Positions 1-64,000 of a stretch of DNA of 64,000 nt are shown here, piece after piece (position 1 is the first letter of the stretch; each line of letters begins with the position of its first letter). The stretch comes from Phytohabitans rumicis (GTDB lineage Bacteria > Actinomycetota > Actinomycetes > Mycobacteriales > Micromonosporaceae). The position numbers and the translations under genes were made by a program. The stretch spans positions 6,899,001 through 6,963,000 of the forward strand of contig NZ_BLPG01000001.1 of the NCBI RefSeq assembly GCF_011764445.1, written 5' to 3'. Below the pieces are notes generated by a model, which worked only from the letters and a program-made list of their open reading frames with translations, had not been told where the DNA came from and did no database searches.

Positions 1-504
1 GACGAGAACGCTCACCGGGCCGGTGTCTTCGCTGGTCAGGCCCGCGTTCGCGGTCACGACGACGAGGTGGCCGGCGGTGTCGACGGCGCTGCGCTGGCGC
101 GGGGCGTCGTGCCACGGCCGGCCCTCGGCCAGCGCGGCCACCGCCGGGCCGGCCGCCTCGCCGGTCAGGTAGACGGTGCGGCGCCGGCCCCTGGGCGCGG
201 TCTCCAGGAGAAACCGCAGTTGGGCAAGGAACGTCCGCCAGCCCTCCTCGACCTCCACTGAGTCGGGGAATGCGACTTTTATGGTGGTTTGTCCGCTCTC
301 GCCCGCCAGTTCGATGTAGGAACCGTCGCTGTGCGAGATGCGGTCCGGGGCGGCGGCCAGGTTGGCGTCGCCGACGATCCATGCGATCTCCGCGTCGAGG
401 CCGTCATAGTCCCAACCGAACCACTCCCGGATCCGCTCCGGCTCGGTGAAGGCCCGCCATACGGTGTCGCGCGGGGCGTCGACGGTCAGTTGCTGCTCGA
501 TCAT
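1..504 (-). CDS. SRPBCC/AHSA1-family protein, partial (C-terminus outside window)
   Basis: Reads leftward from an ATG at 504 and is still open at base 1, giving at least 168 residues. The N-terminus (MIEQQLTVDAPRDTVWRAF) followed by an EWFGWDYDG segment is typical of the AHSA1/START-like SRPBCC fold, a hydrophobic-pocket domain. An AAGGAG ribosome binding site lies 8 nt before the ATG. In actinomycetes such genes often sit beside an ArsR regulator, but none is visible on the upstream side, which holds repeats instead. The ligand cannot be inferred from sequence. Confidence 0.75.
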   Translation of the reverse strand, partial: MIEQQLTVDAPRDTVWRAFTEPERIREWFGWDYDGLDAEIAWIVGDANLAAAPDRISHSDGSYIELAGESGQTTIKVAFPDSVEVEEGWRTFLAQLRFLLETAPRGRRRTVYLTGEAAGPAVAALAEGRPWHDAPRQRSAVDTAGHLVVVTANAGLTSEDTGPVSVLV

Positions 505-632
505 GTCCGTGGCTCCTTTCTCCGCTTACTACCGATTGTTGGGGTTTGAGGGTGAGTGTCGCTGCGGTTGCGGCTTGTGACCCGCGAGTAGGGGCCCCTA
601 CCGGGGCTGCCCCGCCCACGCGCGCCGCCCTC

Positions 633-684
633 TGCTCCGCGCGCCGGCCGTGCTCCGCGCGCCGGCCGTGCTCCGCGCGCCGGC
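633..684. repeat. 18-bp tandem repeat, about three copies
   Basis: The unit TGCTCCGCGCGCCGGCCG occurs at 633-650 and 651-668 and again, shortened to 16 bp, at 669-684. It is pure GC apart from the T positions. It lies directly before repeat element E1 and may reflect slippage in the same unstable spacer. Confidence 0.8.
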
Positions 685-692
685 TCCGCGGG

Positions 693-815
693 CGCCGATC
701 AAGGACTTCCGCGTCGATCAAGGGCAAACGGCCGTGGAAAAGAGATCAAAGCACGACCATATGCCCTTGATCGGCGGGCGGGCCCTTGATCGGCGGGCGG
801 GGCCTTGATCGGCGC
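693..815 (+). repeat. Intergenic 63-bp inverted-repeat element, copy E1 (core 713-775)
   Basis: The core is 63 bp with arms beginning GATCAAGGGC and ending GCCCTTGATC around an asymmetric centre containing GATCAAA, which reads on the plus strand here. One half-site lies to the left (from 693) and two to the right (784-793 and 803-812). It sits between the end of the leftward ASCH gene and the start of the leftward SRPBCC gene. Confidence 0.9.
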
Positions 816-902
816 GCACGGGCGGCGCCCGCGTGGGCGCCGCGGTGGGTGGGGCGGCGCGGGCGGGGCGGCGCGGGTGGAGAGGGTGGAGAGGGCCGTC
901 GT

Positions 903-1486
903 TTAGAGGGGGCGGTGGGTTAGGTAGGTGTGGCCGCGGGGGCTTAGGCGGTAGCCGACCTCGAGGGACTCGGTCAGGCCGAGCGCCTTGAGCTTGCGTA
1001 CGTCGGCCTTGAACGTCGGCGTGTCCCGGCCGAGTGAGGCGGCCAGGTCGGCGGCGCGTACGCCGGGGTGGTCGGCGATCACCTTGAGGGCGGCTGCGGT
1101 CCAGGGCCGCGCGGGCTGGCGTGATCCAGGCGGGCAAGGCGCAGGTCGATGGCGGCCACGCCAGCGCCGTCGAGGTGGTCGTCGGCGGCGAGGGCGGCGC
1201 GCGGGTCGGGGCCGTCGACGCGGTGGAACCGCAGCAGGTAGAGCTGCCCATCGGGTGGGCCGCCGAGGTCGGCGAGCATCGCGGCGACGTTCGGGAAGCC
1301 GGCGGCGCGGGCGTCTCGCGGCGTCAGGTCCGGCGGGTTTACCGGCTCCACACTGGACATTTCGACGAGCCCGGCGCCGGTGCGGTACTGCCGTCCGGCG
1401 ACCACCTGCGGGCGCCGCCACCGCCGCAGCGCCGCCGTGATGGTCCCGCTGGCGATCCCTTCGCGGAGTCGCCGCTCAAAGAGCAT
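903..1486 (-). CDS. ASCH-domain protein with C-terminal winged-helix-like region, frameshifted
   Basis: The N-terminal part (from ATG 1486, MLFERRLREGIASGTITAAL) resembles ASCH domains, PUA-like folds thought to bind RNA or modified nucleotides. The C-terminal part (WTAAALKVIADHPGVRAADL, then a predicted recognition helix) resembles a small winged helix. The two parts are in different frames. Adding one base to the GGG run at 1104-1106 joins them through RGPWTAAALKV and gives 194 residues. The start overlaps the end of the amidohydrolase gene by 11 bp, so it is the last gene of a leftward operon. The likeliest explanation for the break is a one-base sequence error. Confidence 0.7.
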
Positions 1487-2368
1487 GGGAACCAGTTAGC
1501 CCCAAGGTCGACCACAGGTTGTGCCAGCACACCGCGCGCAGCCACGCGTCGCCTAGGTCCAGGCGCACCAGGCCCTGGAGTTGGTCCGCGTATTCGTAGG
1601 GGATGTTGGGGAAGTCGGTGCCGAGGAGGATCTTGCCGGCTTGGCCCAGGTCGCGCAGCCTGGGGCGCTCCTCAAGGGGGAAGGGCACCAGTTGGTCGAA
1701 GAAGGGGGTGAAGACCATCGTGGTGTCCAGCGCTACCCGTTCGTACCTCGTGGCCAGGTCGAGGAACGTCGAGTAGTCGGGCGAGCCCATGTGGGCCACG
1801 ATCGCGGTGAGCCGCGGGTGCCGCGCCAGCAGCGCGGTGAACGGTTCGGGCCCGGTGAACGAGGCGGCCATCGGCGCGTGCCCGGCGTGTACGACCACCG
1901 GGATCCCGGCGTCGGAGAGCATGCCCCACACGGGGCCAGCAGCGGGTCCACCGGGTCGAACCCGCCCACCTGCAGGTGCACCTTGAAGACCCGCGCGCCG
2001 GAGGAGACGGCGGAGGACACGTACGAAGTCACGGAGGGTTCGGGGTAGAACGTCGCGGACGGCACGCATCCGGGCGTCTCGCGGGCGAAGCCGAGCGTCC
2101 AGTCGTTGAGGTCGGCCGCCATGCCCGGTTTGTGCGCGTACGCCAGGGCGGTGAACGCGCGTACGCCGAGTTTGTCGAGGTGGGCGACCCGGTCGGCGTC
2201 CGGCCAGCGGTACCGGATCGGCCACTCCACGCCGACCAGCGGGCCGGCCGCGTCGAAGTACGCCCACACCCGGCGCAGCATCCGGGGCGGCAGGAAGTGC
2301 ACGTGCACGTCGGCCAGGCCGGGGAGGCCCAGAGCTTGCCAGAAGGCGGGAACCTCGGAGTCGTTCAC
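1476..2368 (-). CDS. Amidohydrolase-family metal-dependent hydrolase, frameshifted
   Basis: Starts at a GTG (2368) that overlaps the stop of the upstream membrane-protein gene as GTGA. Metal-site motifs of the amidohydrolase superfamily are visible: DVHVHF near residue 18, VVHAGHAP, IVAHMGSPDY, and GTDFPNIPYEY near the C-terminus. The reading frame breaks after DPVDPLLAP. One extra C in the run at 1932-1935 (G on the plus strand) restores PVWGMLSDAGIP and a 297-residue protein, the normal size for a TIM-barrel hydrolase of the ACMSD/gamma-resorcylate decarboxylase type. Substrate is unknown. Confidence 0.8.
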
Positions 2369-3207
2369 ACCTCGATATTGAACCGGCGCAACACCGACGG
2401 CGCCAGCAGGCCGGTCGCCGCCAGCAGCGAGACCACCATGAACGCGCCGCGCAGGACGTACACCTCGACCGCGCCACCCGCGCGCAGGGCGATGGAGTCC
2501 GGCAGGCCGATCATGCGCCACATCCGCCGCCCGGTCGGGATGGGCCACAGGAGCGGCACGCCGGCCCGGGTGATGAGGTCGCCGAGCAGGTGCACCAGAC
2601 AGCCGACGCCCACGGCCAGGCCGAGCAAGGGGTAGCCGCGGTCGCCGGGCAGCCGCAGGTACACGCCGTACGCCGCGGCCGCCGAGATCAGCGTGACGAG
2701 CACCCAGCCGGCCCGCTTGGCCCACTCGTCGAAGAGCCCGCGTAGCGCCAGGCCGATCATCACGAAGAGGATGCCGATGACGGCCCACTTGCCGTACGCG
2801 GTGCACAGTGCCGTCGTGCCCCAGCCGACCAGCGCGGTGAACGGCAGCGTGTGGGTCAGCGTCCGATGCCCGTTCTCCCGGTCGGGGTCGTCGCTGCGCC
2901 GGGTGGCGTGGTAGACGCCGAGGGACAGCTTCTCGATCACCTCAGCGACGAACAGCGACGCCACCCCGAACGTCCGGGCCACCGTCGCGCCGCCTTTGTT
3001 GCGGGTGACCTTCCCGGACATGTCGAGGTCGGGAAAGAGCGCGCCGCCCGCGCACACGGCCGTGCCGACCGCGATGAGGAGCGGCGACTGCTCGTACCCG
3101 GCGAACTTGTCCAAGGCCCACGAACCCGCCAGCCATACGGCGGCGCCGGAAAGAGCGTGCGACGGTCCCATCATGACGCGGGACTGTGTCAGCGGGACCG
3201 TCCACAT
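2365..3207 (-). CDS. YdjM/DUF457-like inner-membrane metal-dependent hydrolase
   Basis: The protein is 280 residues with about six membrane segments. It shows the motifs of the YdjM (LexA-regulated, DUF457) family: an early GPSHALSG, a FPDLDMSGKV, GHRTLTHTLPF and GCLVHLLGDLIT. The His/Asp residues are likely metal ligands facing the membrane. The ATG at 3207 has a weak binding site; ATGs at 3174 or 3171, just before GPSHAL, are plausible alternative starts. The gene starts 4 bp after the DUF1707 gene ends and overlaps the amidohydrolase start, so it is part of a four-gene operon. Confidence 0.8.
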   Translation of the reverse strand: MWTVPLTQSRVMMGPSHALSGAAVWLAGSWALDKFAGYEQSPLLIAVGTAVCAGGALFPDLDMSGKVTRNKGGATVARTFGVASLFVAEVIEKLSLGVYHATRRSDDPDRENGHRTLTHTLPFTALVGWGTTALCTAYGKWAVIGILFVMIGLALRGLFDEWAKRAGWVLVTLISAAAAYGVYLRLPGDRGYPLLGLAVGVGCLVHLLGDLITRAGVPLLWPIPTGRRMWRMIGLPDSIALRAGGAVEVYVLRGAFMVVSLLAATGLLAPSVLRRFNIEV

Positions 3208-3211
3208 TCAA

Positions 3212-3649
3212 CTACCGCCACGGTGGCCCGTGCCACATCCTCCGATGCGCGTAGTGCCGGTGCCAGGCCGCGTGCCTGGCCACCCCGAAGAACAGGAACG
3301 CCAGCGGGATGACCGGCCAGAAGAAGTGCGCCCCGGACAGCGCCCACAGGCCGACGAGGATCACCGCGACGAACGCCACCCCGCCGACGTGCCGGCGCAT
3401 CAGCCGCCGGGCGAACGCTCTCGCCTCGGGCGTCTCCGCCAGGGCACGCCGGCCCCCGTCGGGCAGGTCCGCGGCGAGCGGGGCCAGTTCGTCGCGGAAC
3501 GTCGCCGCGTACGCCGCGGCCAGCCGCTGCTCGCCCTCGGTCAGGTCGAGCCGCCCCTCGGTCATCGCGGCGCGGAGGATGTGGGCCATCTGTTCGCGTT
3601 CGGCGTCGGAGGCTCGTACGCGGCCGGCGCCGGTTCCCGTTGCTGTCAT
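3212..3649 (-). CDS. DUF1707 (SHOCT-like) protein with two membrane segments
   Basis: The 145-residue product has a DUF1707 domain at its start (VRASDAEREQMAHILRAAM, then DLTEGEQRLAAAYAA) and two closely spaced hydrophobic helices (VAFVAVILVGLWALSG and FFWPVIPLAFLFFGVAR) before a basic His-rich tail. The function of the family is unknown; it is common in actinomycetes next to sensor kinases, as here, where a kinase gene starts about 140 bp away on the other strand. The ATG at 3649 was chosen because DUF1707 begins only a few residues later. Confidence 0.85.
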   Translation of the reverse strand: MTATGTGAGRVRASDAEREQMAHILRAAMTEGRLDLTEGEQRLAAAYAATFRDELAPLAADLPDGGRRALAETPEARAFARRLMRRHVGGVAFVAVILVGLWALSGAHFFWPVIPLAFLFFGVARHAAWHRHYAHRRMWHGPPWR

Positions 3650-3787
3650 GTCATCGAGGGTCCCCAAACGGCGGGCCGTGCGCGTCGGGCGGGCGGAGGC
3701 ATCTGCCGGGCCGCGCGCTACGCCCCGTGGAGTAGGCGGCCCCGGCGCGTACGCCCGCCGGGGTAGGGCGATCGCCGCCGGGAGCCG

Positions 3788-5022
3788 ATGCCGCGGGGCC
3801 GGGCGGTGGCCTACGGTCAGGGCGTGGGGATCGATAGGCGCTGGGAGAGGCGCTGGGAGTGGCCGCCGGAACGCCGCTGGCAGCCGCACCGGCAGGCCGC
3901 GCGGCACGCGAAGAGCGCCGTCGGCATGGGGATCGTGACCGGCATCGTGCAGGTCGCCGCCGCCCGCTCGGCCAGCGTCGACCCGGACGCGGTCGGGTAC
4001 GCCCTGCTGCTCGCCGGCCCGCTCGCCCTGCCGTTGCGGTTCAAGTTCCCGGTACCCGTGTACGCCGTCGCCGTCGCGGCGACGGTCGGCTTCGCGGCGT
4101 GGGCGGCCGAGCCGCGCGGACCGTACTTCTTCGCCGCGCTGGTCGCGCTCTTCGCCGTGGTCGGGGCGGGGGCGCGGGCGGCGGCCTGGGGCCTGACCTT
4201 CGCCGGCTACGCCGGCTACCTGGCCGTCACCCGCCCGGAGTTGGGCCACGCGGCGCTCGTCGGAGTGGCCACCGCCGTCGCGGTCCTGCTGGCGGAGGCT
4301 TCCCGGGTACGCCGGCAGCACTTCGCCGAGATGGCGAAGTACCGGGCGGAGCAGCAGAAGGCGCGGGCCGAGCAGCAGCGGCGGCAGGCCAGCGAGGAGC
4401 GGCTGCGGATCGCCCGGGAGTTGCACGACGTTCTCGGTCACCACCTGTCGCTGATCAACGTGCAGGCGGGGTGGGCCTGCACCTGATGGACACGCGGCCC
4501 GAGCAGGCGCGGGAGGCGCTCACCGCGATCAAGTCGGCGAGCGCGGAGGCGCTGCGCGAGGTGCGGTCGGTGCTCGGCGTGTTGCGGCCGGAGGAGGAGG
4601 CCGCTCCGCGTGCGCCGGCGCCCACCGTGGCCCGGCTGGACGACCTGACCGCGGGCGCCGGGCTGCCGGTGCGCACGGTGGTGGAGGGTACGGCCCGGCC
4701 GCTGCCGGCGGAGGTGGACCGGGCGGCGTACCGGATCGTGCAGGAGGCGCTCACCAACGTGCGCCGGCATGCCGGGGCCGGGGCGACGGCGACGGTCACC
4801 ATCGGGTACGGCGGCACCGTGGTTACCGTCGAGGTCGTGGACGACGGGGTGGGCGGTCCCGCCTCGTCGGAGGCGGACAACGGGGCGGAAGGGGCGGGCA
4901 ACGGGATAGCGGGCATGCGGGCCCGCGCGTCGGCGCTCGGCGGCACGCTGAGCGCGGGCCCGGTGGACGGCGGTGGGTTCCGCGTGGCGGTGACCCTGCC
5001 CTGGGAGGGTGCGCGTGATTGA
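3788..5022 (+). CDS. NarL-family sensor histidine kinase, frameshifted
   Basis: Has an N-terminal membrane region (about residues 45-165), a coiled linker rich in Gln/Arg, and a HisKA_3 box (RIARELHDVLGHHLSLINVQ, His in ELHDVLG). The ATPase part follows in another frame (QEALTNVRRHAG, then GNGIAGMRARASALGG). One added G in the GGGG run at 4468-4471 turns GWACT-stop into GVGLHLMDTRPEQ and gives a complete protein of about 411 residues. A GTG at 3824 is a possible alternative start. It overlaps its response-regulator gene by 14 bp. The signal is unknown. Confidence 0.88.
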
Positions 5023-5686
5023 CGTTCTGTTGGCCGACGACCAGGCGCTGGTGCGCGCGGGCTTCCGTGCGTTGCTGGACGCGGAGCCGGATATCGCCGT
5101 CGTGGGGGAGGCGGCGGACGGCGTCGAGGCGGTCCGGTTGGCCGCGGTGACCAGGCCCGACGTGGTGTTGATGGATATCCGGATGCCGGGCGTGGACGGG
5201 TTGGAGGCGACCCGGCGGATCGTTGCCGATCCGGGGTTGGTCGCCACGCGGATTGTCATCCTTACTACGTTTGAGTTGGACGAGTACTTGTTTGAGGCGT
5301 TGCGGGTGGGTGCGTCCGGGTTCCTGGTCAAGGACACCGAGCCGGTGGAGCTGCTGCGCGGCGTACGGGCGGTGGCGGCCGGGGACGCGTTGCTCTCGCC
5401 GGGGGTGACCCGGCGGCTGATCGCCGAGTTCGCCGGGCGCGGCGGGGTCCGCCCGGCCACCCCGGAGCTGTCGCTGGACCAGCTCACCGACCGGGAGCGC
5501 GAGGTGATGGCGCTGGTCGGCGCCGGCCTGTCGAACGAGCAGATCGCCGCGCGGCTGGTGGTGAGCCCGGCGACGGCGAAGACCCACGTGAGCCGCGCGA
5601 TGGTCAAGCTCGGCGCGCGGGACCGCGCCCAGTTGGTGGTCTACGCGTACGAGGCGGGCCTGGTCCGTCCGGGCTGGCTGGCCTAG
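5009..5686 (+). CDS. LuxR/NarL-family response regulator
   Basis: The 225-residue product has a receiver domain (residues 1-120, LLADDQALVRAGFRALL, acceptor Asp in VVLMDIRMPG, Lys in FLVKDTEP) and a C-terminal LuxR-type helix-turn-helix (LTDREREVMALVGAGLSNEQ, then TAKTHVSRAMVKLGARDR). It is the partner of the preceding kinase, with overlapping genes indicating translational coupling. The GTG at 5009 was chosen; a GTG two codons later would lose nothing conserved. The neighbouring genes on the other strand are not obvious targets. Confidence 0.93.
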   Translation: MRVIDVLLADDQALVRAGFRALLDAEPDIAVVGEAADGVEAVRLAAVTRPDVVLMDIRMPGVDGLEATRRIVADPGLVATRIVILTTFELDEYLFEALRVGASGFLVKDTEPVELLRGVRAVAAGDALLSPGVTRRLIAEFAGRGGVRPATPELSLDQLTDREREVMALVGAGLSNEQIAARLVVSPATAKTHVSRAMVKLGARDRAQLVVYAYEAGLVRPGWLA

Positions 5687-5711
5687 CCCGCCGGGGTGAA
5701 GCTGGCGTTGA

Positions 5712-7279
5712 TCATCCGTAGCTGGGGAGCGCGCCGGGCCAGTCCAGGTCGCGGGTGATCCAGATGATGGTGTAGGCCAGACCGGGGGCGGTGCGGAAGA
5801 GCTCCTGCCGGGCGCGCAGGCGGTCGCCCTTGGTGTTGGTCCAGGTGCAGTCCCAGTCGGCGCCGCCGGCGAAGTAGCGGTTGGGCAGGATCGCGACCCG
5901 GCTGTAGCCGGACAGGCCGCCGGTGGCGGTCACCCGCTTCTCCTCGAACTTCCAGTGCGCGACCGCGTCGCCGATCAGGTCGGGCTCGGTGTCGACGGCG
6001 AGCAGCCGGGGCCCGCCGGGCTCGCGGAAGCACACCACGTCGCCGTCCCGGAAGTACGTCCAGGTCGCCGGCGCGGCCATCTCGAAGCCGGTCGGGTCGG
6101 CGTGCCACACGAAGCCGTCGGCCAGCGCGTACCGGTGGGTGGCGGGCACGGGCGGGCGGGTCTGGCCGGGGCCGGTGGGCGGGGAGCCGCACGGCATCGC
6201 GCTGCCCGCGCCCGCGCCGCCGGCGGGTGCGGACGCGCCACCGATCGCCGCCAGCCGTGCCGTGCCGCGCTCCCCGCCGGTGTCGAGGAGCACCGCGACG
6301 CCGACCGTGACCAGGGTCGCCACCACCGCGGCGGCGGCGCCCGCGGCCAGGTAGCGCCGGCGGCGGTGCGGGTTGCCCGCGGGGAACTCCGGCCGGACGT
6401 GCTCGGTGGTGCGGCGGGGCAGGGGCAGCCGCCGGGTACGCGCCGGCGTCGTCCCCGCGGGCGGTGTCGCGGCCCGGCGCAGCAGGCGTTCGGCCTCCTC
6501 GGCGGTGAGCCGGTGCCGCGGGTCCTTGCGCAGCAGGCCGCCGAGCACGGGGCGCAGCGCGCCGGCCCGGGGCGCGGGGTCGGGCGGGGCGGTCGCCAGG
6601 GCAGTCAGGGTGGCCATCGTGGTGGACCGCGCGTACGGCGAGCGGCCCTCCACGGCCGCGAAAAGCGTTGCGCCCAGCGACCACAGGTCGGTCTCCACAG
6701 TGGACACACCGTCGCTGGCCCGCTCGGGCGCCACGTACTGGGGGAGCCCATGATCAGCCCGGCGCGGGTCATCGCCCCGTCGCCGCCGTCGAATGTCGCC
6801 AGGCCGAAGTCGGTGAGCACCACCCGGCCGTCCTCGGCGATGAGCACGTTGTGCGGCTTGACGTCCCGGTGCAGGACGCCGGCCTGGTGGGCGGCGCGCA
6901 GGGCGTACAGGACGGCCAGGCCGATCTGGGCGACCCGGTGCGGGGGGAGCGGCCCGTCCTGCTGGACGACCTCGTGCAGCGACCGGGAGCGGACGTACTC
7001 CATGACGATCCACGGCCGGCCCTCGGCGTAGACGACGTCGTAGATCTGCACCGCGTTGGGGTGGTTGAGCTGCGCGGCCGCGCGCGCCTCGCGGATCGTC
7101 ACCTCGCGCAGCAGGTCACGCTCGTCGGGCGTCATCCACTCCGGCGGCACGACCTCTTTGACCGCCACCTCGCGGCGCAGCATCTCGTCGCGCGCGAGCC
7201 AGACGCGGCCCATGCCACCAGTGCCGACCGGCTTGATCAAGCTGTACCGCTCGGCGATCAGTGCTCGCCACACGGACAC
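5712..7279 (-). CDS. Receptor-type Ser/Thr protein kinase (PASTA-less), frameshifted
   Basis: The N-terminal kinase domain has GTGGMGRV, VAVKEVV, HRDVKPHNVLI and TDFGLATF. The frame breaks inside the activation segment. One added base in the five-G run at 6740-6744 restores MGSPQYVAPERAS and the kinase C-lobe. A proline-rich linker, one membrane helix (YLAAGAAAAVVATLVTVGVA) and an extracellular domain of about 200 residues follow. Repaired length is about 522 residues. GTG at 7279 is preferred because a GGGGGA site precedes it; a longer start at 7315 and a shorter one at 7273 are possible. It is divergent from another kinase gene. Confidence 0.85.
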
Positions 7280-7491
7280 AAGGTTCCCCCAGTACGCTCC
7301 CCGGCCCACCACCATATGCAGCCGAGGCGGATAGAACGTTACGTATCAATAACAAACTACCCCCGAAACGTGAAACCTAGTCCAAAGGGCGGACCCGTCG
7401 GTGACCGTTAGGTCAGCGGGCTGGTTGCGGTGCCGATCGCGGTGGTCTTCAATCTCTTCCGGGAGCGCTTCATTGCGGGGGGACAGCAACG
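7280..7491. other. Divergent promoter region between two kinase genes
   Basis: About 210 bp between the starts of two receptor kinases, including an AT-rich patch near 7340-7365 that is unusual in this sequence and probably holds one or both promoters. A GGGGGGA ribosome binding site precedes the rightward kinase. No gene is seen. Confidence 0.5.
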
Positions 7492-9279
7492 ATGGATTCT
7501 CGGGCGGCGCCGCTGTACGCGGGCGACCCTCGAAGGCTGGGCCGGTACGAGCTGGAGGGGCGGCTCGGCGAGGGCGGGATGGGCACGGTCTATCTGGCTC
7601 GTGATCCGGATGGCCGGCAGGTGGCCGTCAAGGTCATCCGGGGAGAGTTGGCGCGCGACGACCAGTTCCGGCGCCGGTTTCGCAGCGAGGTCAACCGGGC
7701 CCGGCAGGTGCCTCCGTTCTGTACGGCGGAGGTGCTGGACGCCGACCCGGACAACGAGCAGCCCTATCTTGTCGTGGAGTACGTGGACGGCCCGAGCCTG
7801 TCGGCGGTGGTCGCGGAGCGGGGTCCGCTGACGCCGGCGAACCTGCACGGCCTGGCGATCGGGGTGGCGACCGCGTTGACCGCGATCCACGGCGCGGGCG
7901 TGATCCACCGGGATCTGAAGCCGAGCAACGTGCTCCTCGCCCCGGGCAGCCCGAAGGTGATCGACTTCGGGATCGCGCAGGCGATGGAGGCGACCAGCGA
8001 GCACACCGGTCCGGACCAGATGGTCGGCACGGTGGGATACATGGCGCCGGAGCGGTTCGGTCCCGGCGCGGGCGACCTGACCGCGGCCGCCGACGTCTTC
8101 GCGTGGGGCGCCGTCGTCGCGTACGCCGGGACCGGCCGGTCGCCGTTCGCGGCCGACTCGCCGCCCGCGCAGGCCGCCCGGATCCTCACCCAGCCGCCGG
8201 ACCTGGGCGTGCTGGCCCCGCCGCTGCGCGGTCTGGTGGAGCGGGCGCTGGCCAAGGACCCGGCCGCCCGGCCCACCTCCCGCGACCTGCTCGACCTGCT
8301 CCTGAGCACCGACCCGCTCCGGTCGCCGGCCCTGGCCGCCGCGCTCGCCGAGCAGCCGGCGCTGCTGGTCGCCGCCGAGGAGGCGCAGGCCGCCACCGAC
8401 CAGCAGCCGGCCGCCCAGCTGACGGCGGCCGCCGTACCCGATGAGCTGGCCACCGTGGCGGCGGGGCCGACGGAGATCGTGCGGCCCGCTGTCCAGCCGA
8501 AGCCGGCGCCGCCGGCTCCCCGCAGATCCTGGGGCCGCATCGCGAACGGGGCACTGGCCGCCACCGCGCTCGCGACGTCGCTGGCCGTGCTCGGCGTCGT
8601 CACCGGTGTGCTTCCGCTCGCCGGCGACGCGAGCCCGTCCACCACGCCGTCGGCCCCGCCGTCCTCGCCGCCGACCTCCGCACCCCTGGCGACCGGCTCG
8701 CCGCGGGCCACCCAGCTGATCGCCCAGGACCCGCTGACCGCGCCGAAGCTGTGGCTGAACCGCGACGACCCGGCCCAGCTCACCACCTGCCTGTTCGACG
8801 ACGCGTTGGTGGTCACCCGCGGCAAGCTGGGCCCGTACCGGTGCCCGGGTCCGATGGACCAGCTCACCGACTTCACGGTCGCGGTGGACGTCCGGCTCGG
8901 TACGCCGGGCAGCTGCGGCGCCCTGTGGCTCCGGTTCGCGCCCAACGCCGGTCACCTCTCCGGCTACCTGGTGCGGATCTGCCCGGAGGGCCTGCACGTG
9001 GCCACCCACGGCGTCGGCGACGGGATCACCGTGACGCCGCTGCGTACGCTGCCGTTCGCCAGCCCGATCCCGCCCGACACGACCGTCCGCATCTCCGCCA
9101 CGGTGCAAGGCTCGACCATCGCGCTGGAGCGCGACGGCCAGCCGGTCGGCATGGTCCAGGACTCGACGTTCAAGGCCGGCCGGATGCAGCTCGGCATCTA
9201 CGCGGACACCCAGGACCACGAGCCCCCGTTCACCGTCGCGTACACCAACGTGGAGGTTCGCGCTTTTTCCAACGGTTAG
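7492..9279 (+). CDS. Receptor-type Ser/Thr protein kinase with extracellular LamG/DUF1080-like domain
   Basis: The product is 595 residues. The kinase domain spans about residues 19-270: glycine loop GEGGMG (26-31), VAVKVI, HRDLKPSNVLL near 140, IDFGIAQ near 158, and YMAPERF. A Pro/Ala-rich linker follows, then one membrane helix (about 350-375, GALAATALATSLAVLGVV), a low-complexity Ser/Pro/Thr stretch, and a C-terminal domain of about 185 residues with Cys pairs and beta-rich character like LamG/3-keto-disaccharide hydrolase folds. This suggests an outside sensor for a sugar or polymer (inference). No PASTA repeats are seen. Confidence 0.93.
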   Translation: MDSRAAPLYAGDPRRLGRYELEGRLGEGGMGTVYLARDPDGRQVAVKVIRGELARDDQFRRRFRSEVNRARQVPPFCTAEVLDADPDNEQPYLVVEYVDGPSLSAVVAERGPLTPANLHGLAIGVATALTAIHGAGVIHRDLKPSNVLLAPGSPKVIDFGIAQAMEATSEHTGPDQMVGTVGYMAPERFGPGAGDLTAAADVFAWGAVVAYAGTGRSPFAADSPPAQAARILTQPPDLGVLAPPLRGLVERALAKDPAARPTSRDLLDLLLSTDPLRSPALAAALAEQPALLVAAEEAQAATDQQPAAQLTAAAVPDELATVAAGPTEIVRPAVQPKPAPPAPRRSWGRIANGALAATALATSLAVLGVVTGVLPLAGDASPSTTPSAPPSSPPTSAPLATGSPRATQLIAQDPLTAPKLWLNRDDPAQLTTCLFDDALVVTRGKLGPYRCPGPMDQLTDFTVAVDVRLGTPGSCGALWLRFAPNAGHLSGYLVRICPEGLHVATHGVGDGITVTPLRTLPFASPIPPDTTVRISATVQGSTIALERDGQPVGMVQDSTFKAGRMQLGIYADTQDHEPPFTVAYTNVEVRAFSNG

Positions 9280-9322
9280 GAAATGTGTCGCGGAGTCCGG
9301 CGCGGGCCGCGATGATCTTCGG

Positions 9323-10327
9323 GTGAACATCGTCGCGCGGGACCTGACCAAGATCTTCCACACCATCGTGCGCCGGCCCGGCTTCATCGGCGGCCTGACC
9401 TCCCTGGTCGCGCCCGCGCGGGCGGCCAAGACCGCGGTCGACGGCGTGTCCTTCTCGGTCGACGAGGGCGAACTGCTCGCCTTCCTCGGACCGAACGGTG
9501 CCGGCAAGTCGACCACGATCAAGATGCTGACCGGGATCCTGGTGCCCAGCTCCGGCGAGGTCGAGGTCGCCGGGATCGCCCCGCACCGCGACCGGGAGCG
9601 CAACGCCCGCAACATCGGCGCGGTGTTCGGGCAGCGTACGCAGCTGTGGTGGGACCTGCCGGCCCGCGAGTCGCTCGCCATCCTGCGGGACATCTTCAAC
9701 GTGAACGCCGAGGACTACCGCCGCCGGCTGCGCGAGTTCGACGAGCTGCTGGAGCTGTCCGAGTTCTGGGACACCCGGGTGCGGCACCTGTCCCTGGGCC
9801 AGCGGGTGCGCTGCGACCTGGCCGCCGCGCTGCTGCACGACCCGCGGATCGTCTTCCTCGACGAGCCCACCATCGGCATGGACGTCGTGGTCAAGGAGCA
9901 GGTCCGGGAGTTCCTGCGGTACCAGGTGGACAAGCGCGGCCGGACCGTCGTGCTCACCACGCACGACATGACCGAGGTCGACAAGCTCGCCGAGCGGATG
10001 GTCCTGATCAACCACGGCCGGCTGGTCTTCGACGGCTCCCTGGCCGAGCTGCGTACGCGGTTCGGTGACACCTGGCAGGTGCACGTGACGCTCGCCGAGC
10101 CGCCGGCCACCGGCGACGTGGAGGTGCCCGGCCTTCGGGTGCTGCGGCAGGATGGGCCGCGGTTCGTCTTCGGGCCCGGGGACGGCGCGACCAGCCCGCA
10201 GGACGCGCTGCGCCGCATCATCGAGCGGTACGCGATCACCGACCTGGCCATCGAGGAGAACGACCTCGAAGACGTGATGCGCCTCGCCTACCTGCAGCAT
10301 CGCTCCGACCTGGACGTGCCGGCATGA
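9323..10327 (+). CDS. ABC-2 type exporter ATP-binding protein
   Basis: The 334-residue ATPase has Walker A GPNGAGKST near residue 57, a Q-loop in GAVFGQRTQL, signature LSLGQRVRCDLAAAL, Walker B RIVFLDEPTIGMD and switch His in LTTHDM. A long N-terminal insert before Walker A and a C-terminal extension of about 80 residues are typical of ATPases paired with ABC2_membrane_6 permeases. The GTG start follows an upstream kinase gene by about 40 bp. It overlaps the first permease gene by 4 bp (ATGA), so the three genes form an operon. Substrate is unknown. Confidence 0.93.
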   Translation: MNIVARDLTKIFHTIVRRPGFIGGLTSLVAPARAAKTAVDGVSFSVDEGELLAFLGPNGAGKSTTIKMLTGILVPSSGEVEVAGIAPHRDRERNARNIGAVFGQRTQLWWDLPARESLAILRDIFNVNAEDYRRRLREFDELLELSEFWDTRVRHLSLGQRVRCDLAAALLHDPRIVFLDEPTIGMDVVVKEQVREFLRYQVDKRGRTVVLTTHDMTEVDKLAERMVLINHGRLVFDGSLAELRTRFGDTWQVHVTLAEPPATGDVEVPGLRVLRQDGPRFVFGPGDGATSPQDALRRIIERYAITDLAIEENDLEDVMRLAYLQHRSDLDVPA

Positions 10328-11124
10328 CGACAACCGCCTGGCGGGCCGCCCGGGTCACGCCGCTCGGCGAGCTGGTCCAGCCCACCCGGATCACCGCCAC
10401 CGCCGTACGCCTCGCCGGCCACGCCTTCCTCGTCTACTGCCTGTGGCGGGCCCTGTACGCCAACGTGGAGACCACCGCCGGGCTGGGCCGCGACCAGGCC
10501 GTCACGTACGCCGTGCTGGCCGTCCTGTCCACCCAGATCCGCGGCCTGGACCGCTTCGCCGCCCGCGACTCCCTGCTGCAACACGTGCAGGAGGGCACGA
10601 TCCTGTACTGGTTCCTGCGCCCGGTCTCGCCGCGCCGCTACTACCTGATCCGCGCGCTCGGCGACCAGGTGTACGGGTTCGCCTGGGTGCTCGCCGGGTA
10701 CGCCATCTGCCTCGCCGCCGGGGCGGTCAGCAAACCGGTCTCGGCCAGCGCCGCCGTGGCGTTCGCGGTCAGCCTGCTCTTCGCCCAGGTCATCATGTAC
10801 GAGCTGCTGCTCGCCGTGGACCTGCTGTGCTTCTGGACCCTGCAGAACAGCGCCGCCCTGCAGATCCTGCGCTTCCTGCAGAACCTGCTCTCCGGGGTCA
10901 TCGCGCCGCTGTGGTTCTTCCCCGACTGGTTCCTGACGATCAGCTCGTTCCTGCCGTTCCGGTACACGCTGGACGTACCCCTGTCGCTCTATATCGGACG
11001 GTTGCCCGCGGGCGACGCGCCGCGCCTGATCGCGGTGCAGCTCGTGTGGTGCGCGCTGCTGGCCCTGCTCAACCGGCGGCTGTGGCGCAAGGCGGCCGAC
11101 CAGGTCACCGTCCAAGGAGGATGA
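10324..11124 (+). CDS. ABC-2 family transporter permease (first of pair)
   Basis: The 266-residue membrane protein has about six helices and matches the ABC2_membrane_6 type by length, its position next to a long ATPase, and the motif order around QIRGLDRFAARDSLLQHVQE and FPDWFLTISSFLPFRYTLD. ATG at 10324 overlaps the ATPase stop, and its own stop overlaps the next ATG (ATGA). It is likely to form a heterodimer with the following permease. The exported compound is unknown. Confidence 0.88.
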   Translation: MTTTAWRAARVTPLGELVQPTRITATAVRLAGHAFLVYCLWRALYANVETTAGLGRDQAVTYAVLAVLSTQIRGLDRFAARDSLLQHVQEGTILYWFLRPVSPRRYYLIRALGDQVYGFAWVLAGYAICLAAGAVSKPVSASAAVAFAVSLLFAQVIMYELLLAVDLLCFWTLQNSAALQILRFLQNLLSGVIAPLWFFPDWFLTISSFLPFRYTLDVPLSLYIGRLPAGDAPRLIAVQLVWCALLALLNRRLWRKAADQVTVQGG

Positions 11125-11921
11125 CCGTGCGACTCATCTGGCGTATCACCATGCTCAACCTCAAGGCCCGGCTGGAGTACCGGACCGAGTTCCTGCTCGC
11201 CGTCGGGGTCGGCGCCGCCTGGCAGGTGTCGGTCGTGGTGTTCGCGACCGTGCTGCTGGTGCGCTTTCCCGGGCTGGGCGGCTGGAACAGCGCCGACGTC
11301 CTGCTGATGGCCAGCATGCGGCTGCTCAGCCACGGCCTGTACGTGCTCATCCTGGGCCGGGCCAGCTGGGTGTCCATCCTCGTGCAGATGGGGCAGATCG
11401 ACGCGTTCCTGCTGCGGCCGATGCCCGTGCACCGGCAGGTCCAACTCGCGTTCTTCAACGTGAACGCGGTCGGCGACCTGCTGGTGGCGCTCAGCCTCTT
11501 CGTGGGCGCGCTGTGGGCGGTCGGCCTCGACTGGACACCCTGGCGGGTCGGGTACCTGCTCATCGCGCTCGCCGGCGGCGTACTGATGGAGGGCGCCATC
11601 GCCACCGCCGTCTCCAGCGCCGCCCTGCACGGGCCGGCCACCTCGTACTTCATGCTGTGGCTGGATGAGCTGATGACCGCGTTCGGCAGCTATCCGCTGC
11701 ACATCCTGCCGGGCCTGGTGCGGGACGCGCTGACGTTCGTGCTGCCGCTGGCGTTCGTGGCGTACCTGCCATGTGCGGTGCTGACCGGCCACCTGGACAC
11801 GCTGGCGGTGCCGGAGTGGCTGGCGGTCGGGGCGCCAGTGGTCGGGCTGGTGGCGTATCTGGCGGCGCGCCGACTCTGGTCCTTCAGCCTGCGCCACTAC
11901 AAGGGCATGGGCAGCGTGTAG
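11121..11921 (+). CDS. ABC-2 family transporter permease (second of pair)
   Basis: The 266-residue protein has about six membrane helices. It starts with MTVRLIWRITMLNLKARLEY, a common opening of ABC2_membrane_6 permeases, and contains FLLRPMPVHRQVQL and SFSLRHYKGMGS near its ends. The ATG at 11121 is preceded by AAGGAGG, partly within the end of the preceding gene, so translation is coupled. It is the last gene of the exporter operon. Confidence 0.9.
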   Translation: MTVRLIWRITMLNLKARLEYRTEFLLAVGVGAAWQVSVVVFATVLLVRFPGLGGWNSADVLLMASMRLLSHGLYVLILGRASWVSILVQMGQIDAFLLRPMPVHRQVQLAFFNVNAVGDLLVALSLFVGALWAVGLDWTPWRVGYLLIALAGGVLMEGAIATAVSSAALHGPATSYFMLWLDELMTAFGSYPLHILPGLVRDALTFVLPLAFVAYLPCAVLTGHLDTLAVPEWLAVGAPVVGLVAYLAARRLWSFSLRHYKGMGSV

Positions 11922-11962
11922 CGACGGCTTGGTAGCGTCGCGGCCGACGCGAGGAGGGTTCG

Positions 11963-12148
11963 ATGAAAACCGATGCCGTTTCCCCAGCGCGGGTTGTCGC
12001 CGCCCTTGTGCTGCCCTTGGTCGCGGCCCTGGCTCTGGGAGGGTCGGCGGGCCTGCGGGTCGGGCCGACCGACACGTCCGCCATAGTGATCGCCGATGGG
12101 AAATACCCTGAAGATGGGAACAACCCTGAGAACCAGGGGCGCAACTAG
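11963..12148 (+). CDS. Small exported peptide, hypothetical
   Basis: The 61-residue product has a basic start, a hydrophobic helix (about residues 11-31, VVAALVLPLVAALALGGSA) and a short polar, acidic tail (DGKYPEDGNNPENQGRN). GAGGAGGG lies 6-7 nt before the ATG, which supports translation. It could be a secreted peptide or a membrane-anchored one. No family is recognised. It follows the exporter operon by 41 bp and may share its transcript, making it a possible accessory or cargo (speculative). Confidence 0.5.
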   Translation: MKTDAVSPARVVAALVLPLVAALALGGSAGLRVGPTDTSAIVIADGKYPEDGNNPENQGRN

Positions 12149-12156
12149 GCCCTAGG

Positions 12157-12330
12157 TCAGCGGGGCGGCGGCTTCGGCTTGACGGTGCCTGTGGCGAGCG
12201 AGGCGCTGCCGGCGCCGGGGTCGCTTGCCTGAGCACCGGCGAGCAGCAGCGCGCCGAGCAGCGCCAGGATGGCGGCGAGCGCCAGCAGCGCCAGCCGGGA
12301 TCGATGGGGAAGGGTGCGAGCCTCGGTCAT
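12157..12330 (-). CDS. Small single-pass membrane or exported protein, hypothetical
   Basis: The 57-residue product has one hydrophobic helix (about residues 12-33, LALLALAAILALLGALLLAG) after a basic start, then a short Gly/Ser/Pro/Lys tail ending KPKPPPR. The ATG at 12330 is 57 bp from the divergent ATG of the monooxygenase-like gene. The ribosome binding site is weak. No family is recognised. Confidence 0.45.
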   Translation of the reverse strand: MTEARTLPHRSRLALLALAAILALLGALLLAGAQASDPGAGSASLATGTVKPKPPPR

Positions 12331-12387
12331 GCTGGCATCCTGCCAAGTTCTCGTAGTCTGCGCTGTCCCTGCGGTTATCGTCATGTC

Positions 12388-12684
12388 ATGAGTGGTCATG
12401 TACTCTCCGTGACCTCGGCGACGCTGCCGTCCGGCGCCGAGGCCCCGGTGACCGAGGCGTATCGGCAGGCGACGGCCACATTGCCGCACATGGTCATCCA
12501 CACGGCGCTCGTGCGTGGCGAGGGCAACGAGTGGCGGATCGTCACGCTCTGGCGCAGCCGCGAGCAGTGGGAGGAGTACCGCCGCTCCGTCGACACCCCG
12601 GCCGCTGTCAAGATCTTCCGCGACGCGGGTGCGGAGCCGGTTGTGGCCGTCTTCGACGTCGTCCACCGAGCCGCGAGCGGTTGA
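12388..12684 (+). CDS. ABM-like small dimeric alpha/beta-barrel protein
   Basis: The 98-residue protein has the size and pattern of antibiotic-biosynthesis-monooxygenase-like ferredoxin folds: an early strand, HMVIHTALVRGEGNEWRIVT, then LWRSREQWEEYRRSVDTPAA and a final strand EPVVAVFDVVHR. Such proteins bind small ligands or haem breakdown products, or act as quinol monooxygenases; this one cannot be assigned further. ATG 12388 was chosen because upstream residues in the same frame look non-coding. Confidence 0.7.
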   Translation: MSGHVLSVTSATLPSGAEAPVTEAYRQATATLPHMVIHTALVRGEGNEWRIVTLWRSREQWEEYRRSVDTPAAVKIFRDAGAEPVVAVFDVVHRAASG

Positions 12685-12690
12685 GCCCGG

Positions 12691-12740
12691 GGTTTGTGAA
12701 CGTTTACCGTCGCTCCAGCAGCACTAAATGTTCACAAACC
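12691..12740. terminator. 16-bp inverted repeat between convergent genes
   Basis: Arms at 12691-12706 (GGTTTGTGAACGTTTA) and 12725-12740 pair at 15 of 16 positions around an 18-nt loop. It begins 6 bp after the monooxygenase-like gene ends. A second hairpin with a 9-bp stem and GACC loop lies at 12757-12778. Their place between converging genes fits a two-way terminator, although a protein-binding site is also possible. Confidence 0.6.
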
Positions 12741-12800
12741 AGCTGGGCATGCTCGACGCTGCCAGGACCCTGGCAGCGGCCAGCGCCGGTAGGCGCGCCG

Positions 12801-12883
12801 CGTCGATCAAGGATTTCGCGTCGATCAAGGGCATATGGTCGTGGTTTGGTGATCAAAGCACGACCATTTGCCCTTGATCGACG
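12801..12883 (+). repeat. Intergenic 63-bp inverted-repeat element, copy E2 (core 12820-12882)
   Basis: The core has the GATCAAGGGC and GCCCTTGATC arms and the GATCAAA centre on the plus strand. A single half-site lies to the left at 12801-12818. It lies between convergent genes, about 25 bp from the stop codon of glgB. Confidence 0.9.
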
Positions 12884-12907
12884 GGAAAACGGGGGAGAGG
12901 GCACGCC

Positions 12908-14790
<1,883 letters not shown>

Positions 14791-14794
<4 letters not shown>

Positions 14795-16122
14795 GATGCG
14801 GCTCCGTCCAGTGCGAGCAGGTTGCCCTCGGGCACGATGACCTTCGCGCGGCCCTCGCCGAGCAGCGCCTCGGCCTGGCGGGTGTTGAACACGGACGACT
14901 CCCGTTCGGCCGAGGCGTACGCGGCGGCGGTGCGGGCCGCGATCGTGGACCAGCCGTACCGCTCGGTCACCATCGTGCGGGCCTGCTTGGCGACCCGCCG
15001 GGCGAAGATCTGGTCGCCGAGCAGGGTGCCGACCGCGCCGGCGAGCGCGTCCGGGTCGCTGTGCGGGAACGTCACGCCGGTCACGCCCGGCTCGACGATC
15101 TCGGCGAGACCGCCGGTGGCGGACACGGCGAGCGGGGCGCCGGCGGCGGCCGCCTCCAGGGCCACCATGCCGAACGGCTCGTAGAGGCTCGGCACGACGG
15201 TGGCGTCGGTGGCGGCGAGGACGGCGGGCAGCTGCTGCTCGTTCATGAAGCCGGCGAAGCTCACCGTGTGGGTCAGGTCGAGCCGGTGCGTGGCCTCCAG
15301 CAGTTCTTCGCGGTACGGCCCGTCGCCGGCGATGACGACACGCAGCCCGGGGTGCTGGTCGCGCAACTGCGGGATGGCGTGGACGAGATGCTGCACGCCC
15401 TTCTCGTACACCAGCCGGCCGGCGAATCCGACCAGCGGGCCGTCGCCGGCGAACCTGGACCTGGCCGCGGCGACGGCGCGGGGTTGGGCCTGCCAGACGC
15501 GGTCGTCGACGCCGTTGGGGATGACCTCGACGCGCATGGCGGGCAGCTCCAGCAGGCGGCTGACCTCCCACTTCATGTACTCGGAGCAGACCAGGACGCG
15601 GCACGCCTCCTGGCCGAGCCACCACTCGACGGAGTGGATGCACTTGTTCATCTCGTCGGGGAGCCAGCCCTGGTGGCGGCCGGCTTCGGTGGCGTGGATG
15701 GTGGCGACCAGGGGAAGGTCGAGGTGCTCTTTGAGGGTGACCGCGGTGTGCGTGACGAGCCAGTCATGGGCGTGGATGACGTCGTACTCGCCGGACTCGG
15801 CCGCGCGCAGGGCCGCGCGGGTGAGCGTGTGGTTGAACGCCATGGTCCAGGCGAGCAGGGAAGGGGTGGCGAGCGGGAAGAGCGGTGGGTCTTCGGGAGC
15901 GCGGACGATGCGTACGCCGTCGGCGTACTCCTCAAGGGGCGCCCCCGGCGCGTGGCGGGTGACGACGGTGACCTCGTGTCCGGCGGCGGCGAGCGATGTG
16001 GACAGGGCGTGCACGTGCCGGCCGAGCCCTCCGACCACGACCGGCGGGTACTCCCAGGACAGCATCAGCACCCGCTGCCGGCGGGGCGTTCGGATCTCGA
16101 TTACGTCGCCTGTTGGTGTCAT
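14791..16122 (-). CDS. GT4-family glycosyltransferase, glycogen/glucan synthase-like
   Basis: The 443-residue protein has a GT-B fold. It starts near [20 protein letters not shown], contains [29 protein letters not shown] and the nucleotide-sugar site [20 protein letters not shown]. This matches GlgA/GlgM-like alpha-glucan synthases that sit next to glgB in actinomycetes, which use ADP- or UDP-glucose or make maltose-1-phosphate. The ATG at 16122 follows GGGGGCGGG; a GTG at 16188 would add 22 unsupported residues. It is coupled to glgB by overlap. The exact donor cannot be read from sequence. Confidence 0.88.
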
Positions 16123-16269
16123 TGGCCCGCCCCCTAAAAGTCTTCCCCCTGCGCACGCGCGTATAGACACCGCACCGGGTGCCTTCACGTCGTCGGGTTA
16201 GGACCAATCGTGCCGGTCCCGGGAAAACCAGTGAAGACACCATCGTTGCGGGCCTGTAACGCGCACCGA

Positions 16270-18164
16270 TCAAAACCGTCGCGCGCGCAGGACCTCCGCC
16301 ACGGACCATGCCTGAAAAGGGCAACCGGTCGCGGCGTGGGGCGCTTGCCCGTCGGCGGTTTCGCTTACGGATGCTAGGCCAAACTCGGGCAAATGAGACT
16401 CGATACCGGTGAACAACTCGCCAATTTGCCTGCCCGCCCGCCGGCTCGCGTCGGCAAATGGTCCCAGCAGCCACGGCCACACCGTGCCCTGGTGATATGC
16501 GCCATCCCGCTGCGCCGGACCACCGCGATGTTGTCCGACGTATCCGGCCGCGTCCGGCGCCAGGCTGCGCGGCCCGAGCGGGGTCAGCAGCGCCGCGCCG
16601 GCCGCGCGGAGCGCGGCCAGATCCGCCCCGAGCGGGGCATGCGGCAGCGACCACGCCAGGAGCTGATTCGGCCGCAGCGCCATGTCGTTTCCACCGGGCC
16701 CATCGAGTACGTCATACAGCCACCCGGCCGGCGATGGGTACCGGGCGCGGAAACTCGCCAGCGCCTTCGACAGCGCGGCGGGGGCGGCGCCGGGATCCTG
16801 GTTGGTGCCGGCGGCCAACTCGGCGATCGCGGCGAGCCCGTTGACCCACAGCGCGTTCACCTCCACCGGCTTGCCGGCGCGCGCGGTCACCGGCACCCCG
16901 TACACGCGGGCGTCCATCCAGGTCAGCGCCTCGCCGGGCGCGCCCTGGGTGAGCAGTCCGTCGGCCGGGTCGACGCGGATGCCGTACCGGGTGCCCTTAA
17001 GGTGGGCGTCGACCACGCCACGCAGGGCGGGCAGCAGCTCCGCGGCCAGGTCGGTGTCGCCGGTCGTGGCCACGTGCCGGTCGACCGCGTGCAGGAACCA
17101 CAGCGTCGCGTCGCAGGTGTTGTATTCGACGCTGCCGGTGTCGGCCGTGTTGGCGAGCATCCCCTCCGACAGGGTGCCCGCGTACGACCGCAGCAACTCC
17201 CGGCCCTCCTCGGCGCGCCCGGTGGCCAGGAAGAGCCCTTCGTACGCGGTCATCGTGTCCCGCGACCACGCACCGAACCACGGGTAGCCGGCCACCACGT
17301 CCGGCCCGGCCGGGGTGCGCACGATGAACGCGTCGGCGGCCAGCGCGAGCGTCGCGCCGACCGGGTCGGGACCGGCGGCCATCAGCGCGCGGTGCCGCTC
17401 CCGGGCGTTGTCTATGGTGGTGCCGGCCGCTGGCCGGTCGTCGAGGTCGCCGGCCCAGGCGAGCACCTCCAGGGTGTCCCCGGGGCGTCGAGGGCGGCGC
17501 CGAACCGCCCCGCGTACCAGAGATCCTCCTGCGGCGGGAGGCCGCGCCCGGCCTCCGCGCGGTGATGGGCGCCGCGCCACCACTGGCCGGTGGGGGTCCA
17601 GCCCGGACCGGCCATCCGGTACGACTGCTCCACGGTCGCCCCGTCCGCGGTCGGGACGACCCGGGGCGGGGGCCCGTCGGCGTACCGCTCGCCGTGCGCG
17701 TCCCGCCACGTGCACAGCGCGTCGAGGGCGAGCCGGATCGGGCCGCCGGAGATGAGCCGGTGCACGACCGCCACGCCCGGGCGGCCGTACGTCATGGCGA
17801 TCTCACGCTCCAACACGACGTCGCCGATCCGCCAGCGCCAGCGCGGCAGCCCGTCCGCCAGGTCGAAGCGTTCGAGCAGCTCATGACCCTTGGGCTCGAC
17901 CGCGCCGGAGGCCCACTCGTGGGTGCCGAGGCGCACCTGGGCGCCCGAGGCGAGGGTCACAATCGGGTCCAGCCCCACCAGGCCGGCGTGGCGTGCTGCG
18001 GGAGTATTGCCGGCGACCACGAGAAGGGCGTGGTACCGACGGGTGCGCAGGCCGGACACCGTACCCATGGCGTAGCCGCCGCGGCCGTCGGTGAGCAACC
18101 ACTCTTTCGCGGCACCGGCCGAGAGATCTCCGCATACCTGGGGTCCGAACCCGATATCGATCAT
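16270..18164 (-). CDS. Glycogen debranching enzyme (amylo-alpha-1,6-glucosidase family), frameshifted
   Basis: The N-terminal part has the GDE_N hallmarks (KEWLLTDGRGGYAMGTVSGL, RTRRYHALLVVA). The C-terminal GH133-like (alpha/alpha)6 domain has YPWFGAWSRDTMTAYEGL, NTCDATLWFLHAVDRH and HQGTVWPWLLGPF. The frame breaks after AALDAPG; one base added to the CCCC/GGGG run at 17478-17485 restores GDTLEVLAWAGD and gives 631 residues. The ATG at 18164 has GGAG upstream. It is transcribed toward the GT4 gene with a 147-bp gap and is divergent from the GH63-like gene. Confidence 0.87.
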
Positions 18165-18248
18165 TAGGCTCCATTCGGGTAGGTGACGATGGTTGTAACA
18201 CGTCACCGCGACAATGGTGCAGTGTGGTCACGACGACGGAAAGCGAAG

Positions 18249-20900
18249 GTGACTGCCCCGGTGGCGGGTGCCGGAGAAGCGGAGCATAAGCGCCTGGAGC
18301 AGGCGAACGCGGGGGCGGAGCCGTGGCGGGCCTGGGGTCCCTACCTCTCCGAGCGCGCCTGGGGCACCGTTCGCGAGGACTACAGCGAGCACGGTACGGC
18401 CTGGGACTACTTCCCGCACGACTGCGCGCGGTCGCGGGCGTACCGGTGGAACGAGGACGGCATGGCCGGCGTGTGCGACGACCGGCAGACGTTCTGTTTC
18501 GCGTTGGCGCTGTGGAACGGCCAGGATCCGATCTTGAAGGAGCGGATGTTCGGCCTGGGCGGCGACGGCGGCAACCACGGGGAGGACGTCAAGGAGTACT
18601 GGTGGTACGAGGACTCCACGCCGACCCACTCCTGGATGCGCTGGCGCTACCACTACCCGCAGCGGGCCTTCCCGTACGACGACCTGGTGGCCGTCAACGC
18701 CGCTCGCGGCCGCGACGAGACCGAGTACGAGCTGGTCGACACCGGGGTCTTCGACGAGGACCGGTACTGGGCGGTGACCGTCGACTACGCCAAGGCGTCG
18801 CCGACCGACATGTGCATCATGGTCAACGTCGCCAACCGGGGCCCGGAGACCGCCACCCTGCACGTGCTGCCCACGCTGTGGTTTCGCAACACCTGGTCGT
18901 GGGGGCTGCCGGGGCGTGACCAGGTGCCGGTCTTGACCGGCGAGGACGGGCGGCTGGTCGGTCAGCACTGGGTGCTCGGGCAGATCGTGTTGCAGGGCGA
19001 GGGCGATCCGACCGTGCTGACCTGCGACAACGAGACCAACACCCAGCGCCTGTGGGGGCTGGAGGGGCGCAGCGACTACCCGAAGGACGGCATCAACGAC
19101 CACGTGGTCGACGGTGCTTCGACGGTGAATCCGGCGCTGACTGGGACAAAAGGGGCATTACACTACAAACTGACCGTGCCGCCCGGCGGGGAGATGTGGA
19201 TCCGGCTGCGGCTCACGCTCACCTCGCCGCCGCCCGGCACCGAGTCGGCGCCGCTGCTCGACCTCGGCACCGGCTTCGACCAGGTGGTCGCCGCGCGGCG
19301 CGCCGAGGCCGACGCGTACTTCACCGGGCTGATCCCGCAGAGCGCCACCCGAGACGAGGCGCTCGTGGCCCGGCGGGCCATCGCCGGGCTGATGTGGGGC
19401 AAGCAGTTCTACCACTTCGACGTGGAGCAGTGGCTCACCGGCGACCCGGCCAGTTCGTCGCCGCCGACCGGGCGCCGGCACGGGCGCAACAGCGCCTGGT
19501 GGCACATGAACAGCTTCGACGTCATCTCCATGCCCGACCCCTGGGAGTACCCCTGGTACGCCGCCTGGGACCTGGCGTTCCACTGCGTGACGCTGGCGCG
19601 GGTCGACCCCGAGTTCGCCAAGCAGCAGGTGCTGCTGCTCCTGCGCGAGTGGTACATGCACCCCAACGGGCAGATCCCCGCGTACGAGTGGATGTTCGGC
19701 GACGTCAACCCGCCGGTGCACGCCTGGGCCGCGCTGCGGGTGTTCGAGATCGACGGTGGGCGGGACTACGACTTCCTCGCCCGGGTCATGCACAAGCTGC
19801 TGCTCAACTTCACCTGGTGGGTCAACCGCAAGGACATCAACGGCAACAACGTCTTCGAGGGCGGCTTCCTCGGCCTGGACAACGTCGGCCCGTTCGACCG
19901 GTCGGCCGCGCTGCCCGTGGCCGGCGTGCTGGAGCAGTCCGACGGCACCGGCTGGATGGCCATGTACGCCCTCAACCTGCTCGACATGGCCGTCCGCCTC
20001 GCCGAGCACGACCGCGCGTACGAGGACGTGGCCACCAAGTTCTTCGAGCACTTCGCGTACATCGCCTCGGCCGCGTACCACCAGGGGCTGTGGGACGAGG
20101 AGGACGCGTTCTTCTACGACCAGCTCCGGCTGCCCGACGGCAGCACCGTGCCGCTCAAGGTGCGCTCGGTGGTCGGCCTGCTGCCGCTGGCCGCCACCAC
20201 CACACTCAGCTCCCGCACCCTCGCCCGGCTGCCCGAGTTGGCCGCCCGGCTGCGCTGGTTCCTGGTCAACAAGCCGGCGTACACCGACGTACTGGGCGCC
20301 CGCCGGCTCGCCACCGACGGGCGGCAGCGGCGCCTGCTGTCCATGGTGGGGCCCGAGCAGATCGTCCGGATCCTGGCGCGCATGCTGGACGAGGAGGAGT
20401 TCCTGTCCCCGTACGGCCTGCGCACGCTGTCCCGCAGCCACCTGGACAAGCCGTTCACGGTGTCGCTGGGCGGCCAGGACTTCACCGTCGGGTACGAGCC
20501 GGCCGAGTCGACCAGCGGCCTGTTCGGCGGCAACTCCAACTGGCGCGGCCCGATCTGGATGCCGACCAACTACCTGCTGGTGTGCGCGCTGCGCGACTAC
20601 GCCCAGTTCTTCGGCGACGACCTGATGATCGAGCACCCGACCCGGTCCGGGAAGAAACGCACCCTCAACGAGGTGGCCGACGATCTGTCCGAGCGCCTGA
20701 TCGCCCTGTTCGTACCGGACGCGGGCGGCCGCCGCCCCATGTACGGCGCGCAGGAACTCTTCCAGACCAACCCGGACTGGAAGGACCTGATCGCCTTCCC
20801 CGAGTACTTCCACGGCGACAACGGCGCCGGCCTGGGCGCCTGGCACCAAACCGGCTGGACCGCCCTGGTAGCCGACCTAATCCTCACCACCCGCCCCTAA
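18249..20900 (+). CDS. MGH1/GH63-like glucosidase
   Basis: The product is 883 residues from the GTG at 18249; longer starts back to 18183 exist. Early motifs (AWGPYLSERAWGTVREDYSE, YFPHDCARSRAYRWNEDG) and the later DPWEYPWYAAWDLAFHCV, PAYEWMFGDVNPPVHAWAAL and GGNSNWRGPIWMPTNYL are those of the cytosolic actinobacterial GH63-type MGH1 proteins with an (alpha/alpha)6 barrel. No signal peptide is seen. Being divergent from the debranching gene and next to glgB suggests a role in alpha-glucan or glucosyl-compatible-solute breakdown (inference). Confidence 0.85.
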   Translation: MTAPVAGAGEAEHKRLEQANAGAEPWRAWGPYLSERAWGTVREDYSEHGTAWDYFPHDCARSRAYRWNEDGMAGVCDDRQTFCFALALWNGQDPILKERMFGLGGDGGNHGEDVKEYWWYEDSTPTHSWMRWRYHYPQRAFPYDDLVAVNAARGRDETEYELVDTGVFDEDRYWAVTVDYAKASPTDMCIMVNVANRGPETATLHVLPTLWFRNTWSWGLPGRDQVPVLTGEDGRLVGQHWVLGQIVLQGEGDPTVLTCDNETNTQRLWGLEGRSDYPKDGINDHVVDGASTVNPALTGTKGALHYKLTVPPGGEMWIRLRLTLTSPPPGTESAPLLDLGTGFDQVVAARRAEADAYFTGLIPQSATRDEALVARRAIAGLMWGKQFYHFDVEQWLTGDPASSSPPTGRRHGRNSAWWHMNSFDVISMPDPWEYPWYAAWDLAFHCVTLARVDPEFAKQQVLLLLREWYMHPNGQIPAYEWMFGDVNPPVHAWAALRVFEIDGGRDYDFLARVMHKLLLNFTWWVNRKDINGNNVFEGGFLGLDNVGPFDRSAALPVAGVLEQSDGTGWMAMYALNLLDMAVRLAEHDRAYEDVATKFFEHFAYIASAAYHQGLWDEEDAFFYDQLRLPDGSTVPLKVRSVVGLLPLAATTTLSSRTLARLPELAARLRWFLVNKPAYTDVLGARRLATDGRQRRLLSMVGPEQIVRILARMLDEEEFLSPYGLRTLSRSHLDKPFTVSLGGQDFTVGYEPAESTSGLFGGNSNWRGPIWMPTNYLLVCALRDYAQFFGDDLMIEHPTRSGKKRTLNEVADDLSERLIALFVPDAGGRRPMYGAQELFQTNPDWKDLIAFPEYFHGDNGAGLGAWHQTGWTALVADLILTTRP

Positions 20901-20925
20901 CCCGCCCTTTGCCCCCGCTCTCCCC

Positions 20926-21008
20926 GTCGATCAAGGGCAAACGGTCGTGCTTTGATCTCCAAACCACGACCCTTTGCCCTTGATCGGCGTCGAAATCCTT
21001 GATCGGCG
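20926..21008 (-). repeat. Intergenic 63-bp inverted-repeat element, copy E3 (core 20926-20988)
   Basis: The core is inverted relative to E1: its centre reads TTTGATCTCC on the plus strand. One half-site lies to the right at 20995-21008. It starts 25 bp after the GH63-like gene stops, as if serving as its 3' end. It is paired with E4, 218 bp away. Confidence 0.9.
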
Positions 21009-21029
21009 AGGTGGCGAGGGGTCGCTCAA

Positions 21030-21108
21030 CTTGGTGGGGCGCACCGGGATCTTGTGCCCGGTTATGTCGGACACATCCGTACGCAAGATCCCGGCCTGCC
21101 CCACCAAG
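21030..21108. repeat. Long interrupted inverted repeat between E3 and E4
   Basis: Left arms 21030-21040 (CTTGGTGGGGC) and 21044-21054 (CCGGGATCTTG) match perfectly the right arms 21084-21094 and 21098-21108. They are separated by 3-nt internal loops and a 29-nt loop, giving a 25-position stem. Its sequence is unrelated to the 63-bp element. No gene uses it and its role is unknown. Confidence 0.8.
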
Positions 21109-21185
21109 TCCGCTGCCGGCAAGCGCCCGACCGCGCCGCCCGACCGCGCCCGCCCTGCTCGGGAATGCGCCCCGGTCGGGTGCTT

Positions 21186-21289
21186 CGCCGATCAAGGGCC
21201 ACCCTCGCGATCAAGGGCAAACGGTCGTGGATCTGAGATCAAAGCGCGGCCATATGCCCTTGATCGGCGGGCAGGTCCTTGATCGGCGC
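21186..21289 (+). repeat. Intergenic 63-bp inverted-repeat element, copy E4 (core 21206-21268)
   Basis: The core centre (GAGATCAAA) is on the plus strand and half-sites flank it on both sides (21186-21198 and 21276-21289). The first two core bases differ from the other copies. It lies about 60 bp before the operators of the Clp-N gene. Confidence 0.9.
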
Positions 21290-21346
21290 GAGGGGAGGGC
21301 GCATGCGGCGCGAGGGCGGGGAGGGTGCGCGCGGTGGCGCAGGAGC

Positions 21347-21363
21347 GTCAACTTGGGGTTGAC
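21347..21363. promoter_or_regulatory. Upstream operator of the Clp-N gene
   Basis: Imperfect 7-3-7 palindrome (GTCAACT, TGG, GGTTGAC) with one mismatch. It overlaps the proposed -35 hexamer TTGACG at 21359-21364. It is the same motif as the perfect palindrome 29 bp downstream. Confidence 0.7.
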
Positions 21364-21388
21364 GAATGCTGCGGCGTCAACCTAGGGT
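21359..21388 (+). promoter_or_regulatory. Proposed promoter giving a leaderless transcript
   Basis: TTGACG (21359-21364) and TAGGGT (21383-21388) are separated by 18 bp. Counting 7 bp past the -10 element places the transcript start at about 21395, the A of the ATG, and no ribosome binding site precedes that ATG. The start point is inferred, not seen. Confidence 0.5.
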
Positions 21389-21392
21389 TGAC
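21376..21392. promoter_or_regulatory. Start-proximal operator of the Clp-N gene
   Basis: Perfect 7-3-7 palindrome (GTCAACC, TAG, GGTTGAC) ending 2 bp before the ATG and covering the proposed -10 element. A bound repressor here would block the polymerase directly. The helix-turn-helix in the downstream gene product is the obvious candidate binder (inference). Confidence 0.75.
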
Positions 21393-21394
21393 GC

Positions 21395-22117
21395 ATGACG
21401 ACACCTATTCGGTTGGACGACCTGATTACTGGGATCAAGAAGGTGCACTCCGAGCCGCTGGAGCAGCTTGCCAACGCCGTGCTGGTCGGCGAGCACCTTG
21501 GGGAAGTGGCCGACCACCTGATCGGGCACTTCGTCGACCAGGCCCGCCGGTCGGGCGCCTCCTGGACGGAGATCGGCTCCAGTCTCGGCGTGACCAAGCA
21601 GGCGGCTCAGAAGCGGTTCGTCGCCAAGGGTGAGGCCGTCACCCTCGACCCGTCGCAGGGGTTCAGCCGGTTCACCCCGCGTGCGCGGAACGCCGCGCTG
21701 GCCTCGCAGGAGCAGGCCCGCGCCGCCGGCAACCTCGAGATCAACACTGCACACATCGTGCTCGGGCTGCTCACCGAGCCGGACGGGCTGGCCGCCAAGG
21801 CGATCGTGGCGCAGGGCGTACCCCTGGATCGGGCGCGGGAGGCGGCGGCCGCGAGCCTGCCGGCGGCGGCCGACGAGGTCCCGCCGGCGCTGATCCCGTA
21901 CGACGCGCAGGCCAAGAAGGCGCTGGAGCTGACGTTCCGGGAGGCGCTGCGCCTCGGGCACAACTACATCGGGACCGAGCACGTCCTGCTGGCGCTCCTG
22001 GAGCTGGAGAACGGCCACGGCCTGCTCTCCGGGCTCGGCATCACCAAGGAAGCCGCCGAGCGGTCCATTGTGGAGGCGCTGGAGCCGCTGCGGGAGGACT
22101 ACGACAAGCGGGCGTAG
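21395..22117 (+). CDS. Clp N-terminal-domain protein with helix-turn-helix
   Basis: The 240-residue product has an N-terminal region (about 1-75) with a Myb/HTH-like segment (GASWTEIGSSLGVTKQAAQK) and two Clp-N repeats (about 85-145, ARNAALASQEQARAAGNLEI; about 155-225, AQAKKALELTFREALRLGHN). It lacks an AAA+ domain, so it is not an unfoldase. Such proteins are known in actinomycetes as likely adaptors or regulators of proteostasis. The two palindromes over its promoter suggest autoregulation. Its 3' end overlaps the convergent FkbM gene by 19 bp. Confidence 0.88.
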   Translation: MTTPIRLDDLITGIKKVHSEPLEQLANAVLVGEHLGEVADHLIGHFVDQARRSGASWTEIGSSLGVTKQAAQKRFVAKGEAVTLDPSQGFSRFTPRARNAALASQEQARAAGNLEINTAHIVLGLLTEPDGLAAKAIVAQGVPLDRAREAAAASLPAAADEVPPALIPYDAQAKKALELTFREALRLGHNYIGTEHVLLALLELENGHGLLSGLGITKEAAERSIVEALEPLREDYDKRA

Positions 22118-22836
22118 ACGTCGCCGGAGCGGCCGGTGGGGCGGATGCCGTCGAGTAGGCGGATGAGGCCGGCGGCGTCGAGCCACTCCTCGCTCGCGAA
22201 CCGCATGGTCTCGACGGGGGAGAAGTTGTACCGGTAGGTGCCGAGGCGCCCGACGATCTCCAGGGCCGTGAGGGTGGCGTCGTGCGCCGACGGCAGGTAC
22301 TCGAACGACAGCCCACGCAGGGGCTGGCTGAGCCCGTGGAGCACGTCGACCTCGAAGCCCTCGACGTCGATTTTGCAGAAGGCCGGCACGCCGTACGTCG
22401 CGATGAGCTCGTCGAGGGTCGCCACCTCGACCTCGACGGAGCGGTCCCACCGCACGCGGGAGAAGCCGGGGTCGGCGCCCACCGACTCGATCCAGTCCTC
22501 GGACATCGACGAGACGGTCGGGTTCGCGCTGGACAGGGCGAGCCGCGCCCGCCCCGGTTTGGCCCCGACGGCCGACGGCACGATGGTGACGTCCTTGTTG
22601 CGGCCGTAGAAGAAGCGCAGGACGCGCAGGCAGTCCGGCTGCGGTTCGACCGCGATGACCCGCGCGCCGAGCCGCCGCCAGGCGCGTACCCGGCCGCCGA
22701 CGTGGGCGCCGAGGTCGAAGCCGAGGTCACCGGGGCCGAGGAACTGGCCGTACACCTGCCGCATCCGCCGGTGCTTGGCCGGTTGACCGTGGTAGACGAC
22801 GAGCGATCGCGTGATCCCCCAGATGCGGCCGAACAT
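22099..22836 (-). CDS. FkbM-family methyltransferase
   Basis: The 245-residue protein has a Rossmann SAM site (LGFDLGAHVGGRVRAWRRLG, acidic residue in VIAVEPQPD) and the FkbM hallmark FCKIDVEGFEVDVLHGL. These enzymes methylate hydroxyls of sugars or small molecules; the substrate here is unknown. It starts 10 bp downstream of the GT39 gene on the same strand, suggesting joint action on a glycan (inference). Confidence 0.88.
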   Translation of the reverse strand: MFGRIWGITRSLVVYHGQPAKHRRMRQVYGQFLGPGDLGFDLGAHVGGRVRAWRRLGARVIAVEPQPDCLRVLRFFYGRNKDVTIVPSAVGAKPGRARLALSSANPTVSSMSEDWIESVGADPGFSRVRWDRSVEVEVATLDELIATYGVPAFCKIDVEGFEVDVLHGLSQPLRGLSFEYLPSAHDATLTALEIVGRLGTYRYNFSPVETMRFASEEWLDAAGLIRLLDGIRPTGRSGDVYARLS

Positions 22837-22846
22837 GCTCCAGACC

Positions 22847-24484
22847 CTACCGCCGGTAGATGGTGATGGAGTGGCCGACCTGGTCGATCGGCTCGCTGCT
22901 GTCCACGAGGGTGGCGAGCACGCTGCGCCCGGCCTTGGCGGCCGCGCTGTTGGACACGACGAGCAGCCCGTGTACCTCGTCCAGCGGCGTCAGCAGCGGG
23001 TCGCGGAACTTGATGCCGTAGTAGTCCGGCTCGCCGCTGCCCTTGTAGACGAGCCACACGGTCTGGCCGGGATAGCGTTCGCGCAGGTGGTCGGCGAGGC
23101 GGCCGAGGTCCTGTCCCCAGTCGACGTTCGAGTCGTGCAGGCGCAGGTGGGTCTTTGCCGTCCCGCCGAACGCCTCGTTCGAGTACGGCAGGTAGTACGG
23201 GAACGTGTGCAGCGAGCTGACCGCGACGAACGCCACGAGGGCGGCGGTCACCGCCTGCCATCGCCGCCGCAACACGACCACGGCCGCCGCGGCCACGGCC
23301 AGGAACATCGGCACGAACAGGGCGTACCGGGTGCCGAGGTTGCGCGTCCCGGCCATGGCGACAGCCAGCAGCGCGAGGGTGGGGATGAGCAGGTACAGCG
23401 CGGCGGGCCGCAGGCGGGGCACCGCGATCAGGGCGACCGCGCCGGCGACCCACAGCGCGAGCATGCCGAGCGGGGTCTTCACCAGCAGCGCGGCCGGTAG
23501 GTAGAACCACAGGTAGTCGCGGTACGCGTTGCCGAACAGGAACGTCCCGAACGGCGTGTCCTCGTACCCGAACTGGATGCGCATCCCGTCCCGGTAGGGC
23601 TCGGGAAACGGCAGCCAGTCGACGAGTTGGCCGCGCAGCCCGCCGATGACCGGCACCTCGGCGGGCGTGGTCCAGGTCAGCCTCGGGTCGACGGCCAGGT
23701 AGCTCGCCCACACCACCGCGGCGGCCACCACCGCCACGCCCACGGCGGCCGCCACGCCCAGCCCGAGCAGCCGCGCGGTGCCGCGCCGGCCCTGGTCGGG
23801 ACGCCGGCCGGCGTACCAGACCGAGACCATGACCAGGGGCAACAGCAACGCGACGGACGGCAGGGCGTTCGTCTTGGTGGCCAGCGCCGCGCCGAGCGCG
23901 AGCGCGGCGAAGGGGAGATAGAGCCGCGGCCGCCGCCGCGCCCGCCACAACAGCCACAGCGCCGTGAGCAAAAAACCAGTCCCGGGTACGTCCAGAGTGG
24001 CCAGTGACCCGTGGGCGATGAGGTCGGGCGAGAAGGTGTACAGGGCGAGCGCCACCAGTGCGCCCACCGGGCCGGCGACGTCGCGGGCGAACGCGAACAC
24101 GACCAGCCCGAACAGCAGCGTGAGCACGATGATCGGCAGCCGCGCCCAGAGCATGATGCGCCACGGGTCGTTGCATGCCTGGTAGAGCAGGTGCCGGCCG
24201 AGCTCGCCCTGGTCGCCCTCGAACGCCGGGTCCAGGACCGGGTCGACGTGCGCGAGCCCGATCGCCATGATCAGTTTGCCGAGCGGTGGGTGCTCCGGGT
24301 TGTACCGGAGGCTGTGCTGCTGGTACTGGACGACGGCCGCGCCGACGTACACCGGCTCGTCGATGGTCGGCGTCTGCTCGCGGGCGGTGGTGACCATCGC
24401 GTACGCCATCTGGGCCAGGAGCGCGAGCACCGCGAGCGCGAGGAGCGGGCGCCGGTAGCTCCGCACGACATCGAGGACCGGCAC
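22847..24484 (-). CDS. GT39/PMT-like membrane glycosyltransferase
   Basis: The 545-residue protein has about 11 membrane helices and the ArnT/PMT layout: an acidic first loop (TPTIDEPVYVGAAVV, with Asp-Glu) and YNPEHPPLGKLIMAI. A soluble C-terminal part follows. These enzymes use polyprenyl-phosphate sugars to glycosylate proteins or lipids outside the cell. The donor and acceptor are unknown. ATG 24484 is the first reasonable start. It is followed by the FkbM gene in the same direction. Confidence 0.85.
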   Translation of the reverse strand: MPVLDVVRSYRRPLLALAVLALLAQMAYAMVTTAREQTPTIDEPVYVGAAVVQYQQHSLRYNPEHPPLGKLIMAIGLAHVDPVLDPAFEGDQGELGRHLLYQACNDPWRIMLWARLPIIVLTLLFGLVVFAFARDVAGPVGALVALALYTFSPDLIAHGSLATLDVPGTGFLLTALWLLWRARRRPRLYLPFAALALGAALATKTNALPSVALLLPLVMVSVWYAGRRPDQGRRGTARLLGLGVAAAVGVAVVAAAVVWASYLAVDPRLTWTTPAEVPVIGGLRGQLVDWLPFPEPYRDGMRIQFGYEDTPFGTFLFGNAYRDYLWFYLPAALLVKTPLGMLALWVAGAVALIAVPRLRPAALYLLIPTLALLAVAMAGTRNLGTRYALFVPMFLAVAAAAVVVLRRRWQAVTAALVAFVAVSSLHTFPYYLPYSNEAFGGTAKTHLRLHDSNVDWGQDLGRLADHLRERYPGQTVWLVYKGSGEPDYYGIKFRDPLLTPLDEVHGLLVVSNSAAAKAGRSVLATLVDSSEPIDQVGHSITIYRR

Positions 24485-24683
24485 GGCCCCCAGGCTAGCC
24501 CGCGGGGAGGAGGAGAATGGGTGAGGCGACCGTGGCCACCAGGTTGCCGACCAAGGAGCCGGGCCGCCTCACCCAGGCCAACCTAGGGTTCTTAGGACCC
24601 TGAGTCAATTGGGTACAACGAATACTTGTGACCCCGAGTCGGGCATGATCAAATGTGTACGCCGACCAAGGGAGTGCCAGCAC
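24485..24683. other. Divergent intergenic region between GT39 and GntR genes
   Basis: No gene is seen. An 11-bp inverted repeat (TGGGTGAGGCG at 24518-24528 and its complement at 24565-24575) lies on the GT39 side. Near the GntR start, ACAA and TTGT arms at 24615-24629 make a small palindrome in an AT-rich patch that could be a GntR operator. Both are weak signals. Confidence 0.4.
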
Positions 24684-24938
24684 ATGCCCGCCGTGCCCGT
24701 ATATCGAAAGATTATTAACGACATTCGCGACCGGATAGAGTCCGGTGAGCTGAAGGCTGGTGACAAGCTGCCCTCGATCGCCGAGCTGATGCAGGCGTAC
24801 GAGTGCAGCGACACCCCGGTCAAGGCCGCGCTGGGGCGGTTGCAGGACGCCGGGGTGCTCGAGGGTCATCAGGGGCGCGGCGTCTATGTCATGGGTACGC
24901 CATCGGCGGTATCGTCCTCCCCAGGTGGCCAACAGTGA
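24684..24938 (+). CDS. Short GntR-family transcriptional regulator
   Basis: The 84-residue protein is little more than the GntR winged helix (VYRKIINDIRDRIESGELKA, KLPSIAELMQAYECSDTPVK, LEGHQGRGVYV). It lacks the effector-binding domain of larger GntR proteins. ATG 24684 follows GGGAG. It is immediately upstream of the D-amino-acid oxidase gene (18-bp gap), so it probably controls that operon. Confidence 0.9.
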   Translation: MPAVPVYRKIINDIRDRIESGELKAGDKLPSIAELMQAYECSDTPVKAALGRLQDAGVLEGHQGRGVYVMGTPSAVSSSPGGQQ

Positions 24939-24956
24939 GGTAGACGGTACCTGCCC

Positions 24957-25859
24957 ATGTTCGACGTTGTCGTCCTCGGTTCGGGCGTAATCGGCCTGAC
25001 CACGGCCATCCGCTTGGGGCGGGCCGGCGTACGGGTGGGGTTGGTCGCGGCGGACGGGCCGCTGGACACGGTGTCGGCGGTCGCCGCGGCGGTCTGGTAC
25101 CCGACGCATACCGACCCCGATCCGCGGGTGCTCACCTGGGCCCATCGCACGTACGACGAGTTGGCGCGGCACGCGGCGGAGGGTGTGCCGGGCGTCGTGA
25201 TGCGCCGTACCCGAATGCTCACCCGCGACACCGAGGTCCCGTGGTGGGCGAGCGCCGTCACTGATTTTCACATAGGCGACGGTGAATGGAAATTTACTGC
25301 GCCCACGGTCGAGATGCGGCCCTATCTTCAGTGGCTGGCACAACAGGCGCCGCCGCTGACCCGCCGCCGGGTAGCCAGCCTCGCCGAGGCCGCGGGGCTC
25401 GCCCCGGTGGTCGTCAACGCCACCGGCCTCGGCGCCCGCGACCTGTGCGCGGACGACGCCGTGCACCCGGCCCGCGGCCGCGTGGTCCTGGTCGCCAACC
25501 CAGGGCTGGACACCTCGGTGCGGTACGAGGCCAACCCGGCCGGCATGACGTACGTCCATCCGCGCAGCCGCGACGTGGTGCTCGGCGGGACGTTCGAGGC
25601 GGGGGAGTGGGACACGACGGCCGACCCCGCGGCGAGCCGGGCGATCGTGGCGCGCTGCACCGCCCTCGTACCCGAACTGGCTGGCGCTCCGGTCCTGGCC
25701 GAAGTGGCCGGGCTGCGGCCGGTGCGGAGCGGCGGGCCGCGCCTGGAGGCGGAGGCCGTCGACGGCGCCCGGGTGATCCACAACTACGGGCACGGCGGCG
25801 CCGGCGTGACGCTGTCGTGGGGGTGCGCGGAGGACGTTCTCGTACACTTCGGGCTGTGA
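24957..25859 (+). CDS. D-amino-acid oxidase (FAD-dependent)
   Basis: The 300-residue flavoprotein has the dinucleotide fold VVVLGSGVIGLTTAIRLG at residues 3-20, a VAAAVWYP active-site stretch, VVNATGLGARDL, the substrate-carboxylate Arg in AGLRPVRSGGPRLE and the C-terminal NYGHGGAGVTLSWG. This is the DAO layout: oxidation of D-amino acids to keto acids with hydrogen peroxide. The size suggests a cytosolic enzyme; no signal peptide is seen. The stop overlaps the next start (GTGA). Confidence 0.93.
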   Translation: MFDVVVLGSGVIGLTTAIRLGRAGVRVGLVAADGPLDTVSAVAAAVWYPTHTDPDPRVLTWAHRTYDELARHAAEGVPGVVMRRTRMLTRDTEVPWWASAVTDFHIGDGEWKFTAPTVEMRPYLQWLAQQAPPLTRRRVASLAEAAGLAPVVVNATGLGARDLCADDAVHPARGRVVLVANPGLDTSVRYEANPAGMTYVHPRSRDVVLGGTFEAGEWDTTADPAASRAIVARCTALVPELAGAPVLAEVAGLRPVRSGGPRLEAEAVDGARVIHNYGHGGAGVTLSWGCAEDVLVHFGL

Positions 25860-26431
25860 CGCCGGTCCAAACCACGTCCGCCGAGCTCTCCCGGCGACGC
25901 GACGCGCGCCGGAACCGCACGTTGATCATCGAGGCGGCGCGCGAGGTCTTCGCCACGGGCGGCTTCGCCGCACCGCTGGACGCGGTCGCGCGCCGGGCCG
26001 GGGTCGGGCGCGGCACGCTCTACCGGCACTTCGCCGACCGGTACGCGCTCGCGGTGGCCATCTTCGAGGACAACGTGCGGGACATCGAGCGGCTCGCCGA
26101 GGAGTACGACGGCCGGGCCGACGCGTTCGACGCGCTGCTCCGGGCGGTGGTCGACCACCAGGTGCGCAGCCACGGGCTGTTCCAGGCGGTGAGCAAGGGC
26201 GCGGAGGCGCCGGACCTGCAAGCGCTCGCCGACCGGATCGTGCGCGTCTTCGCCGGCCCGATCCGGCGCGCGCAGGAGGACGGCGCGGTGCGGGTCGACC
26301 TGCAGCCCACGGACATCCTCGACGTCATGCGGATGGTCGCGGCCGTCATCGAGGGCGAGGACGACCTGGCGCGCCGCCGGTCCGCCGCCACCCGCGCGCT
26401 AGACCTCCTGCACCACGGCCTCCGCGGTTAA
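25856..26431 (+). CDS. TetR-family transcriptional regulator
   Basis: The 191-residue protein has a TetR DNA-binding domain (TLIIEAAREVFATGGFAAPL, VARRAGVGRGTLYRHFADRY) followed by an all-helical ligand-binding part. The GTG start at 25856 overlaps the D-amino-acid oxidase stop, so it is the third gene of the operon. Its effector is unknown. The stop overlaps the convergent RusA-like gene by 4 bp. Confidence 0.92.
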   Translation: MTPVQTTSAELSRRRDARRNRTLIIEAAREVFATGGFAAPLDAVARRAGVGRGTLYRHFADRYALAVAIFEDNVRDIERLAEEYDGRADAFDALLRAVVDHQVRSHGLFQAVSKGAEAPDLQALADRIVRVFAGPIRRAQEDGAVRVDLQPTDILDVMRMVAAVIEGEDDLARRRSAATRALDLLHHGLRG

Positions 26432-26832
26432 AGGGCGGTGACCGTGACGGAGTACGAGGGTTCGGGGGCGTGCTCCTCGCGGTAGGAGATCTGCCGGATC
26501 TGGCGGTCGTCGACGAACAGCGCGACGTCGATCAGCACGCCGAGGTGGGTGAGGCTGACGCTCGCGGCCCGCCGCTTGTCCTGCAGTACGTCGCCGATGG
26601 CGCCGAGGAAGTGGGTGGCGTCGCCGCAGTGGTGGTCCGGCGGGCGGCGCAACACGACGTCGAGGGCGACCAGGTGGGTCACGGGGGTCCAGCCGCTGTG
26701 CTGGGCGGCCCGGCATGCCGCCTCCAGCAGCGCGCGGACCCGGTTGGCCTGGCGGTGACCGGCCGCCAGGATCGGCAGGGCCTCGTTCCGCAACGGAGGC
26801 AGCCCGCGCACTTCGAACGCCAAAGAATCCAC
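26428..26832 (-). CDS. RusA-like small protein, hypothetical
   Basis: The 134-residue protein has a pattern like RusA Holliday-junction resolvases: VALDVVLRRPPDHHCGDATH, then FLGAIGDVLQDKRR and VALFVDDRQIRQISYREE, with conserved acidic residues in places RusA uses for metal binding. The similarity is judged by eye. The GTG at 26832 follows GGAGG; the longer open frame upstream reads across a promoter region and is not supported. No phage genes surround it. Confidence 0.65.
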   Translation of the reverse strand: MDSLAFEVRGLPPLRNEALPILAAGHRQANRVRALLEAACRAAQHSGWTPVTHLVALDVVLRRPPDHHCGDATHFLGAIGDVLQDKRRAASVSLTHLGVLIDVALFVDDRQIRQISYREEHAPEPSYSVTVTAL

Positions 26833-27058
26833 GACGCCACCTCCATGTGGAGACGATCCTCCCGGTCGGACCGTGCAGGGGGTGAAAAGAGGAAAGTCGG
26901 CGTCGGCGGCGACTTGCGCCCCGACGGTACCGACCGATTTCGGCATCTGGACAGCGTCCGTTCGTGCACAGTTAGGGAATCGGCGGAGTGAGGGCGATTT
27001 GCCCGAGGTTTGCCGTTCCGGCGGGCGGGGGAGAAGGGGCCGGAGGGAGGCGAGGCCG
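26833..27058. other. Divergent intergenic region upstream of lpqY
   Basis: About 226 bp between the RusA-like gene and lpqY, both reading outward. It must hold the promoter for the importer operon. I see no clear operator palindrome in it. GGAGGGAGG at 27042-27050 is the likely ribosome binding site for lpqY. Confidence 0.4.
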
Positions 27059-28312
27059 GTGCGAAGAATCAGACGGGTGGCGGCTGCCGCGGTGGCGGTG
27101 GCGCTGCTGGGGTCGAGCGCGGCCTGCGGCGGTGACGAGGGTGGCACGCCCACCATCAATCTCTATATCGGTCCGGAGCAGAACCTGCAGAAGGTCGTCG
27201 ACGACTGCAACGCCAAGGCCGGCGGCCAGTACCGGATCAGCTACCAGGTGCTGCCGCGCGACGCCGACGGCCAGCGGGTGCAGATGGTGCGCCGGCTCGC
27301 CGCCGAGGACGACGGCATGGACGTGCTCGGCCTCGACGTCACGTGGACCCAGGAGTTCGCCAGCGCCGACTGGATCCTGGAGTGGACCGGGGAGAACAAG
27401 GCGGAGGCTGAGCGGGGCACGCTCGCCGGGCCGCTGGCGAGCGCCCGGTACGAGGACAAGCTCTACGCGGCGCCGAAGAACACCAACGTGCAGCTGCTGT
27501 GGTACCGCAGCGACCTGGTATCGCAGCCGCCCAAGACCTGGGACGAGATGATCCAGCAGGCGCTGGACCTCAAGGCGCAGGGCAAGCCGTACCAGGTGAT
27601 CACGATGGGCGCGCAGTACGAAGGGCTCGTCGTGCTCTACAACACGATCGCGGTGAGTGCGGGCGGGCACATCCTCAACGACGACGGCACCAAGGCGGAC
27701 ATGGACGCCGGCGCGGTGCGGGCGCTGGAGATCCTGCACCGATTCGCCACGGCCGGCGTGACCAGCCCGTCGTTCTCCAACACCATCGAGGACCCGGCCC
27801 GGTTGGAGTTCCAGTCCGGTGGCGGCGCGTTCCAGCTGAACTGGCCGTTCGTCTACCCGGCCATGCAGGAAGCCGCGCCAGACCTGGCGAAGAACGTCAA
27901 GTGGGCGCGCTATCCGGCCGTCGACGCGAGCACGCCGAGCCGGGTGACCATCGGCGGCTACAACCTGGCGGTGTCGCGGTACTCCAAGCACCCCGACCAG
28001 GCGTTCGCCGCGGCGCTGTGCCTGCGCAACGCCGAGCACCAGAAGTTCTCGGCGATCAACGACGGCGTACCGCCCACCATCGAGAGCGTCTACGCCGACC
28101 CGGAGATGGCCAAGGCGTACCCGATGAAGGACACCATCCTCGAGGAGCTCAAGGACCCGGCGGTACGGCCGCTGTCGCCGGCGTACCAGAACATCTCGAC
28201 GGTCATCGCGGCGGCGCTGTCGCCGCCGTCCTCGATCAAGCCCGAGCAGACCGCCAAGCAACTGCGCGGCTCGATCCAGGACGCGCTGGAGTCGAAGGGG
28301 GTGCTGCCGTGA
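27059..28312 (+). CDS. lpqY: Trehalose ABC importer substrate-binding lipoprotein (LpqY-like)
   Basis: The 417-residue lipoprotein has its lipobox Cys at residue 23 (LLGSSAAC). Stretches such as LGLDVTWTQEFASADW, KLYAAPKNTNVQLLWYRSDL, QLNWPFVYPAM and VTIGGYNLAV match what is known of mycobacterial LpqY, the trehalose-binding protein. The GTG at 27059 follows a purine-rich site. It is the first gene of a four-gene operon in the lpqY-sugA-sugB-sugC order. It captures trehalose or a related glucoside outside the membrane. Confidence 0.87.
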   Translation: MRRIRRVAAAAVAVALLGSSAACGGDEGGTPTINLYIGPEQNLQKVVDDCNAKAGGQYRISYQVLPRDADGQRVQMVRRLAAEDDGMDVLGLDVTWTQEFASADWILEWTGENKAEAERGTLAGPLASARYEDKLYAAPKNTNVQLLWYRSDLVSQPPKTWDEMIQQALDLKAQGKPYQVITMGAQYEGLVVLYNTIAVSAGGHILNDDGTKADMDAGAVRALEILHRFATAGVTSPSFSNTIEDPARLEFQSGGGAFQLNWPFVYPAMQEAAPDLAKNVKWARYPAVDASTPSRVTIGGYNLAVSRYSKHPDQAFAAALCLRNAEHQKFSAINDGVPPTIESVYADPEMAKAYPMKDTILEELKDPAVRPLSPAYQNISTVIAAALSPPSSIKPEQTAKQLRGSIQDALESKGVLP

Positions 28313-29259
28313 CCAGCGTCGCGGACAGGGGGGCCAAGCACCGGGCCGAAACGCTGTCCAAGGTGGACAAGGCCCGGCTGTCCGAGGGCAAGCGGGCCGA
28401 GCGGCGCCTGGCCTGGCTGCTGTGCGCGCCGGCGGTGCTGGTGATGGTCGCCGTTGCCGGCTATCCGATCCTGTACTCGGTCTGGCTGTCCCTGCAGCGG
28501 TACGACCTGAAGTTCCCCGACGAGCGCGAGTTCGTCGGGCTGTCCAACTACGTCACGGTGCTGAGCAATGAGATCTGGTGGACCGCGTTCGGTGTGACCA
28601 CGCTGATCACCGTCGTGACCGTTGCGGTCGAGCTGGTGCTGGGCATGGCCCTGGCGCTCATCATGCACCGCACCCTCGTCGGGCGCGGCGTGGTACGCAC
28701 GGCGGCGCTGATCCCGTACGGCATCGTGACGGTGGTCGCGGCGTTCTCCTGGCGGTACGCGTGGACCCCCGGCACCGGCTATCTGGCGAACTTGTTCGAG
28801 GACAGCGCGCCGCTGACCGAGCGGGCCAGCTCGCTGGCGATCATCATGCTGGCGGAGATCTGGAAGACCACGCCATTCATGGCGCTGCTGCTGATGGCGG
28901 GGCTGGCGCTCGTGCCGGAGGACCTGCTGAAGGCCGCCGCGATGGACGGAGCAACCGCGTGGCAGCGCTTCACGAAGGTGATGCTGCCGGTGATGAAGCC
29001 GGCCATCCTGGTGGCGCTGCTGTTCCGCACGCTGGACGCGTTCCGCGTCTTCGACAACATCTACGTGCTGACCGCCGGCGCCAACGACACGTCTTCGGTG
29101 TCGATGCTGACGTACAACAACCTGATCAGAGGGCTCAACCTGGGCATCGGCTCGACGATGTCGGTGCTGATCTTCGTCGCCGTGGCGATCATCGCGTTCA
29201 TCTTCGTGAAGCTGTTCGGCACGGCCGCCCCCGGTAGCAGCGAGGAGGGGAGGCGCTGA
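28309..29259 (+). CDS. sugA: Sugar ABC importer permease SugA-like
   Basis: The 316-residue permease has a long cytoplasmic N-terminus (residues 1-40), six membrane helices and the EAA loop ([20 protein letters not shown]). It is a MalF-type subunit. GTG 28309 overlaps the lpqY stop (GTGA). It pairs with the next permease to form the channel. Confidence 0.88.
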
Positions 29260-30104
29260 TGGCTGAGTCAACTATTGGATCGGGCCGTGGAGCCAAGTGG
29301 CGCTGGGGTGTGCTGGACCTGATCGTGGTCGTGTTCGCGCTGATCCCGGTGCTGTGGATCGCGTCGCTGTCGTTCAAGACGACCGCGACGCTGACCGACG
29401 GCAAGTTCATCCCGCGTGAGTGGACGCTGGAGAACTACCGCACGATCTTCCAGACCGACCAGTTCGTCCGCGCCCTGATCAACTCGATCGGCATCGCGCT
29501 GATCTCCACGCTGATCGCCGTGGTGCTGGGCACGATGGCGGCGTACGCGATCGCCCGGTTGGACTTCCCCGGCAAGGGAGCGCTGGTCGGCGTGTCCCTG
29601 CTGATCGCGATGTTTCCGCAGGTTTCGCTGATCTCGCCGCTGTTCGACATCGAGCGGCGGCTCGGCCTCTTCGACACCTGGCTGGGGCTGATCCTGCCGT
29701 ACATCACGTTCGCGCTGCCGCTGACGATCTACACGCTGTCGGCGTTCTTCAAGCAGATCCCGTGGGACCTGGAGAAGGCGGCCAAGATGGACGGTGCGAC
29801 CCAGGGCGAGGCGTTCCGCAAGGTGATCGCGCCGCTGGCCGCGCCGGGCGTGTTCACCACCGCGATCCTGGCGTTCATCTTCTGCTGGAACGACTTCCTG
29901 TTCGCGATCTCGCTCACCTCCACCGAGCGGTCCCGCACGGTACCGGCGGCGCTGTCGTTCTTCACCGGCGCGTCGCAGTTCGAGGACCCGACCGGGGCGA
30001 TCTCCGCGGCCGCCGTGGTGATCACGATCCCGATCATCCTGTTCGTGCTCTTCTTCCAGCGTCGCATCGTCTCGGGCCTGACGTCCGGCGCGGTTAAGGG
30101 GTGA
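29259..30104 (+). CDS. sugB: Sugar ABC importer permease SugB-like
   Basis: The 281-residue MalG-type permease has six helices and the EAA loop ([20 protein letters not shown]). Its ATG shares one base with the sugA stop. The typical late motif [19 protein letters not shown] is present. It forms the translocation channel with SugA. Confidence 0.9.
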
Positions 30105-30107
30105 CTC

Positions 30108-31310
30108 ATGGCCGACATCGTGCTGGACAAGGTGACCAAGCAGTTCCCGGACGGGACCGTGGCGGTCAATGAGGTCGACCTGGAGATCGCCGACGGCGAG
30201 TTCGTGATCCTGGTGGGCCCGTCGGGCTGCGGCAAGTCCACGCTGCTCAACATGATCGCCGGACTGGAGGACATCAGCTCCGGCGAGCTGCGCATCGCCG
30301 GCGACCGGGTCAACGAGAAGGCGCCCCGGGATCGGGACATCGCGATGGTGTTCCAGTCGTACGCCCTCTACCCGAACATGACCGTGCGGGAGAACATGGC
30401 CTTTCCGCTGCGGCTGGCCAAGCTGGACAAGGCCACGATCGACCAGAAGGTCGGCGAGGCGGCCAAGGTGCTGGAGCTGACCGAGCTGCTGGACCGCAAG
30501 CCGGCCAACCTGTCCGGCGGGCAGCGGCAGCGGGTGGCGATGGGCCGGGCGATCGTGCGCAGCCCCAAGGCGTTCCTGATGGACGAGCCACTGTCCAACC
30601 TGGACGCCAAGCTGCGGGTGCAGATGCGCACGGTCATCTCCCGCCTGCAGAAGCGGCTCGACACGACCACGGTGTACGTGACCCACGACCAGACCGAGGC
30701 GATGACGCTGGGCGACCGGGTGGTCGTCCTGCGGGCCGGCGTGGTGCAGCAGGTCGGCGACCCGCAGACGCTGTACGACCACCCGGCCAACCTGTTCGTC
30801 GCCGGGTTCATCGGCTCGCCGTCGATGAACTTCCTCGGCGCCCAGGTCAAGGACGGCAAGCTGGAGACGGCCCTGGGCGAGGCGCCCGTCGGCGAGCGGA
30901 TCCGGCGGCAGCTGGACAAGGGCGAGGTGCCCGCGGAGCTGATCATGGGCATCCGGCCGGAGCACTTCGAGGACGCGGCGCTGGTCGACGAGGCGACCCG
31001 GCAGCGGGGCATCGAGTTCGAGGCGCCGGTGGAGCTGGTCGAGTCGATGGGCTCCGACAAGTACGTCTACCTGACGGTGGAGGGCGAGCGCGCCACCTCC
31101 GCGGAGCTGGAGGAGCTGGCCGCCGACGCCGGCGCCGCCGACCTGCCCGCGGGCGGCGCCAACCTGGTGACACGGCTGTCCGCCGAGTCGCGGGTGGCGG
31201 AGGGGCGGCCCGCGAAGGTCTGGTTCAACCTGGAAAAGATCCACCTCTTCGACCCGACCGACGGCCGCAACGTCACCCTGCACGAGGGCAAGGCCGCCGG
31301 CGTCGCCTGA
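30108..31310 (+). CDS. sugC: Sugar ABC importer ATPase SugC/MsmK-like
   Basis: The 400-residue ATPase has Walker A VGPSGCGKST, a Q-loop MVFQSYALYPNMTV, signature LSGGQRQRVAMGRA, Walker B FLMDEPLSNLDA and switch His VTHDQTEAMTLGDR. The C-terminal TOBE/regulatory domain (about 235-400) marks the MalK/UgpC type, which in actinomycetes often serves several importers. It follows sugB by 3 bp. The gene is followed by repeat element E5. Confidence 0.93.
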   Translation: MADIVLDKVTKQFPDGTVAVNEVDLEIADGEFVILVGPSGCGKSTLLNMIAGLEDISSGELRIAGDRVNEKAPRDRDIAMVFQSYALYPNMTVRENMAFPLRLAKLDKATIDQKVGEAAKVLELTELLDRKPANLSGGQRQRVAMGRAIVRSPKAFLMDEPLSNLDAKLRVQMRTVISRLQKRLDTTTVYVTHDQTEAMTLGDRVVVLRAGVVQQVGDPQTLYDHPANLFVAGFIGSPSMNFLGAQVKDGKLETALGEAPVGERIRRQLDKGEVPAELIMGIRPEHFEDAALVDEATRQRGIEFEAPVELVESMGSDKYVYLTVEGERATSAELEELAADAGAADLPAGGANLVTRLSAESRVAEGRPAKVWFNLEKIHLFDPTDGRNVTLHEGKAAGVA

Positions 31311-31336
31311 GCACGCCGCCGCCGAGCCCTTGAGCC

Positions 31337-31416
31337 GTCGATCAAGGGCAAATGGTCGTGGTTTGATCTCCAATCCACAGCCGTTTGCCCTTGATCGACG
31401 CAAAATCCCTTGATCC
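31337..31416 (-). repeat. Intergenic 63-bp inverted-repeat element, copy E5 (core 31337-31399)
   Basis: An inverted copy lying between the convergent sugC and secreted-protein genes. The right half-site (31406-31419) runs into the stop codon of the leftward gene, so the element forms the 3' ends of both transcripts. Confidence 0.9.
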
Positions 31417-32244
31417 TCAGGTGGGGACCGTGGCGCAAACCACGTACGTGGTGATGCCGTACCGCACGGTCAGCGTGGTGTTGACGTAGTGCGTGGTCCA
31501 GTCCGAGAGACTGGAGATCGTCGAGCGGTCGACCAGCCAGCGGGTCGCGCCGCCGTGGGCCCAGCCGCCGCCCACCGCCAGGTTGAAGGTCGGGGTGCTG
31601 GAGCAGGTCGCGGCCAGGTTGACCGAGGTCCCGGGCTCGAGAATCGCGCTCCGGCTGACGACCTGGCGCCCGGGGAACACCGCGCAGACGGCGTAGGTGG
31701 TGACCGAGCGGCTGACCGTCGTGGCGTTGTACGGCATCACCGACCAGCCCTGCCCGGTGGTGGCGGGGCGGGAGGACATCACCGTGAACCGGGGGACGGG
31801 GTCGATGCGGTACCCGCCGCCGGTGTTCGACGTGCCGGTCGGGCACGCCTGCGTCACGTCCGGATTCGCGCCCGGCGCGACCGACGCGGTGCGGGAGACA
31901 AACGTCCGCCCGTCGATGCTGGCGCAGACCGCGAAGACGTCGACCGTCTGGGTCGTGCCGAGCGTGTTGAGGGCACTGAGGAACCACCCGTTGCTGTTCG
32001 TCGACGGCCGCGAGGCGTCGATGATCACGTCGTTGACGGTGCTGGCAGAGAACCCGCCGCTGATCGCGACGCCCCAGCTCTGGCAGTTGACGGTGATCGT
32101 GCCCGACGCGCTCGGCGCCAGCGTGAGCGTCCCGCGCCGGGTTTCCATGGCGCGCAGGTCCGCCTCGGCGGCACCGGCGCCGGCCACCGACACGAGAATC
32201 GCCGCTGCCACGACGACGGCCAGCCGGCCTGTGGTGTGCATCAT
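31417..32244 (-). CDS. Secreted protein with internal repeated domain, hypothetical
   Basis: The 275-residue product has a signal peptide (LAVVVAAAILVSVAGAGAAEA). The mature part repeats a pattern of about 90 residues: a CPTG/CQSW Cys, GGG or SGGF, a W in GWFLSA, GWSVMP or DWTTHY, and an ending TYAVCA or TYVVCA. That makes roughly three beta-rich domains, each with two Cys. No family is recognised. GAGGAGG precedes two adjacent ATGs (32244 and 32241). It is translated from the same message as the CBM2-like gene upstream. Confidence 0.75.
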   Translation of the reverse strand: MMHTTGRLAVVVAAAILVSVAGAGAAEADLRAMETRRGTLTLAPSASGTITVNCQSWGVAISGGFSASTVNDVIIDASRPSTNSNGWFLSALNTLGTTQTVDVFAVCASIDGRTFVSRTASVAPGANPDVTQACPTGTSNTGGGYRIDPVPRFTVMSSRPATTGQGWSVMPYNATTVSRSVTTYAVCAVFPGRQVVSRSAILEPGTSVNLAATCSSTPTFNLAVGGGWAHGGATRWLVDRSTISSLSDWTTHYVNTTLTVRYGITTYVVCATVPT

Positions 32245-32252
32245 CGACCTCC

Positions 32253-32711
32253 TCAACCGGTCTCAAGGCTGTATGCGGTGCACCAGAATTGGTTCGGGGT
32301 CATCTTTGTCCCGGGTGTGGCCCGGACCGCGATGAACCCGAACGACGTCGAGCCACCCGGGTTGAGTACCGCGTTGTAGGACGCGTTCTCGAAGTCGGTC
32401 GGCCTGTTCGGCACGCGCGTCGCGTTCCAGACCGACGTGACGGTGATGAAGCCGACGGGCATGACGAGGTCGATCCGCCATCCCGTGGTCTTGACGGATC
32501 CGGTGTTGGTCACGATGATCTCGGCCTGGAACCCGGGCGTGTCGGTGGGCGGCGGTGGCCAGAACGCCGCCACCCGGTACGTGGCCCCGCACCTGGTCAG
32601 CGCGTACGCGTTGGTGGCCAGCGCGGGCACCGCGATCAGGGCGAGCAACACCGTGACGAGCGCGAGCGCGTACCGACGGGTACGGCGAGGTCGCGGTGGC
32701 GGGTCAGCCAT
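32253..32711 (-). CDS. Secreted CBM2-like (cellulose-binding type) protein
   Basis: The 152-residue product has a basic start, an export helix (LALVTVLLALIAVPALATNA), then a single domain resembling CBM2: RCGATYRVAAFWP, GFQAEIIVTNTGSVKTTGW, SVWNATR and NPGGSTSFGFIAV. Trp residues in GW and SVWNA are those that usually bind crystalline cellulose. There is no catalytic domain. The ATG at 32711 has GGAAGGAG upstream, which is locked in a hairpin (32717-32755). The next gene starts 8 bp after its stop. Confidence 0.75.
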   Translation of the reverse strand: MADPPPRPRRTRRYALALVTVLLALIAVPALATNAYALTRCGATYRVAAFWPPPPTDTPGFQAEIIVTNTGSVKTTGWRIDLVMPVGFITVTSVWNATRVPNRPTDFENASYNAVLNPGGSTSFGFIAVRATPGTKMTPNQFWCTAYSLETG

Positions 32712-32716
32712 GGGCA

Positions 32717-32755
32717 CTCCTTCCATGCGGGGCGATACGCCCAGCATGGAAGGAG
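32717..32755 (-). promoter_or_regulatory. Hairpin covering the ribosome binding site of the CBM2-like gene
   Basis: Arms 32717-32728 and 32744-32755 are perfect 12-bp complements. Inside, 32730-32734 pairs with 32738-32742 around a 3-nt loop, making about 17 pairs with one unpaired base on each side. In the leftward message, the GGAAGGAG binding site lies in the 3' arm and is paired with CTCCTTCC. This would hide the site, although it could also act as a terminator for the upstream aminotransferase gene. Direct repeats of CGTTCATCGA lie just beyond (32757-32766, 32780-32789). Confidence 0.75.
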
Positions 32756-32795
32756 GCGTTCATCGAATTTGCATCGCGACGTTCATCGATAGGCG

Positions 32796-34061
32796 TCAGT
32801 TGGCGGAGGCCGCCAGGCGGGAGCGGCTGCGGGGGTACGGGATGAGGTTGTCGGGCTCCGGGGACGCACTGGACAGGCTGGACAGGCCGTAGCGGTCGTC
32901 GGTCAGCGGGTCGGGCGAGGAGTAGCGCTCCGCCTCGCCGTGCAGGTAGCGGCCGTAGCTGAGCATGCCGTCGACCAGTTGCCGTACGTCGTCCGTCGGG
33001 CGGACCACGAAGCGGAGGAACTGGCTGGTCATGCCCAGCTTGTTGCCGCACTCCCGGACGTAGAGCCCGTGCCGGCTCAGCAGGAAGTCGCGCAGGTCCA
33101 CCCCGCTCCAGCCGGGCGGCAGCTTGACGAGCAGGAAGTTGCCCTGCGACGGGAAGACGGTCAGCCCGGGGACGCGGTTCAGTTCGTCGGCCATCGAGTA
33201 CCGGTCGCGGGCCAGCAGCCGCAGGCTCTCCCGGTACTCGGTCTCGTAGTCCTGGATCATGTGGACCACGGTCTCGGCGAGCGAGTTGAGGTTCCACTTC
33301 GGCAGGACCTTCGCGATCTTGCCGGCGATCTGCGGGTTGGCCACCAGGTAGCCGAACCGGATGCCGTGCAGGCCGAAGTTCTTGCCCAGGCTCTTGAGTA
33401 CCACCACGTTGGGGCGGATCGCCGCGTCCGGTGCGATCGACGGCTGCCGCTCGGCCTCGACGAAGTCGATGAACGACTCGTCCACGACCACCAGGTCCAG
33501 GTCGGTGAGGGCGTCGACGAAGCGCAGCACTTCGCGGCGGGGCAGGAAGCCGCCGTCCGGGTTGTTCGGGTTGCAGATCACCGCCACCCGGGAGCCGCGG
33601 CTGCGGATGAACGCGACGTATTCCTCCAGGTCGAGGGCGTAGCCGTCGGCCTCCTGGAGCGGATACATGTCGACCCGCTTGCCGGTCTCCAGCGGCTGGT
33701 CGGTCCAGCGGCCGAAGGTCGGGATCGGGATCGCGATGCTCTCTTTGATCATTAGGTGGTCGAGCCAGGTGATCAGCTCGGTCGAGCCGTTCGCCATCGC
33801 GACGGTCTGCGGGTGCAGGCCGAGGACGCTGCACAGCTTGGCGGTGATCGAGCCGGAGTCGCTCGGGTAGTACTTAAGGATCGACTCCAGGTTCTGCGAC
33901 AGCGCGGCGAACATCTCGGGCGTGGGGAAGTACGGGTTGCACGGGATGCAGAAGTCGACAATCGGGGTGCTGCCCTCTCCCATGCTCCTGCTCAGCGCGA
34001 ACACCGACGGGCTGTGCGCGCCCGTGCGCAGCAGACCAAGGTCGACGTTTCCGTGACGCAC
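32796..34061 (-). CDS. Class I/II PLP-dependent aminotransferase (HisC-like)
   Basis: The 421-residue fold-type I enzyme shows VDFCIPCNPYFPTPEMF, ANGSTELITWLDHLM, AVICNPNNPDGGFLPRREVL, VVDESFIDFVEAE, the PLP Lys in LKSLGKNFGLHGIRFGYLV and a late Arg in FLRFVVRP. It resembles histidinol-phosphate and threonine-phosphate aminotransferases, but has extra N- and C-terminal tails, and the substrate is uncertain. GTG 34061 was chosen because GGGAGG lies just before it; a start at 34112 would read through that site. Confidence 0.85.
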   Translation of the reverse strand: MRHGNVDLGLLRTGAHSPSVFALSRSMGEGSTPIVDFCIPCNPYFPTPEMFAALSQNLESILKYYPSDSGSITAKLCSVLGLHPQTVAMANGSTELITWLDHLMIKESIAIPIPTFGRWTDQPLETGKRVDMYPLQEADGYALDLEEYVAFIRSRGSRVAVICNPNNPDGGFLPRREVLRFVDALTDLDLVVVDESFIDFVEAERQPSIAPDAAIRPNVVVLKSLGKNFGLHGIRFGYLVANPQIAGKIAKVLPKWNLNSLAETVVHMIQDYETEYRESLRLLARDRYSMADELNRVPGLTVFPSQGNFLLVKLPPGWSGVDLRDFLLSRHGLYVRECGNKLGMTSQFLRFVVRPTDDVRQLVDGMLSYGRYLHGEAERYSSPDPLTDDRYGLSSLSSASPEPDNLIPYPRSRSRLAASAN

Positions 34062-34166
34062 GGATACCTCCCTGAAATGGCCAGTGTCGTGGGGCGGTAC
34101 GGGACACTCCACGAGCCTGGTTCAAACCAACAGAAAGGTTTAAGACGGACCTAATGAGACTCCGAG

Positions 34167-36017
34167 CTAAGAAAGTGCCAAAGCGAGGGCCGCCGTCGAG
34201 GTGAAGTCGATAGCCGGCTCCGAACTGGGCCAGGCCCGCACGTCGTCCAGGTAGCGGGCGTCCGGCCGATCGTACGCGGCGAAGCGGTTGACGCCGTCCG
34301 CCGGGCACGCGTTGGCGCCGTCCGGGATGCCGATGAACTCGAAGTTCTCCGCGCCGTTCGGTCCGTTGACCACCGCGCCGCGGACAATAGCCATCCCAGG
34401 GGCACCCCGGACCCCGAGGCCGGACAGGTTCGCCACCTGGTGCTGCGGGCACTGCGGGTACGTCGTGCCGGCGCCGATCATCAGGGACGTGCCCCACGCG
34501 TTGGCGCCGAACGCGAAGTTGCGCTGCCGGGTGCCGAAGTCGTCGTACGCCCGGGAGCCGGTCAGCCGCCGGTAGAGCTGCGCGGTCGCCGCGTACCCGA
34601 AGCTGCGGGTCGCCGCGTCGAACTGGGTGACGTCGACCGCGTGGCCCAGCGGGTTGCCGGCCGCGGCCTCGACGCCGCTGTCCAGTTGGCGCCGCAGGTC
34701 GGCGATGAGCCGGTCGGCCAGGGCGGAGCCGTGCAGCAGCGGCACCAGGTCCGCGTGGGCTAGCGCGCTGGTGTCGTACAGGTTCAAGGTGTCCCAGGGC
34801 GAGGTGTCCAGGTACGCGCGGGCCCAGCCGGCCGCCTCCCGGGTCCACCGGTCGGCGCGCGGGTCGCCCAGCGCGGTCGCGGCCAGGGCGAGCTGGGTCG
34901 CGCCCAGCTCCATGTCGTCCTGCCAGGAGTCCTCCGGGTAGTACGCGTGCGGGAACGCGGTGACCAGCTCGCCGACGTCGGTGGTGCGCGCCTGGGCGTA
35001 CACGGAGGCGGCCTCGGTCAGCCAGCGCCGCGCCTCGCCGCGGTCGCCGCGCCCGGCGGCGAGCTGGGCGGCCAGCGCGAACGCCGCGGACACCCGTCCG
35101 GCGAGGTTGGGGCTCACCGGCTCGCCGGCCGGGGCGGCGGGGAAGACCGGGCGGTACTTGATGAACTGGTACGCGTCGCCGGGCCCGGTCTGCAGCGCGT
35201 CGTCGGCCTCGGGCAGCCGCCACACGTCGTGGTCGCCCAGGAAGCCGAACTCCTCGCTGCCGGTGCCGATGCCGACCTGCACGTAGAGGGTGCGCCCGTC
35301 CCACATCTTGTCCAGCCAGCGCAGCCCGTGGGTGGTCTCCCGGCGCAGCGACGCGGGCCCGCCGGTGGTCCGCTGCACGTACAGCAGCTCGGTCAGCGCG
35401 TACGCGGAGGCATGGGTGAACTTGACGAAGTCGCCGGCGTCGAACCAGCCGCCCTCCACGTCCACCGGCCCGGCGCCGGCCCGCGGTTGCAGCGGCGCCG
35501 CCGGCACGTCACCCCCGTCGCCGGCGAAGACCGGCGGCTCGTAGACGGTCGCCCGCCGGTCGGTCAGGTGCGAGGGCCGCCGGTTCAGTTCTCCGGGTAC
35601 GACATCCGCGCCGTCCCGCTGGACCTGGAAGAAGTTGACGGTGTCGGCGACCAGCGGGGCGAAGAGCTTGTCGGGGGAGTCGACCCGGAATTTCGGCGAT
35701 TCCGCGCCGGCGACCCGCACGCGATAGGTGCCCGGGGTCCGGACGGCGGACAGGTCGATGGGGTGCACGGCGGTGTAGGCGGTGCTCCACGCGCCGGCGT
35801 TCGCCCCGACCCGGCCGGTGTGGACGTCCCGCCCGCGCTCGTCCACCACCGAGAAGCGCGCGCCCGGGGCGGGCCGCGGTGCCAGCAGGTACGCCGTCTT
35901 CGACTCGCCGGTGGCGTACCCGACCTGGTCGACGCGGACCAGGCCGGGGGATGCGTGTGCCGAGGCGGGTGCGGGAGCGGCGACCAGGACCAGGCACAGT
36001 GCCAACAGTGCGCGCAT
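34167..36017 (-). CDS. Secreted GH9 endoglucanase
   Basis: The 616-residue enzyme has a signal peptide (residues 1-22), an N-terminal CelD-type Ig-like domain (about 25-110, VRVDQVGYATGESKTAYLLA) and a GH9 (alpha/alpha)6 domain. Catalytic features are visible: GGWFDAGDFVKF (base Asp) near residue 190, and the acid Glu in SSEPAIDFTSTAALALAL at the very end. It hydrolyses beta-1,4-glucan outside the cell. No carbohydrate-binding module is attached. Upstream, TGGGAGCGG just before the ATG resembles half of a CelR operator but also serves as ribosome binding site. Confidence 0.92.
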   Translation of the reverse strand: MRALLALCLVLVAAPAPASAHASPGLVRVDQVGYATGESKTAYLLAPRPAPGARFSVVDERGRDVHTGRVGANAGAWSTAYTAVHPIDLSAVRTPGTYRVRVAGAESPKFRVDSPDKLFAPLVADTVNFFQVQRDGADVVPGELNRRPSHLTDRRATVYEPPVFAGDGGDVPAAPLQPRAGAGPVDVEGGWFDAGDFVKFTHASAYALTELLYVQRTTGGPASLRRETTHGLRWLDKMWDGRTLYVQVGIGTGSEEFGFLGDHDVWRLPEADDALQTGPGDAYQFIKYRPVFPAAPAGEPVSPNLAGRVSAAFALAAQLAAGRGDRGEARRWLTEAASVYAQARTTDVGELVTAFPHAYYPEDSWQDDMELGATQLALAATALGDPRADRWTREAAGWARAYLDTSPWDTLNLYDTSALAHADLVPLLHGSALADRLIADLRRQLDSGVEAAAGNPLGHAVDVTQFDAATRSFGYAATAQLYRRLTGSRAYDDFGTRQRNFAFGANAWGTSLMIGAGTTYPQCPQHQVANLSGLGVRGAPGMAIVRGAVVNGPNGAENFEFIGIPDGANACPADGVNRFAAYDRPDARYLDDVRAWPSSEPAIDFTSTAALALALS

Positions 36018-36046
36018 GAGCCGCTCCCATCCGTTAGACAGTTAGG

Positions 36047-37930
36047 TTACCTATCTAAGGTGATGGCGGGCACCTCCGTCAATGCCGTCACGAGATCGGT
36101 GAGCACGGACAGGCCGTCCTCGCTCAGCACCGACTCGGGGTGGAACTGCACCCCGGCGAAGCGTGGCCCGCGCAGCGCGTGCACCGCCCCGTCGGCCGGA
36201 TCCCGGGCCACTTCGACCGGCCCGTACGCCGTGGCCAGCAGGTCGGCGTCGGCCAGCGCGGTGAACGTGGAGTAGAAGCCCACCCGGCAGGTGCGCCCGA
36301 ACAGGTCGATCTCCCGCTGCAACCCCTGGTACGGCGCGTCCCGCCGGTGCAGCCGCAGCCCGAGCAGCCCGGCCAGGATCTGCTGCCCCAGGCACACCGC
36401 CAGCAGCGGCGCCCCGCTGTGCAGGCGGGCGGCGATCAGGTCGCGCATCGCCGCCATCTTCGGGTCGTCCACGACGGTCGGGTCCCCAGGCCCGGGCCCG
36501 GCCACGACCAGGTCGAACTCGCCGACCGAGCCGTGCTCCGTCCACGGCCGGCGGGTCACCACCAGGCCCAGCGACCGCATCTGGTGCGCCAGCATGCCGG
36601 TGAACGTGTCCTCCGCGTCCACGATCAGCACCCGCGGCGCGCCGTCCACCGTGTCGGTTCCTCGGCGCTCGTCCAGCCAGAAGCGGGCCAGCCGTGCGTT
36701 GCGGTCGATCAGAGCCGCCCGGACATCCGGGTCGTCCGCAAGGCGTACCCCTGACTCGCTGGACTGCCGGGGAGCCGCAGCCGGCCGCAGACCCAGCGCG
36801 GCGAGGACGCCGGCGGCCTTGATGTGTGTCTCGGCGACCTCGCCGGCGGCGGTCGAGTGGCGGACCAGCGTGGCGCCCACCGGCACCCGCAACCGGCCGT
36901 CCGGGGTCAGCTCCGCGGTCCGGATGAGGATCGGCGCGTCCAGCGTCTGCCGGCCGGCCTCGTCGTTCCCGAGCAGCGCGAGCACGCCCGCGTAGTAGCG
37001 CCGGCCCCGCCCCTCGTGCCGGGCGATCACCCGGAAGGCGTTCTCGATCGGGCTGCCGGTGACCGTCGGCGCGAACATCGTCTCCCGCAGCACCTCCCGC
37101 ACGTCCCGCGAGCCGCGCCCGGCCAGCAGGTACTCGGTGTGGGTCAGGTGCGCCATCTCCTTCAGGTACGGCCCGACCACCTGGCCGCCGTGCTCGGCGA
37201 CCGTGGCCATCATCTTCAGTTCCTCGTCGAGCACCATGTACAGCTCGTCGATCTCCTTCGGATCGGCCAGGAACCGCAGCAGCGCGTCCCGGTCAGCCGG
37301 TCCGTCCGGGTGCCGGAACGTGCCGCTGATCGGGTTCATCATCACCAGGCCGTCCTCGACGCTGACGTGCCGCTCCGGGGTCGCCCCGACCAGTGTGCGG
37401 GTGCCGGTGTGCACCACGAACGTCCAGTACGCGCCGCGCTCGTGCAGCAGCAGCCGCCGGAACGCCGCCAGCGCCGCGCGCAGCGGGTGGTCGACGCGTG
37501 CGGTGTAGGTGCGGTGGATGACGAAGTTGGCCCCCTCGCCCCGGCCGATCTCGTCCCGCAGCACCGCGCCCACGGTGTCCGCGTACTCCTCGTCGGAGAT
37601 GTCAAAACCCCCGTCGCGGGCGGCGACGGGGGCTTGCGGGAGCGCGGCCAGGGCCGCGGCGAGCGGGACCTCCGCGGTGGTCGCGATGGCCAGGCACTCC
37701 AGCGGGGCGCCGTCGTCGACGCACGCGAAGCCACGTTCGGTGATCTGCCGGTACGGGACCAGCGCGAGCGTGCGTGGTCCGGGCTGGCCGGGCGGTAGGG
37801 GGATGTCGGCGAGCCGGTCGGCGGTGGTCACGTCGCCGGTGAAGACCTCGATATGTTCCGCGCCTTCCCGGCGCAGGAGCGCGAAAGGGGGCGGGGTGTC
37901 CGCCGTCAGGAGCTTGGTCAACAGATCCAT
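36047..37930 (-). CDS. trpEG: Anthranilate synthase, fused TrpE-TrpG
   Basis: The 627-residue fusion has a chorismate-binding TrpE-like part (about 1-410; GATPERHVSVEDGLVMMNPI, SGTFRHP, APTVTGSPIENAFRVI, ILIRTAELTPDG) and a class I glutamine amidotransferase part (about 430-620; VAGPGPGDP, nucleophile Cys in LAVCLGQQIL, His-Glu in GVQFHPESVLSEDG). Fused enzymes of this type include TrpEG and phenazine PhzE. The Trp-Trp leader upstream argues for anthranilate and tryptophan supply. The product PhzE makes cannot be excluded from sequence alone. Confidence 0.9.
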   Translation of the reverse strand: MDLLTKLLTADTPPPFALLRREGAEHIEVFTGDVTTADRLADIPLPPGQPGPRTLALVPYRQITERGFACVDDGAPLECLAIATTAEVPLAAALAALPQAPVAARDGGFDISDEEYADTVGAVLRDEIGRGEGANFVIHRTYTARVDHPLRAALAAFRRLLLHERGAYWTFVVHTGTRTLVGATPERHVSVEDGLVMMNPISGTFRHPDGPADRDALLRFLADPKEIDELYMVLDEELKMMATVAEHGGQVVGPYLKEMAHLTHTEYLLAGRGSRDVREVLRETMFAPTVTGSPIENAFRVIARHEGRGRRYYAGVLALLGNDEAGRQTLDAPILIRTAELTPDGRLRVPVGATLVRHSTAAGEVAETHIKAAGVLAALGLRPAAAPRQSSESGVRLADDPDVRAALIDRNARLARFWLDERRGTDTVDGAPRVLIVDAEDTFTGMLAHQMRSLGLVVTRRPWTEHGSVGEFDLVVAGPGPGDPTVVDDPKMAAMRDLIAARLHSGAPLLAVCLGQQILAGLLGLRLHRRDAPYQGLQREIDLFGRTCRVGFYSTFTALADADLLATAYGPVEVARDPADGAVHALRGPRFAGVQFHPESVLSEDGLSVLTDLVTALTEVPAITLDR

Positions 37931-37993
37931 CCGTACATTCCTTCGGGTCGGGAGCCGCTTCGTGGCGGACAGCCGGTGCGTCGGAATGCAGGG

Positions 37994-38059
37994 GCGGCCG
38001 CCTCGGTGGGCGGCCGCGTGGGTGTTACGCGCGGATTGAGTGGGCCGCCGGAATGGCGG
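37994..38059 (-). promoter_or_regulatory. Trp attenuator: terminator and alternative pairing
   Basis: A perfect 9-bp terminator stem (37994-38002 with 38009-38017, GCGGCCGCC) follows the leader-peptide stop by 7 nt. Inside the leader, 38045-38049 pairs with 38055-38059. The segment 38043-38049 (GGCCGCC) can instead pair with 38009-38015, the first-transcribed arm of the terminator. A ribosome stalled at the Trp codons (38061-38066) would favour that antiterminator. There is no U-tract, as is common in actinomycetes. Confidence 0.8.
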
Positions 38060-38087
38060 ACCACCAGGAGTTCAATCGCGCGGACAT
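38025..38087 (-). CDS. trpL: trp leader peptide (20 residues, tandem Trp)
   Basis: The short frame encodes MSARLNSWWSAIPAAHSIRA and then stops. Two adjacent Trp codons sit mid-peptide and are followed by a PAAH motif, which is like Streptomyces trp leaders as known to me. It lies 94 bp before the trpEG start with attenuator structures in between. No strong ribosome binding site is visible, and the transcript may be leaderless. Its ATG is only 18 bp from the divergent ATG of the sugar-kinase gene. Confidence 0.85.
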   Translation of the reverse strand: MSARLNSWWSAIPAAHSIRA

Positions 38088-38105
38088 GTCGAGCAGAGTA
38101 ACAGC

Positions 38106-39428
38106 ATGAACATTCTCGCGCTGGACCTGGGCACGTCGTCGGTACGCGGTCTGGTGCTGGACGAGGCCGCCACGCCGCTGCCGGGGGCGCTGGCCCGCCG
38201 CGCGGTCGAGGTGGCCGTCGACGACGGCGGCGCGGGCACGCTCGACGCGGTCGGCTACCTCGGCGCGCTCGTCGCGTGCCTGGACGAGCTCGCCGCGGCC
38301 GGCCACCTCGACGGGGTCACCCTGGTCGCCGCGTCCAGCCAGTGGCACTCGGTCGTGCCGCTGGACGCGGCCGGCGCGCCGCTGGGTCCGCTCATCACCT
38401 GGCTCGACACCCGGCCCGCGCCGGGGATGGGCGCCGCCGGTCCGGCCGACCTTGACGCGTTCCACCACCGCACGGGTACGTGGTGGCACCGCTTCTACTG
38501 GACCGTGAAGCTGCCCTGGCTGCGGGCGCGGATCCCGGGCGTGAGCCGCTTCGCCGGGCTGCCCGAGTTCGTCTTCGCCGAGCTGCTCGGCGACGGTGCG
38601 ATGTCGGTGTCGATGGCGTCCGGCACCGGCCTGCTCGACCTCGCCGCGCTCGACTGGGACGCCGAGGCGGTGGCCCTGGCCGGCGTACGGCCGGGGGAGT
38701 TGCCCGCGCTGGCACCGGCGGGCTGGCGGGGCCGGCTCCGGCCGGAGTACGCCCGGCGCTGGCCCGCCCTGCGGGACGCCGACTGGGCGCCGCCGACCGG
38801 CGACGGCGCCGCCTCCAACATCGGCTCGGGCTGCGCCGACGCGAGCCGGGCCGCGGTCACCGTGGGCACCTCCGCCGCCGTACGGCTCGTCCAAGCGGCG
38901 CCGGCCGGGGCAGTCCTGCCGCCGCTGCCCGCCAACCTGTGGCGCTACCGGGTGGACCACGACCGGATCGTTACCGGCACCGCGTACTCCGGGGGCGGCA
39001 ACCTGCACGCCTGGGTACGCCGCGAGCTGCGGCTGCCCGAGCACGCGGAGCTGGAAGCCGCGCTGGCCAAGCTGACCCCGGGCGAGTTGGAGGTGCGGGC
39101 GGATCCGCGGCTGGGTGGCGACCGGCCGCCGGGCGACACGCCGGCCGGGGCGGGAGCGCTTTCCGGTATCGGTTTCTCGACCACGGCGGTGGAGATGTTC
39201 GCCGCGTTGATGGACGGGGTGTGCCACCAGGTGGCCGCTGACCTGGCCATCCTTGAGTCCACTGTGGATCGTACGGTGGCGGTGGTGCTGGGCGGCGGCG
39301 CCGTCGCCGCGTCCGCATGGTGGCGGTGGGCCTTCCAGGTGGCGCTGGCACCGCGTACCGTGCGCCACGTGACCAACCCCGAAGTGGGCGCTACGGGGGC
39401 GGCACTGGTCGCGACCGGCCGGTTGTAA
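38106..39428 (+). CDS. FGGY-family carbohydrate kinase (gluconokinase-like)
   Basis: The 440-residue kinase begins MNILALDLGTSSVRGLVLDE, the FGGY phosphate-1 motif, and has WLDTRPAPGM, NIGSGCADASRAAVTVGTSA (second ATP motif) and a C-terminal VVLGGGAVAASAWWRW adenosine motif. These are those of gluconate/xylulose kinases; the substrate is not clear. ATG 38106 is well supported because the first conserved residues follow at once. It has no room for a promoter except inside the trp leader region on the other strand. Confidence 0.88.
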   Translation: MNILALDLGTSSVRGLVLDEAATPLPGALARRAVEVAVDDGGAGTLDAVGYLGALVACLDELAAAGHLDGVTLVAASSQWHSVVPLDAAGAPLGPLITWLDTRPAPGMGAAGPADLDAFHHRTGTWWHRFYWTVKLPWLRARIPGVSRFAGLPEFVFAELLGDGAMSVSMASGTGLLDLAALDWDAEAVALAGVRPGELPALAPAGWRGRLRPEYARRWPALRDADWAPPTGDGAASNIGSGCADASRAAVTVGTSAAVRLVQAAPAGAVLPPLPANLWRYRVDHDRIVTGTAYSGGGNLHAWVRRELRLPEHAELEAALAKLTPGELEVRADPRLGGDRPPGDTPAGAGALSGIGFSTTAVEMFAALMDGVCHQVAADLAILESTVDRTVAVVLGGGAVAASAWWRWAFQVALAPRTVRHVTNPEVGATGAALVATGRL

Positions 39429-39591
39429 AGATCAGCCAGACGGGGGAGCCGGGCTAGGCGGTACCGGCAAGATCCGGTCAGCCACTGTATCCTTCGTGAA
39501 CTTGTCGCAGGTCGCGGCGTTGACACTGCTGGCCTGCCTGGTTGGATGGACTCCGCTCCTCGACAGGCCGGGTACGAGGTAAGGGGGAGGC
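39429..39591. other. Intergenic region upstream of the conservon kinase
   Basis: About 160 bp without a gene. A TTGACA at 39520-39525 could be a -35 element, but I see no convincing -10 element. A strong AAGGGGGAGG site lies just before the GTG of the kinase. Confidence 0.35.
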
Positions 39592-42150
39592 GTGGTCGCT
39601 GCTGCCCCGGAACCGTCGGACCGGACGGTTTCGCGCCATCGGCGTCGGATCGATGTCCGACTTGTCCCGCATCGGCGGCGTTCGCGGCTCAGAGTCCGCG
39701 ATTGGCGAATGCGCACCAAGCTTGCCACGGTTCTGGTGATTCCCTCACTCGCGTTCATGGTCGTCGCCGGCGTACAGACCGTCTCGCTGGTCGACCAGGC
39801 CACGGTGCTGGACGAGTTCGCCGACGAGGTCCGTGTCGGCCAGCAGATCACCACGCTGGTGCACGACCTGCAGACCGAGCGCGACCGCACCGCGGGCAAC
39901 CTGGCCGCCGTACAGGCCCAGAAGATGGGCTCGTCGCAGGTGGCGGCCGACATCCGGCAGTACTACGTGGCCGTGGACCGGTCGGTGACCGAGTTCCGGG
40001 ACGCCGCCTCGCCGCTGGGCGGCGGAAACGCGGCCTGGCGGGTGGCGTTCAACCGTGCCAACGACGCGCTCGACCAACTGTCGACCCTGCGTACGGCGGT
40101 GTCCGGCGGTGCGGTGGGCGCCGAGACGGTGTTCGGCAACTACACCCGGGCCATCGACGCCCTGCTCACGCTGCTCGCCCAGCCCTCGCCCGGCATCGAG
40201 CGGCCCGAGCTGACCGACATGGTGCTGCGGTACGTCGAACTGGCCCGGGTCAAGGAGGTCGGATCGCGGCTGCGCGCCCGGCTCTTCGCGGCGGCCAGCG
40301 CCGGCAAGTACGGACCCACCGACCAGGTGGAGCTCACCGACCTGCGGGCCCAGCAGCTGACCGCGCTCGCCGACTTCCGGGTCGCCGCGACCAACGACCA
40401 GATCATCCGGTACGAGTTGGCCGCCGCCGACCCCAAGTTCGCCGCGGCGGTCGCCATGGAGCAGACCACCATCGCCACCGGTACCGGCGACGCGAAGGTG
40501 CTGGAGCCGTTCCGCTGGTGGTCGCTGAGCCAGGACCGGCACGACCTGCTGCGCCAGGTCGAGGCGGGTGTGCTGGACGACGCGGCCGAGCAGGCCGGCG
40601 CGCGCAGCGGCGAGCAGCTGCGGCAGACGCTGCTGGTGGCGGGCTCGGTGCTGGCCGTCCTGCTGATCGCGCTGCTCATCTCCGTGGCCATCGGCCGGTC
40701 GATCGCCCGCTCGCTGCGCGTCCTGCGCAGCCACGCGCTGCAGGTGGCCCAGAAGGAGCTGCCCGAGGCGCTGGAACGGCTGCGCACCGTCGACGCGGGC
40801 GTGCCCGACATCGAAGTGTCGCCGTCGGCGGTCCGGTCGATGGACGAGGTCGGCGAGGTGGCGGAGGCGTTCGTCGCCGTGCACCGCAGCGCCGTCGACC
40901 TCGCCGTCGAGCAAGCGATCATGCGTCGCAACGTCAATGCCATGTTCGTCAACCTGGCCCGGCGCAGCCAGGTCCTGGTGGAACGGCAGCTGGAGCTGCT
41001 GGACGACCTGGAACGCGAAGAGGGCGACCCGGACCAGCTCGCCAACCTCTTCAAGCTCGACCACCTCGCGGCCCGCATGCGCCGTAACGACGAGAGCCTG
41101 CTGGTGCTCGCCGGCACCGAGTCCAGCCGCCGGTGGAACGAGCCGGTCGCGGTGTCCGCCGTCGTGCTGGCCGCCGCGGCCGAGATCGAGCAGTACCCCC
41201 GGGTACGGCACGACGCGGTGGACCAGATCCACGTGGTCGGCCACGCCGTCGCCGACCTGGTGCACCTGCTCGCCGAGCTGCTGGAGAACGCGACCAACTT
41301 CTCCCCGCCGTTCACGAACGTGCAGATCACCGGGCAGGCCGCGAGCGGCCGGACCGCCCTGGTCGAAATCATCGACGAGGGCATCGGCATGAGCGAGTCG
41401 GCCCTGGAAGAGGCCAACGCGCTGCTCGCCGAGCCGCCCGCCGCCGACGTCGCCGCGTCCGAACGGATGGGCCTGTTCGTGGTCAGCCACCTCGCCGCCC
41501 GGCACGGCGTCCGGGTACAGCTGCGCACCGGCGACGAGCGGGGGATTGTCGCCAGCGTGTTGCTGCCGGCCGTGCTGCTGGCCGCCGCCCCACCGGCACG
41601 CGCCCTGCCCGAGCCGGCCGTCCGGCCGATGCTGGCCGCGGTCGCCGCCGCCCTGCCGGACTCGGTGAGCCGGGAACTGCGGCTCGCCCTGGGCCCGGCC
41701 GTCGTACCCCGGCCCGCTCTCGACGCGGTGGCCCGGCAGAGCCGCCGGCTGCCCACCCGCGCCGAGGACGTGCTCAAATCGGCCGGCGCCACGTCGGCGA
41801 ACACCGGCAGCACGTGGTGGTCCCGGCATGCCGGCGGCCGCCCGCTCGGCGCCGCGTCCGGGCCGGCCGGGCCCGCCGGCCCCGCCGCGACCGTGCCGGC
41901 GTCACTCGGGAGCTCGACGCCGCCGCCGGCCAAGCCGGTCACCGGTGGCACCATGGCGAACGGGCTGCCCGTGCGCGTACCAATGGCCCAGCTTCCGGAC
42001 GCGGCGGACATGCCGGTGCCGGTCGTGCCCCCGCCGCGGTTCGAGCCCGACCCGGAGGCGGTGGGCAGCATGCTCGCCCGGTTCTACGGCGGTGTACGCC
42101 GAGCCGAGGCCGAGGAGATCAGCGGAGTCAACCAGGAGGCAACACCGTGA
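39592..42150 (+). CDS. Conservon-type sensor histidine kinase (NIT-HAMP-HATPase)
   Basis: The 852-residue protein has a membrane helix near 45-65 ([20 protein letters not shown]), a NIT (nitrate/nitrite-sensor-like) extracellular domain (about 70-345, [17 protein letters not shown]), a second helix (about 350-370) and a HAMP-like region. A phosphoacceptor-like helix ([10 protein letters not shown]-type, [20 protein letters not shown]) and an ATPase domain ([23 protein letters not shown]) follow, then a long Pro/Ala-rich tail. This is the CvnA architecture of Streptomyces conservons. The GTG has a strong binding site and the gene overlaps the roadblock gene. Confidence 0.9.
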
Positions 42151-42578
42151 GCGGGGAAGCACAACTCAGCCAAGACGCCCGTGATCTGAGCTGGTTGGTC
42201 AGCGCGTTCGCCGATCGCACGCCCGGTGTGGCGCACGCGATCGTGGTCTCCACCGACGGGCTGCTGGTCGCCGTCTCCGACCACCTGCCGCGCGACCACG
42301 CCGACAAGCTGGCGGCGGTGACCTCCGGCCTGGTGAGCATCACGAACGGCGCCGCGCAGATGTTCGACAACGACATCGTCAAGCAGACCGTGGTGGAACT
42401 GGGCCGGGGCTACTTCCTGGTGATGACGATCCGGGACGGTTCGATCCTGGCCACGCTCGCGGCGGGCGACGCCGACATCGGCGTGGTCGGGTACGAGATG
42501 GCCCGGCTGGCCAAGCAGGCCGGCGAGATGCTCACCCCGGCCCTGCGCGCCGAACTCCAACAAGCCCTACCCCGCTAG
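42147..42578 (+). CDS. Roadblock/LC7-domain protein (conservon CvnB type)
   Basis: The 143-residue protein is a single roadblock domain ([73 protein letters not shown]). In conservons this protein works with the sensor kinase, a DUF742 protein and a Ras-like GTPase. The GTG overlaps the kinase stop (GTGA). After it there is repeat element E6 and no cvnC or cvnD gene. Confidence 0.93.
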
Positions 42579-42666
42579 CCCCCCACCCCACCGCGTCCTC
42601 ACCCCACCGCGTCCCGCCGCCCGCTGGCCGCCGCTCGCGTCTCGCCGCTCGGCGTCTCGCCGGGTC

Positions 42667-42790
42667 CGCGTCGATCAAGGCTTTGCGCGTCGATCAAGGG
42701 CTTCCGCGTCGATCAAGGGCGAATGGCCGTGCTTTGATCTCCAAACCACGACCGTTTGCCCTTGATCGACGCGCAAAGCCTTGATCGACG
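42667..42790 (-). repeat. Intergenic 63-bp inverted-repeat element, copy E6 (core 42708-42770), with nested 31-bp arms
   Basis: An inverted copy between the convergent roadblock and kinase genes. Beyond the core, 42670-42700 and 42759-42789 are perfect 31-bp inverted repeats that include a second half-site. The left side carries one half-site more than the right, as if one had been duplicated. Confidence 0.92.
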
Positions 42791-42824
42791 AGCGCCGGGG
42801 GAGGGGGAGGGGGAGGGGGGTGGG

Positions 42825-44329
42825 TTAGCCGTTGCGGGTGGAGCCGGATTGGAGCAGGGGGTCGAGGGCGAGGGTCAGGTCCAGGCGGGCCTCTTGGGCG
42901 ACGGAGCCCTCGTTGAAGTCGTTGATCTGCTCCAGGAGTTCGCCGGCCTCCTCGCGGAGCTCGTCGGGGTCGTTGCGGGCCAGGGTGCGCTCCAGGTCAT
43001 CGACGCCGTCGCGCAGGTCGTCGGCCGCGTCGTCGTCGATCCGGCCGGCGGCGATGGCGAGTTCGAGGGTGGAGTCGACCTCGGCGACGAGGTCGGCGGG
43101 GGAGACGGCCCGGGCCGGGGCGGACGTGCGGGGTGGGGCGGCTCGGCCGCCTGCGCCGCCGGGGCCGTTGCCGTTGGTCGGGGCGGTGGGCACGAATGAG
43201 GCGACCGCCGCGGCCGTCACGCCTCCGGCCAGGAGCAGGCCCGTCATGATCATGAGGGAGGGGCGGAGGCCGCGGCGGCGTTCGGCGACCCGGGCGGCCG
43301 GTGCGCCACGCCCGGCCGGCAGAGGGCGGCCGACCGAGGTCGCGGGGCCGAGGGCCGGCGGGCGGGACGGGGCGTCGGACGATGCTCGGGCGACGCCGCG
43401 GGCGTACCGGGGGCCGGCGGGGGCGCGCAGGTCGCGGGACGAGCCGGGGAGCGGGACGGGCGGACCGACGTCGCCGGCGGCGGGCTGGGCGCGAGGGCGG
43501 GGGCGGGAGCGGCCGAGTCGAGCGCCTCGGAGACGTCCTGGGCGCGTGGCCGGCGGCCCGGGTCGCGGGACAGGCAGGCCAGCACCAGCGCCACCACGGC
43601 CGACGGCAGGCCCGGTACGGCGGGTGGCGTGATCGAGGGGGCCCGGCGGTGCGCGTCTTCGGCCTCGTCCCAGGTGACCACGGCCAGCGGTGGGCGGCCG
43701 GTCAGCGCCTCGTAGAGGAGGGCGCCGAGGGCGTACACGTCGGCGGCGGGGTCGGGTGGACCGGAGTCGAGCCGTTCCGGCGCCGCGTACGCCGGGGTGC
43801 CGACCAGCCAGCCGCCGTCGCCTTCGGGACGCGAGCCGCGGAAGGCGGCGATGCCGAAGTCGAGCACCTTGGCGCCGGTCTCGGTGAGCATGACGTTGCC
43901 GGGCTTGACGTCGCGGTGCACCACGCCCATCCGGTGTGCGGCGGCGAGGCCGGCGGCGACCTGGGAGGCCATGCGTACGGCCTCGGGCCACGGCAGCGGG
44001 CCGGAGGTGAGCCGGTCGGCGAGGTTGCGCCCGTCGACCAACTCCATCACCAGGTACGGGATGACCTCGCCGTCGTCGAGAGGTTGCTCCCCGTAGTCGT
44101 ACACCTGGGTGACGTGCGGATGGGTGAGCTTGGCCGTCGCCCTGGCCTCGCGCCACGTGGCGGCGAAGAGGTCGGAGTCGTCGTCGAGGGTGGCGATGAG
44201 CGCCTTGACCGCGACGGGCCGGTCGAGCACCTGGTCAATCGCGAGCCAGACCTCTGACATCCCGCCGACGCCGATCTGTTCGACGACGGCGTACCGGTCG
44301 TGCAGGAGCAGCCCGGGGGCGAAGGTCAT
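42825..44329 (-). CDS. Receptor-type Ser/Thr protein kinase, frameshifted in linker
   Basis: The kinase domain (about 1-270) has IGVGGMSEV, VAVKALI, HRDVKPGNVML, LDFGIAAF and TPAYAAPERL. The Pro/Ala/Arg-rich linker changes frame, most likely at the five-G run at 43499-43503. In the other frame a membrane helix (SLMIMTGLLLAGGVTAAAVA) and an acidic helical C-terminus (DDLRDGVDDLERTLARNDPD) follow. One added base gives 501 residues. Without the repair the protein would lose its membrane anchor. It is transcribed after the phosphotransferase gene with a 21-bp gap. Confidence 0.85.
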
Positions 44330-44350
44330 GTCGACTAGTTTGTCCGATGG

Positions 44351-45340
44351 TCAGAGCATCGCCAACTGTGCGTCCAGACGTTCCAGGAGCCACTCTTCGT
44401 AGCGGGCGCGTTCGTCGCCATCCCAGCCGCGGGTCGCGCCTTCGACGGCCATGATGGTGAACAGGTACGTCGTATAGAGGTTGAGCCGGCGGGAAACGCT
44501 CGCGTTCAGCTCGATCGGTGGGTCGTAGCCAGCGAGAATCTCCGGTGCGTCGGCGAGGTCGCGAAAGAGCGCGAGGCTGACGAACTCGGCCACCGGGTCG
44601 CCGTAGAAGGCGCGTTCGCCATCGATGAATCCGGCCACCCGCCAGCCGCCGGAAGTTGGCACGATGAAGACGTTTCCGTCCCACAGGTCGAAATGGACCA
44701 ACGCGGGACGGTCCACTTCGTCCAGGACGTCGGCGTGCCGGCGGATCATGGCACCGATCCGCTCCGGGGGGACCGGGAGCGGCTTGTCCAGTCGCTGCGC
44801 GTCGGCCACCAGGTCGTCGACCATCGCGCCGAACGCGCCCCGCCAGGTCGACTGCCAGCTGCGGCTGTCGCGCAGCGGGTAGCCGTACCCGGGACCGGTG
44901 ATCCGGTGGATGCGGGCGGTGAGCCCGGCGACCTGGCCGCGCACGTCGGCGGTCTCGGCCGGCGTCAGCTCCTTGAGCGAGCTGTGCAGGTCGGTGCCCG
45001 GGATCCGGCTGAGGAAGGCGTAGTCGCTGTCGAGCAGGTCCCGGTCGAAGTCGGCGAAGGCCACCTCGGGCACGGGTACGCCGGCGCCGGAGGTTAGCCG
45101 GTAGAAGTCCACCTCGGTGCGCATGAGGTCGACCTCGTGGGTGAGCAGCTTCAGGCCCGGCGCCGGGGCGACCTTGAGGACCAGGTCGCGCTCGTCGGCG
45201 AGGGTCACCGCGTACGCCGCGTTGTAGGTGCCGTCGGTCAGCTCGTGCCACCGGGCGATCTCGGTCTGCGCGCCGAAGCCGCGGTGCACCAGCTGGACGA
45301 GCTCGGCCTCGGTGACCTTGCGCTTGGTGCTGCTCTCCAT
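44351..45340 (-). CDS. Aminoglycoside-phosphotransferase-family (APH/choline-kinase-like) protein
   Basis: The 329-residue kinase-like protein has LVLKVAPAPG (Lys), LVHFDLWDGNVFI (catalytic Asp and Asn) and AGFIDGERAFYGDPVAEF (metal Asp). The fold is shared by aminoglycoside, homoserine, choline and fructosamine kinases. There is no reason to assume drug resistance: such paralogues are common in actinomycetes. It lies between the GH1 terminator and the protein kinase gene. Confidence 0.88.
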   Translation of the reverse strand: MESSTKRKVTEAELVQLVHRGFGAQTEIARWHELTDGTYNAAYAVTLADERDLVLKVAPAPGLKLLTHEVDLMRTEVDFYRLTSGAGVPVPEVAFADFDRDLLDSDYAFLSRIPGTDLHSSLKELTPAETADVRGQVAGLTARIHRITGPGYGYPLRDSRSWQSTWRGAFGAMVDDLVADAQRLDKPLPVPPERIGAMIRRHADVLDEVDRPALVHFDLWDGNVFIVPTSGGWRVAGFIDGERAFYGDPVAEFVSLALFRDLADAPEILAGYDPPIELNASVSRRLNLYTTYLFTIMAVEGATRGWDGDERARYEEWLLERLDAQLAML

Positions 45341-45353
45341 GGGCCTGCCTCAC

Positions 45354-45391
45354 AAAAAAGGGGCGCGCCCGGCGAAGACGCCGGGCGCGCC
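45354..45391 (-). terminator. Intrinsic terminator of the GH1 gene
   Basis: A perfect 13-bp GC stem (45362-45374 with 45379-45391) and 4-nt loop are followed on the minus strand by a run of six T (45354-45359). It begins 13 bp after the GH1 stop codon. This is the clearest classical terminator in the window. Confidence 0.93.
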
Positions 45392-45404
45392 AGGAAACGT
45401 CAGG

Positions 45405-46907
45405 TCACACCATGTTGCTGGCGATCACGCCCTTGTACCAGTGGGCGCTGCGCTTGAGGATGCGCCGCTGGGTGGCGTAGTCAACGTAGATCAGCCCCCA
45501 CCGTTCCTCATAGCCCTGGTCCCACTCGAAGTTGTCCAGCAGCGACCACACGTGGTAGCTCTCCAGCGGCACTCCGTCGGCGATGGCCCGGTGGGCGGCC
45601 GCGAAGTGGTCGCGCAGGAACGCCACCCGCTCCACGTCGTCGATGTCGTCCTCGGGGCCGAGCACGTCGGGGCAGGGCAGCCCGTTTTCGGTGACGGTCA
45701 GCGGGATCGGGCCGTACTCGCGGGTGACCCGGGTGAGGATGTCGTACATGCCGTCCGGGTAGATCTGCTGCCAGAACGCCTCGGTGGTGGCGTGCCGCAT
45801 CTCGGTCTCGCCGGTGCCGGTGACGTAGATCGGCGTGTAGTACTGCACGGCGAGCAGGTCCACCGGGGAGGAGATGATGGCCAGGTCGCCGTCGCGGATC
45901 GAGCGCGCGAACGGGCTGTCGGGCCCCTGGTCGGCCAGGACGTCCTCGGGGTAGAAGCCGCGCAGCGCCGAGTCCAGGTAGAGGCGGTTCTCGTACCCGT
46001 CGTAGAGGCGCGTGGCGGCGGCGGCCGCGGCGGAGTCGTCGGCCGGGTAGCACGGGTGCAGGTTGAACGCCGGCCCGATGCGCGCCGTGCTGCCGGTGGC
46101 GCGCAGCGCCTGGACCGCGAGGCCGTGGCCGAGTTGCAGGTGGTGCAGGACCTGGTAGGCGAGCGGCACGTCGTTCTTGCCGGGCGCGTGGTGGCCGGTG
46201 ATGTAGCCGTTCTGCACGACGGTCTTGGGCTCGTTGACGGTCAGCCAGACCGGAATGGCGTCGCCGAGCGCCGCGTAGACGTGCTCGGTGTATTCGGCGA
46301 AGCGGTAGGCGGTGTCGCGGTCTTCCCAGCCGCCTTGGTCCTGCAGCGCCTGCGGGGTGTCCCAGTGAAACAGCGTGGCCATCGGCTCGATGCCGCGCTC
46401 CAGCAGACCGTCGACGATGCGCCGGTAGAAGTCCAGGCCCCGCTGGTTGGGCGCGCCGGTGCCGTCGGGCTGGATACGCGGCCAGGAGACCGAGAACCGG
46501 TACGACCGAATCCCGAGCTCGCTCATCAGGTCGAGGTCTTCGGGGTACCGGTGGTAGTGGTCGACGGCGACGTCGCCGGTGTCCCCGTTGCGGGTGCGGC
46601 CCATGTGGCTGTACGTGTCCCACACCGACTCGCCGCGGCCGTCGTCCTTCGCTGCTCCTTCGATCTGGTACGCCGATGTGGCGGCGCCCCAGCCGAAGCC
46701 CTCCGGAAAGACGAGCCCGAGCCGGGCGTCGGCCGCCGGGTCTCGGGACGGGTCGGTCGACCTACCCCCGTTGAGCAGGGCAGATCTGCCAGAGGTAGCG
46801 GTTGGCATCGATGCGGCGGTGGTGCCGCTCGACGCGCGCACCGGTAACGAGCCGGCGGCGGATAGCGCGGCACGGCGGCGGAAGTGCCGCCTGGTGAGTA
46901 CGGACAT
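45405..46907 (-). CDS. GH1 beta-glucosidase with Tat signal
   Basis: The 500-residue enzyme begins SVLTRRHFRRRAALSAAG, a twin-arginine signal. The mature GH1 domain starts around residue 65 (FPEGFGWGAATSAYQIEGA) and has the acid/base Glu in WLTVNEPKT and the nucleophile Glu in LTVTENGLPCPD, plus WSLLDNFEWDQGYEERWGL. It splits cellobiose, released by the GH48 and GH9 enzymes, to glucose. ATG 46907 follows GAGGAG. A CelR-type operator (46946-46959) lies 39 bp upstream. Export by Tat rather than retention in the cytosol is less common for actinomycete GH1 enzymes. Confidence 0.92.
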   Translation of the reverse strand: MSVLTRRHFRRRAALSAAGSLPVRASSGTTAASMPTATSGRSALLNGGRSTDPSRDPAADARLGLVFPEGFGWGAATSAYQIEGAAKDDGRGESVWDTYSHMGRTRNGDTGDVAVDHYHRYPEDLDLMSELGIRSYRFSVSWPRIQPDGTGAPNQRGLDFYRRIVDGLLERGIEPMATLFHWDTPQALQDQGGWEDRDTAYRFAEYTEHVYAALGDAIPVWLTVNEPKTVVQNGYITGHHAPGKNDVPLAYQVLHHLQLGHGLAVQALRATGSTARIGPAFNLHPCYPADDSAAAAAATRLYDGYENRLYLDSALRGFYPEDVLADQGPDSPFARSIRDGDLAIISSPVDLLAVQYYTPIYVTGTGETEMRHATTEAFWQQIYPDGMYDILTRVTREYGPIPLTVTENGLPCPDVLGPEDDIDDVERVAFLRDHFAAAHRAIADGVPLESYHVWSLLDNFEWDQGYEERWGLIYVDYATQRRILKRSAHWYKGVIASNMV

Positions 46908-46945
46908 GTTCGGGTCTCCTCGGTGGTGGCCCATCCCCCTTGGTC

Positions 46946-46959
46946 TGGGAGCGCTCCCA
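46946..46959. promoter_or_regulatory. CelR/CebR-type operator upstream of the GH1 gene
   Basis: TGGGAGCGCTCCCA is a perfect 14-bp palindrome and is identical to the known operator of the Thermobifida CelR repressor, a LacI-family protein released by cellobiose. It is 39 bp before the GH1 ATG. No LacI gene lies in the window. Confidence 0.88.
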
Positions 46960-47410
46960 AGGCTAACCCGGATCGTGGCGGATGGAAATGGGGTGATCGG
47001 GTAGCGATGAGGCCGGGGAAACGGGCACATCGCTCGGCCGGAGCCGCACCCGCCGGTGATCAGGCGGGCCGCCCCGACCGGGCCCGTACGCACCCACGGC
47101 GGGACCGCGGGTGGCGTCGGTGCCGTAGCGCTGTCGGGTCCAGGGCGTCGCCCGTCATTCGGCCGGCGTGCCGCCTGGCGGCGCGGAGGCAGAATTATGG
47201 GCGCATGGGCTCATACAAGATGTCGGACACAGGGGCGGGTCGTGCGGTGGCGTGGAGCCGGTCCGCGTTGACCGGCCGGTGTGGACGGACGGCGACGGGC
47301 AGATGGTGCTGAGCAGGCACTGGAGAGCATGGCGCGGGGTCTGACCGACCGGTCGGGCGTCTAGCGCCTGTCCCGTCGACCGATTCCCCTATTCTTGAGA
47401 GGAAATTAGC

Positions 47411-47442
47411 GTGGGGACGGGGAGGGCAACCCCCGTCCCCAC
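47411..47442. terminator. Perfect 12-bp hairpin in gene-free region
   Basis: GTGGGGACGGGG at 47411-47422 pairs with 47431-47442 around an 8-nt loop. A second hairpin (9 bp, GCGCGATGA at 47457-47465 with 47479-47487) follows. Neither stands at the end of a recognised gene. The pair could end an unrecognised small transcript or be part of one. Confidence 0.55.
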
Positions 47443-47673
47443 CATCAGTTACACACGCGCGATGAAGATTCTGCCTCCTCATCGCGCATGTCGCGCGGGA
47501 GCCGGGCCACGCGAGTGGCTCTGGTTCCACCTCCTCTCGACCGGGGGGTGAGACGCTGGCGGCGGAGTCCGGGCTGGCCCGCCGCCAGCTCTGCGGCTGA
47601 GCGGTGCGGGACGACGCCTAGGTGCTGGCGTGCCCCTGTAGTGTTGTCCCCCGCGAACTTGCATCGACATCAA

Positions 47674-47687
47674 TGGAAGCGCTCCCA
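47674..47687. promoter_or_regulatory. CelR-type operator, distal to GH48
   Basis: TGGAAGCGCTCCCA matches the CelR consensus at 13 of 14 positions. It is about 390 bp upstream of the GH48 start and may cooperate with the site at 47851-47864. Confidence 0.75.
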
Positions 47688-47850
47688 TCGACGTTGGTTG
47701 GACTGTAGTACCCGTTACGGCTTTGTGAAAGACCCAAAACAAGATCGAAACACCTAGCCAACCGCAATGAAACCCGTGGATGTCGCTAGATCGCAGGTCA
47801 GGAGCGGTTTCGGGGATCGAGCGCCAGGGCAAAAACGCGCCCACTTGCTG

Positions 47851-47864
47851 CGGGAGCGCTCCCA
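47851..47864. promoter_or_regulatory. CelR-type operator, proximal to GH48
   Basis: CGGGAGCGCTCCCA matches the CelR consensus at 13 of 14 positions. It lies about 210 bp before the GH48 ATG, which implies a long 5' leader if it overlaps the promoter. Confidence 0.78.
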
Positions 47865-48076
47865 TGCAAGACTGTCGAAACATCGCGTGAGGGAGCCAAC
47901 ACCGCGCGAACCGAGGGCCGCCGAGGGCATCCGAGTCTAGGGACGGCGCCCCACATTGCTCAGTTGTGAACTGCCCCCGGCGCCTTCCGCCCTACGCGCC
48001 GCTCGTCATCACCGCGTAGAAGGCGCCAGCCGAAGCCCTCCTGGGCTCGGCTCGGTCCGCGAGGAGACACTCCACA

Positions 48077-51006
48077 ATGAAGCTCACCGCAAGAAAACGC
48101 CGGGTGGCTTTCGTCGCCGCCGGCGCGCTGGTCGCGGGAGGGATGGTGGGCCTGCCCGTAAGCATGGCCTACGCCGCGACCGCCTGCGACGTGGTCTATA
48201 CGACCAATGACTGGAGCACCGGCTTCACAGCCAGCGTGACGATCAGGAACATCGGCGATCCGCTGACGAGCTGGAACCTCGGCTTCGCCTTCCCCGGCAA
48301 CCAGCGCATCACGCAGGGCTGGTCCGCGAACTGGACCCAGGCCGCCGGCAGCAACCAAGTGACCGCCACCAACATGCCGTGGAACGGAAGCATCGCCACC
48401 AACGGCTCGGTCAACATCGGCTTCAACGCCTCGTACTCGGGCACCAACGGAAAGCCGACCGCCTTCACGATCAACGGTGTGGCCTGTGGCGGCACCGCCA
48501 ACCAGGCGCCCACCGTGACGCTGACCAGCCCGGCCCAGGGCGCGACGTTCACCGCGCCGGCGGACGTCACGTTCTCCGCCACCGCCAGCGACGCCGACGG
48601 CACGATCAACAGGGTCGAGTTCTACCGCAACGGCCTGCTGGTCAACACCGACACCACGGCGCCATACAGCTACCTCAACACCGCCCTGCCCGCCGGCAGC
48701 TACACGGTCCAGGCCAGGGCGTACGACAACGCGACCCCGGCGCTGACCGCGACCGCCGAACGGTCCTTCACGGTCACCGGCACCGGGCAGGCGAGCATCG
48801 TCACGCCCGCCACGCTCAGCATCGGTGAGGGCACCAGCGGCCAGCTGAACGTCAAGCTCAGCGCGGCACCCACCACCGCCAGCGTCACCGTCAACCTGGC
48901 CAAGACCGGCGACGCGGACGTCACCCTCGGCGCCACCAGCGCGACGATCACCTCGGCGAACTGGAGCACCGGCGTCAACGTGCCGGTGAGCGCGGCCCAG
49001 GACGCCGACAGCACCAACGACACGGCGACCATCACCGCGAGCGCGACCAACTACACCTCCTCGGTCACCGCGGTCACCGTGACCGACGACGAGGGCAGCA
49101 CGCCCGGCACGTACGGCGCCGAGTTCCTGGAGCTCTACAACAAGATCAAGGCTCCGGCGAACGGCTACTTCAGCCCCGAGGGCGTGCCGTACCACTCGGT
49201 CGAGACGCTGATCGTGGAGGCCCCGGACCACGGGCACGAGACCACCTCCGAGGCGTTCAGCTACTGGCTGTTCCTGGAGGCGATGTACGGCCGCACCACG
49301 CAGAACTGGGCGCCGTTCAACAACGCCTGGAACATCATGGAGCGGTACATCATCCCGACCGAGACGCAGGGTGGCTACAACCCGAACGACCCGGCCGACT
49401 ATGCCCCGAGGCCAACCAGCCCAGCCTGTACCCGCAGCAGGGCGGCCTGCTCAACTCCTCGATCCCGGTCGGCCAGGACCCGCTCTACAACGAGCTGACC
49501 TCCACCTACGGCAACAACCGCATGTACCAGATGCACTGGCTGATGGACGTCGACAACGTGTACGGCTTTGGCCGCTGCGGCGACCGCACCACCAAGCCGG
49601 CGTACATCAACACGTACCAGCGCGGCCCGCAGGAGGGCGTCTTCGAGACTGTCCCGCACCCGTCGTGCGAGACGTTCAACTTCGGGCGCACCGGCAACGG
49701 CGGCTACCTGCCGATCTTCATCGGTGACTCGACGTACACCCAGCAGTGGCGGTACACGAGCGCACCCGACGCCGACGCGCGCGCCGTCCAGGCCGCGTAC
49801 TGGGCGCTGAAGTGGGCCAAGGAGCAGGGCAAGCAGGCGGACATCTCGGCCACCATCACCAAGGCCGCGCAGATGGGCGACTACCTGCGGTACTCGATGT
49901 ACGACAAGTACTTCAAGAACCCGGGCTGCGCGTCGCCGACCTGCACCGCGGGCACCGGCAAGAGCAGCTCGACGTACCTGCTGTCCTGGTACTCCGCCTG
50001 GGGCGGCCCGCAGGGCAGCAGCAGCTGGGCGTGGCGCATCGGTTCCAGCCACAACCACGGCGGCTACCAGAACCCGTTCGCGGCCTGGGCGCTGTCCACC
50101 ACGCCGGAGCTGATCCCGCGGTCCTCGACCGCGCAGACCGACTGGGCGACCAGCCTCACCCGGCAGATCCAGTTCTACACCTGGCTGCAGTCCGCCGAGG
50201 GTGCCATCGCCGGTGGCGCGACCAACAGCTGGAACGGCGACTACAGCGCCCGCCCGGCCGGCGCGCCGCAGTTCTACGGCATGACGTACGACGTGGACCC
50301 GGTGTACCACGACCCGCCGTCGAACCAGTGGTTCGGCTTCCAGGCGTGGACCATGGAGCGGGTCGCGGAGTACTACTACGAGACCGGCAACGCGCAGGCC
50401 AAGGCGCTGCTGGACAAGTGGGTCACCTGGGCGATCGCCAACACGACGGTCAGCGGCACCACGTACCAGATCCCGTCGACGCTGAGCTGGTCCGGCCAGC
50501 CCGGCGGCAACTGGACCAGCAGCACCACCTCGGTCAACAACGCCGGCCTGCACGTGTCCGTCGTGGACCACACGCAGGACGTCGGTGTTGCCGGCGCGTA
50601 CGCCCGGACGCTGATCTACTACGGCGCCAAGGCCAACCACGCGCAGGCTCGCACCACGGCCAAGGCGCTGCTCGACGCCGTCCTTGCCCGCAAGGACACC
50701 CGCGGCGTGTCGGTGACCGAGACCCGGGCGGACTACAACCGGTTCGACGACGCCTACAACTCCAGCACCGGCCAGGGCCTGTACATCCCGCCGAGCTACA
50801 CCGGCGTCATGCCGAACGGCGACGCGATCAACTCCAGCAGCACCTTCATCAGCATCCGGTCGTTCCTGCGCAACGACCCGGAGTGGCCGAAGGTGCAGGC
50901 GTACCTGAACGGTGGTGCGGCTCCAACGTTCACCTACCACCGCTTCTGGGCACAGGTTGATGTGGCCATGGCACTGCACGACTACGACCGGCTGATCGGC
51001 GCCTGA
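48077..51006 (+). CDS. Secreted GH48 exocellulase with N-terminal CBM2 and two beta-sandwich linkers, frameshifted
   Basis: Domains in order: signal peptide (about 1-34), CBM2 (35-138, ACDVVYTTNDWSTGFTASVT), a bacterial Ig-like domain (about 142-235, APTVTLTSPAQGATF), a Calx-beta-like domain (about 238-340), and GH48 (from about 350). The GH48 part has PDHGHETTSEAFSYW with the known acid Glu. The frame breaks after NDPADYAP; one C added to the CCCC run at 49404-49407 restores PEANQPSLYPQQGG and gives 976 residues. ATG 48077 follows GAGGAG. GH48 enzymes are processive cellobiohydrolases acting from the reducing end. Confidence 0.9.
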
Positions 51007-51023
51007 CAACCGATCGGCAACCC

Positions 51024-51067
51024 CCTCGGGTGGGGATGGTTCCTCTCCTTCCCATCCCCACCCGAGG
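51024..51067 (+). terminator. Terminator after GH48
   Basis: A perfect 16-bp stem (51024-51039 with 51052-51067) and 12-nt loop start 17 bp after the GH48 stop. A pyrimidine-rich tract follows rather than a strict T run. Confidence 0.85.
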
Positions 51068-51085
51068 TACCCCTCTCATCTAGTC

Positions 51086-51139
51086 AGCCTGATTCCCACG
51101 GTCAGGCTTGCTAGACGGCCTGATTCCCACGGTCAGGCC
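51086..51139. repeat. Two tandem hairpins with covarying stems
   Basis: Two 31-bp-spaced units share the loop TTCCCACGG. The first stem is AGCCTGA (51086-51092) with TCAGGCT (51102-51108). The second is GGCCTGA (51117-51123) with TCAGGCC (51133-51139). The single stem difference is compensated on the other side, so the pairing itself seems to be kept. Confidence 0.8.
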
Positions 51140-51145
51140 AGCTAG

Positions 51146-51193
51146 TGGTGGGCCGGCCGGATTGGCCAACGCAGCGGTCCGGCTGGCCCACCA
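51146..51193 (-). terminator. Inverted repeat downstream of the leftward secreted-protein gene
   Basis: TGGTGGGCC at 51146-51154 pairs with 51185-51193, with further partial pairing inside. It starts about 50 bp after the stop of the leftward gene and could be its terminator. Confidence 0.5.
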
Positions 51194-51245
51194 CCCCAAA
51201 TCATCCGGGCGGGTGGCACTACGGTGTCACTCGCCCGGCTCAATG

Positions 51246-51827
51246 TCACGACCGGTAGCAGCGCCAGGCGTTGGGATCGCGACCGTTGGACGTCTGCGCG
51301 AACGCGCTGCTCCCGTAGCGGATCCGGCACGCTGCGTTCATGTCCACGGTGGTGGGTGGCACGCCCCAGCGAAAGCACCACCAGCGCCCGTCGCCCTGCT
51401 GGCCCGGCTGCACGTAGGAGTCGCGGTCGCGCTGCTTGCACCAGGCGTCGGTGATGCCCCACAACTGGCCGCTGTCGCTCGGCCCGAGCAGGACCGGTTC
51501 GCGGGGCGGCGCGGCCGTCGTACGCCGCGGCGTCGGGCTGCTGCGGGCCACCGGCTGGCGCGACGAGGCCGTCGGCTTCGGCTTCGCCCACGACGGTGCG
51601 GGCGTGGGGGCCGCCGTCGGCGGCGCGACCTGCGTCACGGACTCCAGCGGCGTGGGTACGACGAAAGGGGCCGGCTCGGCGCTCTCGGCGGTGACCGACT
51701 GCGCGGAGTTCCAGGTCAGGCTCGTGCCGGAGACGAACGGCACCGAGCAGAGCAGCACCAGTGTGCCCAGCCCCACGGCCGCGCCCAGCCAGCCATACTC
51801 CCGCGCCAGCCGCTGCACCATGCTCAC
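51246..51827 (-). CDS. Membrane-anchored or secreted Pro/Ala-rich protein with C-terminal Cys domain, hypothetical
   Basis: The 193-residue product has an N-terminal hydrophobic segment (about 13-33, LGAAVGLGTLVLLCSVPFVS), a Pro/Ala/Thr-rich spacer to about residue 110, and a compact C-terminal domain with three Cys and several Trp (DAWCKQRDRDSYVQPGQQGD, then RWWCFRWGVPP and AACRIRYGSSAFAQ). The spacer suggests the domain is held away from the membrane. No family is recognised. The C-terminal domain looks like a small extracellular binding module. Confidence 0.75.
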   Translation of the reverse strand: MSMVQRLAREYGWLGAAVGLGTLVLLCSVPFVSGTSLTWNSAQSVTAESAEPAPFVVPTPLESVTQVAPPTAAPTPAPSWAKPKPTASSRQPVARSSPTPRRTTAAPPREPVLLGPSDSGQLWGITDAWCKQRDRDSYVQPGQQGDGRWWCFRWGVPPTTVDMNAACRIRYGSSAFAQTSNGRDPNAWRCYRS

Positions 51828-51890
51828 CGCGGCACTCTAACCACTCGTGTCACTCGGTGACTCCCACGACAGGCCAGGTCAAGGTCCATT

Positions 51891-52011
51891 TGTCGGTCAG
51901 CCGACAGCCAGCCATTTCGCGCGGGATCAGGCACATTCGCGTACCCCACAAACCGCCGGATGGGGTAACCTGTTTAAAGGAGAGGCCGCTTCCCCCGTGG
52001 CGGCCTCTCCT
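51891..52011 (+). ncRNA. Candidate small RNA ending in an intrinsic terminator
   Basis: A chain of hairpins without an open frame: 51891-51896 with 51901-51906 (TCAG loop), and TACCCCA at 51942-51948 with 51961-51967. It ends in a perfect 12-bp stem (51978-51989 with 52000-52011) followed by CTTTGT. A smaller stem lies before it at 51849-51861. No gene ends here on the plus strand, since the upstream gene reads away, so the terminator is an orphan. The identity is unknown and the promoter is not seen. Confidence 0.4.
51978..52011 (+). terminator. Orphan 12-bp terminator hairpin upstream of the acyltransferase gene
   Basis: AGGAGAGGCCGC pairs perfectly with 52000-52011 around a 10-nt loop. 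AAA precedes it and TTT follows, so it could work in both directions. It is 64 bp before the acyltransferase start, which makes it either the end of a small transcript or a leader attenuator for that gene. Confidence 0.8.
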
Positions 52012-52075
52012 CTTTGTGGTTTGGGGTCCTCGCTGCGTTTGTCGCGTCTCCGCTCGTGTGGTTGGCTAGGTCCCC

Positions 52076-53152
52076 GTGCCCCGACTGCCGTCGCTGACCG
52101 GACTACGTTTCGCCGCCGCCTTCCTGGTGTTCGGGCTGCACGCGTACTCCTTCGTTCCGCTCGTCGACCCGTTCGCGCGGCGGGTCGCCAAGCTCCTGTT
52201 CGACGCCGGTGACCTGGGCGTCTCGTTCTTCTTCGTGCTGTCCGGCTTCGTGCTGACCTGGTCGGTCAAGCCCGGCCGCACGCCATGGCGCTTCTGGCAG
52301 GGGCGGATCGCGCGGGTCTACCCGGCGCACCTCATCGCGCTCGCGCTCGCCGTGGGCTCACTCGTCGTGACCGACCGGATACCGCCGATCTTCTGGGAGC
52401 CGCTCGGCGCCAGCGCGCTGCTCGTGCACGGCTGGTACACACAGGACTTCGTCTACCTCGGCATCAACCCGGTGGCCTGGTCGCTGTCCGCCGAGATGTT
52501 CTTCTACCTGTGCTTCCCGCTGCTACACGCGGGCCTGCGCCGGCTGCGCCCCGCGTACCTGTACGCCATCGGCGCCGCCCTCATCGCGGTGACCTGGCTC
52601 ATGCCGGCCATCGCCACGGTCGCGGTGGCGCCCGAGCACGAACGCTGGTTCGTCTACATCTTCCCGGTGACCCGGATGGCCGAGTTCACGCTCGGCATCG
52701 TGCTGGCGCGGCTGGTCATCGTCGGCGCGTGGCGCGGGCCGGGGCTGCGCCTGGCCACCGGCCTGTTCCTGGCGAACTACCTCGCCGTCGGCTGGGCGCC
52801 CGCGCAGACCCGCGACACCGCGGCCACCATCGTCGGGACCGCGCTGCTCATCCCCGCGGCCGCGCGCGCCGACCTGAGCGGCGCCCGGTCGGTGTGGCGG
52901 CATCCGGTGGCCGTGCACCTCGGCGAGGTGTCGTACGCGTTCTTCCTGGTGCACCTGCTGGTCATCGTCACCGCGGTCGAGCTCTTCGAGATGCGCGGAC
53001 CGTGGGCGTTCTGGCCGGCGGTCGGGATCGCCGCCGGCCTGCTCGCCGCCGCGTACGCCCTGGCGTACGCGGTGCACCGCTTCGTCGAGGTGCCGGGGAT
53101 GCGGCTGCTGTCGCCTAGCCGGCGCTCGCCAGCGGCAGCGTCACGCGGCTAG
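52076..53152 (+). CDS. Acyltransferase family 3 (OafA-like) membrane protein
   Basis: The 358-residue protein has about 10 membrane helices. It starts LPSLTGLRFAAAFLVFGLHA, with the conserved Arg and His of acyltransferase-3, and contains FFFVLSGFVLTWS, RIARVYPAHLIAL and WSLSAEMFFYL. These enzymes O-acylate sugars, lipids or antibiotics at the membrane. The GTG at 52076 is the only good start. Its end overlaps the convergent peptidase gene by 38 bp. Confidence 0.9.
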   Translation: MPRLPSLTGLRFAAAFLVFGLHAYSFVPLVDPFARRVAKLLFDAGDLGVSFFFVLSGFVLTWSVKPGRTPWRFWQGRIARVYPAHLIALALAVGSLVVTDRIPPIFWEPLGASALLVHGWYTQDFVYLGINPVAWSLSAEMFFYLCFPLLHAGLRRLRPAYLYAIGAALIAVTWLMPAIATVAVAPEHERWFVYIFPVTRMAEFTLGIVLARLVIVGAWRGPGLRLATGLFLANYLAVGWAPAQTRDTAATIVGTALLIPAAARADLSGARSVWRHPVAVHLGEVSYAFFLVHLLVIVTAVELFEMRGPWAFWPAVGIAAGLLAAAYALAYAVHRFVEVPGMRLLSPSRRSPAAASRG

Positions 53153-54947
53153 CGCGCAGGTCCACGGTGACCTGCGTGCCGGCCCGGTAGCGCAGCGTGT
53201 AGTCGCGGTCGGTCGAGATGAGCACGATCCCGATCCGGTGCCCGGCCGCGAAGACGTGGTCCTGCGGTTGCATGCCCCAGGAGAACGAGTACGCCTTACC
53301 GGGCGTGATCGGGTCGGTACGCCAGATCGACTTCCGGTTGCGCACGTCCAGCCAGCCCCGGGACACGATCTTCCACGGCGTGGACTCCACGGTGTACCGC
53401 ACGCGGTTGAAGCAGCCCGGGTCGCCGGGGATGCTGGGGCCGACGCAGTCCTGGCCCTCGCCCGGCGCCAGACCGGTCGCCCGGTCCGCCGTGCCGTAGT
53501 CGACCAGCAGCGCGGTCAGGTACGGCGAGCGACCGTCCAGGCTGGCCCGCACGTCCAGCCGCGGCGTCCCGGACAGGTGCAGCGGCCGGTCCAGCGGCGC
53601 GGTGAGGAACGCCAGCCGGTTGGGGTCGGCGGCCTGCTCGCCCGCGACCAGGTCCTCCGCGGTACGGCTCGGCGCGTCCACGAAGCTGGTGCCCTGCCCG
53701 GCCACGGCGAGCGGGCCGAGGCGCAGCGTGGTCGCCCGGGTGCCCGGCACCGGCCAATTGCGGTAGGTACGCCACTGGTTCGGCGCGACCTCGACGTCGG
53801 CCACCGGCTCGGCCATGATGCCGTTGTCGACCCGGTGCAGCCAGCTATCGAACCAGCGGTGCAGGGTCGCGACCCACTCCGCGCGGCGTACCGAGAACGG
53901 GCTGGTGTGCGGGCCCTGGTGCAGCCAGATCTTGCGCGGCACGCCCCGGGCCGCCAGCGCGTCCCACCACTGTCCGAAGTGCTGGGTCTTGACGTTCCAG
54001 TCGTTGAGGCCGTGCACGAGCAGCACGCTGGCCCGCACCTTGCCGGCGTCGCGCAGATAGTCGCGCTCCTGCCAGAACCTGCTGTAGTCGCCGGTTTCCC
54101 GGTCCTGGTCCCGCTCCAGCGCGGCGATCACGTCCGCGCACTGCTCCGGCCGCTGGCGGGTCAGCACCGCCTTGGCCAGGATGTCGGTGTCCTCGCCCTG
54201 GAAGCCGCCGGGGGCCACCACGCCGCCGTTGGCGCGGTAGTAGTCGTACCAGCTGGAGATGGCGGCGATCGGCACGATGGTCTCCAGGCCGCGCACCCCG
54301 GTCGCGGCGACCGCGTTGGGCAGCGTGCCGTTGTACGACGTACCCGTCATGCCGACCCGGCCGCTGGACCAGCGCGCGGCGGCCGGGCGGCCGTCGACGT
54401 CGGTGGCCCGGGCCCGCCCGGTCAGCCAGTCCACGACCGCCTTCATGCCGAGGGTCTCGTTCTCCCCGCCGGAGGTGGGGCAGCCGTCCGAGCCGCCGCT
54501 GCCGAGGCTGTCCGCGAACACCACCGCGTAGCCGCGCGGCACGAAGTAGTTGTCCAGGAACCCGCCGAAGAAGATCTCCTCCTCGACGCTGCGCGCGGCG
54601 GCCCACCGGGTGGCCGCGCCCGCGTCGTCCCGGTCGATGTCGTCGTGGTTGGGCACGTCGAGGATGCCGGCGTAGTACGGGCTCGGCTGGAAGATCGTGG
54701 GTACGCGCAGGCCCTGCTCGGTCTCGCGCGGCCGGATGATCCGCGCCTCCACCCGGTCGCGCCGGCCGTCGCCGTCGCTGTCGACCGTGGTCTCGATGAA
54801 GACCCGCTCCCGGATCGCCTGCGTGTAGTCGAACACCGGCTGGGTCACCCCGTCCCGCACCACCACCCGGGGCGCGGCGGACGCCGCCGCGGGACTCGCG
54901 AGTGTGACGATCATGCCGGCCAGCGCTGCCCCCATCAACCATCGCAT
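53115..54947 (-). CDS. Secreted S15-family Xaa-Pro dipeptidyl-peptidase (CocE/NonD-like)
   Basis: The 610-residue enzyme has a signal peptide (about 1-25) and an alpha/beta hydrolase domain with nucleophile Ser in GMTGTSYNGTLPNAVAATG, Asp in VHGLNDWNVK and His in HQGPHTSPF. A C-terminal jelly-roll domain follows (about 370-610). This is the X-Pro dipeptidyl-peptidase layout, cutting N-terminal Xaa-Pro pairs, though esterase or acylase activity occurs in relatives. ATG 54947 was chosen at the signal peptide; the open frame continues upstream over the LLM gene and is not coding there. Confidence 0.9.
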   Translation of the reverse strand: MRWLMGAALAGMIVTLASPAAASAAPRVVVRDGVTQPVFDYTQAIRERVFIETTVDSDGDGRRDRVEARIIRPRETEQGLRVPTIFQPSPYYAGILDVPNHDDIDRDDAGAATRWAAARSVEEEIFFGGFLDNYFVPRGYAVVFADSLGSGGSDGCPTSGGENETLGMKAVVDWLTGRARATDVDGRPAAARWSSGRVGMTGTSYNGTLPNAVAATGVRGLETIVPIAAISSWYDYYRANGGVVAPGGFQGEDTDILAKAVLTRQRPEQCADVIAALERDQDRETGDYSRFWQERDYLRDAGKVRASVLLVHGLNDWNVKTQHFGQWWDALAARGVPRKIWLHQGPHTSPFSVRRAEWVATLHRWFDSWLHRVDNGIMAEPVADVEVAPNQWRTYRNWPVPGTRATTLRLGPLAVAGQGTSFVDAPSRTAEDLVAGEQAADPNRLAFLTAPLDRPLHLSGTPRLDVRASLDGRSPYLTALLVDYGTADRATGLAPGEGQDCVGPSIPGDPGCFNRVRYTVESTPWKIVSRGWLDVRNRKSIWRTDPITPGKAYSFSWGMQPQDHVFAAGHRIGIVLISTDRDYTLRYRAGTQVTVDLRASRVTLPLASAG

Positions 54948-54957
54948 GGCATCGACC

Positions 54958-55839
54958 CTAGCGGATGAGTGCGGGCAACACGCCGGTCGCGACCTCCTCC
55001 AGGACGGCTTCGTCGCCGGCGTACCAGCTGCTGGCGCGCGGCCAGTGGGTGACGACGTCGGTGAAGCCGTGCTCCGCCGCCCGCCCGACCGCGTCGGCGA
55101 AGTAGGCCGCGCTGGACAGCGAGAACACCGGCGCCGCGTCGAGCGAGAGGTACCTGTCCACGGTGGACGGATCTTTTTGTTCTTTCGCGAGCGTCTCGTC
55201 GAAGCGGTCGGCGTTGTCCCGTACCGCCCGCCACCACTGGTCCAGGTCGGTGGTCTTGGCGCCGGTCGTGATCCAGCCGGTGCCGTAGCGGGCGGCCAGC
55301 CGCATCGAGCGCGGACCGTTGGCGGCGACCACGAACGGCACTCGCGGCGACTGCACACTCCCGGGCGTGCCGCGCGCGTCGACGGCCGCGTAGTGCTCGC
55401 CGCGTACGGTCACCGGCTCGTCGCGCAGCAGCCGGTCGAGCACGTCGAGGAACTCGGCGAACCGGTCGACCCGGGCCCGCGCGGACAGCGCCGGCCAGCC
55501 CAGCACGTCGGCGTCGTACCCGCCGATGCCGCCCGCGCCCACGCCGAGCGTCAGCCGGCCGCCGGAGATGTCGTCCAGCGCCGTCACCTCCCGGGCGAAG
55601 TGCACCGGGTGCCGGAAGTTGGGCGAGGCCACCAGCGTGCCCAGCCGGATCCGCGACGTCACCATGGCGGCAGCGGTCAGCGTCGGCACCGCGTCGAACC
55701 AGGGCCCGTCGACCAGGTCGCGCCAGCCGACGTGGTCGTAGGTCCAGGCGTGGTCGAAGCCGTACGCCTCCGCGCGCCGCCAGCGCTCCGCGGCCGTCGC
55801 CCACCGCTGGTCCGCCAGAATCACGATGCCCACCCGCAT
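54958..55839 (-). CDS. LLM-class flavin-dependent oxidoreductase
   Basis: The 293-residue TIM-barrel protein has the bacterial-luciferase-like fold: GIVILADQRW, AEAYGFDHAWTYDHVGW, RIRLGTLVASPNFRHPVHFA, SGGRLTLGVGAGGIGGY and VPFVVAANGPRSMRLAARYG. It would use F420 or FMN; in actinomycetes F420 is likely. The substrate is unknown. It lies just upstream of the peptidase gene (10-bp gap), and is divergent from the acetamidase gene. Confidence 0.9.
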   Translation of the reverse strand: MRVGIVILADQRWATAAERWRRAEAYGFDHAWTYDHVGWRDLVDGPWFDAVPTLTAAAMVTSRIRLGTLVASPNFRHPVHFAREVTALDDISGGRLTLGVGAGGIGGYDADVLGWPALSARARVDRFAEFLDVLDRLLRDEPVTVRGEHYAAVDARGTPGSVQSPRVPFVVAANGPRSMRLAARYGTGWITTGAKTTDLDQWWRAVRDNADRFDETLAKEQKDPSTVDRYLSLDAAPVFSLSSAAYFADAVGRAAEHGFTDVVTHWPRASSWYAGDEAVLEEVATGVLPALIR

Positions 55840-55862
55840 GCGGGGCCACGCTACCCTGCGCT

Positions 55863-56792
55863 ATGCACGTTCTTGAGCCGGACGCTCGAACCCTGCACGG
55901 CTACTTCTCCCCGGACTACCCGCCGGTGCTCACCGTCGAGCCCGGCGACACGGTCCGGTTCTCCACTCTCGACTGCTGGTGGTCGGCCGGGCCGTACACC
56001 GGTGGCGGCATCCAGAACCGGCCGCGCGCCGAGCACTACCGCGCCGGGTACGGGCACGCCCTGGTCGGCCCGATCGCGGTGCGCGGCGCCCGGCCGGGCA
56101 TGGTGCTGGAGGTGCGCGTCGACGCGGTGGTCCCGGCCACCTGGGGCACCTGCGTGGCCGGCGGCTGGCCCAGCGCGTTCAACGAGCGGTACGGCGAGCT
56201 GGGCGAGACGGCAGTACACACCTGGGAGCTCGACCCCGAGGCGATGACCGGCCGCAACCAGCACGGCCATGGGGTGACGCTGCGGCCGTTCCTCGGCGTG
56301 ATGGGGATGCCGCCGGCTGAGCCGGGTGAGCACTCGACCATCCCGCCGCGCCGGCACGGCGGCAACCTCGACTGCCGCGACCTGGTCGCCGGCAGCACCC
56401 TGTACCTGCCGGTTCCGGTCGAGGGCGCGCTGTTCTCGGCCGGCGACGGGCACGCGAAGCAGGGCGACGGCGAGGTCAGCGGCACGGCGATCGAGTGCCC
56501 GATGGACCGGGTCGAGCTGACGTTCGGGCTGCGCGACGACTGGGCGCTGACCGGCCCGGTCGCTCGTACGGCGGCCGGCTGGCTGACGATGGGCCTGGGT
56601 CCGACCCTGGACGACGCCACGTACGAGGCGCTGGAGGCGATGTTCGCGCTGCTGGGCCGGCTGCACGGGGTGTCCCGCCGGGACGCGATCGCGCTGGCCA
56701 GCGTCGCCGTCGACGTCCGCGTCACCCAAATCGTCAACCAAACGGTCGGCGTGCACGCCGTCCTCCCCCACGACGCACTCCACACCGCGTGA
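55863..56792 (+). CDS. Acetamidase/formamidase-family protein
   Basis: The 309-residue protein has the FmdA/AmdA layout: HGYFSPDYPPVLTVEPGDTV, GPIAVRGARPGMVLEVRVD, HGGNLDCRDLVAGSTLYLPV and FSAGDGHAKQGDGEVSGTAI. The Asp, His and Glu in the last two stretches bind metal in the family. It hydrolyses small amides to ammonia and an acid. The divergent neighbour starts 23 bp away. Confidence 0.92.
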   Translation: MHVLEPDARTLHGYFSPDYPPVLTVEPGDTVRFSTLDCWWSAGPYTGGGIQNRPRAEHYRAGYGHALVGPIAVRGARPGMVLEVRVDAVVPATWGTCVAGGWPSAFNERYGELGETAVHTWELDPEAMTGRNQHGHGVTLRPFLGVMGMPPAEPGEHSTIPPRRHGGNLDCRDLVAGSTLYLPVPVEGALFSAGDGHAKQGDGEVSGTAIECPMDRVELTFGLRDDWALTGPVARTAAGWLTMGLGPTLDDATYEALEAMFALLGRLHGVSRRDAIALASVAVDVRVTQIVNQTVGVHAVLPHDALHTA

Positions 56793-56833
56793 CCGCGCCC
56801 CGCCCGCGGCGGGCGCCCCCCGTGCCCTCCGCC

Positions 56834-56938
56834 CGCCGATCAAGGACAACCCCGTCGATCAAGGGCAAACGGTCGTGGATCGGAGATCAAACCACGACCA
56901 TTCGCCCTTGATCGGCGAGGAGGTCCTTGATCGGCGGG
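56834..56938 (+). repeat. Intergenic 63-bp inverted-repeat element, copy E7 (core 56854-56916)
   Basis: The core centre (GGAGATCAAA) is on the plus strand, with one half-site on each side (from 56834 and at 56923-56936). It lies about 60 bp after the acetamidase stop. It is paired with E8 in the same orientation. Confidence 0.92.
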
Positions 56939-57025
56939 CGAGCGTCAACATCCGCCATGCCGGACCTCTGTTCGTGCGTGAGGTGCGGCTCCCGGTCCGG
57001 GCGGACCGGTCGGCGTACACCGCCT

Positions 57026-57198
57026 CGCCGATCAAGGGAAGGTGCGTCGATCAAGGGCATATGGCCGTGGTTCGGAGATCAAACCACGGCCATATGCCCT
57101 TGATCGGCGGGGAGGTCCTTGATCGGCGGGGAGGTCCTTGATCGGCGGGGAGGTCCTTGATCGAGGGGGAACGGCGAGGGGGTCCTTGATCGAGGGGC
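57026..57198 (+). repeat. Intergenic 63-bp inverted-repeat element, copy E8 (core 57046-57108), with tandem half-site array
   Basis: The core has the most perfect arms of all copies, with GGGCATATGGCCGTGG matched fully on the other side. On the right, a 19-bp unit containing CCTTGATCGG is repeated three times (about 57112-57168) and a fourth, changed copy follows near 57181-57194. The array ends about 15 bp from the stop of the DUF1772-like gene. Confidence 0.92.
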
Positions 57199-57212
57199 TG
57201 TGGTGGGCGTCT

Positions 57213-57680
57213 CTATCGGCTTCGGGTGGGCAGGGGGGCGGTGAGGGCGAGGACGGCGAAGGCGAGGACGCCGGCCACGGTCCGGAGAGCGTGGGCTATC
57301 TGCCAGCGGTCCCGCACGTCGGTCCAGTCCGACGGCGGGGATTGGACGTTCCAGTCGAGCTGGTCGGCGTTGATCGGCAGGTTGACCAGGAGGGTGAGGC
57401 CGAAGACGAAGACCAGGAGGGCGAGCGCGGCCACGGTCAGCCATCGCGTGTTCGTGCGGAAGGTCCGGTAGAGCAGCACCGCGGTGGCGATCAGCGCCGG
57501 GAGGAGCGTGGCGACGGCGAGCTTGTCGAGGGAGTCGAGCTCCACCAGCCGGACCTGGGTGTAGACGCTGCTGTCGAAGCCTCGCAGGGAGAGCTCCAGG
57601 ACGAGGACCCCGGTGAGGAATCCGGCGAACAGTCCTGCGAACAGCAGGCTGGCGAAGCGCGCGTACCTCGTCATGACCAT
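57213..57680 (-). CDS. DUF1772-like four-helix membrane protein
   Basis: The 155-residue protein has four membrane helices and the anthrone-oxygenase-like DUF1772 pattern: LFAGLFAGFLTGVLVLELSL, LLPALIATAVLL, LLVNLPINADQLDWNVQSPP and DWTDVRDRWQIAHALRTV. Members include the anthrone oxygenases, although most are unassigned. ATG 57680 follows AAAGGAG and overlaps the NmrA-like gene by 10 bp, so the two are co-translated. Confidence 0.85.
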   Translation of the reverse strand: MVMTRYARFASLLFAGLFAGFLTGVLVLELSLRGFDSSVYTQVRLVELDSLDKLAVATLLPALIATAVLLYRTFRTNTRWLTVAALALLVFVFGLTLLVNLPINADQLDWNVQSPPSDWTDVRDRWQIAHALRTVAGVLAFAVLALTAPLPTRSR

Positions 57681-58507
57681 GCTCCTTTGTGGTCGGTGAC
57701 CCAGTCGGCGAAGGTGCGGGCGGGCCGGCCGAGGATCTTGGCGACCTCGTCGGTGACCGTCGCGGGTCGTTGCGTCTCGCGCTGGTAGCGGGCCATGAGC
57801 GCCTGGACGAAACCCGCGTCGAGGCCGTTTCGGGTCATTGCTTGGGCGGCCATCTCGGCCGGGACCTCCTGGAAGCGCAGGGGCCGGCCGATCACCTCGC
57901 CGATGATCGGGACCAGCTCGTCGAGCCGCAGTGCCTCGGGCCCGGTGATCGGGATCTTGCGGCCGAGCAGGGAGTCGTCCAGCAGGGCTCGGGCGATGAC
58001 CTCGGCGACGTCGCGCTCGTGGATCACGGCCTCGGCGAATCCCGGGTACGGGCCGCGGACGGTGTCGCCGAGGGCGAGCTGGCCGCGCCACATGCCGAGC
58101 GTGTTCATCGCGAACGAGCTGGGCCGCACCGCCACCCATGGCACGCCGCCGCCGGTGACGGCGCGCTCCACTTCGGTGTTGCGGTCGCCGTTGAACCGGG
58201 AGGGCTGGTGGTCGGGGTCGTCGTCCACGTTGATCGCCGACATGACGACCACCTTCGCCACGCCTTGGTCGGCGGCCAGTCGCAGGAGTTCCTCGATGCT
58301 GTCCTTGGCGGCGCGGGGATGGACGAACAGTCCCCGAACACCCTTCAGCGCGGTGGGGATCGCCTCGGGCGCGACGGCTTCGGTGCCGGCCGGTAGCCCA
58401 GCGTTGTGCGGGTCGCGGGTGACGGCCCGGACCTCGACGCCCTCCGCGAGGAGGGTTTCGACGAGGGGGCGTCCGATGACGCCGGTCGCTCCAGTCACCA
58501 GGTACAT
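57671..58507 (-). CDS. NmrA/NAD(P)H-binding atypical short-chain dehydrogenase
   Basis: The 278-residue protein opens MYLVTGATGVIGRPLVETLL, the NAD(P) dinucleotide site, and has VVVMSAINVDDDPD and an AVRPSSFAMNTLG stretch. This is the NmrA-like group, including quinone reductases of the QorB type and regulators. ATG 58507 follows GGAAGGA. It heads a two-gene operon with the DUF1772-like gene. Confidence 0.88.
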   Translation of the reverse strand: MYLVTGATGVIGRPLVETLLAEGVEVRAVTRDPHNAGLPAGTEAVAPEAIPTALKGVRGLFVHPRAAKDSIEELLRLAADQGVAKVVVMSAINVDDDPDHQPSRFNGDRNTEVERAVTGGGVPWVAVRPSSFAMNTLGMWRGQLALGDTVRGPYPGFAEAVIHERDVAEVIARALLDDSLLGRKIPITGPEALRLDELVPIIGEVIGRPLRFQEVPAEMAAQAMTRNGLDAGFVQALMARYQRETQRPATVTDEVAKILGRPARTFADWVTDHKGAWS

Positions 58508-58532
58508 GGCGCATCCTTCCGCTTGCCGTATA

Positions 58533-58585
58533 TTACGAGTCTCATAGTACTTAGGTCTGAAGTCCGTACAATATGAGTTACGTAA
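58533..58585. promoter_or_regulatory. AT-rich interrupted palindrome in divergent promoter region
   Basis: TTACGAGTCTCATAGTAC (58533-58550) and GTACAATATGAGTTACGTAA (58566-58585) are imperfect inverted repeats, and GTTACGTAAC at 58578-58587 is a perfect 10-bp palindrome. It is the only AT-rich patch between the NmrA and hydrolase genes. It probably marks the operator of a regulator not in the window, such as an HxlR- or TetR-type protein (inference). Confidence 0.55.
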
Positions 58586-58651
58586 CATCGGCCGGCGCTG
58601 AACAATGCGCAAATCGCGCCGCGCACGCGGGCGCCGACCTACGATCACGAT

Positions 58652-59443
58652 GTGCGCCAGGAGGGGCATGGGCGTGTGGTGTGGCTGCGGACCGGGCTGA
58701 CCGTTCCGTACGTCGAGCGCGGCGATCCGTCGGGGTTGCCGGTGGTCCTGCTCCACGCCTGGGGCGAGTCGTTGGGCAGCTTCGACCGGCTGATGCCGGC
58801 GCTGCCGGAGAGCATCCGCGCGCTGGCGCCGGACCAGCGCGGCCACGGCGGCGCCGACAAGCCGCCGTACGGGTACGACCTGTCCGACTACGCCGGCGAC
58901 GTCGAGGCGTTCCTGGACGAGGTGGGGGTGGCCTCCGCGGTGCTGGTCGGCTCGTCAAGCGGCGGGTACGTGGCGCAGCAGGTCGCCGTCAGCTGCCCGC
59001 ACCGGGTGTCCGGGCTGGTCCTCGTCGGGACGCCGCGCAGCCTGCGGGAACGGCCGCCGTTCGCCGACGACGTCGACAAGCTCACCGATCCGGTCGACCG
59101 GGCCTGGGTGAAGGCGTCCCTGGAGTGGTTTCCGCGCCACCACGACGTGCCCGAGTGGTACCTGGACGACCGGGTCGACGACGGCGTCCGGATGCCCGCG
59201 CACGTGTGGCGCAAGGCGCTCGACGGGCTGTGTACGGCGGCGCCGCCCTCCGAGGCCGGCACCATCGCCGCGCCGACGCTCATCATCTGGGGCGGCCGCG
59301 ACGAGCTGCTGCCCCGGGCGGAGCAGGAAGCGCTCGCGGCCGCCATCCCCGGCTCACGCCTGGTCGTGTACGAGGACACCGGTCACCTGGTGCTGTGGGA
59401 GCAGCCCGACCGGGTCGCCCAGGACATCGCGGGCTTTCTCTAA
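58652..59443 (+). CDS. Alpha/beta hydrolase
   Basis: The 263-residue protein has [16 protein letters not shown] (oxyanion loop), [11 protein letters not shown], nucleophile Ser in [14 protein letters not shown], Asp in [10 protein letters not shown] and His in [12 protein letters not shown]. The family includes esterases, haloperoxidases and C-C hydrolases; the substrate cannot be named. The GTG at 58652 is the likely start. Its end overlaps the convergent ClpP gene by 4 bp. Confidence 0.9.
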
Positions 59444-60009
59444 CCGAGCGAGGGCACCTTGGTGATGACCTTGTCGATGAAGCCGTACGCGCGGGCCTCT
59501 TCGGCGGTGAACCAGCGGTCCCGGTCGGCGTCCAGGACCACCTGCTCGTACGACTGGCCGGTGTGGCGGCCGATCAGCTCCAGCAGCATCCGCTTGATGT
59601 GGACCATCTGCTCGGCCTGGATGGCGATGTCGGAGGCGGTGCCGCCCATGCCGCCGTGCGGCTGGTGCATGACGATCCGGGCGTGCGGCAGGCCGTAGCG
59701 CTTGCCGGGTGCGCCGGCGCACAGCAGGAACTGGCCCATCGAGCCGGCCATGCCCATGGCCACCGTGGACACGTCGTTGTCGATGAACTGCATCGTGTCG
59801 TAGATGGCCATGCCGGCGTACACCGATCCGCCCGGGGAGTTGATCCACAGGGTGATGTCGCGGGTGGGGTCTTCGGCGGCGAGCAGGAGCAGCTGCGCGC
59901 AGATGCGGTTCGCCACCTCGTCGGTGACTTCGCTGCCCAGGAAGATGATCCGCTCGCGGAGCAGCCTGTTGTAGACCGAGTCGTCGAGGGTGCCAGCAGG
60001 GGATGTCAT
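59440..60009 (-). CDS. clpP: ATP-dependent Clp protease proteolytic subunit (paralogue)
   Basis: The 189-residue protein is a standard-length Clp[39 protein letters not shown], catalytic Ser in [13 protein letters not shown], His in [10 protein letters not shown] and Asp in [13 protein letters not shown]. The active triad is intact. It stands alone without clpX, tig or a second clpP, so it is probably an extra copy in the clpP3/P5-like group. ATG 60009 was chosen as it places the conserved domain close to the start; a 60048 start adds residues that look non-coding. Confidence 0.92.
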
Positions 60010-60069
60010 GTGATCACCGTAGGGACGGGCCGGCGAAAAGGGAGCCACCGTTCGCTGTCAGCGCACGCC

Positions 60070-60726
60070 TTACGCCGACGGCGAAATCCCGGCGTCGCGG
60101 ACCAGCAGCGCGGCCTGGACGCGGTTGGCGCAGTCGAGTTTGGTCAGCACCCGGCTCACGTACGTCTTGACGGTGGGCTCGCTCATCCCCAGCCGCCGGC
60201 CGATGTCGGCGTTGGACAGCCCCTCGGCGATCAGGTGGACCACGTCGGCCTCGCGGGGTGCCAGCGTCCGCAGCCGGGTGGCGGCCTCCCGGCGGCGGCC
60301 GGCCTCGGCGGGCGTGACCATGCCGAGCACCAGCCGGGTGACGGCGGGGGACAGGTACGCGTCGCCGGCGTGGGCGGCCCGGACGGCGCGGATCAGCTCG
60401 TCGGGCGTGCAGTTCTTGAGGACGAAGCCCGCCGCGCCACCCTGCAGGGCGCTGAGCACGTGCGGCTCGGCGCCGTACGAGCTCAGCATGACGGTGCGCA
60501 ACCCGGGCACCTGCCGGCGCAGTTCCTCCAGCGCCGCCAGCCCGTCCAGCACCGGCATCTTGATGTCGAGCAGGGCCACGTCGGCGCGGTGCCGGATGGC
60601 GGCGTCCACGGCGGCCCGCCCGTCGCCGGCCTCCGCGACCACCTCGATGTCGCCGGCCGACTCCAGCACCGTACGGATGCCGGCCGTGATCAGCGGTTCG
60701 TCGTCGGCCACCAGGACCCGGATCAC
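60070..60726 (-). CDS. LuxR/NarL-family response regulator
   Basis: The 218-residue regulator has a receiver domain (VLVADDEPLITAGIRTVLES, acceptor Asp in VALLDIKMPVLDG, Lys in FVLKNCTPDE) and a LuxR helix-turn-helix (LAPREADVVHLIAEGLSNAD, then TVKTYVSRVLTKLDCANR). It is 2 bp downstream of its kinase gene. The divergent ABC exporter is the likely target (inference). Confidence 0.93.
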   Translation of the reverse strand: MIRVLVADDEPLITAGIRTVLESAGDIEVVAEAGDGRAAVDAAIRHRADVALLDIKMPVLDGLAALEELRRQVPGLRTVMLSSYGAEPHVLSALQGGAAGFVLKNCTPDELIRAVRAAHAGDAYLSPAVTRLVLGMVTPAEAGRRREAATRLRTLAPREADVVHLIAEGLSNADIGRRLGMSEPTVKTYVSRVLTKLDCANRVQAALLVRDAGISPSA

Positions 60727-60728
60727 GC

Positions 60729-61784
60729 TCAGCCCACGCCTAGCAGCAGGCTCGCGGGCAGCACGATGAACATCAGGGCCGCCGCGGCGACGCCGAGCAG
60801 CACCGGGCGTACCCGCGGCACCGCCGGCGCGGCGTGCGGCAGGAGCGCGGACAGGCGAAAAGCCCCGTCCGAGTACTCGTGGCGCAGCAGGCCGCCGGCA
60901 AGGCGTACCCGCTCAGAAAGACCGATCAGGCCGTGGCCGCCGGCGGTGGCCGGCCGCGACGGCGCGGGGTTGACGACGGTGACCCGCAGGTCGCGCGGCG
61001 AGCGCTCGACGGCGACGGCGACCGGCTGGCCGGGGGCGTGTTTGGCGGCGTTGGTCAGCCCTTCTTCCACGACGCGGTACGCGGCCGGGGGCAGCGGCTG
61101 GGCCGGCGCGGACAGCGTGACCGGCACCCCGGCGGCCCGGAAATCGGCCACCAGCGCGGCGACGTCGGTGGGCTCGCGCAGCGCGCCGACCACCTCGTAC
61201 ACCTCGGTCATGGCCTGGCGCGCGGCGGTGGCCAGCTGCCGCACGGCCCGCTGCTGGGGCGGCGGCAGCGGGGTGACCTCCAGGGCGGCGGCCTGGATGG
61301 AGACCAGGCTGAGCCGGCGGCCGAGCGAGTCGTGCATGTCCCGGGCGATGCGCAGGCGTTCGTGGAGCCGGGCCTGGTCGGCGAGGGTCGCGGCCAGCCG
61401 GTCCTGCTGGGCGAGGTAGCGGCCGACCAGCAGCGGCAGGGCCATGAACACGACGGCGGTGGTGGCGACCTGGGGCAGGCCGTGGGGTGCGCGGGCGGCC
61501 TGCACGGCGACGGCGGCCAGCGCGGCGGCGGTCACGGCGAGCGCGTCGCGCCGGGTGGCGATGGCCCGGCCGGCCAGGTAGCCGGTCCAGAGCAGCAGGA
61601 CGAACGCCGCGCCACCCACCGTCGAGAGCGCCAGCGCGGCGCCGAAGGCGACCAGCGGCATGCGGTACGCCAGGGCGGCGGTGACCGCGTAGAGGGCGGC
61701 CACCCACAGCGGGCCGCGGTGCCCGGCGACGAGCAGCGCGGTGTCCGCGGCGACGACGCCGGCGGCGAGGAAATGACGACCCAC
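60729..61784 (-). CDS. NarL-family sensor histidine kinase
   Basis: The product is about 351 residues from the GTG at 61784. Several membrane helices fill residues 5-140, then the HisKA_3 box RIARDMHDSLGRRLSLVSIQ with the acceptor His, and an ATPase with EEGLTNAAKHAPGQPVAVAV and GGHGLIGLSERVRLAGG. An extra hydrophobic helix ends the protein (LLGVAAAALMFIVLPASLLL), which is unusual for this group. The start is uncertain: the open frame continues to 61979 over the ABC promoter. Confidence 0.88.
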   Translation of the reverse strand: MGRHFLAAGVVAADTALLVAGHRGPLWVAALYAVTAALAYRMPLVAFGAALALSTVGGAAFVLLLWTGYLAGRAIATRRDALAVTAAALAAVAVQAARAPHGLPQVATTAVVFMALPLLVGRYLAQQDRLAATLADQARLHERLRIARDMHDSLGRRLSLVSIQAAALEVTPLPPPQQRAVRQLATAARQAMTEVYEVVGALREPTDVAALVADFRAAGVPVTLSAPAQPLPPAAYRVVEEGLTNAAKHAPGQPVAVAVERSPRDLRVTVVNPAPSRPATAGGHGLIGLSERVRLAGGLLRHEYSDGAFRLSALLPHAAPAVPRVRPVLLGVAAAALMFIVLPASLLLGVG

Positions 61785-61854
61785 GACCGAAGAGTACGTG
61801 CGCCGCGACTTTGGAGGACTGTGCGCGGACCGGCCCGTTCCTAGCGTGGTGCCC

Positions 61855-62580
61855 GTGATCGAGGTACATGAGCTGCGCAAAACGTATGGGCGGACGGTGG
61901 CGGTGGACGGGTTGTCATTCACCGTGCGTCCGGGGCGGGTGACCGGGTTTCTCGGGGCGAACGGCGCCGGCAAGTCCACGACGATGCGGATGATGCTGGA
62001 CCTGGACCGGCCGACCGGTGGGCGGGTGCTGATCGACGGCGTGCGCTACCGGGAGCTGCGGCAGCCGCTGCGGCGGGTCGGGGCGCTGCTGGAGGCGAAG
62101 GCGGCGCACGGCGGCCGGCGGGCGTACCACCACCTGCTGTGGCTGGCGCAGACGAACGGGATCCCGGCGGCCCGGGTGCGGGAGGTGCTGGCGCTGGTCG
62201 GCCTCGACGAGGCGGCCGGGAAGCGGGCCAAGGCGCTGTCGCTGGGCATGGCGCAGCGGCTCGGGATCGCGGCGGCGCTGCTCGGGGATCCGCCGGTGCT
62301 GCTGCTGGACGAGCCGGTAAACGGGCTCGACCCGGAGGGCGTCCTGTGGATCCGGAACCTGATCAGAGGGCTGGCCGCGGAGGGGCGCACGGTGTTCGTC
62401 TCCAGCCACCTGATGAGCGAGATGGCGCTGACCGCGGACCACCTCATCGTGATCGACCGCGGGCGGCTGCTGGCCGACGCGCCGACCGGCGAGTTCGTCG
62501 AGGCGCACGGGTCGGGCTCGCTGGAAGAGGCGTTCCTGCGGCTGGTGGGCGGCGTACGTGGGGGCCTTCGTGCGGGCTGA
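61855..62580 (+). CDS. ABC transporter ATP-binding protein (drug-export type)
   Basis: The 241-residue ATPase has Walker A GANGAGKSTTMRMMLDL, a Q-loop region, signature LSLGMAQRLGIAAALL, Walker B VLLLDEPVNGLDPEG and switch His in VSSHLMSEM. GTG at 61855 places IEVHELRKTYGR directly at the start; the upstream frame reads through the promoter. It overlaps the permease gene by 23 bp and is divergent from the two-component system, the usual layout of a stress- or antibiotic-responsive exporter. Confidence 0.9.
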   Translation: MIEVHELRKTYGRTVAVDGLSFTVRPGRVTGFLGANGAGKSTTMRMMLDLDRPTGGRVLIDGVRYRELRQPLRRVGALLEAKAAHGGRRAYHHLLWLAQTNGIPAARVREVLALVGLDEAAGKRAKALSLGMAQRLGIAAALLGDPPVLLLDEPVNGLDPEGVLWIRNLIRGLAAEGRTVFVSSHLMSEMALTADHLIVIDRGRLLADAPTGEFVEAHGSGSLEEAFLRLVGGVRGGLRAG

Positions 62581-63316
62581 GCTGACGAAGATCCGGACCG
62601 TGCGGTCGACGGTGTGGACGTTGCTGCTGGCGGTGGCCCTCAGCGTCGGGCTGGCCTACCTGCTCGGGCTGAGCTGGCGAAACGCGTACGACCGGCTGGA
62701 GAACTTCGACCCCCTCGTCGCCGGGTTCATGCCGCTGACGCTGGGGCAGCTGCCGCTGGTGGTGTTCGGGGCGCTGACCGTGACCAGCGAGTACTCGACC
62801 GGCACGATCCGGGCCTCGCTGGCGGCGGTGCCGGACCGGGCCCGCTTCTACGCCGGCAAGGTGCTCGCCGGGACGCTGGTGGCCGCCGTGGTCGCGGTGG
62901 TGACGGTGCCGGTCACGTTCGTGGTGGCGCAGGCCGGGCTCGGCCCGTACGGCACCTCGCTCGGCGCGGACGGCGTGGTGCCGGCCCTGGTCGGTGCCTG
63001 CCTGTACCTGACGCTGATGTGCGCGTTCGCGATCGGGGTGGCGGCGGCGCTGCGGCACACCGCGCTCGTGCTGGGCATCCTGCTGCCGGTGCTGTTCCTC
63101 GGCTCGCAGGGGCTGGGCAACATCCCGGCGATCAAGGCGGTCACGCAGTACCTGCCGGACCAGACCGGCTGGGTCGTCATGCACCTGGCCGGCCCGCAGG
63201 ACGACCCGCGCTGGGCCCGGGACTACGGGGCGTGGACCGGCCTGGCCCTGCTGGCCCTGTGGGCGGCGGCGGCCCTGGCGGCGGGCTACCTGTCCCTGCG
63301 CCGCCGCGACGCCTAG
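62558..63316 (+). CDS. ABC transporter permease
   Basis: The 252-residue ABC-2-type permease has six membrane helices, begins VRAELTKIRTVRSTVWTLLL and contains LTVTSEYSTGTIRASLAAVP, a typical loop of the actinobacterial exporters of this class. It ends with LSLRRRDA. The GTG at 62558 lies within the end of the ATPase gene. The exported compound is unknown. Confidence 0.9.
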   Translation: MGAFVRAELTKIRTVRSTVWTLLLAVALSVGLAYLLGLSWRNAYDRLENFDPLVAGFMPLTLGQLPLVVFGALTVTSEYSTGTIRASLAAVPDRARFYAGKVLAGTLVAAVVAVVTVPVTFVVAQAGLGPYGTSLGADGVVPALVGACLYLTLMCAFAIGVAAALRHTALVLGILLPVLFLGSQGLGNIPAIKAVTQYLPDQTGWVVMHLAGPQDDPRWARDYGAWTGLALLALWAAAALAAGYLSLRRRDA

Positions 63317-63324
63317 GACGCGCC

Positions 63325-64000
63325 CTAGTCGGCCAGGCGTTCGGCGGCCGCCGCGGCAGCTTCCGGGTCGCCCACCTCGGCGGCCACGGCGGCGGCGTCC
63401 TCCCAGTGCTCGCGGGCGCGGTCGGGTCGGTCCAGGGCCATCTCGGCGTCGCCCAGGTGCAGCAGGGTCCGGCCGAGCCCCGCGTCGGGGCGGCGCTGCC
63501 CGCGCAGGCGCAGCGCCTCGGTGAGCAGCTTGCGGGCCTGCTCGCCGCGCGGCGGGTCGGTGTTGACCAGGGCGGCGCCGGCGTTGAGCAGCGCGGCGGC
63601 CCGGCCGGCCGGATCATCGAGCCCGGCGTAGACGGACAGCGCGGCGGTCCAGGCGTGGGCCGCGTCCAGGTGCTCGCCGAGCCGCCACTGGGCCAGCACC
63701 AGGTTGGTCAGCGCGGCGGCGTACCCGCGCCGGTCGCCGAGCGCCTCGAACGTGTTCGCGGCCTGGACGAGCCGGTGGCGGGCCTTGGCCGGCTCGCCGC
63801 GGGCCAGGTAGGCGGCGCCCAGGCCCAGGTCGGTCAGCGCCAGCCCGGCGCGGTCGGCGGGGGAGCGGTGCCGGCGGGCGCGTTCGAGGTGCTCGATCGC
63901 CGCGTCGACCTCGCCCTGGTCGAGCAGTGCCAGCGCCAAGTTGGTACGCGCCTGCGCCTGCCCCCGCCGGCCCCGCTCGGTGACCGCGAGGGTCAGCTGG
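63325..64000 (-). CDS. Tetratricopeptide-repeat protein, partial (N-terminus outside window)
   Basis: The frame is open from the right edge to a stop at 63325, giving 225 residues. It is made of TPR helices: LGEHLDAAHAWTAALSVYAG, HLGDAEMALDRPDRAREHWE and similar, with conserved Ala/Gly/Leu positions about every 40 residues. Such C-terminal TPR arrays occur in AfsR/SARP- and NB-ARC-type regulators of actinomycetes, but the deciding N-terminal part is missing. Confidence 0.85.
   Translation of the reverse strand, partial: QLTLAVTERGRRGQAQARTNLALALLDQGEVDAAIEHLERARRHRSPADRAGLALTDLGLGAAYLARGEPAKARHRLVQAANTFEALGDRRGYAAALTNLVLAQWRLGEHLDAAHAWTAALSVYAGLDDPAGRAAALLNAGAALVNTDPPRGEQARKLLTEALRLRGQRRPDAGLGRTLLHLGDAEMALDRPDRAREHWEDAAAVAAEVGDPEAAAAAAERLAD

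What the first reader, a model, noticed from the sequence alone, without database searches (positions are those of the whole stretch)
693..57198. Eight copies of an oriented 63-bp intergenic inverted-repeat element
Cores at 713-775, 12820-12882, 20926-20988, 21206-21268, 31337-31399, 42708-42770, 56854-56916 and 57046-57108 are all exactly 63 bp. All share arms starting GATCAAGGGC and ending GCCCTTGATC and an off-centre GATCAAA block that gives each copy an orientation (five plus, three minus). Arm sequences vary, partly in step. All lie between genes; five (E2, E5, E6, E7, E8) lie between convergent genes. The fixed length, the asymmetric centre and the satellite half-sites do not look like simple terminators; they suggest a REP/BIME-like or non-autonomous mobile family, or a site for a chromosome-wide binding protein. 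I do not know of a description of this family. No RAYT-type transposase is in the window.
Basis: seen in the sequence. Interest (0 to 1): 0.8.

Follow-up and report, generated by a model that had tools for sequence, protein, structure and literature searches.

The report
Oriented GATC-ended palindromic gene-end repeats
The eight spots are copies of a short, directional, palindromic DNA repeat that occurs about five hundred times in this bacterium's genome, mostly just past the ends of genes; it behaves like a small passive jumping element, but what moves it could not be found.

Summary
In detail: all eight copies are present and shuffles give none. The repeat is longer than described: an oriented, sharply bounded unit of 84 bp with a GATCAAGG half-site 19 bp upstream of a 57-bp core. 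Genome-wide, 496 of 515 strict copies carry that half-site. Copies sit at gene ends: 48 of 109 sampled lie in convergent spacers, against 2.1% of random positions.

The family is patchy. Two of six Phytohabitans genomes hold hundreds of copies; the other four hold a different 48-bp GATC-ended palindrome instead, 10 to 338 copies each. Arms are species-specific, yet within a genome the two arms vary independently.

Best reading: a REP/MITE-like, non-autonomous mobile repeat. No Y1 (RAYT-type) transposase was found in the nine richest genomes and no target duplication stood out. It fails the one-sided GTAG and CGTC tags of REPs. Rivals are binding sites of a lineage-specific protein, and RNA 3'-end hairpins. 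Mobility and its agent are inferred, not shown. Seven literature searches listed no description.

The parts
693..776 (+). E1, 84-bp oriented unit; core 716-772; 5' half-site at 697; two further inverted half-sites 3' (784, 803)
   Evidence: boundaries from column information
12801..12883 (+). E2, 83-bp unit (half-site spacing 18); core 12823-12879; convergent spacer; no 3' half-site
20925..21008 (-). E3, 84-bp unit; core 20929-20985; no 3' half-site; first of a minus-plus pair with E4
21186..21269 (+). E4, 84-bp unit; core 21209-21265; one 3' half-site (21277)
31336..31419 (-). E5, 84-bp unit; core 31340-31396; fills a short convergent spacer; no 3' half-site
42707..42790 (-). E6, 84-bp unit; core 42711-42767; convergent spacer; two 3' half-sites (42692, 42673)
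56834..56917 (+). E7, 84-bp unit; core 56857-56913; convergent spacer shared with E8; one 3' half-site (56925)
57026..57109 (+). E8, 84-bp unit; core 57049-57105; three 3' half-sites at 19-bp steps (57117, 57136, 57155)

Best explanation
The sites are copies of a REP/MITE-like, non-autonomous mobile repeat of 84 bp. Anatomy, shown: CGYC GATCAAGG N11 GATCAAGGGC RWAYGGYCGYG, an off-centre GAGATCAAA, the same arm inverted, then CCTTGATC GRCG. The ends form a 12-bp terminal inverted repeat, and the 5' half-site gives a fixed polarity. Mechanism, inferred: one trans-acting protein that is not a Y1/RAYT transposase reads both arms and the 5' half-site as double-stranded DNA and moves or copies the unit. 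Copies persist where they do least harm, just past stop codons and above all between convergent genes, more often with the 3' end towards the nearer stop codon. Because one protein reads both arms, the arms change together when its specificity changes, which gives each species its own arm sequence; when it is lost, another family can take over. Effects on transcription ends or mRNA would be secondary. Shown: copy number, boundaries, polarity, location, patchiness, species-specific arms. Not shown: mobility itself, the protein, its chemistry.
For: Copy number 527 with control 0; 5' half-site in 496 of 515 strict copies and in 264 of 307 in G057. Conservation falls to background just outside the unit in 66 G000 and 29 G057 copies. 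48 of 109 copies convergent against 208 of 10,072 random positions; median 71 bp after a stop codon; 57 of 84 with the 3' end to the nearer stop, p 0.0014. Pairs: 15 minus-plus, 4 plus-plus, 1 minus-minus, 0 plus-minus. Patchy: hundreds in G000 and G057, no core in 300 kb of four congeners, which carry family B. One spacer: G057 73 bp with an ordinary terminator-like hairpin, G000 keeps a similar hairpin and has two elements added beside it.
Against: No target-site duplication stood out. No autonomous copy in the roughly 2 Mb read and no candidate enzyme: Y1_Tnp absent, Y2_Tnp search uninformative because its controls were silent. No clean filled/empty pair with exact junctions. Linkage between distant columns is weak, 16 of 253 column pairs at p <= 0.0025 and mostly neighbours, so few subfamilies of recent common descent. 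In G057 the orientation bias is absent (6 of 10).
Confidence: 0.6

Rival explanations
1. The copies are double-stranded binding sites of a lineage-specific chromosome-binding protein. Each arm and the 5' half-site is one half-site of a degenerate motif; selection at each place, not mobility, keeps them.
For: Both arms use the same two-state positions, and the arms of one copy vary independently; linkage is mostly local. Fixed geometry with half-sites 19 bp apart. Symmetrical change of both arms between G000 and G057. Five of eight G000-occupied spacers that I could read are also occupied in G057.
Against: Four congeners lack the family in all orthologous flanks read (22 flanks; no core in 300 kb), so no conserved cell function can depend on it. 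Hundreds of sites would have to change in step. Strong preference for gene ends and a sharply bounded 84-bp unit are more typical of a mobile unit.
Confidence: 0.2
2. The copies are RNA-level 3'-end hairpins (two-way terminators or mRNA stabilisers) of the upstream genes.
For: Median 71 bp after a stop codon and convergent preference. Very stable folds, mean -35.9 and -36.7 kcal/mol for the two strands. Across three genomes 9 of 26 stem pairs show changes on both sides (18 sequences, 10 of them picked by exact outer arms).
Against: Arms swapped between copies fold as well as real copies (-35.92, sd 0.33, and -36.80, sd 0.33). In G047 two mid-stem positions pair in only 12% and 30% of 43 copies. 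A separate terminator-like hairpin is kept beside elements in the one spacer where I could compare. No U-tract. Congeners do without it at the same gene ends.
Confidence: 0.15

Closest known systems
REP elements, GTAG- and CGTC-tagged super-families (PMC3733652; search listing and passages seen)
   Same: Intergenic palindromes in high copy number, mainly between convergent and same-direction genes, downstream of coding regions, often in opposite-orientation pairs, species-specific, unevenly spread among species. CGTC REPs are also reported without a dedicated transposase.
   Different: Stem arms of about 22 bp or more instead of 5-13 bp; no one-sided unpaired GTAG or CGTC tag; 84-bp fixed unit with terminal inverted repeats and an extra half-site; no RAYT found; host in Micromonosporaceae, which the passages seen do not mention.
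MITEs (non-autonomous miniature inverted-repeat elements; general knowledge, and passages of PMC3733652 and PMC2817692)
   Same: Short, non-coding, sharp ends with a 12-bp terminal inverted repeat, intergenic, high copy number.
   Different: No target-site duplication stood out, no parent element found, and a third direct copy of the end motif inside the unit.
Intrinsic (bidirectional) terminators
   Same: Hairpins between convergent genes just past stop codons.
   Different: No U-tract, sequence conserved in hundreds of copies, pairing not kept copy by copy, added beside an existing terminator-like hairpin in one compared spacer.

Membership tests
GTAG-tagged REP with RAYT | GTAG or variant at one, unpaired, end | tested here: not met
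   Consensus ends are CGYCGATCAAGG and CCTTGATCGRCG
GTAG-tagged REP with RAYT | Y1 tyrosine transposase (RAYT) in the genome | tested here: not met
   PF01797: 0 matches in G000, G057, G027, G048, G047, G010, G068, G074, G038; G008 (9 model hits) has two partial matches; controls rang in 5 of 14
CGTC-tagged REP | CGTC at one unpaired end only, stem 8-9 bp, CCA-like tail | tested here: not met
   CGTC precedes the core in G000 but is mirrored by GACG on the other side, and reads CATC in G057; stem about 22 bp
REP-like repeats in the wide sense | High copy number, gene-end location, opposite-orientation pairs, species-specific families | tested here: met
MITE | Terminal inverted repeats and sharp boundaries | tested here: met
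   12-bp inverted ends, conservation drop outside the unit
MITE | Target-site duplication | tested here: not met
   No length/offset combination stood out; best was 11 observed against 5.4 expected for a 2-mer among about 2,000 combinations
MITE | Autonomous parent element with the same ends | tested here: inconclusive
   None in about 2 Mb of G000; three 5' modules without a core behind them, two inside a half-site array and one truncated copy; rest of genome not read
Rfam families | Match at gathering score | tested here: not met
   0 matches in the window
Intrinsic terminator | RNA 3' ends at the element in vivo | not testable with these tools
   No transcriptome data at hand

The most novel reading that the evidence does not exclude
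The family is one branch of a superfamily of GATC-ended palindromic repeats of Micromonosporaceae. Each species is dominated by one fixed-length family, sister species carry mutually exclusive families, and copies at shared gene ends are rewritten to the species' own arm sequence. That would need an undescribed, non-RAYT enzyme that homes repeats onto old repeats or onto gene ends.
Probability: 0.25. Interest if true: 0.8.

Novelty: new variant of a known kind. Interest (0 to 1): 0.58.

Why it matters
REP repeats are described mainly from Proteobacteria, and RAYTs are the proposed movers of the GTAG kind (passages of PMC3733652 and PMC2817692). A family with hundreds of oriented copies, sharp ends, mutual exclusion between sister species and no RAYT raises the question which other enzyme can do this. 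Two Phytohabitans genomes with family A and four with family B make that directly testable by comparing gene content. It also warns that gene-end hairpins in these bacteria need not be terminators.

Tried and rejected
Rejected: mobilisation by a Y1/RAYT transposase in the copy-rich genomes tested (G008, with 9 model hits, does have two partial Y1 matches). A 63-bp unit. Pairing of arms kept copy by copy. Carriage by plasmids or viruses: no match to one copy (E7 with flanks) in 72,556 plasmid records and none to an arm pattern in IMG/VR; the phage collection was not searched. My early note that contigs C2 and C3 lack copies rested on one 20-kb tile each; 18 tiles of C2 hold 21 and the pieces of C3 hold 1. 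Integron attC sites were considered from recall only and not tested.

Led nowhere: Y2_Tnp (PF04986) was silent in all 17 genomes and in all controls, so it shows nothing. BLAST of element flanks for an empty paralogous site: only 39 of 2,065 lines were printed, all from one half-site array, so it answers nothing. The general GATC..GAGATC..GATC pattern has a coding-sequence background of roughly 10-30 per genome, so small excesses in some genomes (for example G232, 57) were not followed. More G-U wobbles on one strand (94 against 59) come from cells that are not independent. The structure, fold and padloc/phrogs/ncbifam tools were not used; Pfam was used only for eight neighbouring genes.

Rows dropped: one diverged copy (L087 10869) of 67; G057 edge and duplicate copies (24 counted of 31 listed) and unorientable ones; one 57-bp entry of 44; one search used the first 100 listed of 527. 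In one search the P. suffuscus set contained an overlapping locus (L141), so its 6 family-B matches are 4 distinct copies in 80 kb. Gene contexts come from my own coding-score gene finder and are approximate.

Full report
Observation. The eight cores exist as described and the pattern is absent from 100 dinucleotide-preserving shuffles. The window lies in a 10.71-Mb assembly of three contigs. The genus appears to be Phytohabitans: G031 has the contig length of P. suffuscus NBRC 105367 and G091 that of a P. maris scaffold; G057 has that of a scaffold deposited as Micromonospora sp. CPCC 205371. No call named the window's own species.

Anatomy. A covariance model found 67 distinct copies in the window and 60 sampled 20-kb stretches (1.264 Mb). 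Oriented by the off-centre GAGATC, 61 carry the GATCAAGG half-site on the 5' side and 31 on the 3' side; when only one is present it is 5' in 33 and 3' in 3; 3 have none. Conservation falls to background outside the ends CGYCGATCAAGG and CCTTGATCGRCG in 66 G000 and 29 G057 copies, which gives a unit of 84 bp; the printed column labels include a zero, so the 83 columns used leave out the first base. All eight window copies have the 5' half-site, at 19 bp in seven and 18 bp in E2. Strict whole-genome counts: G000 515 copies, 496 with the 5' half-site, 242 with a 3' one; G057 307, 264 and 7 (G057 is in 480 contigs, so edge copies are lost). Where printed, 3' half-sites of G057 look like inverted 5' modules.

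Copy number and spread. 527 copies with exact 10-bp arms, reversed control 0; the 575 allow wider gaps and may count extra half-sites. Copies occur on C1 (58 in 58 tiles), C2 (21 in 18 tiles) and C3 (1). Density is uneven: one copy in the eight tiles from 0.58 to 1.72 Mb.

Location. Of 109 copies in 2.01 Mb, 48 lie in convergent spacers, 37 tandem, 12 divergent, 9 inside called genes, 3 at edges; of 10,072 random positions 208, 933, 490, 8,378 and 63. The median distance to the nearest stop codon is 71 bp. The element's 3' end points to the nearer stop codon in 57 of 84 (p 0.0014; 38 of 60, p 0.05, in the smaller first sample). Neighbouring pairs under 900 bp apart: 15 minus-plus, 4 plus-plus, 1 minus-minus, 0 plus-minus. 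On one G057 contig (14 copies) the context is similar, but orientation is 6 of 10.

Distribution. With exact arms 9 of 300 family genomes have a match; only G000 (575), G057 (387) and G027 (5) have more than one. Rich: G000, G057, G027, G048, G074, G038 (50 each, the cap), G047 (48); fewer in G068 (24), G010 (21), G008 (9). In G048, G047, G010 and G068 the ends read CGATCTAGG..CCTAGATCG, with 77, 44, 19 and 11 copies; G006 and G067, of the same genus as G047, have none. I saw the 5' half-site unit only in G000 and G057; it was not looked for systematically elsewhere.

Sister-species exclusion. In 22 orthologous gene-end flanks of G031, G091, G077 and G103 I saw no copy, and a script found no core in 300 kb of these genomes. 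They hold instead a 48-bp family GATCGTGGTA..TACCACGATC: 338 (G031), 153 (G091), 94 (G077) and 10 (G103), against 0 in G000 and 0 in G057. Exact 10-bp inverted arms that begin with GATC occur more often per site than those that begin with other palindromic tetramers in the G000, G057 and P. suffuscus sets and in 77 other family loci (29 of 10,079 GATC sites there, shuffle 0); in the G077/G091/G103 set GATC is second to one CTAG case. In G000 most of this signal is the present family (67 of 88 GATC matches).

Arms. Between species the stem covaries (9 of 26 pairs changed on both sides in 18 sequences), and G000 and G057 differ symmetrically (GGYC against GCAC). Within genomes it does not: paired 85.4% and 83.7%, expected for independent arms 85.2% and 83.4%, and arms swapped between copies fold equally well. 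The same two-state positions occur in both arms. In G047 two mid-stem positions differ between the arms (12% and 30% paired of 43 copies). This is what one expects if each arm is read as double-stranded DNA by one protein; it speaks against a hairpin being kept copy by copy. Of 253 column pairs 16 are linked at p <= 0.0025 (0.6 expected), mostly neighbours, with a few distant pairs that point to some subfamily structure.

Orthologous gene ends, G000 against G057. Of eight G000-occupied spacers whose counterpart I could read, five are occupied in G057 (E3, E5, L097 17246, and spacers near 4.23 and 4.28 Mb) and three are not (E2, and spacers near 4.22 and 4.27 Mb). G057 also has a copy where G000 has none (C1:128105). 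At each shared place each species' copy has that species' arm type; the E5 counterpart is cut off by a contig end. This fits old copies overwritten in step or independent colonisation of favoured spacers; the preference for convergent spacers prevents a firm choice. In the spacer near 4.27 Mb G057 has 73 bp with an ordinary terminator-like hairpin, and G000 keeps a similar hairpin with two facing elements beside it. Among 80 orthologous loci of the E3 gene from named genomes, the model matched at E <= 1 in three (CPCC 205371, M. endophytica, M. okii).

Trans factor. Y1_Tnp is absent from the nine richest genomes tested; G008 has two partial matches. Y2_Tnp gave no information. No autonomous copy was seen in about 2 Mb. 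No match in plasmid records for one copy or in viral contigs for the arm pattern. No target-site duplication stood out.

Reading. The features are those reported for REP repeats (gene-end location, opposite-orientation pairs, species-specific families, uneven spread; PMC3733652, passages), but the tags that define both REP super-families and a RAYT are not met, so it should not be filed as a REP. I rate a REP/MITE-like non-autonomous mobile repeat at 0.6, protein-binding sites kept by selection at 0.2, and RNA 3'-end hairpins at 0.15. The mover, and mobility itself, remain inferred. Papers: seven search listings and passages of PMC3733652, PMC2267715 and PMC2817692 were seen; no paper was read whole.

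Noticed in passing
G031, G091, G077, G103 (whole genomes): A second fixed-length family, 48-bp GATCGTGGTA..TACCACGATC, 338, 153, 94 and 10 copies, absent from G000 and G057; its arms also vary widely.
   Followed up: partly
G000 sample, e.g. L113 9308-9357, L103 7284-7333: A smaller 50-bp family in the same genome with ends GATCAAGGCGTCC or GATCAGGGCGTCC, 9 exact-arm cases in 1.264 Mb, and single GATCATGAAG-type palindromes.
   Followed up: no
G000:C1 about 4.2835-4.2850 Mb (spacer 264xxx): A long spacer holding several unlike palindromes beside two elements of this family, as if such spacers collect repeats.
   Followed up: no
L187, L144, L145, L150, L172 just past the E3-gene orthologue: Other GATC-rich palindromes at the same gene end in Micromonospora species, for example GATCATGAGG..CCTCATGATC and GATCGTGCTCGATC..GATCGAGCACGATC.
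   Followed up: no
L023, L024, L027, L029 (genus g19): A shared palindrome GTCCAAGGACCTGCTGTCGCGGTTCG..CGAACCACGACAACAGGTCCTTG in similar flanks in four genomes.
   Followed up: no
L280, position 9703 on the reverse strand: A truncated copy: 5' half-site and left arm, then unrelated sequence.
   Followed up: no
window 633-686: Three tandem 18-bp repeats TGCTCCGCGCGCCGGCCG next to E1.
   Followed up: no
3' flanks of copies, e.g. window 57098-57170: The side beyond the element's 3' end often carries short local tandem repeats, some with the inverted half-site.
   Followed up: partly
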